Source: Spirogloea muscicola (lineage: Eukaryota > Streptophyta > Zygnematophyceae > Spirogloeales > Spirogloeaceae). Taken from it: 53,478 nt of DNA. Position 1 is the stretch's first letter; each line of letters begins with the position of its first letter. Positions 1-53,478 of this stretch are shown here, piece by piece. The notes below the pieces were generated by a model that was given only the letters and a program-made list of their open reading frames with translations, was not told the DNA's origin and did no database searches. The stretch covers positions 1-53,478 of the forward strand of contig WELB01000395.1 in assembly GCA_009602725.1 (NCBI GenBank), in the 5' to 3' direction. The position numbers were made by a program, and so were the translations under genes.

Positions 1-429
1 GGGGGAGGGAGGGAGAGAGGGGGGGCGGGGCCCTCTCTCCCACGGCCCTGCCACTCGCCTGGCAGCGCGGCTTGGCCCCAGGCAGCCAAGCCGGCTCGCC
101 AGGCCCCGCCGGCCGGCGCGGGCGGCTGCCTGTAGAGCTTGTCGCTTGGTTGGGGCCCAAGGGCCGCGAGGTCGGATGTGTGTGCCAGATGCCGCTAATC
201 GATTGGCTGGAGGTAGCAACCGCTGCCGCCGGGGGCCCAATACGACGAACGCCCAGTAAGCGTGGGCCCCCGAGCCCGCCGCCCACCCGCCATCCCGCGG
301 GCTCGCCGGCCCGAGACCCCCCGGGTCGCTCAAGTAGATAATGCATCATCTGTCTCTGTTGGCTATGTGACGGACTTGCTACTGACTGCCAGTCCTAAGC
401 TTAAATGCTCGTGCTCTTTCGGCCCTTTC
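1..429. other. GC-rich sequence without a recognisable gene
   Basis: The window opens in a G-rich run and then GC-rich, inverted-word-rich sequence. Open frames exist on both strands but show no recognisable protein, domain or splice structure. It resembles other GC-rich blocks at 840-1063, 1456-1740, 12100-12330 and 15450-15640 in texture and is probably old mobile-element sequence. Confidence 0.4.
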
Positions 430-809
430 GGACATTGCATTTTCCTTTAGGCTGCCCTCTCACAGCGCACTTCGGATAGAGCCGCTTTCTCACAGCCATT
501 GCGTTAGAATAATGATTCTTCTGTCGGACCTTATTCCCACCTTTTTCTGGGCTGGCCTTCCACAGCCATCGCCATACTTTGAAAGACTGAGTCGAGAGCC
601 TTCGAAAAATGTTTTCGAGCATTGCACATTCCTTTAGGCTGCCCTCTCACAGCCCACTTCGGATAGCCGCTTTCTCACAGCCATTGCTTTACATCAGAAT
701 CATATTTCTCTGTCAGACCTTATTCCCACCTTCTTCTGGGCTGGCCTTCACAGCCATCGCCCTACTTTGAAAGACTGAGTCGAGAGCCTTCGAAAAATGA
801 ACAAAGCCG
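430..809 (+). repeat. Tandem direct duplication, unit about 187 bp
   Basis: The stretch 430-617 recurs at 620-809 with few changes. Shared words in order are TTCCTTTAGGCTGCCCTCTC, CACTTCGGATAG, CTTTCTCACAGCCATTGC, CTTATTCCCACC, GGGCTGGCC and GAGTCGAGAGCCTTCGAAAA. The unit contains the GGGCTGG...CAGCC hairpin word found in the dispersed retrotransposon tails, so it may be a duplicated 3' UTR fragment. Confidence 0.8.
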
Positions 810-839
810 TTAGCACGGTGACAATGACCTGGGAGGCCA

Positions 840-1063
840 CCATTGAGCCGGCCACTTGGCTGGCACCGCCCTGGGGCACGCCGGTCGTGGCGGCGTTCCG
901 GGGGGGCGGTAAGGGGGGTGTCAGCTGACAAAAGCACCGCCCATGGTGAGGCATGTCGATCGGGGTCCTCAGGCCACGCACGCTCGGGCCGGCCAGGTGC
1001 GCGCCGAGCTGGAACCTCGCCCCATCACGGCCCCAGCTGCCACCACGACGTGCAACTTGCAGA
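840..1063 (-). repeat. Inverted copy, arm 1, of a GC-rich element
   Basis: The reverse complement of this block matches 1456-1620 in patches: TGCAAGTTGCACGTCG at the start, then GGCCGTGAT-GGGCG, TCGGCGCG, GAGCGTGCGTG and GAGCTGACACC-like words. The two arms face each other across about 390 bases. No coding content is recognised. Confidence 0.55.
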
Positions 1064-1455
1064 TGCGAGGAGGGAGGAAGCGAGGGCGGGGGAAAGGAGG
1101 TGGTCACTTTTTCCATTTTACACAAGTAGATTTTTTAAGTTAAGGGCCATGGAGAGAGAGGGGGAGATGAGGGGAGAGGGAGTGAGAGAAGGAATAGCTC
1201 CGCCATTGAAGAAGTGGGGCTAGCAAAGCCAGTCCTGTTCCTTTCATAGAAGAAGGGCCGGAAGCCGCAGAAGGCACGAATGAGCTGTCTATGACTCCTT
1301 CGAGTGTGCGCTCAAAAATCTCTGGTCAGCAAGTGAAGATCAGTGTAAGTATAGGGCTGAAAAACGTCGCCCTGTCGGGGAGCAATGGGCAGTGGTAATT
1401 TATCACGTCACTGCGATGGAATGCTTCCTCCCTGTCGCTGCCGGGGCCTCGCTTC

Positions 1456-1740
1456 TGCAAGTTGCACGTCGAGGTGGCCGTGATTGGGCGGGGCCCCGGG
1501 CTCTCGGCGCGAAGCCTGGCAGGCCCGGGCGTGCGTGAGCTGACACCGCCCCGGCGCCGCCCAAAACCGACCCTCCGCGCGGCACACCCGGGGCCGGGCG
1601 CCGGCCCCGAGAGCCCGCCGTGGCAGCCGCGGTCGGCTTGGGCAGCCAGTACGTCACGAGCGTGGACATGCCGATAAGTATGATCGGATTGCTAATTCCT
1701 CTCTCTCTTGATTGGATTGAGATGCCGCGCCCCCGTGCCG
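1456..1740 (+). repeat. Inverted copy, arm 2, of a GC-rich element
   Basis: It begins TGCAAGTTGCACGTCG, the exact reverse complement of bases 1046-1061, and shares further words with arm 1 over about 160 bases. The remaining part to 1740 is unique here. It could be a remnant of a transposon or of a GC-rich retrotransposon body. Confidence 0.5.
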
Positions 1741-2359
1741 CCGACTGCGATGTGTGCGGCTCGCCAAGCATGGCGGCGAGCGCTGCAGCGCGCGGGCAGG
1801 ATGAGTGCGGCTGCTGATGTTAAAGATAGCGGCTGTGAGAGCCAGCCAGGTGCTTGCAGAGGGTATTTGTAGCTGTATAGCAGAGAATACGCGGACGTGG
1901 CGACACCTCCCTCTCCCACTCCCGTTCCCCTTGCTCTCGTCCGCCTCTTTCATCTTTCCTTTGCCCCACTTACTAAAGGCAAGTTGTTGCCTGAAGAATG
2001 TGCTGGCTGATTTGGCCACCCTTATATGTCTTGCGCACCGCATGCCTCTCTTTCCGCATGCCTCTCGGATTACCTCCAATGTGATCAGCTCCTGCCAGCG
2101 GCACTGGACATCTTTGGCTGCTCAGGTCCTCCTTTTCTTACTCTGCTTCAGAATATAGCCAATCTAGGCTACACACGACATGCAAATGTGTTCCCGGCTG
2201 AGATAGGCTTGCCAGCTGCATATCTGTCGTTCTTGCCACGACGAGTTACGGCCTGTTTGCAGCGTGCTCAGGCTAATGCTTTTGCACCAGAAAGCTGGGC
2301 GAGCTCTTGTTGGTGGCAGAAGGGCTTCGTATGTGCCATCGAGTATTCAGGCATCGGTT

Positions 2360-2475
2360 AGCGACCTTCATGTTTTGACCCGTGGTTACTGAGCGGGTCA
2401 ATCTACTGTAGGTTATGTAGGTATTAAGATGTGCTTGCCTTGTACTTAGCCATTTAGCCTTCCCTTGTTTCAAAT
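2360..2475 (+). repeat. Dispersed repeat ending in an AGATGTGCTTGCCT-type tail (copy 1)
   Basis: The order AGCGACCTT, GACCCGTGGTTACTGAGCG, TAAGATGTGCTTGCCTTGTA and TTAGCC is repeated at 15670-15790, and its tail alone at 11650-11720. The reverse complement of the tail occurs at 22755-22855 and 24775-24840. GTGGTTACTGA encodes the end RGY-stop in the retrotransposon reading frame seen elsewhere, so these are likely tails of one subfamily. Confidence 0.6.
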
Positions 2476-2681
2476 ACACGATGTTTCCTCTTCCCCTCCA
2501 GCCCTTTCGAGGCTCATCCCTCCCCTTCTTGAGTCTCTTTCCCTCTTCTGTAGAGACAGCTCCTACCAAATTGACAGCTGTGGCTGTGAGAGGCCATTTA
2601 AGAGTCCCGCGGCGCTCGGCCCTCGGCTCAGCCCGCCTGGCTCTTGCCTCCAAACCTGCTTGCCCATCTGGCTACCTGCAA

Positions 2682-3842
2682 ATGCGGACATCCAGTCTGG
2701 CTTGCGAGGCTCGGCAGCTGCCCTTCCGTTACCTCGTGCTGCTTGCCGTCGTTGCACCTTTCTGCTGCAGCCATGTCGAGGCTGTCAATGAGGAGCTCGA
2801 GTACGCCATTCTCAGCAACAAGACCGGGGAGATGTTTCACGCCAAGGGGCTGCCAGTTGGCATGACAACCAACAGCGACGACTGCATCCTGGTGCATCAC
2901 ACAGGCTGCACTGCGAGGGCAAGGTGAGTGGACGAAGTGCCCCCTTTGCTACAGCTGTCATGCTTTGAGGTGGCCGTCTCTTCCTACTCAGCGCATCCAG
3001 AACACAGGCAAATCTGCGCAAATCAGCAGACGTGGGCGTCTCGTGTAACCCTTCGGAAACATGGTCCCTGGGATTGACGGTTTCCTTCTTGATGCGGCAG
3101 ATGGCGCTGTGTGACATGTGAGGCAGGAGATCACATGGCGGCTGATCGCTTCACCAGCTGCCATGTCAAATTCGAGCCCGTGGAAGGAGCATCCTTAGTT
3201 CGTTTGACATGTCAGGCTCTTAACCACATGACAGAGGGAGTCTCCAAGCTTGTCGATACCGGCTACTACCCCAAGCTCTTTCCAACAGCGCTGCGCAAGT
3301 GCACCTGGCCTCATGAGCGCGTCCCTCCACTCCGGGCTCGTCGCACAAAACTCTGTATTGATACCCAGGAGCGTTATGAAGGGCTTCAACGCGAGAGGCG
3401 AATGGCAGGTGGCGGCTCCACGTGTTCAACGGCTGCCATAATATGCCGTGCAGGGGCGCTCCTGGCGGAACAGCAGGCAGTTGTTGCTGCGAAGGAGGCT
3501 GCACCCCTTCGTGTAAGATACTCCTCCACCCATTTGTGTCAATACCATTCGGGATAATACACATGCATTTGAAGTGTTGTTGCTTCCGTAAGCATGGGGC
3601 CAGCCATGGATATGGCTGCACGGTACACAAGTACTGCAATCGTCCACACAGGAGTGCTTAATAACGTTCACACTGGAAGTACAAACTCTAGCACCATTTA
3701 GGTTGTCAATATTTGCACATCAACCCGCGATGTGAATACGGGATGAAGACCATAACTCCTGCTTGCTGTTGCCACTTTCTGGCAGGTGGGTGCGCTTGCC
3801 AAGACGTGGGGACCAATGGCAATACCGACTGCCAACGCGTAT
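2682..3842 (+). CDS. Candidate secreted protein gene, three exons, family unknown
   Basis: Exon 1 (2682-2923) begins ATG and encodes a likely signal peptide, FRYLVLLAVVAPFCCSHVEA, then NEELEYAILSNKTGEMFHAK with an NKT sequon, and ends at a good GTGAGT donor. Exon 2 (3101-3512) follows a GCGGCAG acceptor in phase 2 and encodes RWRCVTCEAGDHMAADRFTS and a further stretch with scattered cysteines, ending at CGT before GTAAGA. A phase-0 acceptor at 3786 would add about 19 residues to a TAA at 3841-3843. I do not recognise the family. The 3' end is uncertain: another frame after the same acceptor is cysteine-rich (GCACQD), and cysteine-rich coding-like sequence continues to 4302. Confidence 0.4.
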
Positions 3843-3948
3843 TAACAGCTTCCAGCAATGGCTATGAGGCCGCAGCCGTAGGTGAATACTTTTCGAAGCA
3901 AGACAGTCTAAGTCAAGTATACCTCCAGGATCATAAGTACGCCTGTGT

Positions 3949-4302
3949 ATGGCTAGATGCGGTCACACTTGCAAAGCGTCTCACAATGCTAGCTGCACAG
4001 GAACCGACAATCGTGCAGGTGTCAGCTCCAGTAACCTGCCAATTTGTATGCATCCGGTAGATCTGCTGTGCTCTGCCATTGAGCAACTACTGTGGTCCGT
4101 GGTGATCCTCATGAGTTTGCATTGTTTTGGCAGCTTGTCCACAGTCAGTATGAATCATGGATGTGACTGTTCCGCAGTGCTGAGTGGCTACCTCTGCACA
4201 TGTGATACAGACGGATGTAGTGGGTACTCTGGCGGAGACGGCAGAACGAATTTTGCAACTACCGTGGGATGTCACGGCGTTGATTATGGTCACTGTATGT
4301 GA
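3949..4302 (+). CDS. Possible cysteine-rich exon(s), uncertain
   Basis: One open frame contains two cysteine-rich patches, CLCMARCGHTCKASHNASC near 3945-4000 and NHGCDCSAVLSGYLCTCDTD with GCHGVDYGHCM before a TGA at 4300-4302. The stretch between them is less protein-like and could be an intron (donor GCAG then GTGTCAGC near 4017; an acceptor before the second patch). It may be the 3' part of the secreted-protein candidate just upstream or unrelated. Support is only cysteine density and an open frame. Confidence 0.2.
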   Translation: MARCGHTCKASHNASCTGTDNRAGVSSSNLPICMHPVDLLCSAIEQLLWSVVILMSLHCFGSLSTVSMNHGCDCSAVLSGYLCTCDTDGCSGYSGGDGRTNFATTVGCHGVDYGHCM

Positions 4303-4330
4303 AGTGGTCGACTTGCGACCGCATGGGGTT

Positions 4331-4503
4331 TGCGGAGCTTGCTGAGTCAAATCGATGAGACGAGGAGATACAATAACATGAAGTTGTCAATTTGCGCTGC
4401 CTTACTGGTCGGCAGGCACCTGTAGGTTGCAGAGCTTGATGACTCAAATGGATGGGCTAGAGGATCGACTATCATGAAATTAGAAAAATTGCGGCTGCTT
4501 ACG
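4331..4503 (+). repeat. Short tandem duplication, offset about 100 bp
   Basis: The stretch GCGGAGCTTG, GAGTCAAAT, GATGAG, GAGGA, ACATGAA and TTGCGCTGCCTTAC at 4331-4404 is repeated with divergence at 4430-4503. No gene is apparent. Confidence 0.55.
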
Positions 4504-4638
4504 ATTCGGGGCGGCTGTGAAGATCGGCAGAGTGCAACACAGAGAAATCGGGAGTGCAAATTAGGGGTTCGGAGCTGTCAGGCTGGGCAACAGGGCCCTC
4601 TCAGTACTCCCGTTGGGGAGCTGCGCTTCAATACTGGC

Positions 4639-4720
4639 GTTTAGGGTTTAGGGTTTAGGGTTTAGGAGTTTAGGGTTTAGGAGAATAAGAGGGTTCAGGG
4701 TTTAGGGTTTAGGAGAATAA
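4639..4720 (+). repeat. Interstitial telomere-type repeat (TTTAGGG)n
   Basis: Four tandem TTTAGGG units at 4639-4667 are followed by interrupted units separated by GAATAAGAG. This heptamer is the telomere repeat of most land plants and many green algae. The array is short and internal, so it is an interstitial tract and not a chromosome end. Confidence 0.9.
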
Positions 4721-5447
4721 GAGCCTGCCCTTAACGAATAGGATATGACAAGGTTGTCCGTGGAATAACTCAACATTAACAGCCTCGGATATTTGTCTCT
4801 GAAAGCTGCGCATGGTGTGCTTTAACATTCCTGTTTGATTGCCTAAGCAGGCACAATGAGCAAGATTCACATGCAAGATGCTGCATTCACATGCACATCA
4901 TTCTACCAGGTGCAATTGTCAGGTGCCTAAGGGGTTTATAGGATGCACAAAATTTCTAGCACAGTCTAGCAAAGAAATCTACACAAGAGAAGGAGGATCA
5001 CACTTGGTGATGTCTCCTTGCTATCTTCCCTGGAAAGCATTGAGCGAGAGGAGAGGGGAAGACGAAGGAGATGGAGTATGTTCGCGGGAGATGGGGAGAT
5101 AAGCTTAATGCATTGCTTACAGGCACAGGGAGTGAAAAGACTGTTGATGGGTAACGAATGCTCAAGGACTGACGGCAAACAATGGGAGTGACATTGTTTG
5201 AAAGACAGTGCGACGAGGAAGAACCAAGGAAAATGGTAGGAGTACAGACAGGAAGAGGGGGGGGAGTTTAAATGAGAGATAAAAACGGGAAGAGAGAGTG
5301 GCGGGTGTACAGAGTGAGTGCATTTGAGAAGCTTGATTCAATTTCCTCGTGAAATTTCAGACAAAGGCATGAATTGACCCTCTAAAGTGAACCTTTCCAA
5401 AAGACCTTATCAATTATTTAGATAGCATAATCTGCATTGAGAATATC
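4721..5447. other. No gene seen
   Basis: AT-moderate sequence with a purine-rich patch near 5040-5300. Open frames are short and none shows a domain, signal peptide or splice pattern I would support. Confidence 0.5.
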
Positions 5448-5637
5448 ATGTTACAGCAGGATCGTTGACCAACCTAGGTGACTCCATATTTCTCTCTTTA
5501 GAAGTATAGCTGTTCTGGACCAAAGGAGTACTTGAGAATCTCATGGGACACTGTTACAACAAGATCATTGACCAACTAAGTGATTCCACATTTTCCCCTT
5601 TAGAAGTACAGCTGTTCTGGATCGATTGGAGTACGTG
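5448..5637 (+). repeat. Tandem duplication of about 101 bp next to the (TG)n tract
   Basis: The words TGTTACA-CA, GATC-TTGACCAAC, GTGA-TCCA, TTTAGAAGTA-AGCTGTTCTGGA and GGAGTAC occur twice at an offset of about 101 bases. Confidence 0.75.
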
Positions 5638-6460
<823 letters not shown>

Positions 6461-6476
6461 CCCGAGGAGGGGGGGG

Positions 6477-6478
<2 letters not shown>

Positions 6479-6569
<91 letters not shown>

Positions 6570-6570
6570 N

Positions 6571-6622
<52 letters not shown>
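6479..6622 (+). repeat. (GA)n microsatellite with one N at 6570
   Basis: A near-perfect GA tract interrupted by an assembly N, so its true length is unknown. Confidence 0.97.
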
Positions 6623-6671
6623 CAAGACAAGCCAGGGAGAGAGAGGATGTAAGAACAAGTGGAGGAAGAGG

Positions 6672-6745
6672 AAGGGAAAGCACGCGGCGCGCGTGAATTG
6701 AAAACGTGGCCAAATTCAAGCCAGCACATCGTTCAGGCAAAACCT
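6672..6745 (+). repeat. Dispersed repeat with TGAATTGAAA...GTTCAGGCA (copy 1)
   Basis: CGCGGCGCGCGTGAATTGAA, GGCCAAATTCAAGCCA and CATCGTTCAGGCAAA recur at 13440-13530 and, in part, at 12620-12680. A reverse-complement relative is at 26595-26660. On the minus strand the copies share a peptide-like pattern, EQC/YIGLNW-PF, suggesting an old coding segment of a mobile element. Confidence 0.6.
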
Positions 6746-6984
6746 AGTACAAAAGTGGGAAAAAGGATAGAAAGCCATAGAAGCCAGGAGAGACATAATG
6801 CAAGAGGGAAAATTGAGAAAGGGGGAATTTCCGGACTCGGAAAGGCTTTGACATGTTGGGGGCGATGCATTTACCAGCCTAGGAGCCAAGCGTCCACGGG
6901 TGAGAGATACAAACCTGTTGCAGCACCCACTTAACACAGCCTGCAGGTCGAGTCTGCGAAGTCTCCCAGATTCTCAAGTCACAC

Positions 6985-7300
6985 TGGGCTGGCTTTTCAC
7001 AGCCCTCGGCCCCTTCAGGAGAGCTAAGTTTTGTTGTTTTCTCTGAGGGGACAACCTAGGTGTTGGGATCACATTGTGCTGGTGGCTGGTGAGGAAGCGG
7101 CTCTCCTAGAGGGGGCGAGGGGGCAAGGGCTGTGAACAGCCAGCCCGAAAATTGACAAGGTTCAAAGGGGCAACAAGCGCTGTCTTAGAACTTGGGTAGA
7201 CTGGATCAAGTAAAAGCCACAAGTGAGGAGCCGCAGATCCGGAAGGACTAGCAGCCGGAAAGCAATGCTTCAGACGAAAGCCAGAGGCTGCAGCGACTGC
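6985..7300 (-). mobile_element. LINE tail fragments: 3' UTR hairpin module and C-terminal coding remnant
   Basis: On the minus strand, 7300-7200 encodes a version of the shared C-terminal motif (AAASGFR, FPAAS), and 7175-7085 is the UTR module with GGGCTGGCTGTTCACAGCCC and GAGCCGCTTCC. A plus-strand hairpin word lies at about 6990-7010. Coding then UTR in the same order as other copies supports a 5'-truncated retrotransposon. Confidence 0.6.
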
Positions 7301-7327
7301 TTGCACTTACATCCTCTTCTCTTCTGG

Positions 7328-7563
7328 CTTGTCTTCTCTCTCGCTCTCGCTCTTTCTCTCTCGCTCACTCTCTCTCTCTCGCTCTCTCCCTCTCCCTCTC
7401 CCTCTCTCTCCCTCTCCCTCTCTCCCTCTCTCCGTCTCTTCCTCCCTTTCTCTCTCCCTCTCTTCCTCCCCCTCTCTGTCTCTCTCTTCCTCCCCCTCTC
7501 TCTCTCTCCCTCCCCCTCTCTCTCTCTCTCCCTCCCTCTTTCTCTCTTCCTCTCTCTCTCTGG
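7328..7563 (+). repeat. Polypyrimidine (TCTC/CCCT)n tract
   Basis: About 235 bases of almost pure C and T on the plus strand, in irregular CTCTCT and CCTCCC words. The Ser-Leu-Pro and Arg-Glu frames over it are artefacts. Confidence 0.95.
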
Positions 7564-7719
7564 CTTGTGAGAGGCCCAAAAGGAAGAAAGGGGGCGAGTG
7601 CTGTCTCTTTGAAAGGCGTCGAGTGCTGTGAAAAGCCTAGCCCAAGAAGAAGATAAATTCAAAAGCTCAAAAGCCCCGAAAGAATGGCATGCACGCTATA
7701 TGGTTTCCATAATGTGAGC

Positions 7720-10555
7720 CAAACTTCGTCAACTGGGCTTTGTAAAGAACACGTCCCTCTGCGTAAGCCCTATTCGTCTCGTAGCAGTAAACGTAGAGAC
7801 AATGCGCGAGCTTCCCAACAGTGCAAGTGCCACGTCGAAGAGGTGCGTGAGCCACGCAGTGGCAAAACTGGCTTTGGCCTTCCGGCGGCTGGGCCTGCCG
7901 GCATGCTCGCCAGCATGGGCCCTGTCGGCGCAGCCGCTGCCCGTTCTCGCGCCTTCATTGACTTACGTTGGATGAGCTGTTTCTTCCTGAGTTGAGCCTT
8001 GAGGCCAAGCCAGACACACCCTCAGAGGAGCTAGGGAATGTACATTATCAGACGGACGCAGCAGTCAAGGGCGCGCGACATTGACTTGTGCGCAACCTTG
8101 ACTAATGGCGCGCGACGACGACAAAGGCGCAACCTGGAAGTCTGGCGCGCAAATGATGATAATAAGGGTCTTCACAGCGATTGCCTCTTGTCGCTCTTTC
8201 CAGTGCCAACATCGGCGCTGCTTTCAGCTGTTGGAAAGAGTGTGTTTTGTAAACTCTTGACTGCTAGCATATGGTCTAGGTCTAGCTGTTCTGTGTGGAG
8301 CTGCGTTGTAGCGTCTTGGGATGCTCATCACGGACAGCGGTAGACGAGGTCCGGGGTCATAAGACTCTGGAGGGCAGGCAGCCCTTGCTCTTCTCAACAT
8401 CTTCGGGCCCTCCTAGTCCGGTCGCTCCCCAGTCGCCGCCGCCGCTGCCGCCGCCGCCGCTGTCGCAGCCGCTGTCGTCGCCACACCATGGCAGCCGCTG
8501 CATTCTTACATCAGCAACACTTCCCGGCTGTGCCGTTCATATGTCTGCTTGAGGAAGCAGACAGAGACACCCGATCGGCCTCCTGCTTAGAAGCCTGATT
8601 TCCAGGCATCTGTCAAGCCACTAACCTGCGGCATTGACATTTCAACTGGAAAAAGCATCGTCAATCAGTGATGGGACTTGCCTTCAGATCCGCGTGTACC
8701 AGAAACGGTGAGGCTGGTCAGATTACCTGGTGAGGCTTGTCAGATCACCTGACATCCACTGTGACATGCTGTACAATGATGCCACGATGCTATCAGGCCC
8801 CGCATTCTGCAATAGATGATTCTACGCGCATTCGTATTGTCTCTCCATGGTCGTACTTCGCGAAGGTCTCAATGTTGCCAAAGCATGATCATGGCTTACG
8901 CTTGTCACCAGTGAGCGCCTCGTCAGCACATGAGTTTGTGACGGCGAGGGTACTTTCTCGTCATTATAGCTGTCACGCTGTGGAACGGTTTCGGATGACT
9001 GCAAGGTCGTTGATCAGCGCGGTGGAGGGCAACTGATATCCTACTTTCAGCCTAACGTCTATGTACACAATTGGCGGTCAACAAAGGTGGTGTAGGTGGC
9101 GCGCTTGCAACCCGCTTGGAATGCCCACCGGCAAGGTCCTGTTATACGGTGCTGCCAGCCTCTGAATGCCATAAAAATACACAACAAAAAGAAGGAAGTG
9201 CTCATGACCCTTTTTAGCAAAGCTCCACGCGTGCACATCGCACTGTCATGTAACTCGACCACAATCATCAAGCAAAAGTGACTAGCTTAGATCACTCAGT
9301 AGCCCTAAAATATGACAGCAATAGAGTAATCACATATTGTAAGCCTTGCCATGACTCTTGTTGAAATACACTTACAGAAAGCGGCGTGCTAAACGGCTGT
9401 TGATGGCAGCAAAGGACGAGTGAAGAGCCCAGCTTAGGAGGGGAACGAGACAAAATCTTAGCAGTGTGCGAGGCCACCATAGAGCCGTAAAGAGCGTGAC
9501 GTCTATCATGAACGCGACGGCTCCGAACGGTCTAGTGGGCTCAGCCTCAGACATGGATCAGGCCTTCAATTGGGGTCGGTCTAAGGTGCAAGTTTAGGGC
9601 TCAGCAGTGGCGGTGGCGGGAGCTTATGGAGGAGGGGAGTGTCACGACCGGAAACGGCCACGTGCGCCGGCGGAGGCAGTGCCTGGCCCAGGCAAGGCCA
9701 ACATACACGTGCGGGAATGTCGGAGACCTAGGCTGAGTAAAAATCTAGGCTCGTGCATCACGTGGTCCCACGTATATCTACATACCATGTATATATACAT
9801 TGGTACTTCTCTGCTGTCGGTGGTGGGCGGTGGTGTCATCACACTTCGGGTGCCGTCACCGTCAAGAGAGCGCCCCTCCATGCTGGCAAAGCCCCACCAG
9901 GTCCATCTCCTCCTCAGCGAGAGAGACGCTAGTCCTACAGGAGCGGGATCGCTGAGAAGGTATAAATCAGGAGAAAGTGGACAAGGGCCAGTGAGGAGCC
10001 CCAGTAGCGAAGCGCACAGCACTCAGCAAGGAAGCGGCCATTACTGCCTTCTGTGTGAATAGCCTCGCGAGCACGGTCGAAGGAGAAACGAGCGAGCTCC
10101 AACGAGACGGGCAACGGCTGTCATCGACCAGCCCGTAAGGCACACACTATTAGTTGCCATAAGCATCTGCTTACCAGAAGATACAAACACAGAGTACGTG
10201 GTACTGCAATGATCTTTAATCGAGCGGGGAAAGCTCCTGCAGATCTTTGCGAACACATTTGGTTGTTTAGTTGCTTCTGTCTTTTTGCCTTGCATCTCGC
10301 CCTTGCTCTGCAATGACGGCAAGCTCTCAAGGTTGATGTTAAGAAGAAGTCCAAATCTGTATGCACTCTGCTTACAAAACGGGGAGCCGACAAGCTCACT
10401 ACAATAAGCATATCCTCTTGAGGATGTTGTCCCATGCTCATGAACATCTCATGCTTGTGTAAGAACAGTAATCCACAGCTGGTATGTCAGGTACTAAAAG
10501 TTTCCGTCTGCTCCAGCTTCAGCAAGTTGCAACTTGCGATGTGGTATCGTCCCCC
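7720..10555 (+). repeat. Left arm of a large inverted duplication
   Basis: Read forward, this stretch matches the reverse complement of 18555-23165 in collinear order: 7720-7925 with 22978-23165, 7990-8165 with 22255-22425, 8165-8270 with 20495-20577, and 8560-10555 with 18555-20465. Landmarks include GGTAGGTGGCGCGCTTGCAA (near 9092), CTGTCGGTGGTGGGCGGTG (near 9817) and GATGTTGTCCCA (near 10424). No intact gene is seen in either arm. Confidence 0.8.
8438..8478 (+). repeat. (CCG/CTG)n trinucleotide-rich patch
   Basis: CCGCCGCCGCTGCCGCCGCC and neighbouring CGCTGTCGCAG words form a short GC-rich triplet tract. Confidence 0.7.
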
Positions 10556-11260
10556 TAAGCGGACGCAGGACCGGTCGACAAGGCCTCGGTCGGCACGGCC
10601 CCCCCGCTCCGTGGCACCCCCAGCCTTACTCCCCCCCCCCGCCATTTCTCCTGCTACTGCTGCTGCATCCCACTTCTCTAGCAGTTGCCGAAACGGAACC
10701 AGGACAGGTCGCCCCAATCGGCACTTCCGGCCCTCGTTTCCACCTCCGCCATCCTTCCTGCCACTGCTGCTGCCTCCCTCTCCTCTAGCAGCTCCAGAAG
10801 CAGACGCAGGCCAGGTCGACAAAGCCCCCATCGGCACTTCCGGCCTTCTTCCTACCACCCCCCCAGTCCCTCCTGCCACTGCTGCTGCCCCACTCCTCTA
10901 GCAGCTCCAGAAGCAGACGCAGGACAGGTCGACAAGATCCGCATCGGCACTTGCGCCCCTCATTTTCCCCCCCCCCGCCGTCCCTCCTCCCACTGCTGCT
11001 GCTACACTCCTCTAGCAGCTCCTGAAGCGGACCCAGGCCAGGTCGACAAGGCCCCCATCGGCACTTTCGACCCTCCTTTCCCACCCCTGCCATCCCTCCT
11101 GCCACTGCTGCTGCCCAACTCCTCTAGCGGCTCCAGCAGGAGAGGTCGACAAGGCCCCAGATTGCTCTTCCGGCCCTCCTTCTCACCCCCGCCATCCCTC
11201 CTGCTACTGCTGCTGCCGCCTCACTTCTCTAGCAGCTCCAGAAAGAGAATGCGGCTGCTG
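10555..11260 (+). repeat. Minisatellite, about 105-135 bp unit, six copies
   Basis: The anchor GGTCGACAAG-type word recurs at 10574, 10708 (GGTCGCCC), 10815, 10928, 11042 and 11145. Each unit then has ATCGGCACTTCCGGCCCTCC, a C-rich run, CCTCCTGCCACTGCTGCTGC, CTCCTCTAGCAGCTCCAGAA and GCGGACGCAGGAC. A lone unit is at 11515-11640 and inverted units are at 12720-12960. The open frames here are products of the repeat. Confidence 0.9.
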
Positions 11261-11515
11261 ATCTTAATGGAGCGGCTGTGAAAGCCAGCCAGATGCATAC
11301 AGGTGATCTTGACGGAGCCACCGGGTAGGCAGACAGGGCGCTCTTAGTAGCCCCCGGGTCAGCAGTAGGAAGTCAGATGAGCTGAGAGGAGGAAGAGCAA
11401 TCCCGCTGCGCAAGCCAGAGGCTGCCGCAAGGGCGCGACGGGCGCGGCGGTGCAAAGCAAGCGCTTGGGAGCGCTGGAGGGACATAGAATCGCATGCGGT
11501 TGCAGGAAACAAGAC
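11261..11515 (-). mobile_element. LINE C-terminal coding remnant
   Basis: On the minus strand the frame reads SLQRSQALALHRRARRALAA, then ASGLRSG and SSSDFLLLTRG, matching the motif series SLQRS...RALAAASGFRQG...PAAS-SD-RLL-R seen in several copies in this window. The series is the extreme C-terminus of a retrotransposon reverse-transcriptase ORF. Confidence 0.6.
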
Positions 11516-11640
11516 CTAAAGCGGACGCAAGAAAGGCCCCCATGGGCACTTCCGGCCCTCCTTCCCCTTTCCCCCCCTGCCTTCCCTCCTGTCCCTGCTG
11601 CTGCCCAACTCCTCTAGCAGTTCCAGAAGCTGCTAAATGC
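11515..11640 (+). repeat. Single displaced unit of the ~110-bp minisatellite
   Basis: GCGGACGCA, GGGCACTTCCGGCCCTCCTT, CTGCTGCTGCCCAACTCC and CTCTAGCAGTTCCAGAAGC match the array at 10555-11260. Confidence 0.85.
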
Positions 11641-12719
11641 TAGCTGCTTCGTAATCAGTTGTGCTTGCCTTTGTACTTGGCCATTTTGGCCATTGATTAT
11701 TTCAAGTACTTTTCTGTCCCCTCAAGAGAGGACACAGACCTTGACGAGGCTGAAGACATAGTCGTGAGGCACACAGTGCCAGTAATGCGACTGACATCAC
11801 CAGTGGGCTTGGAGCAACATATCTGAACCATTGCCGACATCCAACAACAAGATCAGTGCACGGCTGCATATCTATTCGCAAGTGGCCACCTCTGCCCTTA
11901 TATCACTGTTATTGGAGTGAACAATCTATTTCATGTGATGCAACGACCAGGCCATATGATGTAATGCAACCTGCCATCTTCATCTTTTACTTGGTAAAGT
12001 AAGAACAGCTGTTCGAGCGAGATTTACCGCAGGAGTGGCAGTGTAACGATCCAGCCGTTTGGTCAAGCCACACGGTGGTTACAAGCGTTACATGACCGCT
12101 TGCCGTTTGACGGCAAGTGGCCCGCCAGGTGGCGGGCTGGCTGGCCGGCAAGTCTCCCGCCCAGATGCGGGCCCCGCCCGTCCTAAAATACCCCTCGCCA
12201 GGATCCACCCATTCAAGGCAGGATCTTGGGCCCGCCGCAAGGCAGGCCATGGGGCGACCCGCTCACACCCCAGAGGGGGGGTGGCACGGGGGAAGCACTA
12301 CGAGCCGTGGGCTGAGACCCGCCAGGAGTTCCGACCGGTGAAGCTCGAAAGCAGCCTTGCTGCTGCCTGCCGCCGCAGCCGCCGCCGCAGCCTGCTGCGT
12401 TGCTTGCTGCGGGAAGTCCGTGGCTGCGCCCCTTGGGGGACAGCAGCTGGCTTGTGCCCAGGAGGTGGAGTCGCCGCCGGACGGCGGCGCCACAGGGCCT
12501 GTCTTCCGCTGCGCCTATGCGCTAGTGCTTCACTTGTGTGGTGGGTTCGCTCCTAAACCCCTACAGCGGAAGCCAAGAAGGACGACCAACCCCTTTACTG
12601 CGTGTGTGGGGGCAGGTTCCTTAAAAAGGCGAGGCCCATTCAAGCCAAATACACTGTTCAGGCAAAAATTGCAGAAATTGCAAAGAAGGCAGTGCAAAGA
12701 GTGTGGCTACATATAATGA
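11641..12719. other. No gene supported; GC-rich block and repeat tails
   Basis: 11650-11720 holds the AGTTGTGCTTGCCTTTGTAC tail repeat. 12059-12556 is open on the plus strand but is GC-rich, compositionally driven and without a recognisable domain. 12620-12680 carries part of the TTCAAGCCAAATACACTGTTCAGGCA repeat. Confidence 0.4.
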
Positions 12720-12960
12720 AGCCCTATACTGGGAGGGTCGGAGGTGCCGCAGAGCGGGGGGAGCCGTGCTGACGGGGGCCATGTCGACTCGACCTGCACC
12801 GCTTCAGGAGCTGCTAGAGGAGTGGGAGGAAGCAGCAGTGGCAGGAGGGATGGCGGGTTGGGGGGGGGGGGAGGAGGGCCGNGAAGCAGCAATGGCAGGG
12901 GGATGGCGGGGGGGGAGGAGGGCCGGTGGTGCCGCGGCCGCCAAGAGTTGGATGGCTGAA
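12720..12960 (-). repeat. Inverted units of the ~110-bp minisatellite, containing one N at 12882
   Basis: Read on the minus strand it shows CTCCTCTAGCAGCTCCTGAA, GGTCGAGTCGACATGGCCCC and the CCTCCTGCCACTGCTGCTTC core, that is, the array from 10555-11260 in opposite orientation. Confidence 0.8.
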
Positions 12961-13019
12961 GGGACAGAACCTCGCTCGTACTCAGGCCGTCGCTGCCCGT
13001 GAAGAGAGGAGGCGCTTGG

Positions 13020-13200
13020 TAGGGGAAGAAGAGCTCGGCTCCCGCCGGGGTAGAGGAGGCCGGGGCGCCCGAGGCCGCCGCCGCGGGGCGTGAAGCGGCG
13101 GGAGGAGCAGCTGCCGCTGGCGCAGGCACGGGGAACTGCTGCCCAGCCGTGGGAGACCGGGGGAACTCGGCAGCGGCGAGGGATCCGGAGGGGGGGGCCC
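13020..13200 (+). repeat. GC-rich dispersed repeat (copy 1)
   Basis: GAGCTCGGCTCCCGC, GGGGTAGAGGAGGCCGGGGC, GCGGGGCGTGAAGCG and TTGCCGCTGGCGC-type words recur at 14488-14880. It contributes long but unconvincing open frames. Confidence 0.7.
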
Positions 13201-13439
13201 AGGGTCTGCCGCGGCCTTGAGCGTGGGGCCCCAAGAAGCCCCGGGGCCTGGCGCGGCCAAGAGCTCGTCGGCGCCAGCTCGCCAGCCGGCGGCAGCGGGG
13301 GGGGCGAAAGGACCGCCGCCGCCGCCGCGGCGGGGGGAGGCAAGCGCGGGCGCCCCAACGGTCGGGTTACAAGTCCAGAGGAGCAGCCGATCGAAAAGGG
13401 GGTGAGGGCTGCGAAGAAGATGAGCTCGCCCGTAGAAGA

Positions 13440-13545
13440 GAGAGAGAAGGCGCGCGGGGCGCATGAATTGAAAGGGAGGCCAATTCAATCCAATACATTG
13501 TTCAGGCAGAGTCGAGTGCAGACTAAACAATGCTACATAATACGG
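13440..13545 (+). repeat. Dispersed repeat with TGAATTGAAA...GTTCAGGCA (copy 2)
   Basis: GCGCGCGGGGCGCATGAATT, GGCCAATTCAATCCAATACA and TTGTTCAGGCA match the copies at 6672 and 12620. Confidence 0.65.
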
Positions 13546-13728
13546 AGACCTAATCTAAGGTACCTAAGATGACATTAGTACCCACGGGTGAGCACAAACA
13601 AATCTGACAAGCTAACTTGGGGAGCTGGAGCGCCGCCACGAAAGCCGGAGGCCTGACTTAGAGCGCGCCCTGCACGTTGATGAAGAGCCAATGCTTGCGA
13701 GCGCTGCAAACTAAGCGAGAGCCGCATT

Positions 13729-14131
13729 NNNNNNNNNNNNNNNNNNNNNNNNNNNNNNNNNNNNNNNNNNNNNNNNNNNNNNNNNNNNNNNNNNNNNNNN
13801 NNNNNNNNNNNNNNNNNNNNNNNNNNNNNNNNNNNNNNNNNNNNNNNNNNNNNNNNNNNNNNNNNNNNNNNNNNNNNNNNNNNNNNNNNNNNNNNNNNNN
13901 NNNNNNNNNNNNNNNNNNNNNNNNNNNNNNNNNNNNNNNNNNNNNNNNNNNNNNNNNNNNNNNNNNNNNNNNNNNNNNNNNNNNNNNNNNNNNNNNNNNN
14001 NNNNNNNNNNNNNNNNNNNNNNNNNNNNNNNNNNNNNNNNNNNNNNNNNNNNNNNNNNNNNNNNNNNNNNNNNNNNNNNNNNNNNNNNNNNNNNNNNNNN
14101 NNNNNNNNNNNNNNNNNNNNNNNNNNNNNNN
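13729..14131. other. Assembly gap, 403 N
   Basis: A run of 403 N falls inside a retrotransposon tail: minus-strand coding reads DVRLL right up to the gap at 14131, and related sequence with AGAGCCGCA precedes it at 13720. The gap was probably caused by the repeat. Confidence 0.99.
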
Positions 14132-14470
14132 AGGAGCCTCACATCCGACAGACTAGCTGCCGGAAAACTATCCCCCTGACGAAAGCCGGAGGCCGCAGCG
14201 AGAGCACGGCCAGCACGCAGATGCAAGGCTTGGGCCATGGACCGCTGGAGGGAGACGGACAAGCGCATACGATACACCTGAGCCCACGAGCCCGCGGCGT
14301 TGAAGTCAGCCGGCTCACCACGCCTGCGGGACACAGCGCGCCGTGCAAGCCTGGCCAACAGGTCGAGCCAGTGGGATCCGAGAGCCCCGTGCACGTCCAC
14401 AGCCAGGGGGACGAATTCATCGGCTGCCGGGTGGTCGGCGTGTTTGGCCGCCTTGCTGCGAGATTTACAG
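14132..14470 (-). mobile_element. LINE reverse-transcriptase C-terminal fragment (best copy)
   Basis: On the minus strand an open frame reads ADEFVPLAVDVHGALGSHWL, then LLARLARRAVSRR, YRMRLSVSLQRSMAQALHLR, AGRALAAASGFRQGDSFPAA and SLSDVRL. This layout (FVPLAVD-x-G-LG followed by SLQR-x-x-A) is typical of the C-termini of algal non-LTR retrotransposon polyproteins, from recalled family knowledge. It is cut by the assembly gap just before the expected stop. The same region in reverse is at 27960-28130. Confidence 0.7.
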
Positions 14471-14574
14471 GAGGCGATCGGCAGGGGAGGACGAGCTCGG
14501 CTCCCGCGGGGTAGAGGAGGCCGGGGCGCCCGAGGCCGCGTCGCGGGGCGTGAAGCGTCGGGAAGAAGACGGCT

Positions 14575-14770
14575 CGCCCATTGAAAAAGAGGGGCTAGCA
14601 AAGCCCAGCCCAGAAAAGAATGGACAATGGCCGCAGGCCTCAAAGGCCACAAAACTTTGCTCTGAAAGACAAAACTACACACCAAGACACGAAATGATGC
14701 AGATGGATGCTCAGTAACCACGAGTGAGCAACAGCAAATCAGAATAGCTCGAAGCAGGAAAAGCGGCACT
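14575..14770 (-). mobile_element. LINE tail: end of ORF (stop at 14711-14713) plus 3' UTR hairpin module
   Basis: Minus strand: a frame ends at a TGA following CGTGGTTAC (RGY-stop), and then about 130 bases later comes CCATTCTTTTCTGGGCTGGG and GCTTTGCTAGCC. An almost identical tail is at 25420-25580. Confidence 0.65.
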
Positions 14771-14779
14771 CTGCCGAGG

Positions 14780-14890
14780 AGCAGCTCAGTTGCCGCTGGC
14801 GCGGGCACTGGGGACTTCTGCCTAGGCGAGGGTGACCAGGGGATCTCGGCAGCGGCGAGGCGCCCCAGGGTCTGTGGGCAATAGGGGAGG
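14780..14890 (+). repeat. GC-rich dispersed repeat (copy 2, distal part)
   Basis: GAGGAGCAGCTCAGTTGCCG, CTGGCGCGGGCAC, TCGGCAGCGGCGAGG and CCCAGGGTCTG match 13106-13210. Confidence 0.6.
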
Positions 14891-15189
14891 GGCTCCTGGA
14901 ACAGAAATAGCTCTTCCAATGTACGGCAATGGCTGGGAGAGGCCAGCCCAAAGGAATGTACGTCTGCAAGGCCGGGAGGCGCCAGAAGCAGGATACTGTA
15001 TCTCGACTTTTAGTGGCAGACAACATTGGCAAATTTCTTTCTACTTGTCTGGTCCATCGCAGCACGCGTGCGCGCTGGCGTGCAAGTGTGCGCGTAGGTT
15101 CGGGTTGTCCTTTCCGTGTGCTGTGCGCACGTACTCTCGTGTCGTTTCTTGCGCGCGAGCTTGAGGTATGTACGCGTGAGGGAAGACAG

Positions 15190-15335
15190 ACGCTTCTAGG
15201 AGAGGGCGGTGGCTGGGAGAGGCCAGCCCAGAGGATAGATTGAACAAAGTTCGAAGGGGCCAGGGAAAGAAAACGCTTCCAGGATAGAGGCCAGCCCAGA
15301 AATAGAACCGACAAAGTCCGCAGGGGCCAGAGAGA
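15190..15335 (-). mobile_element. LINE 3' UTR modules
   Basis: GGTGGCTGGGAGAGGCCAGC, GAACAAAGTTCGAAGGGGCC and GAGGCCAGCCCAGAA are UTR-module words repeated at 16440-16580 and, in reverse, at 27805-27930. Confidence 0.6.
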
Positions 15336-15386
15336 ATGCTAAAATACATACTGGATCAAGTATCTACGGAACAGGAGAGAGAGGGG

Positions 15387-15388
<2 letters not shown>

Positions 15389-15446
<58 letters not shown>
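15389..15446 (+). repeat. (GA)n microsatellite
   Basis: About 58 bases of perfect GA repeat. Confidence 0.97.
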
Positions 15447-15448
<2 letters not shown>

Positions 15449-15669
15449 GGGGGGGCCACGCGCCGTCGACCAAGGCAGACCGGGAGTGACCGACGGGCCC
15501 GGCGTGGAAGCGGCCGGGCGGCGCCCGCAAAGCCCGGCGGCTTGGCGGCCCCGCCAGGCTGGCCGGGGGCTTCGTGCGGGTGTGCCCACGTGACAAACCC
15601 GCCCACGGGCGGCCGCCGCCCCTACGGTGGGGCCCGCCATTCCTTCCAATTATCTAGTAGTGATACATC

Positions 15670-15790
15670 GATTAGCGACCTTTATGTGTTTGACCCGTGG
15701 TTACTGAGCGCGTCAAAATGCAGTGGGTAATGTTTGTCATCAGATGTGCTTGCCTTTATACTTGGCCACCTTGGCCTTCTATTATCACAA
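15670..15790 (+). repeat. Dispersed repeat ending in an AGATGTGCTTGCCT-type tail (copy 2)
   Basis: It matches 2360-2475: AGCGACCTTTATGTGTTTGA, CCCGTGGTTACTGAGCG, CAGATGTGCTTGCCTTTATA and CTTGGCC. Confidence 0.6.
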
Positions 15791-16439
15791 ACAGGACGTC
15801 AAGTATCAGGAATGGCTTCCTCGCAGACACCGCTGGTCTTTGGAAGACCGTATACTGCCCACTTCCACGCTAGCTATTGACTGCCGTTGACCCATTGGCG
15901 AAGCCCCCCCTCACCTTGTTACCCCCATTGTTTTGCCACAGTTGCTCGCCCGCTTCCCCCCACCAGATCCACGCATGGCGCGCCGCCCGGGCATCCAGAA
16001 GATGCTGCCGACTGAATCTCAAGCCCGACATCTGGGGCAGCACCGGCACGTGAACTTGGCCCCAGGCTAAATTAAGCTCTTCCATAGGAAGAAGTGAACC
16101 ACAGAATCCACCAAGGCAAGTTGCAGGCAACGAGAGGCCAGCCTAGAGAAAGAGAAGTGGCTCTCCCAAAGACAAGAACGAACAAAGTTCGAGGGGCCAG
16201 GAAACGCCCTAAAGCGCAAAATGCACAGGGCTCCAACCATGTTGCCGAGAGGACGCAGCCGGCAGGGGGTGGGCACAGTCGGGCAGGAGGCCTCCGTCTG
16301 GAGGAAGGCGTTGTCCCGTTTCCAGAGACGTGCACAACAGCGTGGATGAGGCAGGGGGCCAAGAACAAAAGCATTGAGAATTCAAAATCAACATTGGTGC
16401 TTAATTTGCTCGGCGGCGCCGCAGCCGCCAGGGGGGGAG

Positions 16440-16720
16440 GAAGACGCTTCCATGAGAGGGCGGTGGCTGGGAGAGGCCAGCCCCAATAAAGAACAAGCGC
16501 GGCCAGATTGACTGGTGGCTGGGAGAGGCCAGCCCAAAAGAATGGACAAAGGTCGGAGGGCCAAAGGGAAAACCGCGAAAGCTAGCACATAATGGGATGA
16601 AACAGCTACGAAACACTCAGTCATCCCTGCTAAGCAGCCGCAGGTCGGAGAAACTGGGCTCCTGGTAGCTGGCAGCTGGTAGCTGGTAGCTCCTGGTCCG
16701 CAGGCCAGGGCCAGACGCCG
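16440..16720 (-). mobile_element. LINE tail: C-terminal remnant and 3' UTR module
   Basis: Minus strand: SFSDLRLLSRDD then stop at about 16618, followed downstream by GGGCTGGCCTCTCCCAGCCA (hairpin) near 16540-16520. Order and orientation agree with the better copies. Confidence 0.6.
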
Positions 16721-16839
16721 CAGGGGGGAAGGAGGACTGCTGCTTCCCCCCCCCGTCCCCGCGCTTCACCCCCCGGACTATGTCTCCCTCCCGCAGGGGA
16801 CATCTACCTTCTCCTCCCACCTAGCTGGGGCCAGCCTAA

Positions 16840-17010
16840 GAAGTGGCTCTTCCAATGGGGGCAAGGGCTGTGAGCCAGCCCGATAAGAAATTGACAAGGT
16901 TCGAAGGGGCCAAACAGCCCAAGAAGCTACGAAGGAAGTAAGCTTATCGAAGGATATAAATAGCTATATCAATGTAGGGCAATCGCTGTGAGAGGCCAGC
17001 CCAAAGGAAT
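16840..17010 (-). mobile_element. LINE 3' UTR hairpin module upstream of the cysteine-rich gene
   Basis: Minus strand: GGCCCCTTCGAACCTTGTCA, ATTTCTTATCGGGCTGGCTC, ACAGCCCTTGCCCCCATTGG and AAGAGCCACTTC. It ends about 160 bases before the ATG at 17170, so it may have affected the promoter. Confidence 0.65.
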
Positions 17011-17169
17011 GTACTGGGGAGCCCGCCCGTCAGTCCCTGTCCTAATTTTATATGAACACCCTGCATGCACCTGGCTGGGCTTACGAAGCCGCTCTTCTGA
17101 TACAGCAGCCGCATTCTTCTCGTCTCCAGCCCCTCCTCCAGGCCCACCTCCTCTCCCGCCACCGCTGCC

Positions 17170-18530
17170 ATGGCGCTCAAGGCCACCGCCGCCGCCGTTC
17201 TCCTCGTCACGCTGCTCGCAGGTGGGCCCTGCCCGCTCCGCCCTTCTCGCCGCCCGTCTGCCTCTGCCCTCGCTGCCGGCTCCCTGCAGCAACTCGCAAC
17301 CTGAACCATTTTTTCAGTACACGCAGATTCCTTGCAAGGCTGCGCGTTGAGTGCGTCTCCTGTCCTGACTTCCTGCGACACCAGTTGTTCTGTACGAGGG
17401 TGTTACTAAGCTTTTCGCTCTTCCCATGCAGTAGCTGCAGTGTACGTGGAGGCACAGACTTGTCCCTCCATCTGCACCGATTCCTGCCAGTGGGTGTGTA
17501 CGACATCCTTGCCTGCAAGCATAGATAGCCTCAGCTGCAAGTCTTACTTACGCCTCATGCTTGTTGCTATTTCGAAATCATTCCAGCAGTTAAAAAGAAG
17601 CGTCCTAGTAGAAGCAGAGCCTCACATGTGGCCCCATCGGAGTTTCAGTAAGCCTGAGAAGCCACTGTGTCCAGGACCCTTGGCTTTGTCCCTGAGGACC
17701 CTGGGCTGTCATGGCCATCATTGGCCCTCAGAGCCCTCGGGGTCATGATGTAGCTCTGTTGATGCTGCCATCAGATTCACATTGCTATGCACAGCATGCG
17801 AATCAATATCCTGTGAAAAGCAATGTTTGATGCGTGCACTCTGTTGCCATGAGCAGTGCCTCCGTACCAATAACACTTGCGGTTGCTGCCCTTCTACTGA
17901 AGATTGCTTCCAGGTGACCTAATTAGCTTTCTCTCCGATTTGTTCCACTCCTATTTCAATCATTGAGCAGTGCATCTAGTTCAATGCCTCATCAGAAGGC
18001 TAGCAGTCAATCTTGATCCCGAAGATGCTGACACGTGCTGACTGTATGTCTATTCATATATCGCTTCTTGTCAGGGCAAGTGCGTCAATGAGTGCCGAGT
18101 GTGCCCGCGGCCAGCTGGCCCACCGATACTCTGTCCTGTGGGGGCTGCGTGCTGCCCAACCACGCACGCTTGTGTCGCAGTCCAACGTGTGTGCTGCACT
18201 AAGGACTCGTGTGGCCGCCTTCGCCCCACCTGCTGCCCTGCTGGCCAGGTGATTTATTCGTCCATCCTGCACTCAGCCACTCTGTGGTGTACCTCACTCG
18301 AACAGCTGTTTTACTTTGCCAAGGTAGGATACGAAGATGGCAGATTGCATCACATTTGATGGATTGGTCAATGACTTCATTGACTGTGATAGAAGGGCAG
18401 TGACCACTTACGCAGGGGTATGCACTGATCTTGTTGTTGGATGCCGGCAATGGTGCAGATTTGTTGCCCCAAGCCAACTGGTGGTGTCAGTTGCATTACT
18501 GGCAATGTGTGCCCCACGCCTGTGCCCTAA
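17170..18530 (+). CDS. Small secreted cysteine-rich protein, five exons
   Basis: Exons are 17170-17221, 17432-17489, 17775-17913, 18075-18248 and 18459-18530. All are joined by GT-AG introns in consistent phase (495 bases, 164 residues, stop TAA). The start MALKATAAAVLLVTLLAVAA is a classic signal peptide, with likely cleavage near VEA-Q. The mature part of roughly 140 residues has 30 cysteines, many in pairs: MRALCCHEQC, TCGCCPSTEDC, LCPVGAACCPTTHAC, RVCCTKDSC, PTCCPAGQICC. One NNT sequon is present. The repeating CC spacing is loosely reminiscent of granulin-like disulfide-rich modules, but I cannot assign a family. It should be extracellular or wall-associated. A decayed paralogue lies at 26500-27290. 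The gene ends only about 25 bases from an inverted-repeat arm. Exon 2 has an alternative donor 3 bases or more downstream, which would break phase. Confidence 0.72.
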
Positions 18531-20577
18531 GCCTCGTCACGGTCTGTGTCCTCCCTGAGCGCAATGCGGGAGAATAACACATTGCAAACTGCAGATTAAG
18601 GAAGCTGTTGCAAACAAACCGTGTTGTACCTGATAGTATTCGCTGTAGATTACTCTTCTTACACAAGCATAGATCTCTCATGAGGGTGGGACAACATCCT
18701 TGAGAGGATATACTTACTTTAGTAAGCTTGTAGGCTCCCCTTTTTGTAAGCTTATCATTTGAGTGCAACAAATTTGGGCTTCTCAATAGACATCTTTCTT
18801 CGAGACTTGCCTTCAATTGGAGCAAGGGCGAGAGGCAAAAAGACAGGATCAATACTGTACGCAGAACGATTGCAGGAGCTTATTGACCCTTCTTATCCCA
18901 CTCGTCAATTGATCACTTCCATCAATGCGTAAACTGTGTGCATATCTGCAAGTAAGCAGATACTTACGGCAAATAATAATCAGTGCCTTAAAGGCTGGTC
19001 AGTGACAGCAGTTGTCCGTCTCGGTGGAGCTTGCTCGTTCCTTCGGCGACCGTGCTTGCAAGGCTAGTGTCACACAGAGAAGCCAGTAGTGGCCACTTGT
19101 TTTGCTAAGTGCTTTGCGCTTTCTTAATGAGGCTGCTCACTGGACCTCGTCCAATTTCTTTTTAGTAGCCGTCCCCAGTCATTCGCTTCCTGTCGGACGA
19201 GGTGCTCTCTCGCTGAGAAGGAGATGGCCATGGTATCGCCCGCATGGACGGGCGGTCTCTTGACGGTGACGGCATTTGACTGTAATGACGGCACCGCCCA
19301 CCACCGACAGCAGGGGCGGGCTAAGGGAGCCAAATGGCACGATTAGTAACGTGATGCACCATTTTAGAATATTGAGTCAGCCAAGGTCTCCGACATTCCC
19401 GCACGTGTATGTAGGCTCTGCCTGGGCAGGCACTGCCTCCGCCAGCGCACGTGATTGTACTCAAATGTGCTCTGTCCAGATGGCATCCCGGTCGTGTTAC
19501 TGACCTCCTCCATAAGCTTCCAACACCGCCACTCTGAGCCTTCCAATCTACACCGACGCCAACCCAAATCCACCTCTAAAGCTGAGCCACCTGAACTGTA
19601 TGGAGCCGTCGCGTTGATGGTAGACATCAGGCTAATTACGGCTCTTTGGTGGCCTCGCAAACTGCTATAGTTTCCTCTCGTTCGCCTCTTAAGTTGGGCT
19701 CTTCACTCCATATTGCTGCAGTGACAGCCATTTAGCACGTCATATACTCATAGTGTGTTCCAACAAGGGAATTTTTAAGGATGACAATATGTGAATGTTG
19801 TGTTGCTGTTTACTTTGTGATTGTATTGAATGATCAAAGCTGGTCACATTCTCGTTCATGATCGTGGTCGGCTTGATCACACGACAGCGCAGTGTAGCTC
19901 GCATGGAGTATCGCTAAGGAGGCTCATGGGCACTTTCTTTTGGCTTCAGAACCTGGCAGCATCGTAGAACAGGACCTTGCCTGTGGGGATCCCAAGCGGG
20001 TTGCAAGCGCGCCACCTACACCAACTTTGTTAACCGCCATGCTGAAACACAAACATTAGGCTGTAAAGTTGGGTTGCAGTTGACCTCCACTGTGCTGATC
20101 AACGACCTCGCGGTCATCCGGATATTTTCCACAGGATAACAGCTAAAATGACGAGATTGTACCCTTGCAGTCACAAGATCAGGTGCTAAACGAGGCGCTT
20201 ATGGTGACAAGCGAAAGCCATCATCGTGGTTTGACCACAACGAGATTATGGCGAAGTTCCACCATAAATTAAAAGGGAGGCGCTTGCGATCATCTTCTGC
20301 AACATGCAGAATCTGAATGCATTGCGGCATCTTTGTACAACTTGTTCATAGTGGATGTCAGGGCAATCATGACAAGCCCCACATGATGCTTTTTCCAGTC
20401 GGAATTTCAATGCCGCAGGATAGATGGCTTGACAGATGCCTGGAGACTAGGCGTCTCACCAGGAGGACTATCGGGGAATATTTGTCTGCAGAGAGTCGCA
20501 CGGCCTTCAATAGTTTGCAAAAGACAGCGCTGATGCTGGCACTGGCAAGAGCAACAAGAGGCAACCACTTTGGAAAC

Positions 20578-22250
20578 TAACTTACTTCATCCTTATGTGG
20601 TCGTTGACACTGACTTTGATGCTCACGCTAGCCCGTTGGTAAGATCGCTTGTGAAGGGCCCCGTCACCCAGGTAGAGCTGATTGAGGTAGTATTCAACTG
20701 CATCCAGACTGCCAGAAGCTGCCAACACGCTGAGAAACTTCAAACAGCCACGTGGAGAACGTTTAGCAGTCGTAGGTCCTGCTTCTGCGATGACCCTGCG
20801 AAGACCCGAGTAGACGCTGTAGGTTGACAATGCCTAAGGGCCTGCCCTGTGTTGGCTGCACAGCAGCCGGTTGACCTTATGAAACTGCGGCGTAGCGGGG
20901 TTGGAGGTGGTGGACCGTTGATGGCCGTTGACGGGCCTGGTATGGTCGGGGTGCGGGAGACCAGGAGCCCCTCACCTATGTAAGGAGAATGAGGATCGCC
21001 AAACTCAAGGGCGAGGCGCCTGAGTACCACGAGGCAGGAGATCGGGGCCAAGGGACTCAAAGGGCCATAGAAGAAGTGAGCTCTTCCAAAGGGGCTGGGA
21101 AAAGCTAGCCCACTAGAATGCACAAGGTCCAAAGGGCGAAAGGCGCCAAAAGCACACAGCTATGCAAGAGACTACAGCAAATGGGAGCATTGTAACCCCG
21201 ACTCAGCAGCCGCAAGTTGGAGTAACTCGCAGCTGGAAAAGAGGCACCCCAATGAGACCCAGAAGTAGCAGCCAAAGCAAGGGCCATACAACAGAAATAA
21301 GCCAATGGGTTCAAAATGCAGAAGGGCCAGGAAGTTGAAAATTGTTCTGCTTCTCGCCCCAGCGCGATAAGAGACCTGCCCCTAATATAATATTGAGGTC
21401 CGGATTGCGGGAGTTGGATCGTCAGCCAGGCGCCAGCCTCTGGTGAGCGAAAGGAGGAGACCCACCCATTCAGGCTTCATCCACCTGAGTAACCCATTCT
21501 AGTGCTCTTCAAAGTCAAAGGAGACGGCGGGGGTAGCTGAGGTGGCAGGTCAAATACCAATCTGCTTTGTAGTCGCGATAGACCCGATCGACGTGATATT
21601 GGTGTGCGGGTTTAACCCACCATGAGCTGTCGTCCCACCTCGGACACAGCATCGTGGTACAAAGCTCCTCCGCCGCTTTTGCTGCACTCACGCATGCGCT
21701 GCTTGCTCTTTTCATCTCCTTACCCTTCTTCCTGCCGGGCGCTCTGCTGGGCGCGCATCTCTATTTTCTTCTACCTGCCTGGAGTATCTCAGGTTTGCTC
21801 TTCTCTTGCTTGCTTTGCTTGCTTGCTTGCTTGTCGGCTTCTAGTTATCTATCGTTTGCAGTCTCTTTGTTTCTTTCTCACAAATATCCATTCTTCGATT
21901 CTGTTCTTATTTTCGATTTGGCCAATGCTCGCGCCATCCGTGCTACTAAACGAGAGTTGACCCCATCCAATCCATCTGGAAGCTCAGATTTTCGACACGG
22001 CGGAGCCCTGCCTCCGACCTCATGGATGAAAGAGCGTCCAGCCACTTGCCACAAAGCCCTCATAGAATACCCAGTCGTGGCTGCGCCTCCGCCGCTGGAG
22101 CCACCGGCTGTTCTGGATAACTGGTTCTGAAGAAAAGTATTCTAAGCACCCAGGGATGTTCCTCAAGAAGGAAACCCCAGACTCCCCTTGACGGTCTTCC
22201 ACTACCACTAATGGTATGTCATTGTGTGTAATACTTCTTTCAAGTTGTGC
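20578..22250. mobile_element. Insertion within the right inverted arm
   Basis: This segment is absent from the left arm, which passes directly from the counterpart of 22255 to that of 20577. It includes a minus-strand LINE tail at 21070-21315 (PAASYSNLRLLSRGY and a UTR module) and an open frame at 21654-22130 with a hydrophobic start that I do not recognise. I saw no clear target-site duplication. Confidence 0.5.
21070..21315 (-). mobile_element. LINE tail
   Basis: Minus strand: ALALAATSGSHWGASFPAAS and YSNLRLLSRGY, then UTR words TTCTAGTGGGCTAGC and GGAAGAGCTCACTTC. Confidence 0.6.
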
Positions 22251-22254
22251 CATT

Positions 22255-22380
22255 GTCGCCGTTGCGCGCCAGGATCCCAGGTTGCGCCTTCGTCGCCGTC
22301 GCGCGCCATCATCAGGGTTGCGCCTTCGTCGATGTTGCGCGCCCTCAACCGCTGCGTCAGTCTGATAGTGTACATGCCGT
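22255..22380 (-). repeat. GCGCGCC/TTGCGCC-rich short repeat, inverted partner of 8035-8165
   Basis: It contains three GTTGCGCC-TTCGTC style words about 40 bases apart and matches the left arm in reverse. The internal periodicity suggests a small tandem origin. Confidence 0.7.
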
Positions 22381-22429
22381 AGCTCGTCTAAGGCTGTGTC
22401 TTGCTGGGCACAGGAAAAGATAAAGATGA

Positions 22430-22770
22430 AAGTGGCTCCTTCAAAGGGGGCGAGGGCTGTGAAATGCCAGCCTAAAATGATTTGACGAGGTCTAAAGGAG
22501 CCGAAAAGCGCTTTTCCAAAGCTTTTCCGTTAGGCTAATCACTAATGAAGGAAGGGCTCGCCCATTGAGGGTAGGGGCTGGAACGCCCATTGAGGGTAGG
22601 GGCTGGAAAAGCCAGCCCAAAAAAGGAGGAACAAAGTACGGGAAGGGGGCCAGGGGAAGCGCTAAGAAAAACAAGCACAACAAGAAACAAAGCAGCTACG
22701 TACTACTCAGTAACCCCTGCTAAGCAGCCTCGGGTAGAGAAGCTGAGCTCCTGGACAATTTCGTGTCTTT
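22430..22770 (-). mobile_element. LINE tail with duplicated UTR words
   Basis: Minus strand: CCTCTACCCGAGGCTGCTTA then GCAGGGGTTACTGA (LLSRGY-stop), followed by GGGCTGGCTTTTCCAGCCCC. GCCCATTGAGGGTAGGGGCT occurs twice in tandem at 22559-22612. Confidence 0.6.
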
Positions 22771-22855
22771 GAAACAAACGAAGGCCAAATGGCCAAGTAC
22801 AAAGGCAAGCACATCTTAAGACCTACATAACCTACAGTAGATTGAGGTGGGTCCC
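22755..22855 (+). repeat. Reverse copy of the GCAAGCACATCTT tail repeat
   Basis: ACAAACGAAGGCCAAATGGC, CAAGTACAAAGGCAAGCACA and CCTACATAACCTACAGTAGA are the reverse complement of the tail at 2400-2475. A second plus-strand copy at 24775-24840 is open to a TAA. Confidence 0.65.
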
Positions 22856-23214
22856 CTGGCCAGAGCCTTAAAAAAGCAGGGCTCATCCCATAGAGATACA
22901 GCTCATCTAATGGTAGGCAATGGAGGCGCAAGCCTAGCCGAGAAGCCCCAGCGCTGCCCCGACAAGCCCCCTGCCGGCGAGCATGCCGGCAAGCCCGCCG
23001 CCGGAGCGGCCGAGGCCGGCTTTGCCACTGCGTGTCGCACGCACCTCTTCAATGTGGCACTCAAACTGTTGGGAAGCTCGGGCATCGTCTCTAAGGTTAT
23101 TGCTACGAGACAATATTGGCCTACGCTAAGTGACATCTCCGTCACACAGCCCGATAGAGAGCGTTACATGTAAGTCTGGCGGTCAAATGTGGATTTTTGA
23201 CGGCATGCGTGTCT

Positions 23215-23400
23215 TTCCTTTTGGGCAGCTGAGCTTTTGGGCTTCTCCTTTTTGGGCTGGCATTTCAAAGCACTCAATCCCTTCGGAAGAAAGCCTTCCC
23301 TCCCTTTGGGCTGGCCTCTTACAGTCATTCCCTTACAATAGCTGTTCTCTTCATGGGCTGACCTCTCACAGCCATAGCCTTATTCTAGAAAAGCTGTAGT
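23215..23400 (+). mobile_element. Degenerate LINE 3' UTR hairpin modules
   Basis: Three successive words of the type GGGCTGG...ACAG: near 23258 (GGGCTGGCATTTC), 23308 (GGGCTGGCCTCTTACAGTCA) and 23355 (GGGCTGACCTCTCACAGCCA). The spacing of about 45-50 bases suggests internal duplication of the module. Confidence 0.55.
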
Positions 23401-23655
23401 TTCACACGTGCATGCGCCCAAGCAAAGAAACAGCTAACTATTAAGGCGATGACTATGATGGGCCAGCCCAAAGAAATACAGAATATCCGAAAGGAAGAGC
23501 AAATACATGAAGTTTCTCAACGTGACTCTTACAAATGGACACTCACTCGAATCGGTCCAGTAAAGTCGATGGCAACATCAAGCAATCAACACTAATGCAA
23601 GAACCAGATCCGGAACTGATATCGACCACACAGGGTCTACTGCACCGTATCCAAG

Positions 23656-23800
23656 ATTCGCCTAAGTGTAGGGTCTTAGTGACAGTAATCAATGGTTTCG
23701 CCCAAGTATAGGGTCTTAGAGCCAGTAACTCTAACGGCGCCCAAGTTTAGGGTCTTAGAGCCAGTAACCCAAACGGCGCCCAAATCAAGGGTCATTATCA
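23656..23800 (+). repeat. Minisatellite, about 40-bp unit, three to four copies
   Basis: CGCCCAAGT-TAGGGTCTTAG, AGCCAGTAA and CGG recur at about 23658, 23699, 23738 and (partly) 23777. Confidence 0.8.
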
Positions 23801-23859
23801 ATATAGATGCTTGCATGATAGGAGCACTCAATATCACTGCCTCTGGCTCTGGCCAGGGA

Positions 23860-24060
23860 CTCGCTTCCAGGAGCCAAGTTTCCCCGACCTGAGGCTGCTT
23901 AGCAGGGGTTACTGAGTGCTTCGTAGCTGCTTAGTTTCTTAGGCCCTCCATCACCCCCCATGCCTTTTTCTCCGACCTGCGGCACTTAGCAGGGGTTACT
24001 GAGTGTTTTTGAGTGTTAATGTGCTACTGAGTGTCTCGTAGCTGCTCGATTCCACTTTTC
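23860..24060 (+). mobile_element. Two LINE ORF ends in tandem
   Basis: GACCTGAGGCTGCTTAGCAG then GGGTTACTGAGTG at about 23888-23925, and again CCGACCTGCGGCACTTAGCA then GGGGTTACTGAGTG at about 23970-24005. Both carry the DLRLLSRGY-stop word, followed by CTCGTAGCTGCT. Confidence 0.6.
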
Positions 24061-24304
24061 TATGCACAGGCATACTTCCTTTCCTGAGGTGCGGCATTGC
24101 TCTCCTCTACTTCCCCTTGATCTGTCGGGAATGTAGTTTCCTGCAAACCGCCCCCTCCTCATACTTCACCAGCTCTTGACCACCCATTTGGGGCTCCACA
24201 CTTGACCCCTATATCTGATCCCTTCAGCTTTGCCACCAATTATTATTGTGCTAAGCACAACTAATCACTGCCCCCTTGGGTGTGCTTCCATACTTCTTCA
24301 AAAT

Positions 24305-24840
24305 CTCATATATAAGACCTTTTGTATACAAGGTGTACTTCAAAGGCTGGCTTCTCACAGCCACCCAATTTCTTTTCGAAGACCGTACACTGCCCCCTCA
24401 GTCCAGGCTGGCAGCCAATAACCTCGGGGGAGCTCCTCTCTCTCTCTTCCCCCCACCTTTTTTTGGTGGAGGGAAGCACCTCTTTCTTTGGCTTTGGACA
24501 TTGTCCATTCTTTTCGGGCTGGCTTTGCCAGCCTCTCTTCTCCATGAGCGAGCACTTTCTTCCCACGGCCTGTGCTGTCATCTTCCGCTTCCTCCCAATC
24601 TACTTCTCGTTGGGGCCGCCGCTGGACTACAAGATGCGGCCTGAAAAATCTCAAGCCCGACTTACAGGCAGGACCTTAAAGAAAGAAAGGAAACAGCTCT
24701 TTCCACGTTACGCAGTGGTGGAAGGAGCAGGGAAAGCGGTTGCTGAGCTTCGGGAGGCGGCTGTGAATGAAGAAGAATTTCGTGTGTTTAAAACAAACGA
24801 AGGCCAAATGGCCAAGTTTAAGGGCAAGCACATCTAAAGA
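24305..24840 (+). mobile_element. LINE-related tail sequences, open frame to 24837
   Basis: The hairpin words CTGGCTTCTCACAGCC (near 24343) and GGGCTGGCTTTGCCAGCC (near 24518) are present. The frame ending EEFRVFKTNEGQMAKFKGKH plus I then stop at 24835-24837 shares its end with the 22755-22820 copy (FRVFETNEGQMAKYKGKH). I regard it as mobile-element sequence, not a host gene. Confidence 0.45.
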
Positions 24841-24959
24841 CCTACAGAAGAACACCCAGCCTGCGGTTTTTGTGGATGAGCTGTTTCTCATGTTTGGTTT
24901 GTGGAGTAAATCTACACTCTGGGGAGCCTTGACCTTTGTCGTTATCTTAGGCTGGCCTT

Positions 24960-25390
24960 TCGTAGCTGCTTAGCGCTTTTTAGGCCCCTCCGTCATTTGG
25001 CCCCTTCAAACCTTTGTCAATTCTTTCGGGGCTGGCTTTTCACAGCCCTTGCCCCCATGGGGAGTGCCACTTCTTCTTTCACAGCCCTCGCCCTCTTAGT
25101 AATGAGCTAATTTCTATATAAGCAAGGATCATGTAGGACAATCAATCAGTAACCTCTAATTAGTAGCCGCACTTTCTGCTTCTCTTTCACAGAGCTGCTT
25201 GTTCTAAGAGCCATCGCCTCTTATCTTGGCTTAGTGGCTCCCTCAAGCGGTCCTTGGCCCACGCCTTGCATCTGCGTGCTGGCCGGGCTTCTCGCTGCAG
25301 CCTCTGGCTTTCGTCAGGAGGAGTTTTTTCCGGCAGCTAGTCTGTCCGATTTGCGGCTCCTCGATCGTAGCTACGGAGTGGTCCATCCTA
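24960..25390 (+). mobile_element. LINE UTR module and degenerate C-terminal remnant
   Basis: 24990-25075 has GGCCCCTTCAAACCTTTGTC, GGGCTGGCTTTTCACAGCCC and TTGCCCCCATGGGGAGTGCC. 25240-25390 encodes a frameshifted version of LAHALHLRAGRA...PAASLSDLRLL followed by CGTAGCTAC. The two may be separate insertions, since UTR precedes coding. Confidence 0.6.
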
Positions 25391-25399
25391 CACAATTTC

Positions 25400-25811
25400 T
25401 GACATAGCGCTTAAGAAGAAGACGGCTCGCCCATAGTAAAAGAGGGGCTAGCAAAGCCAGCCCAGAAAGGAATGGACAAAATCCGCAGGCCTCAAAGGCC
25501 ACAAAACAGTGCTTGGAAAGACAAAACGACACACCAAGACACAAAATGATGCAGATGGATGCTCAGTAACCACGAGTGAGCAAGAGCAGATCAGAATAGC
25601 TCGAAGCAGGAAAAGCGGCACTCTGCCGAGACCCTGAGGCAGCAGCCATACCGCTGCGCAGCCAGCGCGCGTGTTGACCGCATGAGCCTGAGAGCGCTGG
25701 AGCGAGACCGCCAATCGCATTCGAAAGACCTGAGCGAGGGAGCCGGCAGCCTTGAAGCCTGGCGAACCCGGCCACCGCTTTAGGCCCCACCGTCATCTGG
25801 CCCCTTCGCAC
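25400..25811 (-). mobile_element. LINE tail with frameshifted C-terminus
   Basis: Minus strand: SLQRSQAHAVNTRAGCAA in one frame, then AAASGSRQSAAFPASSYSDL and LLTRGY-stop in another, then a UTR nearly identical to 14575-14710 (TGAGGCCTGCGGATTTTGTC, CCATTCCTTTCTGGGCTGGC). The frame change shows this copy is dead. Confidence 0.65.
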
Positions 25812-26352
25812 CTTTGTCCATTCTTTTCGGGCTGGCTTTTCACAGCCCTTTCCCGCATTGGGAGAGCCACTTCTTCATTCTTTTTGGGCTGGCTGTTTTG
25901 GGCTCGCCCATTGAGGATAGGGGCTGGAAAACAGCCAGCCCTTTAAGGGGGTGAGGGCTGTGAGAGCCAGCCCGAAAAGTTCTGCAATGTCCGAAGGGGC
26001 CGAAAAGGGCTGAAAGAATCTTGGACAGCAGATTCCCCTTTTCCTGGACTGGATTTCCACGGCCCTCGCCGCCTTTGCCAAATCTGCTTCTCTCGTGCTT
26101 CGCCCCCCTCCCCCTTCTTCGCCCTGTGCGCTTCCCCCATTGGCCCATGTACCCTCTCCTTTTGGACGTAAACTCGTGTTCCGGGCCCTTCGGAGCTTGT
26201 CGATGCTTTTCTTGGGCTGGCTATTACCAGCCAAGGCCCCAAGTTGGGATACACTTGAGTCTTCCTCAGTCTTCCGGGCCCCCTATCCCGCCTTGTCAAT
26301 TCTTTTCGGGCTGGCTTCTCACAGCCCTTGCCCCCATTGGGAGAGCCACTTC
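25780..26352. mobile_element. Cluster of LINE 3' UTR hairpin modules in both orientations
   Basis: A plus-strand module is at 25798-25880 (TTTTCGGGCTGGCTTTTCAC, CATTGGGAGAGCCACTTCTT), a minus-strand module at 25905-26010, and plus-strand modules at 26200-26235 and 26290-26352. The last lies about 150 bases upstream of the pseudogene start. Confidence 0.6.
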
Positions 26353-26499
26353 TATCCCGCGACAAGCGGCAGCCCAGCCCAGCAAGAGGGCAGGCCCCCG
26401 GCAGGCTACAGAGAGCCTCGGCCCCCAAGTTGAGCTCCAGCACTCCATACCTGCGCTCCTCTCTTCCTCAAGCTCGCCACCTCCCCACCCCCCGCCGCC

Positions 26500-27290
26500 A
26501 TGGCCATCTAGGCTGCCGCCGCCGCCGGCCTCCTCGTCGCGCTGCTCGCAGGTGGGCACCGCTCTTTGCCCCACTTGCTGTCTGACTGCCTCCACTTCTG
26601 AACAATATATTGGCTTGAGTTGGCCATCCTTTTATCTCATGCGCACAGCGCTCCTCCTCTCCCTTCTGACAGCAGCTCCGTGCAGCATTTTGCCACCTGC
26701 AGGCTTATGCTCGGTGTGCTTGGCCCTGTCCTTACTTTCGGTGCCAGCAATTTTTGTACGAGGGTGGTACTAAGTCCTTGGCTGTTCAATGCAGTGGCTG
26801 CAATGCACGTGGAGGCGCAGACATGCCCCCCCATCTGCACCGATTTCACGTGCATGGGTGCATGTGATGTTCTCTGCCTGCAAGCATTCACAACAGCCGC
26901 GAGGCTAACTACATCTCCTGCATTTCGCCTCTCTAGGAAGACTCCAGCAGTTCTAGTAAGTGTCTCCCAGCAGAAGCAGGGCTGCAAACGTGGCCTTGTT
27001 TGTACTTCCAGAGGCCTCAGAGACCACCATTTAGTGGACTCTGGCTTTGTCCTTGAGGAGCCTGGGATTTTGGCTGCAATGATGTCCAAAGCCAGGCTTG
27101 TTGCCAAGGGTTACCCTCAGGTCGAGATTATTGACTAGATCAAAAGTCGTACTTGCTAGAGTGGGAGTGCAGGTCTGAGTGCTCTGTGAGCTGCTTCTTT
27201 GTGAGACTCTCAGCTGCAAGCTCGGAGGGACTTATGTGAAAGGCTGTGCCTGGAGCTGCGCGGTACCACCTCCATGCACGCCTTACGAAG
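26500..27290 (+). pseudogene. Decayed paralogue of the cysteine-rich secreted protein gene
   Basis: The first exon (26500-26551) has the same length, phase and donor (GCAG then GTGGGC) as the gene at 17170, and encodes the same Ala and Leu rich signal peptide, but codon 4 is TAG. Exon 2 starts at 26795 after an equivalent TGCAG acceptor and encodes VAAMHVEAQTCPPICTD, against VAAVYVEAQTCPSICTD in the intact copy. The exon-2 donor CAGTGGGT has become CATGGGTGC. A possible remnant of exon 3 (LCERLCLEL, compare SCEKQCLMRAL) lies near 27210-27260, and retrotransposon tail sequence begins at about 27300. The stop and damaged donor make this copy non-functional unless a different start is used. Confidence 0.7.
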
Positions 27291-27299
27291 CCGACCACA

Positions 27300-27680
27300 C
27301 ATACAACTAAGCTCATCCAAAGGGGGCGAGGGCTGTGAACAGCCACCCCGAAATAGATTGACAAGGTCCAAAGTGGCCGGAAAAGGAAGAAATTGCTCGC
27401 CCACAGAGAAGAAAAGCCCAGCCCAGCCCAAAAAGAATGGACAAAATCCTAAGAGCCAAAAAAAGGTGCCGAAAAGAAAAGTACACAGCTAGACACGAAA
27501 AGCACTGATACAGAAGCACACAACACATAGCAGTCGGCGGAGCTTAGATAGAAGAAAGAGCGCGCCCATAGAAAAGAGGGGCCGGCAAAGCCAGCCCAAA
27601 AAAGAAGGACAATGTGAAGAAGGGCTTGCCCATTGAGGATAGGGGCGGGAAAAAGCCAGTTACAAAAGGAATGAACGAGA
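27300..27680 (-). mobile_element. LINE 3' UTR modules truncating the pseudogene
   Basis: Minus strand: GGCCACTTTGGACCTTGTCA, TCTATTTCGGGGTGGCTGTT, CACAGCCCTCGCCCCCTTTG at 27380-27310. Further modules lie at 27400-27440 and 27570-27670. Confidence 0.55.
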
Positions 27681-27804
27681 AGGGGCCAGTGGGAGCACTA
27701 AGAAAAACAAGCGCCAGAAACCCGGTGGTGCCAACGAGGATGCTTCAAATGGGCTCCACGCTGCTGCCTGGAAATTTTCCCTGGAGCAGCTTGACCGCTG
27801 ACCT

Positions 27805-27940
27805 GGCCGACAACCTTGTCCATTTTTTTGGGCTGGCCTCTCCCAGCCACCAGTCAATCTGGCCGCGCTTGCTGCTTGTCCGTTCTTTTGGGCTGGCCTC
27901 TCCCAGCCACCAGTCAATCTGGCCGCGCTTGCTTTTTTTT
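27805..27940 (+). repeat. Perfect tandem duplication of a ~66-bp hairpin module
   Basis: TTTGGGCTGGCCTCTCCCAG, CCACCAGTCAATCTGGCCGC and GCTTGCT occur twice in a row with almost no change (27829-27875 and 27890-27935). The same module in reverse is at 16495-16555. Confidence 0.85.
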
Positions 27941-27949
27941 CGAGGTGTA

Positions 27950-28275
27950 CAGTGTGCGCCTTCCCATCTCTCTGCACCCGCTTGTCCGTCTCCCTCCAGC
28001 GGTCCATGGCCCACGCCTTGCATCTGCGTGCTGGCCGTGCTCTCGCTGCGGCCTCCGGCTTTCGTCAGGGGGATAGTTTACCGGCAGCTAGTCTGTCGGA
28101 TGTGAGGCTCCTCACTCGTAACTACTAAGTGGTGCATCCTCCCCCGTTCTGCCATAGCCTCTTCAGGCCCCGCAGTCGCTGCTTAGCTCGTAGTTTGGCC
28201 CCTTCGAACCTTGTCAATTCTTTTCGGGCTGGCTTCTCACAGCCCTTGCCCTCATTGGGAGAGCCACTTCTTCTG
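27950..28275 (+). mobile_element. LINE tail, best ordered copy: ORF end, stop, hairpin 3' UTR
   Basis: Plus strand: a frame with LQRSMAHALHLRAGRALAAA, SGFRQGDSLPAASLSD and VRLLTRNY-stop (28124-28128 region) is followed about 70 bases later by CCCCTTCGAACCTTGTCAAT, the hairpin GGGCTGGCTTCTCACAGCCC (28226-28245) and CATTGGGAGAGCCACTTCTT. This copy sets the order coding, stop, hairpin for the family. Confidence 0.7.
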
Positions 28276-28289
28276 CACCGTTCCGTGTG

Positions 28290-28790
28290 AGGAGACCCAC
28301 CAAATCACAAGTGCGCGCCCATAGAGAAGAGGGGCTGGCAAAGCCAGCCCAAAAAAGAATAGACAATGTCCAAAGCCAAAGAAAGAGGAGCTGGAGAAAG
28401 GACTACACTACAAAACACTGCAGAACAACCAAATCAGGCTTGGTCAACCTGAGGAACCCACTCCAGTGCCCGCGCACTCGCGGGCAGGCCGCGCCTTAGC
28501 TGCTGCCTCTGGCAATTCGGCAAAGCGACACTACACCGCCCTCTACTTACGCAGATCTGTCTGCATGTATTGACTAGACTTCATTGAGCTTCCATTTGCA
28601 GAACTCAGAAGAGGAGTTTCGGGTTTTGCGTCTTCCGGCCCTTTCTGACCTTGTTCAGCCTTTGGCGCTTTCCCCGGCCCCTTCGAACTTCGAGAGTCGT
28701 TCATTCTTTTCATCTGGGCTGGCCTCCCACAGCCACCGCCCTCTCCTGGAAGCGTCCTCCTTGTTCAGTCTTCTTCTTGTTGATGGTTGA
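28290..28790. mobile_element. Further LINE UTR fragments
   Basis: 28310-28400 is a minus-strand module (GGGCTGGCTTTGCCAGCCCC read on that strand). 28645-28760 has plus-strand words TTCCGGCCCTTTCTGACCTT, GGGCTGGCCTCCCACAGCCA and CTGGAAGCGTCCTCC. Confidence 0.5.
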
Positions 28791-28852
28791 GGATGGAGTG
28801 TTCTGAACGTTAAGTCTGCTGCCTATATTGCGGAATCAAAATTACAATTTTC

Positions 28853-29230
28853 ATGCCTCCCACTTGGATTGGCTCCAGAACGCAGTGCTTCCCTTACTGC
28901 TGCAGATCATCTTCCGGGATGTGCCTGTTACTCTTGAGCACAGTGCTCCTCCTTACAGCTGCACATAATCTTTCGAATAAGTGCAAGGTCAGCTTTCAAA
29001 TGCATCTGACTCTCTCATTCAGAAGCAAAGGGAATTTGTTTACTTGTTTACTTGCATCACTTCTTAAATTCTCGAGCCATCATCAGCATTATTAGATTCT
29101 ACCATTTCAGGTAGCAGGCACAAATAATGAATACTCCATCTTCCAGTATGGATCACACAACGGGCATTTTAAAACTGCTCATGTAAAACAAACTTTCCTC
29201 ACAAGCAGCCACTATGGCACATCAAGCTGA
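28853..29230 (+). CDS. Candidate two-exon small secreted or membrane protein
   Basis: Exon 1 (28853-28987) encodes 45 residues with a hydrophobic run, MCLLLLSTVLLLTAA, and ends AAG before GTCAGC. Exon 2 (29111-29230) follows TTTCAG in phase 0 and encodes 39 residues (NNEYSIFQYGSHNGHF and more) to a TGA. The total is 84 residues. Base composition is AT-richer than the sacsin exons and I recognise no family. It lies 437 bases from the sacsin stop, tail to tail. Treat it as a hypothesis. Confidence 0.22.
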
Positions 29231-29667
29231 CATTGGAAATCTTGTGGTGTATTTTTGAGAATATTCATGTATGAAAGAATGCACAAGCGCTACACAGTCA
29301 AGAAGAGACAGTATTGCAGTCAAAGAATGAGTGACAATGTCTATAGGCCGCAGAAGAGCCAGTCTTTACATCGTTTAAATGTAACAGAGAAGCGGAGGCT
29401 AATGTGCTCTCCTTCACATCTTTTGGACATCAATATGTAAACAAGGAGGAATTCTATATGCTCACATAGCAAGAGTCTCCTCTTTGGCCACAAGTAACAA
29501 CGTCAGCCATTAAAAGGTCAGACTACCTTATGCCAAGTCTTGCAGCAGAAGGAGAGAACGTCAGTCAATGATAGCTGGACCTCCTCAATGGCGTATACCA
29601 GGCTGTGCGGACTTCATCTCTTATTCAGCTTCTGAGCCCTGAGTCCAGGTATGAGTGAAGCAATAGC
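29231..29667. other. Intergenic, between the small candidate gene and the sacsin stop
   Basis: AT-richer sequence with no recognisable feature. It must contain the 3' UTR and polyadenylation site of the minus-strand sacsin gene, but I cannot point to the signal with confidence. Confidence 0.4.
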
Positions 29668-29868
29668 TCATGGCTTGAACAGCTTGAGCGCGCTCGCAAC
29701 AGGGCCGCGGCAATAAGGGCACCTGCGGCTTGATGAGTGTGCACAGTCGAGGCAGAGCACATGGCCGCATGGCGAGAGTGCGGCGGCCGCCTCGGCTGCA
29801 TGGCAGATGCCGCACTGCCAATTGGCACGCGCTGCATCGGCCTCTTGGGCAGCCGCCTCCGCCTTCCG
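29668..29868 (-). CDS. Sacsin-like gene, exon 37: C3HC4 RING finger and stop
   Basis: The last exon starts after a TTGTGTGCAG acceptor in phase 0 and encodes 66 residues. A charged helix (RKAEAAAQEADAARA) leads into a RING with spacing C-x2-C-x11-C-x-H-x2-C-x2-C-x7-C-x2-C, visible as CGIC, PCGHVLCLDC and CPYCRGP. The protein ends LKLFKP. RING fingers of this type bind two zinc ions and usually recruit ubiquitin-conjugating enzymes. The same C-terminal fusion is known in plant sacsin-like RING proteins, so this exon identifies the subfamily and its true end. Confidence 0.95.
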   Translation of the reverse strand, partial: RKAEAAAQEADAARANWQCGICHAAEAAAALSPCGHVLCLDCAHSSSRRCPYCRGPVASALKLFKP

Positions 29869-32800
29869 CTGCACACAAAACACATTCTCAGAACAAGAAT
29901 TAGCACCGAAAGGACATTGACAGAATTGTAGAACTGTTAGAGGGACTAAAGGCCTTCAAATTGCTGGCATGTTCTTCCTGCGCGCTTGATGATAAGCAGA
30001 CCTTGAGCTTTAACGGCGTACCTCCTGGGCTTGTTACAATTGCCAAAGTTTATATGTCTAGCAAGGCTTACCTGCTCAAGGGCAATTGCAATGTCTGCAG
30101 CCGCAAGCTGCTCCTGCAGCGCCAACGCCCTCTCTAGCAGCGCGCCCTGCTCAGCCCCCATGGGCAGGCCGGCGGCTGCCAGCATGTCGCGCACAGCCCT
30201 CGCAACCTCGCTCGCTGGGATAGCCTGAAAGAAAGCCGGTTACCAACGAGAAGTGTTGAGATACATGAAATTCAGTTATAAACATCAACAATGCAATCAA
30301 TGTAGACCTTGTAGATCAGTGTAGATCAATCTAGATCAATGTAGATCAATGAACAGCTGCCTTTGTCTGTACACAGTTTGGTCTACAAGCAGTCTTGGGT
30401 CTGGGACTGCATGCAGCATTAGCTCGTACCTGCTGCCGTTCCCGGGGTTTGGGTTTGGCAGCGCCGCTGGATCGTGATGCCTCGACCGCAACAGCAGGCG
30501 ACGGGGACGTTGCCGCCACCGCCGTGTCCACCTCCTCGGCAGCTGCCAGCGCCAGCGGCCCTGGCAGCGCCGCAGCAGCCGTGCTCTTGAACGACAGCAC
30601 GGCTGTCGAGAGGAGGTCGCAGACCTCGCCGGGCGCAACCTCAATGGGGACGCGCGACAGCGCTTGGCCGGCGGCCGGCCTCGTGTCCTCCGCCACGCGG
30701 CCGTACCGCAGCCCATTGCCGACGGGCGCCCCGTCGGCGAAGCCGTCGGGCCGCCACGCCACAATCTCGCCCGCGAGGAACGGCCGCAGCGGCGTGATGG
30801 CGACGAGCGCTGCATCCTCCAGTGCGAGCTCCGAGCCCAGCGCCGCCTCTCCAGCAGCCGACGGCGACTTGCCGGATTCGACCATGTCCCTCTCAAAGTT
30901 GCCGCCGAGCCTTAGCACCCGCCGGACACGACTTTCGGCGCCCGCCGGAGAGTCAAGGAATGCGGCGAGCGGCAGCAGCGGCGCTCGGAGGAATCTACTC
31001 AAGACCGCTGCAAGAAGATGAGCCACTGAGAGGGCGGCACCTGGCGGCGGGGCCGCCACATAGATCAGGCCCTGCCCGCGGTCCACAAAGTCAAAGACCC
31101 TGTGCCGGGTCCCGCCCGAGGCCTCCTCGAAGTCATCGGGGCCCGCCTCAGAGTCAGACGGCGCTCTGCTGTGCCGGGTCACGTCGACGACTTGGCCGCC
31201 TAAGTGGTGCGGCAGCAAGACAAAGCGTGTGTAAAGTCTCTTCACGAATCGGAGTCCGCCCGCCGCCGAGTTCAGCGCCCGGACCATGTCATCCCTGCAA
31301 TATGACCACACATTGCAAAGTCAACGTCAGGTCAAGCGGAAGCAAAAGTGCGGCTGCATAAAGGGAGGACCTTGAAGCATCTGACTGTCAAGCACGATGC
31401 ATACCTGGAGACTTTTTGTAGTAACGAGGCATATGTACTATGAAATTGGTAGAATGACTCAGTCAAGATTCATTAGGGGTGTTTGGAAACTCAAAATGCA
31501 CTTAAGATAACTGGAAGGGCTACGTGATCACCTGTGGAGGTCCTTGAGAGCCGGCACTGCCTCCTGGAAGTCCCGCACTGCACTCCATGCTGCTGCCACG
31601 AACGAATCGCTGCAGATCTGGCTGGCCACCTCTGCAAGGTGGAAGTTGCCAATGCTGTCCACGGCCTCGAGGGTGCACGACACATCGAGCACCTAACAGC
31701 AGCAAGTCAGACATTCAGGGCATAATGATTGGAATTTACTTGAGATTCTGCATACAGCAACTGAGACAGGCATCCCAAGAGATTCCTCATCTGGCACAAG
31801 ATTTTTACGTTGATCGACAGAAGATGATGTGGGTGGCGAAGAAAGCATCCTAACTTAGATTTTATTGACTTCTTGCAACTCCAAGTCAAAGGACCTAGCA
31901 CGACCGTACCTCCTGCACCACATCTGAGAGCCGCCGGACGCCAAGCCGGAGGCACACCGGCTCCTTCAGAAGAGTGTGCACAAATCGCACGGCCGCCGTG
32001 TCGATCTCACTAAGCAGCCGCGCGCCGGCGCTGTCCACGTACACGCACGCCGCCGCGCTCACCAGGCGGCATGTTGCGTCCGGCACGACTGCGATGGCTT
32101 CGCGTGGCCGCCTGGCCGACCCCTGCTCGCTGTTTGCCTGCAGATGCATGGCAGGAGCAGATTGTGCAAGCTGAGTTGCATACGACTAGAGCAACTTTGT
32201 ATTTTAAGATCTTCAGCTCATTTGAGCTATGCTTAGCTCAAATGAGCTATGCTTTATACTATGATGCCACATGCAAAATCAGCCCCAGCACACGAAAGTA
32301 ATGTGCTTGTGAAAAGGGGAAAAGTGAGGGCTGCCGCAAAGATGAGACTTGAAGGATGGGCTGCGCCAGGACCCAAAGTCAGGAAGAACATGTCAAGACC
32401 CAAAGCATTGGACTCTCAGGCAGAGTCAACGGCTTTTGAGCTGACCAGGGCAGATGTCGTGTACTGCAGGAGCTTGAGGGTGGCGAGCAGCTCGTTCGGG
32501 TTGAGGCGCTGGTAGCCGCAGGCCCGCTGCAGAGCCAGCAGGAGCTCCCGCGCGCCGGATAAGGTCAGCGCCTCCCGCATGCCCAGCGCCGCCAGGCACC
32601 GCGAGTACGCGAGGTACTGAGATGGCAGCTGGAAGGCGAGCGGCATGAGGTCCACGGTGAGTTTCGCGTAGATCGCGCTCGGCGGGACGAGCCGCGTTCC
32701 GTTGGCCACCGGCACGAAGCTCAGCGCCCGCAGCTTCTCCTTGTCTGCACTCGGATGAAAACAGCGTTAGCACTGGTGAGCATATCCTCTGCATAGATCC

Positions 32801-35800
32801 ATCATCGCCAAGGATCAACGTGATTATCCTGCAGCAAGCCCTTCTCCACTAAGTACCACTACAGGACATTCTCAGATGCAGGACTACTTGCAAGCAGCAC
32901 ATGTAAGACATAAGCAAGAAGGCTGGTGGCATGCAGATTCTCCAGAAAATTTCAGTGTCAAGTTGGAGAGCTACCTGAGCTTCCAATCTGATCCAGGGAG
33001 TTGTTGAGGTACTTGAGCACGTCCGTGAACGCGTTCTCCACAGTCTTGCCGCTGGTTCCGCTGGCATTGGGCCACCTTGCGAGAGCGTTCTCTCCCCCAT
33101 TGCGGCCTACAATCTGCCATGCACACCATGATCAGAGAATCATTCCTTTCTGTATAATGTAAAGCGTTCACTAGCCCACATGATCATAAACAACCAGTCT
33201 GTAAAGGTCTAAATCTTTGGACCTGCAGCTTTGTAGATGAAAGTAGAGAAGCCATTACCATGAAAGGTAGGTGGGATTCTGGCTCGAAGGATTAAGTCGT
33301 GCAGTCAGCAGCTCAGCTGGTTTGGGGGTTTAAGACCATGCCCTCAGGTCTCAGGACTGAGGCTCGGGGCTTGGGGTTTAGGGTTTAGGGTTTAGGGTTT
33401 CGGTCTGCAAGTCTGACAATGGTTGATAATGGAAATGGAAATGGAAATGGTATTCCATTACCTGGAGGTGGTGTAGCACGGTGGCCAGCGGTGGCGGGCT
33501 GCGGAGCCGCAGAGCGGACCATGCGAACTGCGGAGGGACGAGCGCCGGCGCGCCGGCCAGCACCGGCGCCGCCGCCCAGACGAGGGGCCAGTCATCGGGG
33601 GCGGCCGCCTCCTCGTACGCCGCCAGCAGGCGGTGAGCCGGGCCGCCGCACTCGTGGGGGTTGGGCACGCCCTTGAGTGCCGGCACGAACCTGACGTACA
33701 CACAAAGTCAGCAGCTTAGGATTATTCTTATTGGTAGTCCTGATAAAATTCTTATTCTATTCTCTATTTCTCCTCATATGATTTAGTTCTTGGGATGAGG
33801 ATCATTCTGTCCCGCTCTCTCGCACATCTGTATCCTGAGTCCAAGTTAGACTTAAGTATTTAGTCACAACTAAAAACAGATCTCAAGCCAGGAATTTCAC
33901 AGACTCAGACAGAGCAATCGGGATTGTAACGAAACGGTTAAGGTGCAGCTAGCTGTCTGAGGCTAGAACACGGGGACCATCATCAGCAGGTCCAGCAAGA
34001 TTTGCACGAGGACTAAATCACAAAGTCAACCTACCTAATGGACGGCCACTGCAAGTATAAGGCATTCAGACGGCCACAGCCGGGGGTTACTAATTGAAGT
34101 ACTCACTTGATTCTGCTCAAGTCCTCGCAATGTGGGCTCCCGAAGATGGACCCAAAGTTGGCCAGGACGTGGCCGACCAGGTACTCTGCGGTGCTCCACA
34201 GCTCCGGGCTGACCGCCGTCGACGGCTGGCTGAGCGCCGCCGTCACGTCCACGCCTTGCCTGCTCCCCCTGTTGACTTCGGCTGAGCCCAGCTGCTCGAC
34301 CTTCCGGGCGCACTCGAGTAGCAGCGGCGCGTCCAGCTTGTGCTGCAAGCCCGCTTCCCGGAGGACCTCGATCCAGAAGGCGGACGAGAACTCGGCCGAC
34401 GGGAAGCGCTTGCGGTCGGTCGCCAGGAACACGCGGCTCAGGAGCTCGACCGTCGGGTCCAGGAGGTCCGCCGGCCGCACTCGCCGTGCGCCGGAGTCGT
34501 TGCCGCCCGGCCGCACGAACTCCGTCTCCCTCAGAGCGGCCACCACTGCGGCGTTGACCTTCAGACTCGACCAGTGCGCCTGCAGGTCAACATACATGAC
34601 CAATGTCAATGTTGATTCTGGTGTTGACTTCCAGTAGCAGCCCCGTGACGTGTTTGCAATGTTGTTACCCCATCCTCTTACCTCATTACTACATAGTGTT
34701 ACCTCTAACAGCAGTCCCTGTCTAATTACGCTGTTGGAAGACGGTCGAGCTTAGGCACCTGGATGTAGGCCAGAATATGCTCCTGGTCGCGGTCCGCCTG
34801 AGTGCTAAATGTTGGCAGCGCAAAGCGCCCCAGTATGTCCGCATTGCTCAGCTCCTGCACGCCCAAGGTGCGGTACAGACCCTTCCCTTGCGCATCGTCG
34901 CGATACTGGCACCCACAAAACGGGGCAATGATGTTAATAAGTAAACGTGTTAAGTTGCCGAATTGCGAAAGGGTCATGTCGGGCCACTGATTTTGCTCGT
35001 GCTAGACCTCGACAGCAACAATGCTTGCATCTTCTAGTCTTCACCTGGAGGCAGTACTCAGTCTCAGGTTGGAGGAAGGCGCCCGGCGGTATCGTGCAAT
35101 GCAGGGATGGGTCTATCACAGTGTGCCCTCCTTGCACAGTGCGGTAGATGGGGAGCAGCTGCAGCACCGTCACCTCATTCGCGTCGTATGCAGCTGCAGT
35201 CTCTGCTCACGACAGCAAGAATATCATTAGTATCTAGAAGAATCAAATTCACTTCTGAGCTATGCCCCATTGGTCTGACTCGTGATGGAGCACGCTGATG
35301 CGCAGGGCACTATCATGCGCAGATGCTGTTTAAGATGTGGACATACTGCGCACAATTATCTACAGTGACAACGAACTCGATATTGCACAACTGACGATGA
35401 CGACAGCCCAGGGCTATTGTACTGAGAGGATTGAACAAGCGGAATCAACGTCTCCTCGCCTGAGTCAGGCCATGACTTCAAGGGCTTCACTAGAATGCAG
35501 CACTAGAATATGAAAGAGTGTCACTGCCAAGAGTCAAAGCAAAGCTGGGGGCAGTGGTGCTCTCTTTGAGCATATGGGCAATACCCTCGTTTGTTGACGA
35601 AAGCAAAGACGCGAGGAAGGAGAAGAAAGCATCGCAGGTCGAGGGGCTGATTGCAGCTGCGCCAAGAGCCAGGCTGCCAGCCAACTGCCAAATTGCATGA
35701 TCATAGCGAAATCAGTGGTAAAGCGCAGTCCAAGAACCTCGATCGTGAGCCCCAGATCCGCACTTAACTGCAGTATCTGCACTCCACGGTTTTGGAAGAT

Positions 35801-38800
35801 TTTCTCTAGAGGCGCAAAGCTGATTATTCTCACAAGAGCTCTGTGTCTGATTATGCATGGTCAGAACCACGGTCCACAGAGAGCCCAAGTAATGCCTCTG
35901 CTCTTCATTAAATCGACACACAACGATCCAGGCACTTTACTGGGCCCCCCCGGACCACGTCGGATGCTTACCAAAGTCCAAGGGGACCTCAAAAAGTTGA
36001 CTGTGTAATCGGAGTCACTGTGCATGCTCACCTGGAGGTTGACGAGCTTGGACACAACAATCCTCTGCAGGGGCTGATTCTCAGGCGGCAGGCAGCACCG
36101 CAGGGCTGGGCAGGCTAGAAAGGCGTGGTCATAGACCGGCACTCCCAGGGCCTTGAGCAGCGGCAGCAGCCAGGGATGCTCAGCATCCATGGCCGCGAAG
36201 CGCAGGTCAGAGTCAACGGACTCCGCCGCTGGGGCAGCCATGACTTCCACAGGCGGAGCAGTCTGTGCCGGCGCAGAGTCAGACCCAGTTTGACCAGAAT
36301 AAGGATGCGATGACTCCGGCAGGAGGTCGGCAGATGCCTGTCCGGAGGTCTCCGTGCCGCCTTGACTCTCGTCGGCCTGCCCTTGACTTGCCGAAGCCGA
36401 CAGCAGCGGAGGGGCCGCGAGACTTGGAGGCGCGGGCGGCGGGACGAAGACCAGCGCGGCCTGGTCGAGCCGCACGAGCGCCGGCCCGGCTGCGCCGACG
36501 ACCGCCGGCAGCAGCGGGTACGCGCCGAACAGCCGGCGCTGGCGCCGCGACGCGGGGCTGGCGACGGCCCAGAAGCGCCTCAGCCACGCTGCTGTCGGCA
36601 CCTGCATTAGCCGAAGTAATGCAAAGTCAAACCTCCTGGATGTGCAGCATGTAACTTCCAATTCAATGGAATCTTCATTGCTTGACTTCACACAGATCGC
36701 TTTGACGTTGCTTTGACTTTAGAGTTGGAGAATGTGTGCTGGTCGTTGAGTGGGGTCGACCTGCGGGCCGACGGCGGCGGGATCCCAGAAGACCCACGTG
36801 GGCGCCGCAGCCCACTGGCGCGGAGCCACCTGCGCGAGGCACGCCGCCAGCGCGTCCGGCGAGAGCCGCCGCAGGCCCAGCGCGGCCTGGAAGCCGGCGT
36901 GCCGGAACAGGCGGCCGAGCCCCGGGCGCTCCACAACTGGGGCGGCGACGAAGCGGGCGCCCAGCGCCGGCAGGAAGAGGCTTTGCTCGGCGGCGCTGGC
37001 GACGAGGAGGCTCGCGCTGCCTAGCCGGGCCATGGCGCTCGACGCTGTTGGGACCAGCACGCCGCTCAGCTCGCCGACCAGCACCTCATCCACCTGCATG
37101 CAGGTGTTGTCAAAATCAGGTCACATGTAATTTAAGGAATATTAACAGATCCAAAATGATCATTCGAGATATCTAGAGGTGATTCATTTGCCTTTGTGTT
37201 AAGCATCTTGCAATCTGTCCAAAGTATACGTTCCTTGTCACGATGAAAGTCAGGGATTCCTTTAGAAGAGCAACCTCAAGTGCTACTAAATGTAAAAACC
37301 TAGAGCTGTGAGTAGAAAGAACGTCAACGGATATTCTCTTAAGAAGCGTGCTGGCAGTAATAGCTACATCTCATTGTGAACGAGCTGATCTAATCAAAGA
37401 GGAGAGTGCAAGGACATTGGCAGCAGTAGCAGATCACGTCTTGCTCAGCTGTCTAGAATGATTGTCAATAAGTGAAATGAGAGGCACCCACCTCCAGTAA
37501 GTCGTCCTCGTTTACAGTGGCCTCCTCCTCATCCTCCTCTGCTGCCGCCGCCTCTGCTGCTCTCTGTGGTGCGATGCTCAAGTGTGTGCCATCACGAGGC
37601 ACCTCCATTACATGGGCGCCCACATCACCACCCAGCCTTGCAACGGCGGCGGGCTCGCGGCTCAGCTCCTCGATCGTGCTCCGGCCGAGGTCCAGCACCG
37701 CACGGCCGAAGTCTGCGAGCTCCCGCAGCGGGTCGCTGCTCCTGTGCGACGACCCATTGGTGCTGACTTGGGCAGGTTGACTCTGCACTGACAGGGCACT
37801 CGGTCCTGGTAGCAGTTGACTTTGCGATAGAGAAAGCTGGGCCTCCTGGGGTTGTCCGCGGCGCTGCTCGAGGTGGACGTCGGCGCAACAGTAGTCCAGC
37901 AAGTCCACCTGCCAAACAATGCTTGCAGTAGTATCAGTAGGAGCTTTCCGACAAAATTCGAGTAATATAATAGAACTCATATTCCTTTCCAGAATGCAGT
38001 TTCAGACAAGAAGTCTGGCTCCAGTATAAAATAACATGTCCAAGCATAGCAGACAAATGAGGACCACTACCCAACATCTGCCTTTGCACTGATTGTATGC
38101 TGTTTCAGGAATTTATGCCACGGGCCATGTGGATCTTGAGCTGCAAATCAGGACAATCAAGACTACAATGAACCCTGTGCTCTTTCCACTAAGTCTCAAA
38201 GTTGTCAACTTCTTCGACCATGGAGTCAGCCCTCACCACAAAATCCATCCCTCTCCTGCTTCTCATACCTGACCTGGAGAACTATAGTTAAGTCTTTAGC
38301 TCACACTAATCCCTGACCCCCAAACCCCACGCCCCATAATCTTTTAACTATGTGCGATTGTAAAGCCCAAGACCCGTGTGCTTGAGTGGCTGACCTGAAC
38401 GTCCATCGCAGTAACGGCCTTGGCGACGGACGGCGTGCGCAGCAGCTTCCGCAGCATGGCCGGCGTGAGCTCCTTGACGGCGGCGCCAGCCGCCCGGAGC
38501 TCGGCCGTCAGGTCGTACGGCACGGCGAAGACGCGGTAGTGGCTCCGCAGAAAGTTGCCGACCGCCGCCGGCGGCGCGCCGCCGCCAGCATCCGGAGGCG
38601 CGAGGAATACGCCATCGGCGGCGCGGCCCAGGCCGCCACCGTGGAGCTGCCACAGCGGCGCGTCCGCAAGCCGCGCATACAGCGGCTTCACCAGGCCGTC
38701 CACGAGCACCGGCCCGTCCACGCCGTGCAGCAGCTCGGCGGCACTGCCACTGACCACCACTGCGCCTCCCTCCTCCCTCTCTGCCTCCTCTGTCGATCGC

Positions 38801-41800
38801 CTGTCATGGCGTTCACGCTCGCCGCCAGCCTCCAGCAGCGGCAGCGAGCGCGGCCAGAAGTCGTACGCGTGCTCGGCGGTGATGGCCAGAGGGCCAATCG
38901 GGGGCTCGGCCTTGGGAGGCCCCAGGTCGCTGCCGCCGCTGGCCGTGCGCACGCGCTGGAGCTCAGCCAGGAGCTCCTGGTAGGCCTCGCGCACGCAGGC
39001 TAGGAGGTCGGTGTTCCAAGCCGTGCCTAGCCGGTCCATGCCAGGATTGCTGCCAACCTGCAAGCAGCAAGAGACAATGTAGGCTTCTTAAAATCCATCA
39101 GTAAAGCTGAGAATATAATGCTAGGTATTAGGGGCTTCACATACAAAGAAGCTTCTTGAGCATCAGGAGATTTCCTCATGCTATCCTATGGCTTTTTGTC
39201 GTAGAACCATGTTATGGAGACCAGATATTGCTGGACTCTTGGGGTCTGTCAAAGCATGTCAATTTTGGATAAGCAAAGTTCGACCATGAAAAGTCAGCAA
39301 AATTGATGCAACTACATGAACAACATGTACAGGCAAATGCGACAATCAGCAGCCTCATGATTGAATTGTTCACCTTCATGAGAGGGTTGTCCTCGGCAAG
39401 CCCAAAGAGCCGCCGGACGCTGCCCCCTCGGAGCACCATGAAGTCGCCGAGGACGACAACAGGAAGTCCCGCTGACGCGCGGATGACTGGGAAGGGCGCA
39501 TGCACACAACCCAGCGCTGGCGGCAGCGGCGGTGCAGGGCCGCCATCCCGGAGAACATGCGCCGCTACGCCGCCGACCGGCGTCAAGTTGTATGCAGAGT
39601 ACCTCCTACAAGCCAGCATTCAATTGTTATTCTTGAGTGAACTCTATTTATTTCCAATCTAGGCACGTTTGCTGGTCATATTGGCAGACATTCTTCGGCA
39701 TCAGCATTATTGAACAAAGCCTGAATGAAAATGGCATGTTGACTTCTGCCATCTCGGACATGCAGCCATGATCCAAGTCCTCAATCTTAAACACTAAATC
39801 CTGAAACCTACATCCTAGACCTGACACCTGATTTCTAGACGCCAATTCGAATACGAATCCTAACCACCAGAAAGACACCAAAGCGGCTTGCCATGTAACC
39901 CATGTAGTCAATTAGCCCTTTAGAAGTGACAGCCAGACCCACCTGTCAAGGGCCTTCTCGCGCGTCTGGCCAGCGCCGCAGCTCTGGGCGACCAGCCAGC
40001 GGTCGAGGACCACGGCGGCGCCCTCGCGGCTCTGCACGCTGACTGCCTGCAGCTTGCACCTGGAGTTATGTCCCCCAAAGATCGCCGACACCTGTGCAAG
40101 GCCGCCACTCAGAGCCACAGTTATCGGTCCGGTCTTCTGGGAGATTAATGCTACACATCATACTTACTGCATGGCATACTATATCCAATTAGTCAACAAA
40201 ATGTGCACTAATGCTACAGACATGCAAAATTGACATGCAGAATTTGCCTGCACCAGTCTCTCTGGCACTAAGAGCTAATGATCTCAAGCTTGGACCACGG
40301 TGTTGGTGAATATTGTCCAAACATTTCCAATTTGCGGCTTGCTCGAAGCTTACCTGAAACTTTTTCCAATTCTTCTCTGAGAAGGCGTGCCGGTATGGCG
40401 CCTGGTGCGGATCAATCCTCGAGGAGAATATCTCCTCTGGCCCTTCTTCTCCAGCTTCCCACACCGACAGTGTCACCTAGAGGGATGCAGCATGACAAGG
40501 ATTGTACTATGCTGTCATCTTTGATTGACTGGCAAAGAGATCAATCTCATCACTAGAGCATTCTTTGATCTCTAGATGAAGCAGCCCAAAAGGAACCCTG
40601 GCCTCAATGTGCTGGTTACTTTACTGCTTGGCATCAATTCAATATTTAGCAAACAAGATCATGTTCTCATCGCGCTAGGCTGAGATTCAAGGCATGCATT
40701 TTGTGGAGTCACTATGTACAGTGCTCTGAACGAAATATGATACACTAGGTCCATATTTGTTTCACACCAGATATAATGCTTAGAAGTTTCTGCTTTCTGC
40801 CATGTACTATGAGCTTCTAATGTGGGGTTAAAACCAGAGTTTGAGTCATTATGTCAGCTTCTTTCAATTACCAGGTGACAAATGGCAGAGGTGGCAAGAG
40901 GTCTCTCACCCACTCAACAGCGCGCATGAAGAGCAAAGTTGGAACAATGTGCAGCTTCAGGAGCTCCATCATGCGCGCCACGCTGTCCAGGCTGCAGCCG
41001 TCACCGTGCGGCGGCGGCGCATGCCGGGCCTCCTCCGCCGCCGTCGATGCCAGCCCCGAGGCCTCCTCGGGGGCAAACTTCAGTGGCAGCCGGATCACGG
41101 TGCCGTTGATCCACGTGCGCGCTTTGGCCGGGTGCACGTCAAAAGGCGTGAACTGATCAGGGAACTTCTTGGGCAGATCCGCGCCTTCTCCTGAAAGGGC
41201 CCCAGTGTCTTGTGATAGGATCCGAGGTCATATTGTCAATGACTCCACTAAGAGTCAGGTCAATGTTCCTATATAGACGGATGTAAATAGCATTGTGGAG
41301 GTTGTATGCCAACAAAATCTATGTTCTTTCAGCAAAGCAAATACCAGACAACTTGTCACACTGTACTCTGAAGTTGCTGGCCCACAGATCGGATGAGCAA
41401 ATGGCTACCGCTGTTGCAGTAATGCTAAGTGCATTGTACATAATTATGCATCAAAGGGCTCTTTAGTACGAGAGCTGACCCGAGAGGGAGTACACCAGGC
41501 CAGTTGGCTGGTGGCCCTCGCCGGCGCGGCGCTCGCTGGCAGGCCGGACCAGGACTCGCCCAGAGGGGTCGAAGAGGTAGAGCGCGCTGGCCGACGCGAC
41601 CGCAGGCAGGTCCGTGACGGCGTACGCGCCCAGCAGGCCGCTGCCGTAGCGGCAGGCCTCGCCGTGGCCGCTGAGCCGCGCCGGCGGCGGCGCCTGCAGC
41701 GCGCAGACCTCATCGCGGTTCAGCGTCGCGCCCTCGAACGCAACCGTTATGGCTGGCCCCTGAAATTGGCCTGCCAAGCACAAGCCACTTAGCCATTCAG

Positions 41801-44800
41801 TTACTCTTAGCGTGCTACATGAATGATGCAATGCTGCAAGAAGCAGCAGGTTAACAATGGTAGCTAACAGACCATAGATTGCCTGATATTGAGGCAAGCA
41901 AGCCTTGAATGAGGACTCTATGCAATCCACAAGCAAAACCATGTAACTGAACGTAACAGACAGACTGGACAGTTGACAATTAACAAGGTTGTCTGCACAA
42001 TAATGCTTGTATCTAGTACTGAGAGATACTGGCAACGTCATCCATGGTGAGTCCATAAACCACTGTCATCTATAAGGGAACCCATGTTATGGTACAGTCC
42101 TATGATGTCCAGCACAGGTGAGTGTAAACACTTAGTGGAGGAGCAGGATGATTGACAACGAACCCAGCGTGTTGCGTAGGAGTCGCAGCCGCGAGTGCTG
42201 CCGGCGGTCAAACACAAAGTCCACCTTGCGCGCGCCGACCTTGTCCGCAACCTCGAGCAGGTCAAAGAGCAGCAAGTCAGCGCCGCCGAGGCCAGCTAGC
42301 AGCTGAGCAACCACGCCCGCCGGCATGCATGGCAGGGACGCCGTCGTCGCCTGCTCCATGGTGGACTGCGCCAGCAGCGAGCGGGCGCCCAGGTGCTCCG
42401 CCAGCGCCTCCGGCACGAGCGGGTGCACCAGCCTCTCTGAGCCGGCTGCCACAGGCCAGCAGTGACAAAGTCAACTGGGGCTCAGGCTAGTCCAAGTCAA
42501 CTGGGGCTCAGGCTAATGGCGGCAAATCTTACTGCTGTTGCAGGACTTGGGATGTACCCTCAGCCTTTGTGGCTACTGTTTATGTACTCAAAGACTATAA
42601 GCTCAGCCCTTAACGCTGATTTTATGTACTCGAGAAGTAAGAAGCTCAACACTTAACAAAACCCAAAACTTGCTTCGGTGCACAGTCATGCTACTGAAAG
42701 CTCCACACAACAAGCAACGTAAACTGAGCTCTTCCTAGCTCTATGTCATAGCCAATGCTAGGATATTTGTCTTTGATGGCGAGACTTACCCCTCAAGTAT
42801 CATTGACAGCAAGCCCCATTTTCCTATCTGGAACGTACACCCTCTTGTGTATCCAAGCCGGCCATGAACAAGTGCCAACTCCTAGTCTAAGCATGAGACT
42901 ATAATGAGGCTTAACATCACTGATTTTGACTTTGTGGTACAAAAAGTCAGGCCTCTCACCCATGCCGCCCATCCAGTTGGCGTCGTTGAAGAGCAGGTCG
43001 CGGGCGGGCGCCAGGATGCTGCTGGCGTCCGGCAGCAGGACCTGCTGGCCGCCCAGCTGCCGGCTGGAGTCCGCCTGGAGCTGCGGCGGGACCTCGGCAC
43101 GCAGCGCGCCCAGGACGTGCAGCGCGAGCTCGAGCTGGTCCGGCGCCAGGGGCCGGCCCTGCCGGTCGGCCGCCAGGCGGTGGAGAGCGCCCGCGTAGTC
43201 CACTGCGCCAAAGCTCTCCTTGACGCCCATCGCCAGCAGGAGCTTCTTGAAGCCTACACAGCAGCAATAGATTATCCCGTCAAGTGCTGCGCTAAAGTGT
43301 CATATGTTGTGTTTATCACTGACATCAATAATTACGGCCCCAGAGACCATTGACAAATCTACTGCAGCTCAAGCGGTTTAGTTACTTGGTACCAGTCAAG
43401 TGCAATTCCCCGGAATATTCTCTGTCTGACCCCTAGACCTGTATTGTATGCCCAACGACTTTTATAAGCCTTGCCCTACATCTACAACCCCTATTTCCGT
43501 CAATCATAGAACCTACTCTATCTAAGCCTGCCGGGCAAAGCCACACTTCAACTACGTGCAGCCGTGCAGCTATGTCATGCAAAAAGCCGTGAACTCTGAA
43601 ATTGCACCTAAGGAACTCGGCAGAGGACAAAACAGAGCAATCAGCAAGCAGCAACTCAGAAGTTGATGACCACTACACCTGAAATTCCATTAAGTATATA
43701 TAAATATATGTAATATAAGCCTAGGCCTAAATTCTGAGTAGTCCTTGCTAAGGGTTGATGGATGACTCGCCTGCCAGGTGGGCTGGGACGACGCGGAGGT
43801 AGGGCTTGAAGTGTGCCGGTGAATAGTACGCCAAATCGGTGGCCGATGCAAAGCCGCCGGCGTCGCCTCCGTCACTGTCTGGAGCGGCGGTGCCCCCGAG
43901 CCAGACCCACGGCACATCCTGCAGCCCCGAGCGCACGATGACAAAGTCGTGCGAGCCGACCAGCAGCTGCAGGTGCTCGTAGATCCTGGGAATCTGCCGG
44001 TCGAGGCTGCGCTCGAGCTCCTGCAGATCCTTGACTTGGGCAGAAACCGTCCTGTCTGCCGGCGTGCGAGAGTCCACCTCAGAATCAATGATCTGATCCT
44101 CTGGGTGTGCGCCAGGATCTGCAGTGGTGTCCCTCACAGCAACTTTGTCCTTTTCTTGACTGTGGTCATCGTTGACTCTTGCCTCCTCATGAGCATGTGC
44201 GGAATCTTCAGCACCTTTCAGCTGCAAAGTCCACTTGCCGGCATCCACGGAAGGCTTGACTCTGCCGTCACCGCTGCCGTCGCTGCCAGCCATGCTTGCA
44301 GCAGCGGATCTAGCCTTCTTTGCTGCCAGAGCCCTGAGCTCCAAGTGCACACGAGAGAGCTCCACAAGCTGCCCGGCGAGCACGCCGGCATTGGGACGCG
44401 CCTCCCATCCGAGCTTGGCGCGCAGGGAGCGCGAGCGGCATTGCCCGTCAAGAATGGCCATGCTGCATAGACAGCAGCAGACATGGTCAGCAACAGCTTG
44501 ACAAGGATCATGAGATAAAAGAAAGCAGATTCTAAAGACCGCTTACAACTTTAGCCAGACTCGATGAGAACATGGGGTCATTCTGGGCTTTCAGTCTCAG
44601 GCGTGAGCCTTTGCCGGCTAAACTCATGCGTTTCATTGAGCTAGTCGAGCACTGGCAATTAAAGACACGGATGCAGCACCGAGTAAATATGACAATGGCT
44701 GTAAGCCGAGCCCCTGGACCCTACCCACTTCGAGAGCTGCTGCATAATTGCACGTGACAATCTAAAGCCCGACCCCTAGACAATCTGCTTTTCTATATTG

Positions 44801-47800
44801 TGAAACCTATGCAAATATGTTAGTGAGTCCCTTAAATGTGTTGTGAGAGTGACCACAAAGAGCAAAAAGCTAAGCAAATTACCTTCCAGAGACGAGCCAC
44901 AGGTCCTCCCAAGGCCGGACTTGCTTCGGGCTTGCAATGCGCACCCGGTCGTTGGCCCACGGGATGGCCGTCGCCGGCCGCGCTGCCAGTACCGGGCACC
45001 AGCTGGTATTTGCCAGCGTCTGCCAGAAAGAATCCTCCTCACCTTGGGCTGCGCTCGGCACCAAACTGTCAATTAACAATGAATTGTCAATCAGAATGGC
45101 GGACAGGCCTGCCACGGCACCGGGGCTAGCCGGCGGGGCATGCCGAGCGAGGACCGAGAGGGTCTCCTGAGATGTCCTGCCAGAAGGTGGAATTACTGCA
45201 GCCGCGGCCTCGTCTTGCAGTTCCAAGCCATCGAGGTGGGCCAGCAGCGCCCTGCCCCTGCTGACCGCCTCCTGATTAGTGCAGGAGGTTACAGTAATCG
45301 GAGGTCATTGCTACCAATGGTTAATAAGTTGTCAGTTGTGCATTGCGAGATACCATTAAGGAGCGATAGCCAGTGGACATAACATACAGTGAGGGCAATA
45401 AGAGCGACCCTAAGAGATTGAACAGACATGCATGCATCTTTGACAGCATCCCACTGAGCAGAACTAGACAAAACTATGTTAATGATAATATATGTCGGAA
45501 TGTTTTATCAAGTCTGAGGCCTGATACTTCATTGCACGTCACAGCACTGTGCTGTGATGAGAGTAGCCCACCTCCTCGTTGGCTGCAGCCAGCTTCTCGG
45601 TGAAGCACGCGCTGGCCAGCAAGCCCTGCCGTCCGAGCTCCCGGCGCAGGCCAAGGCTGACGAGAGCCGTGAGAGCAGGCTCCCCGCGGAACTCGGCGGC
45701 CGGGAAGAACGTGTCCTCGTCTAGGAGCGCCTGCAGCTCGCCTACCCTGGGGTCGTACAGACTGCCAGGAAATGATAAAAGAAAGTCATTACTCCTGCTC
45801 CTTACAGCTGAACAGTTGAAGATGAAGGATGCATGGAGAATTTCCTAGAGTTTAGCTTAATAGTAAGCTGTCATACTTAATTACTCTGGTTATTCTGGTC
45901 ATGTGCCCAGCTTGCAGTATAACAACTGCATATACTTGAATGCAGGACAGGCTGGACTTCACAATCAAACAATTGCTAGAACTCATTCAGGAGCATCTTC
46001 CAGCTTCCTTACTGCTCCGCTGACTGACAACCAGTCAGGCAGATGTGTATTACCAGCATTACTATCTGGTACCACTCAATCAATGCTCTCTATCATCTCA
46101 GCCCAGCGCCCAGAAAGCTATTTGAAACAAAGAGGCAAGTCCAGGCCAAGGGTACAGTCTCTGCGCTAAGCTCTGTGCTAAGCATGGGTTCTGAGAGCTT
46201 ACAAACCAGGGCATTCTCCAATTCATCTCAGCATTATGCTGCTAACGATTCTCAGACAGCAAATTTCGAGTCACTTTATGAGCACACCTTGAAGGTGTGC
46301 AGAGGGCGCCAGCAGCATTCGGGACAAAGGCGAGGCCCACGAGCGCGGCACGCGCCTCCGGCTCCCCGCGCTCGAGCGCCGGCAGCTCCGCCAAGACGCG
46401 GAGCATGGCCGCTGTCGCGCGGCCACGATCTGCACCACCCGCGAGCTCCTTGGCTGCATGGCTGCGGTAGAACTGCGCCCGAGTGACCGGCCGCACCCTC
46501 AGCGCCGTGGCCATGATCGACCGCTCGCGCTCGGAGTCGCAGCACACGAAGTCAGCGCCGAGGAGCGCCGAGTCCACGCCCGGCGGCGGGAAGAAGCAGC
46601 GGCCTTCGGGGAGGTCGGTGAGCTGCGGCTCCCCGCCGTGAGCATGGCACTCGTAGATGCGCAGCGCGCGCATGGCTGCCAGGTGCTTCTCAGCCAGGCC
46701 GCCGATGGGTCTGCCGGTCTGGCTGTGCCACTTGGACTGCAGTAGGAAGCCCCGGAGCTCGCGCAGCTCGCCCCGCGACGCGCCGGCCAGGCCGGCGCTC
46801 ATGTTGGAGGCGTTGGGCCGGTCCGCCGCCGCCGCCGCCAGCGCGTCCAGCACGCCGGCGGCGGTTGCGTCGTGGACGTACGCACCGATCTGGGGGTGGC
46901 GGACGTCCACCGCGAGGCTGAGGATCTGGCAGCCCGCGAGCTGCAGCACCGAGGCCACGTTCTCGGTCCAGCTGTCAAGCGCCAGCTGCTAAGTCAGCAC
47001 CTAGTTGATCTAATTGGGAATCATTTACTAGGCGATTAAGCATCCTAGTGAAGGTACTAGCACGGCTAGTATAAGCTAAACTCCAGCGAGGACCTGGGAT
47101 AAGTATCTGTGACATGCACCTCCCTCTCATTTGATGTAGGCAGGCATACCACTATCAAGACTAGCACAGAAGAACACAAGATTTGCGTAGAAATTGGCAT
47201 ATCTTGTCAGAGCAAAACTGACTGAACAGAGCTGCATACTGGCTAATCTGAAGCTAAATGGTGGAGCTTCCAGTGGGCCTGGTACGCTTGCTTGACCACC
47301 TGCCGTCGCGGAGGACAGGAGAGTTGTGTCGGAGGCGCACGAGGCGGCTGCCGGCCACGGGCAGCAGCGGCCACTCGCCGAAGAGGTCGAGCGACGCCGG
47401 GCAGGCGGCGGCGAGGTGCGCCCACAGGCGCCGCAGCCACTCCATGCTGGGCTGGCCCTCTGCCTCTGAACCTCCGCAGCAGAAGCTTATCATCAGGACA
47501 ATGTGTATCAACAAACAACAGAGCTAATTTCACCTCACAAAAGTTGAGGGTCAGGAAAAGCATGGGAAACAGTTAGAGGGGTCTATGTCCTAATGGATTC
47601 TCATTACAGTTGTCAATCTACAATATGGACGTTTCCCTGTCAGACACTCGGCAATGCCGTTCGCAGCCAGTCACTGGAGGCGGAAGGCGGGCCTAACGCA
47701 TCCGTCGACTTGGCCTGGACCTGACAAGTCTGGCCAATAAGTGCTCCAAATTGGTGCACAACGAGCTCACTCTGACCTTAAGTACTTGACACTGAGCATT

Positions 47801-50800
47801 GTGAACCTTGCAAGCAAATTATCTGAGCCTATTTGCAAGCCCCTTAAGCCCTTCACCATGATTTCTTTCCATCCTCTGATCCTTGTTAATTGTCCCAGTA
47901 ACCACATATACTTAAGAGTGGGTTACGATGCTGGCAGCGGTTAACCTGGGTCCCACTCAACGGCAGCCCGGCCACGCCATGCTGGGGGCAGCAAGCGGGG
48001 CATCGCCTCCTCCAGCACTGCCGGCGACAGGAGCTGCAGGTTGGTGCCGCCAGAGCGTGCCAGAGCCTCCAGCTGTGCGAGAACGGCTGCATCGATCGAC
48101 CTGCCATGACACACCAACAGCTGCGTAAGCCGCCTGCTGCCTCTCCTCTAAAGCCATGACACTTTGAGGTCTTATCATTCCTAATTATATAATTCTGAAA
48201 GATGGCCGTTGGCCTCACTTAGTGCATTTGTGGGTTGTTGCTTGCACTTGCTTGCGGCTTGGTGACAATGTACTAGCAACAAACAGAAGTGGGGCTTGAC
48301 GAAGGCTTCAAGAGTCCAGAGATTCTTAAGAATCACAAAATAGTGAGGGTTATATGTGGATACCAATTTTTCCTTGAGGGCTCAGCAATGGAGTGCAGGG
48401 CCGAATACCTGTCAAGTAGCACGTGTGCCATGGTGGTGCCCAGCAGTGCTGCCTCGTCGGCCGTCGCGGCTACGACGGCCCGCTGGCTGTCGCTGGCCGC
48501 GACGAATGTGCCGTAGGAGCCGTCAGCCAGCGGGATCAGCGGCAGGCCTTGGAGGGCAGCCGCCGCAAGCGCAAGGTCCGCAAGGTCCGAAAGGCAATAC
48601 TGATGGTGAAAAGTTATGGGGCAATAGGATAATAATGAGACCAAGCTCAGCGACCAATTAGTGTGATTAGCCATGGCGCCTGACGCTAGCATTGGAGGAA
48701 AGGAAACATTTGAGTGTTAAAGCGCTTCTAGACTTGATTAAGGGCTGTCGGATTGGAAGGATTGCTTGATTGCCATCATAATGGAAGCCTACAAGTGTGT
48801 GTTCAGGGAGTGACATGTGGGTCCAGAGACCAAGTTGAAGTGCTGATGAAGGCTTGATTAGTGATTTGCAATTACAACTGATACCATCAATGCAAGATAA
48901 TGGAGGAGTTATGAAGTGGCTCATGGAGGAGTTATGAAGTGGCTCATGTTAAGTAAGGACAGGATCAAGGGAGTGAGCATGTGACCCTGACCTTGAGGGC
49001 GAGAACAGTGCTGTCACGGTCTGCCAGGCTGCGGCCGCGCGCTGACAGCGACTTCCGGAGCAGCGCCGGCGAGAGGAAGTGCAGGCCGGCGCAGTTCGCC
49101 TCACGGAAGCCGGCGATGATGGCCGACGGCGCATCGGCGACCGGCAGGCCCGCGCTCGCCAGCGTCGCGTCCAGCTCTGGGCCACGCCATGCGCTGGTGT
49201 CTGGGTACACGGCACGTTTGGGCTGCATGATCGAGCAAAGGACTTGGTCAATGAATCATAAAAGGTAGTGGTGATGAAGTCAATGGCTCCTAAAATAGAA
49301 CAGATTCCTGATTAGTAAGTAAAACAGAGCTATGTTACTTGACTTTGTAACAAGGTGATCGACACTGAATGCCAGTCAGCAGCAAATTTGTTTAGCAAGG
49401 GGCCGAGCTCAAAGAGGGAGGTGAGATTGAAGGTAAGCAGCTCAGCAGCTTCAGGGACTCAGATGCTGCACTTAGTGGCAGGATAAGTGCACAGCTTCAC
49501 TGAGGCCTACAGTCAAGACCGTAATAACCAAGGACCTAAATCCATTCACCCATAACCCTAGAACCTAAAACCTAAACCCTAAATCCAGAACCCTAGACCC
49601 TGAACCCTAAGTCCTAAACACTAAGTCCTTAAAGCCAAAGACATTTAGTTCCTAAGCATGGCGTCAGGGGGGCGCATTACGGTGATCCACCGGCCTCCAC
49701 CGGCATTTGTGAAGACGACCGGCAGCTCCAGCTCCACGGCAGCGGCGTATACACTCGCGGCGAGGCCCGCCCATGGCGGCGCCAGCTCTGACGGCCGCGG
49801 CGGCCAAAGGCCGTGGTAGCTCGCCGGCGGTGGCCCGCCGCCGAAGCCGGCAGCAGCCTCCGCCAGCATCCGTGCATACGCCGGAGCTGACCAGCACAAC
49901 GAACCAGCAGAAGGTCAGTGTGGTGAGTACAGAAACGTATTCAAATAGATAGCTGATTGCAGGTGTTTAGCTAACAAAATCTTGGTCTATAGAGATCTGG
50001 GACAAGAAGGACCCAAGTCACTGATCAAGAATTGCACAATTACTGCTACGAGAAATTGTGCATGATCATCAGCTCTTAATGATCAAAGACATTGGTGTGA
50101 GTACAGTGACTATCCTACTCTGTCAGGCTTTGCTCGTGCTCCATTAATGCTGACCAAAGTGTGTACGCTACTTTGGTCCCTTTAACGTACAAAATCAGCA
50201 TCAACCTTGGAGCTGCACTTAAGTGTGCACTTAAGTGTAAAACTAAAGACAATTTGTTGTCAGCTGTTTGGGGTGCAAGACAGCAAAGGGCGACAGACCG
50301 GCGACATCGTCGAGGAGGCGGCGGTTCCAGTCGGCGCGCGCGGCACCGCCGCCGGCGGCCGCCGTGTCGTCGCCGCCGGACCACAGGTCGCGGCGGTTCG
50401 CCGACAGCTCAAAGTAGCCATTNCCGCCAGCGCCGAGCTCCGGGCAGCGCCGCCGCCCAAGGCCCCTGCCACGAGCCACGCCTCCTCGGACACCACCAAG
50501 TCCTGGTGGCCAACTTGGGCAGCTCCTTCCTCACCTCCCTCCTCACCTCCCTCCTCAGGTTTCTCCGGCCAGCCCGCCTGCCGCGTCACCGCCAGCGTCG
50601 TGCGGCCGGCGAAGTACGGCAGCTGCGCCTCCGGCGTGCGCATCAGCCGGCCGTAGAACGCGTCCTTGCCTCCGCTGCCGCCCCCGCCGCCGCCGGGCCC
50701 GGCGATGAACTCGTGGAGCGCCGCCTGGCGCGCCGAGGCGGCCGCCGGCTCCAGCTCCGAGCACCGCGTCGAGAACAGCAGCTTGGGCTCGCCGCTCCCG

Positions 50801-53478
50801 CCGCCTGCTGGCCTGTGGTACAGCGACACCTGCCGCACGCTGCGCAGGAAGAGCAGCGCCTCCGGCGCGAGCGCGGCAAACGCTGCAAACAGTGCGAGCA
50901 CGTCGGCGGGCGCGCACGGCTCGGCCTTGATCTCCGACACCGCCGCCGCGGCCAGCGAGCGCAGCGGGAAGCGGAAGAGCGTGCCGGCGTACGGCGCCGC
51001 CCCCCGCAGGTCGCAGCCGAAGTGCGCGAACGGGGCGAACTGGTCGGGGAAGGCGGCCGGCAGGCCGCGACCCGGGAACACGAGCTTCAGGCCCGGCTGC
51101 GCGTGGCTCACGCTCGGCAGGTGCCGCGCGTGGGGGTCGAAGAGCACCACGTGGCTGCCTGACACGAACCCTGCGCATGCACCGGCCATGCAGATCATGT
51201 CCATCTCAAGTCAGCGTCTAAATTTAACCGACGAATAACCGAAGATTAACGGGTTTTCAGTCTGGTCTGCACTTGGCTTCTGCCAGGCAGCCTGTAAAAT
51301 TGACGTAGCCCACAACTCAACGGACTCTAATTGCCACCAACATCATAACCTGTGAGTTGATGGAGTGCAGTAACCCTGTGGCTGGTCCACAGTATAAGGT
51401 GCAGCTCTGGTCACAGCTTTACAACAAGGATAGTAGCTATAGCTGAAAACAAGCTCCACTTCCAGGCTACTCAGGCATGCGGCGGCAGGAGGGAGGGAGA
51501 AGGAGCGTAGGGAGCGCACCGGGGACATCAGTGAAGTGGTAGACAGAGTTGAACCCAAGGCCGAAGCGACCGATGGCGGCAGGCCGCCGGAGCTTCCCGT
51601 CCTGCCCGATGCGGCTGATGGCGTACAGGTCGCTGGGTGAGAAGACGCTGTCATTGTGCGCGAGCAGCGCGGGGCCCTGCCACGGGCGCATGCCGGGCGA
51701 CAGGAGCGACGACGTGCCGTAGGAGCCGCTGTCCAGGAGGAAGGACACGGACGTCGCGCCTGCGTCGTCGGCGTTCTGCAGCAGCTCGAACAGAATGCCT
51801 GGGCAGGCCGAGGAGGTTCCAGCAAGAGAGAGAGAGGGAGGAGAGAGGGAAGAGGGAGGAGGGTCGGAGAGGGACAGAGGAACAGAGAGGGAGCAGGAGA
51901 ACGGGCGTCAGTCCTGACAGAGAGGAAGGAAGGAGGAGGACAACGCAGGAGAGAGGGAGGGGCCGAGCAACACAATCAGCAGGAGGGTGATCCCGAGAGT
52001 GTTTGGGCGACTGCATAAAATGTGCTATGAGCTGAGCAAGCAAGACCGTCTCAGTAGATATAGTAAGGGATTACGGCAGCTAACTTTGTCAAAGTAACTT
52101 CTGATTACAGTTTACGTCCAAGATGGACATGATCGAGTAAGGATTATGAAGGAAGAAATAACAACAGGAGAGGGGGAGGAGAAAGTGAGAGCATACTAAA
52201 AGCAGAGCAAGGCCCAGATTCCAGTCTCAATTTGGGACAAACCTACCCCAACCGCTAAGCCTTAATCCTGCATTGTCACTTAACCTCTAATGATTTTGAT
52301 TGTGGGTTTTGTCTTCGATAACCCCACTCTGACCAGGCAATTCGCCAATGTTCTCACCTGGCCCGTCGGCATACATCTTCACAATGTGCTTGAGGCGCGT
52401 GGTGAGCGCCTCGTGCTGGCCGAACGCCTCAGCGACACCGGCGGCGAGGCCGAGCTCCAGGCCTGCCGCAGTGCCAGCGAGCAGCAGCCGCCGCAAGGAC
52501 CGCGCGCCTAGCCGCTCGCCCACGTCCGCCGAAACGTTCGGATGCACGAACCGCAGCGGCGCCGCCACCAGAGCGCTGCCGTCTGCACAATGCATGGGGC
52601 CAACAAGAAACCCTGTCACATGTTTATGAAATGTAAAACTTCAGCACAATGCCCCCCAGAAAGTCCGTCTCGTTAGATACAGTCCTCTTTGTAAACGATA
52701 AGTACTTTAGTCATTGGCAAACCATCCTGACTTTGAATTACAAAGGTAACTAACCGTCTCGCTCTCTCTATCACGAACATGCAACTCCCATTATTCTCAT
52801 ACGAGCTTCGCATTGAGGCTTTAGAAGCTCACTGGTGCCTGGCGCATCTCCATCGGCGCCGCCATCGGCCACCCAGGGTGCGTCGTTGTACACCAGCTCC
52901 GCCGCTGGCGCCAGTATGCCCGCTGCATCCGGCACGTGCACGCCGCCACTCTCCCCAGGCGGGCTGACGGCCGCCCGGAGCAATGCCATCAGCACATCAT
53001 TATATCAGAAATAATGTCATGTTAGATGTAGTATGATACTCCAGGTCTAGGTATTCTCAAGCTTAACAGTAGGTAACGTGTACGTGTGATTTCCATCTGT
53101 TGTGTATCTAGGCTGACTATCTAGGAACCTGTCTCCTCTCCTCCCTCATCCTCTCCTGCTCCCCTGCTCCCTCTGTCCCTGCCCTACTCTGGACTACGAG
53201 TAGGATCTGAAGAGCGACAATTAAGAGGGCGCCCTCATGACCTCCTTGACTGCTGACATCCGACGTCCTTAAACTCATGACAAAACTCAAAACAATATAT
53301 TTGAATAACCGGTAATGGATGAAGAAGAAGAAGAAGAGAATAGATGGGGAGACCTGAAGCGGAGATCAGCGAGGTGCTGGACAACCCAGAGCACGGAGGG
53401 CAGGGCGTCGGGCGGGACGGGCGCCCCGCCAGCGGCCATGGCCGCCAGCAGTGCCGCGAGGTCGGCGGGGGACGGCGC
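29668..53478 (-). CDS. Giant sacsin-like protein with C-terminal RING finger (3' 37 exons; 5' end outside window)
   Basis: The gene reads right to left and runs off the right edge. I placed 37 exons by splice signals, phase and protein similarity to plant sacsin-like RING proteins (recalled, not searched). Coordinates in protein order are given in the six domain entries below. Coding length in the window is 11,384 bases, about 3,790 codons; introns average about 345 bases. All junctions keep frame (17 phase 0, 11 phase 1, 8 phase 2). The stop codon is at 29668-29670. Key motifs are the ATPase N-box ELLQNADDAG, the glycine motif GRFGLGFNSVYH and a C3HC4 RING. Sacsins are very large multidomain proteins with Hsp90-like ATPase repeats and are thought to act as co-chaperones in the cytosol; plant members end in a RING rather than the J and HEPN domains of animals. 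Coupling chaperone and E3 ligase roles here is inference. Unbroken phasing argues for a working gene. The one defect is at the N at 50423. Confidence 0.95.
30072..39057 (-). CDS. Sacsin-like gene, exons 22-36: C-terminal region between the last repeat and the RING
   Basis: Exons are 38395-39057, 37492-37908, 36761-37093, 36032-36601, 35525-35684, 35045-35202, 34759-34905, 34107-34579, 33462-33690, 32975-33113, 32446-32744, 31910-32137, 31532-31692, 30430-31294 and 30072-30224. Segments that fit plant sacsin C-termini include WNTDLLACVREAYQELL, FWPRSLPLL, PLYARLADAPLWQLHGG, FLRSHYRVFAVPYDL and LTPAMLRKLLRTPS; further on I rely mainly on splice phase. Exons 23 (acidic run EEDEEEA) and 25 (Ser, Gln and Ala rich) hold low-complexity inserts. 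Exon 35 ends in an Ala, Pro and Lys rich linker. Exon 36 (LLERALALQEQLAAADIAIA) looks like a short coiled coil just before the RING. For exon 27 an alternative in-frame acceptor exists a few bases downstream. Confidence 0.85.
30308..30351 (+). repeat. Short intronic tandem repeat (GTAGATCAAT)n
   Basis: GTAGATCA-type decamers to dodecamers recur about four times in the intron 30225-30429. Confidence 0.8.
33373..33401 (+). repeat. Interstitial telomere-type repeat in a sacsin intron
   Basis: Three to four TTTAGGG units lie in the intron 33114-33461. GGAAAT words repeat shortly after (33429-33448). Confidence 0.9.
39374..42445 (-). CDS. Sacsin-like gene, exons 16-21: degenerate ATPase-like half-repeat
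   Basis: Exons are 42164-42445, 41480-41770, 40910-41190, 40354-40476, 39943-40091 and 39374-39605. The block mirrors the ATPase domain: ERLVHP and LGARSL are followed by LLFDLLEVADKVGARKVDFV, which aligns with the N-box FELLQNADDAG but has valine for the key asparagine and lysine for an acidic residue. FQGPA matches WQGPA, and FPDQFTPF matches FPDQFAPF. The glycine loop is reduced to YGSGLLGAYAVTDLPA. It then runs through WLVAQSCGAGQTREKALDRR and YNLTPVGGVAAHVL. This part is unlikely to bind ATP in the Hsp90 way and may be structural; the same pattern is known in sacsin sub-repeats. For exon 16 a second in-frame acceptor would start it at 42436. Confidence 0.9.
42461..42516 (+). repeat. Intronic tandem duplication, 27-bp offset
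   Basis: AAGTCAACTGGGGCTCAGGC followed by TA occurs twice in tandem in the intron 42446-42959. Confidence 0.85.
42960..49886 (-). CDS. Sacsin-like gene, exons 6-15: body of the sacsin repeat
   Basis: Exons are 49681-49886, 48992-49222, 48409-48599, 47946-48100, 47300-47465, 46288-46971, 45572-45761, 44883-45271, 43771-44462 and 42960-43253. Recognisable family segments in order are RWIT joined to PKRAVYPDT, FLSPALLRKSL, LQGLPLIPLADGSYGTF, QLLSPAVLEE, SMEWLRRLW with GEWPLLPV, ELRGFLLQSKWHSQTG, SLYDPRVGEL, DSFWQTLANTSWCPVL, MAILDGQCRSRSLRAKLGW, DVPWVWLGG with FKPYLRVVPAHL, and LLPDASSILAPARDLLFNDANW. Exon 14 (43771-44462) carries a long charged, probably disordered insert, roughly residues 70-150 of that exon. 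The intron after exon 14 begins with GC instead of GT. Exon 9 (47946-48100) holds no ATG in its reading frame, so it is visible only by splice phase and similarity. Confidence 0.9.
43254..43770 (-). other. Non-canonical GC-AG intron 14 of the sacsin-like gene
   Basis: Read on the minus strand, exon 14 ends CACCTGGCAG and the intron begins GCGAGT; it ends TGTGTAG. Only this donor joins exon 14 to exon 15 in phase 1 and gives HLAGFKKLLLAMGVKE, which matches the family. The other 35 introns I placed have GT donors. GC-AG introns are a known minor class spliced by the major spliceosome, and the surrounding CAG and GAGT match its strong donor context. Confidence 0.75.
48898..48948 (+). repeat. Intronic tandem duplication, 26-bp unit
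   Basis: ATGGAGGAGTTATGAAGTGG followed by CTC occurs twice in tandem in the intron 48600-48991. Confidence 0.85.
49553..49626 (-). repeat. Degenerate telomere-like array in a sacsin intron
   Basis: Words such as CCCTAAA, ACCCTAG, ACCTAAA and CCTAAGT repeat with a period of about 7-8 in the intron 49223-49680; read on the minus strand they are TTTAGGG variants. A weaker stretch lies at 39778-39838. Confidence 0.75.
50299..51798 (-). CDS. Sacsin-like gene, exons 4-5: intact Hsp90-type (GHKL) ATPase domain
   Basis: Exon 4 is 51520-51798 and exon 5 is 50299-51170. Exon 4 encodes GILFELLQNADDAGA, with the conserved E, N and D of the Hsp90 N-box, followed by WQGPAL, the lid region with DLYAISRIGQ, and GRFGLGFNSVYHFTDVPG, the glycine-rich nucleotide loop. 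Exon 5 continues with VLFDPH, FPDQFAPF, GTLFRFPLR and EALLFLR, and ends with NGYFELSANRRDLW and WNRRLLDDV. In GHKL proteins these motifs bind ATP and Mg2+. Exon 5 is 872 bases, one base off the length needed to keep frame, and the frame changes at the N at 50423. Several tens of residues expected between SSALA and NGYFELS are absent. Confidence 0.92.
50423..50423. other. Single N marking a probable collapsed gap inside exon 5 of the sacsin-like gene
   Basis: Reading on the minus strand, the frame before this base ends ARSSALA and the frame after it, shifted by one, begins NGYFELSANRRDLW. In the second half-repeat of the same protein the matching landmarks (KALD and VLGDF) are separated by about 53 residues. 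Here they touch. Loss of about 160 bases plus a frame change exactly at an N is best explained by assembly, not by gene decay. Confidence 0.7.
51818..51960 (+). repeat. Purine-rich intronic tract
   Basis: GAGAGAGAGGGAGGAGAGAG-type sequence fills much of the intron 51799-52357. On the coding (minus) strand it is a long polypyrimidine run. Confidence 0.8.
52358..53478 (-). CDS. Sacsin-like gene, exons 1-3 of the window: end of an upstream sacsin repeat and lead-in to the ATPase domain
   Basis: Exon 1 is 53354 to beyond 53478, exon 2 is 52833-52963 and exon 3 is 52358-52582. Exon 1 ends VVQHLADLRF and joins in phase 2 to exon 2, which carries the family motif LVYNDAPW after VPDAAGILAPAAE. Exon 3 contains RFVHP, ERLGARSL and then FGQHEALTTRLKHIVKMYAD, the segment that leads into the ATPase N-box in plant sacsins. 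The same NDA-W plus VHP plus LGARSL series recurs near 43.0-42.3 kb, so this is one unit of an internal repeat. Exon 1 is in frame at the window edge, so more coding sequence lies to the right, presumably the earlier sacsin repeats. Confidence 0.88.

Follow-up and report, generated by a model that had tools for sequence, protein, structure and literature searches.

A single gene for a giant sacsin-type protein, composed of repeats, a C-terminal region and a RING finger, and most likely acting as a chaperone-ligase whose last Hsp90-like module is a pseudo-ATPase, is the reading that we favour for the DNA analysed here, with a probability of roughly 85%. The DNA, referred to below as the window, is a whole contig (C395) of 53,478 bases from the 153 Mb, 471-contig genome assembly of Spirogloea muscicola. 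The gene lies on its minus strand and runs from the right contig edge at position 53478 to a TGA stop codon at 29670-29668. Its exon structure and the conservation of that structure, the two SACS domains, the ligands of the RING and the ATP-site residues that are kept or lost are direct observations. By analogy with the families concerned, the long arms of the repeats would act with the Hsp90-like modules to hold misfolded or assembling clients, ATP turnover would take place at the intact module of repeat A, and the last module would serve as a non-catalytic pseudo-ATPase scaffold in a putative division of labour. The RING, as a predicted E3 ligase, would recruit a ubiquitin-loaded E2 and mark the clients that are not released.

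The final gene model comprises 37 exons separated by 36 introns of 139-559 bp, 35 of which are GT-AG and one GC-AG. The coding sequence amounts to 11,276 bases, including one N, and 502 + 3,256 residues are readable within the window, the N-terminus being absent. Exons are markedly richer in G+C than introns (0.693 versus 0.453). A preliminary description of this DNA had proposed a 37-exon sacsin-like/RING gene across some 24 kb; the count of 37 recurs in both a blind and a final model and the gene is conserved in further copies. The same description had pointed to many short exons, several of them devoid of an ATG, in agreement with a median exon length of 229 nt and with 16 of the 37 exons having no in-frame Met.

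Two sacsin repeats and their ATP sites

The Pfam SACS profile (PF25794, curated cut-off 32.8 bits) matches the protein twice, with 245.9 bits in repeat A (E 6.9e-73) and 68.1 bits in repeat B (E 1.3e-18). Repeat A starts in exon 3 (52358..52582), which rests on the model and on conservation, has its Hsp90-like ATPase core in exon 4 (51520..51798), proceeds through the rest of sr1 and the following region in exon 5 (50299..51170; model and Pfam) and reaches its sr3-like end, identified by profile comparison, in exon 15 (42960..43253). The Hsp90-like module of repeat B is degenerate; its first half is encoded by exon 16 (42164..42445), which carries the SACS match, and its second half by exon 17 (41480..41770), assigned from Pfam, structure match and constraint, with repeat B continuing into exon 18 (40910..41190; model and Pfam). 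Against crystal structures of sacsin, repeat A aligns at E 2e-48 (PDB entry 5v44) and repeat B at E 4.5e-10. NCBIfam NF047352, the profile of the sacsin N-terminal ATP-binding-like module, is matched above its cut-off by repeat A and has no match in repeat B at E up to 0.01, so that repeat A exceeds the cut-offs of both profiles and repeat B that of PF25794 alone.

Comparison of the two repeats with hhalign gave E 2.9e-13 over 274 columns covering the Hsp90-like module and a second collinear piece at E 2.2e-5, the best value for a reversed repeat B control being 0.12. Exons 1 (53354..53478, its 5' part cut by the contig edge) and 2 (52833..52963), where the sr3-like piece continues with support from the model, conservation and profile comparison, match the sr3-like end of repeat A (hhalign probability 92.9, E 3.6e-7), and therefore an earlier repeat ends at the window edge. 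A possible sr3 of repeat B in exon 32 (32446..32744) falls short of significance when profiles are compared (E 0.011, probability 3.8). The window had previously been credited with a model of the last sacsin repeat; Pfam and hhalign instead place in it two repeats and the sr3-like end of a preceding one. The Pfam check then suggested for the joined translation returned SACS twice and zf-C3HC4_3 once, all above their cut-offs. Judged by sequence, the protein is a member of the sacsin family, the SACS module and tandem repeats in the same order both being present. For repeat A, a GHKL (Bergerat) ATPase fold is implied through sacsin, as described in the relevant part of PMC9880540, with the difference that no Hsp90 family is listed for this protein in Pfam.

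Table 1 of PMC9880540 lists ten ATP-site residues that do not vary among yeast Hsp90 and the three modules of human sacsin. With the positions mapped by the author from pairwise alignments and no structure, repeat A keeps 10/10 of these residues and repeat B 4/10, namely Leu 34, Gly 121, Gly 123 and Thr 171 (Hsp90 numbering). At the other six positions, repeat B has Asp for Glu 33, Val for Asn 37, Lys for Asp 40, Val for Ala 41, Cys for Gly 118 and Leu for Phe 124. The ten-residue feature of an active GHKL ATPase is thus found in repeat A and is missing from repeat B only. All three gene copies in the genome have the same residues at the ten positions of repeat B, and the module is under strong constraint: dN/dS in exons 16-17 is 0.015, 0.093 and 0.098 in the three copy pairs (1, 6 and 7 nonsynonymous changes), compared with 0.022, 0.018 and 0.063 in exon 4 of repeat A, and the wider modules give 0.085-0.167 for repeat B and 0.132-0.181 for repeat A. 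The repeat B module is probably a conserved pseudo-ATPase, a part that is kept rather than decaying.

The strength of this constraint would also suit a repeat B module that has retained ATP binding in a modified form, as would the residues left in it: one Leu, two glycines out of the three in the list, and the last-strand Thr. This explanation has to accommodate the replacement of Glu 33, Asn 37, Asp 40, Ala 41, Gly 118 and Phe 124, and we regard it as unlikely. ATP binding has been called debatable even for human sacsin, in the part of PMC9880540 that deals with it. As to the earlier identification of a sacsin-like chaperone/RING gene, the presence of sacsin-like and RING parts on one gene is supported, and the chaperone part is qualified by a last Hsp90-like module without most of its ATP-site residues.

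The RING finger and conservation in three copies

The protein ends in a C3HC4 RING finger encoded by exon 37 (29671..29868), with all eight of the eight Cys/His ligands legible in the sequence. The zf-C3HC4_3 profile matches once (38 bits against a cut-off of 27, E 1.5e-9), and a genome-wide search scores 44.2 bits at 29695-29817. An Arg directly after the last RING Cys, here in CPYCR, is a hallmark of RING-type E3 ligases. The stop codon that follows (29668..29670) is TGA in all three copies. Upstream of the RING, the C-terminal region is encoded by exon 34 (31532..31692), exon 35 (30430..31294) and exon 36 (30072..30224), the last of these forming an Ala/Glu/Gln-rich segment immediately before the RING; exons 34 and 36 come from the model and the copy search. 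Exon 35 has no known domain by Pfam and is 93 and 91% identical as protein in the other copies; an AlphaFold model of it, built with three close sequences, was uninformative (mean pLDDT 33.6). A RING at the gene end, as first described, is borne out by the above-threshold profile match and the eight ligands.

Protein searches found two further copies of the gene in the genome, one spanning the whole gene on contig C297 and one divided between C374 and then C422, each of which holds a part. In a three-way alignment, the two copies share 93.7 and 92.5% identity with the window in exons and 80.8 and 78.8% in introns, and gap runs number 8-9 in the former versus 314-320 in the latter. Substitutions between the window and C297 show an excess at third codon positions (142:105:464 at positions 1:2:3), and dN/dS is 0.176, 0.191 and 0.205 across the three copy pairs. 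No stop codon occurs in the compared codons (3,734 for the window versus C297 and 3,683 in each other pair), and an in-frame stop is present in 36/36 introns. Acceptors are kept at 36/36 and donors at 35/36 sites, versus an intron background of 470/895 for AG and 366/770 for GT, although these counts are not independent, since splice-site conservation partly guided the final model; the single donor left uncounted is an alignment gap beside a GT still present in C422. For the blind model, which is independent of the copies, 33/36 donors and 34/36 acceptors are conserved in both. Conservation, with constrained exons and unconstrained introns, is the main evidence for the gene.

Over long blocks of DNA, introns included, identity between the copies is about 80-93%, with dS of 0.17-0.20, and several RING and SACS matches occur in threes genome-wide; together with the three copies of the gene, these matches suggest a triplicated genome. 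A genome triplication is named for S. muscicola in the portion of PMC7994812 that concerns it. Patchy DNA similarity between copies goes on downstream of the gene, where window positions 24500-29000 and C297:93500-98600 are partly collinear. Ten reading frames at 12.9-28.1 kb of the window have no Pfam match over the cut-off, and no Rfam family or tRNA was found in a scan of the window; further left, the dinucleotide GT is repeated perfectly over 573 bp (5640-6212), with GA-rich repeats after it up to 6622.

No Pfam profile reaches its cut-off between the SACS domain of repeat B and the RING, a stretch in which a sacsin-repeat gene might give way to an adjoining, separate gene for the C-terminal region and the RING. 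Such a boundary would have to fall within an unbroken chain, conserved in the two further copies, in which no gap exceeds a 559-bp intron, in which three copies share their intron phases and splice sites across the join, and whose order is the same on C297 and C422. Constraint is moreover similar throughout, with dN/dS over the three pairs of 0.20-0.23 in exons 1-14, 0.15-0.20 in exons 15-33 and 0.14-0.18 in exons 34-37. We consider two genes very improbable; continuity and conservation support a single predicted gene that carries both the repeats and the RING.

Assembly gap, missing 5' part and exon model

Within exon 5, the single N at position 50423 stands for missing sequence: the reading frame is open on each side of it and broken across it. 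This N is an assembly gap because C297 has extra bases at the same place. Exon 5 is 977 bases long in C297 and 872 in the window, a net excess of 105 bases; 119 bases to the right of C297's own N encode GRAFCFLPLPVRTGLPAHV, which directly precedes NGYFELSANRRDLW (NGYFEL codon) and has no counterpart in the window, where NGYFELSANRRDLW directly follows the N, and on the other side of the N C297 has 14 bases fewer. C374 turns into a lengthy run of Ns some 80 bases short of the place of the gap. The window and C297 are identical over the 253 bases up to it, and we infer that the assembler may have failed there because the copies are almost identical. The 53-bp intron that the blind model had placed across the N was judged false. 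In C422, exon 15 has one extra A (GCC-AAC versus GCCAAAC) that shifts the frame; with the frame open on either side, it is likely to be a sequencing error.

Triplicate genes often decay, and the broken frame at 50423, along with the extra base in C422, could be taken to mean that the window copy is a pseudogene, one of three, on its way to being lost. The break coincides exactly with the assembly N, a site at which C297 carries additional bases, and both the stop-free codons compared in every pair and the dN/dS of 0.18-0.21 speak against decay, so that this explanation appears even less probable than that of two genes. The favoured reading remains a constrained gene with a gap in its assembly.

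The gene is truncated by the contig edge and continues beyond 53478. The breakpoints are nearly alike in the three copies: relative to the window edge, C297 passes into poly-A and an N stretch 3 bases further out, and C374 into a single N 63 bases further. A DNA search of the assembly with exon 1 returned three matches, which are the three copies, and none else. A genome search with PF25794 at E 0.001 gave 6 matches, all of them repeat A exons in the three copies, with no earlier repeat; at E 10, the 16 matches consist of those 6, 3 from repeat B and 7 elsewhere below the cut-off. Nor was an earlier sacsin module found in the sequence upstream of the breaks in C374 or C297.

Among the weak SACS matches below the cut-off are two sets of three (C19:184410, C132:291919 and C36:821327; C111:67038, C187:238382 and C78:562543), which we take to be probably other Hsp90-like ATPase genes, for example NO VEIN-like ones. 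Upstream of the C297 copy, an unrelated, divergent gene on the minus strand (C297:60113-66927) has above-cut-off pieces of a CW-type zinc finger and of SNF2, and an F-box-like piece just under the threshold (22.9 versus 24.3 bits). Upstream of the other copy, at about 10000-30000 of C374, WD40-like and membrane-protein-like frames were seen by eye, as was a long, retroelement-like frame with a CCHC knuckle motif. This upstream DNA is not collinear with that of C297, and the single N of C374 may mark a misjoin.

The blind gene finder was written for this analysis and trained on the window alone, with no use of relatives, and yielded 37 exons with 10.65 kb of coding sequence; a first self-training run had drifted to 117 exons, many of them of 0-10 nt, and was discarded, and a stiffer run gave the 37. 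The final model was obtained from a comparative run with the two other genomic copies followed by manual review. The comparative run gave 41 exons before editing by hand, and the edits reflect the author's judgement: its exons 5/6 were fused across the N, its exons 15/16 were fused (the frame is open in all copies and the donor weak), as were its exons 26/27, its 8-nt exon 17 was removed in preference for a GC donor, and its exon 33 was cut back to the donor at 34152. The final and blind models have the same number of exons, which differ in part, with 31/36 donors and 31/36 acceptors in common.

Between the modules of the two repeats, exons 6 (49681..49886), 7 (48992..49222), 8 (48409..48599), 9 (47946..48100), 11 (46288..46971), 12 (45572..45761) and 13 (44883..45271) are defined by the model and by conservation. 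Exon 14 (43771..44462), from the model and the copies, ends in the donor CAG|GCGAGT of the sole GC-AG intron, which is kept in 3/3 copies. Downstream of exon 18, the model and conservation likewise define exons 21 (39374..39602), 22 (38395..39057), 24 (36761..37093), 25 (36032..36601), 30 (33462..33690), 31 (32975..33113) and 33 (31910..32137), and exon 23 (37492..37908) is found in the blind and reviewed models. Exon 19 (40354..40476) comes from the comparative model only and is absent from the blind one, which used a different acceptor (40046) for exon 20 (39943..40091). Exons 26 (35585..35684) and 27 (35045..35205) also belong to the comparative and not to the blind model. Exon 29 (34152..34579) draws on the blind and comparative models and on review, the comparative run having picked an alternative donor in the same phase at 34107. 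Values of pN/pS above 0.5, resting on few changes, were obtained in one of three comparisons for exon 10 (47300..47465; 3 nonsynonymous and 2 synonymous changes), in two of three for exon 26 and in one of three for exon 28 (34759..34905). Exon 26, which has a weak donor, is the least certain exon of the model.

Every junction had been said to keep phase, which is true of the final model; the frame nevertheless breaks at the N, and phase-keeping alone is no evidence, because shuffled sequence can be threaded as well. Free threading gave 19-25 phase-keeping exons in 6/6 dinucleotide shuffles (scores 59-99), 30-33 in 3/3 shuffles of 300-bp blocks (554-593), 24-26 in the left part of the window on both strands (269-298) and 41 on the opposite strand (1187), versus a score of 2261 for the real sequence, with scores trained on the real strand and hence biased towards it. 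A chance chain of phase-keeping joins in a GC-rich stretch holding no gene, for which the 19-41 exons threaded in these controls might be invoked, is practically dismissed by a real score far above all of them, even with that bias, and by the domain matches and the conservation between copies.

Relation to known sacsins and implications

Plant sacsin-like proteins are giant proteins in which sacsin repeats are followed by a C-terminal C3HC4 RING. The closest kin by architecture are presumably Arabidopsis AT5G23110 and its relatives, and the gene is filed by its architecture as a plant-type sacsin-RING member, of a known kind. Hsp90 itself is set apart by the repeat architecture and the RING, which we take not to be Hsp90 features.

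The literature search found no description of plant sacsin-RING modules, most subscription papers lying outside its reach. In the gene lists where they are named, a 'sacsin-like' protein of wild wheat (PMC8874221) and a Chlamydomonas gene 'Sacsin (SACS)' (PMC8448359) come with no domain detail. Human sacsin (SACS, 4,579 residues) resembles the present protein in its internal repeats with Hsp90-like modules, a solved one of which is the structure matched by repeat A. PMC3629688 describes it as combining three repeats with a ubiquitin-like, a J and a HEPN domain, and its list of domains contains no RING. A term search of that paper returned no mention of plants, Arabidopsis or RING; HEPN is placed in animal and slime-mould sacsins in the pertinent part of PMC3710099. 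The present gene has a RING instead, and four pieces covering the part within the window showed no listed Pfam match to DnaJ, HEPN or ubiquitin-like domains up to an E-value of 5, in a search in which HMMER filters drop most matches above about 0.1 and the N-terminus falls outside. The two also differ in that all three human modules keep the ATP-site residues, as tabulated in PMC9880540, whereas the last module here does not, and in that human SACS consists mostly of one giant exon, according to the gene structure given in PMC3629688, in contrast to at least 37 exons in the present gene.

As a test case for annotation, the gene combines Met-less exons, a gap hidden behind one N, a GC-AG intron and a 5' part lost in 3/3 copies, and its three copies form a natural alignment that tells exons from introns without transcripts. 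Animal sacsin, when mutated, causes the ataxia ARSACS. The degenerate module is the single point that is perhaps new to specialists. We tentatively extend it, at less than even odds, to RING-bearing (plant-type) sacsins generally: their last Hsp90-like module may be a conserved pseudo-ATPase, and an intact ATPase module may work in an asymmetric pair with a dead scaffold module to feed the ubiquitin ligase of the same protein, a design different from that of animal sacsin. A last module that is degenerate yet constrained would provide a specific and cheap prediction on how RING-type sacsins differ from those of animals.
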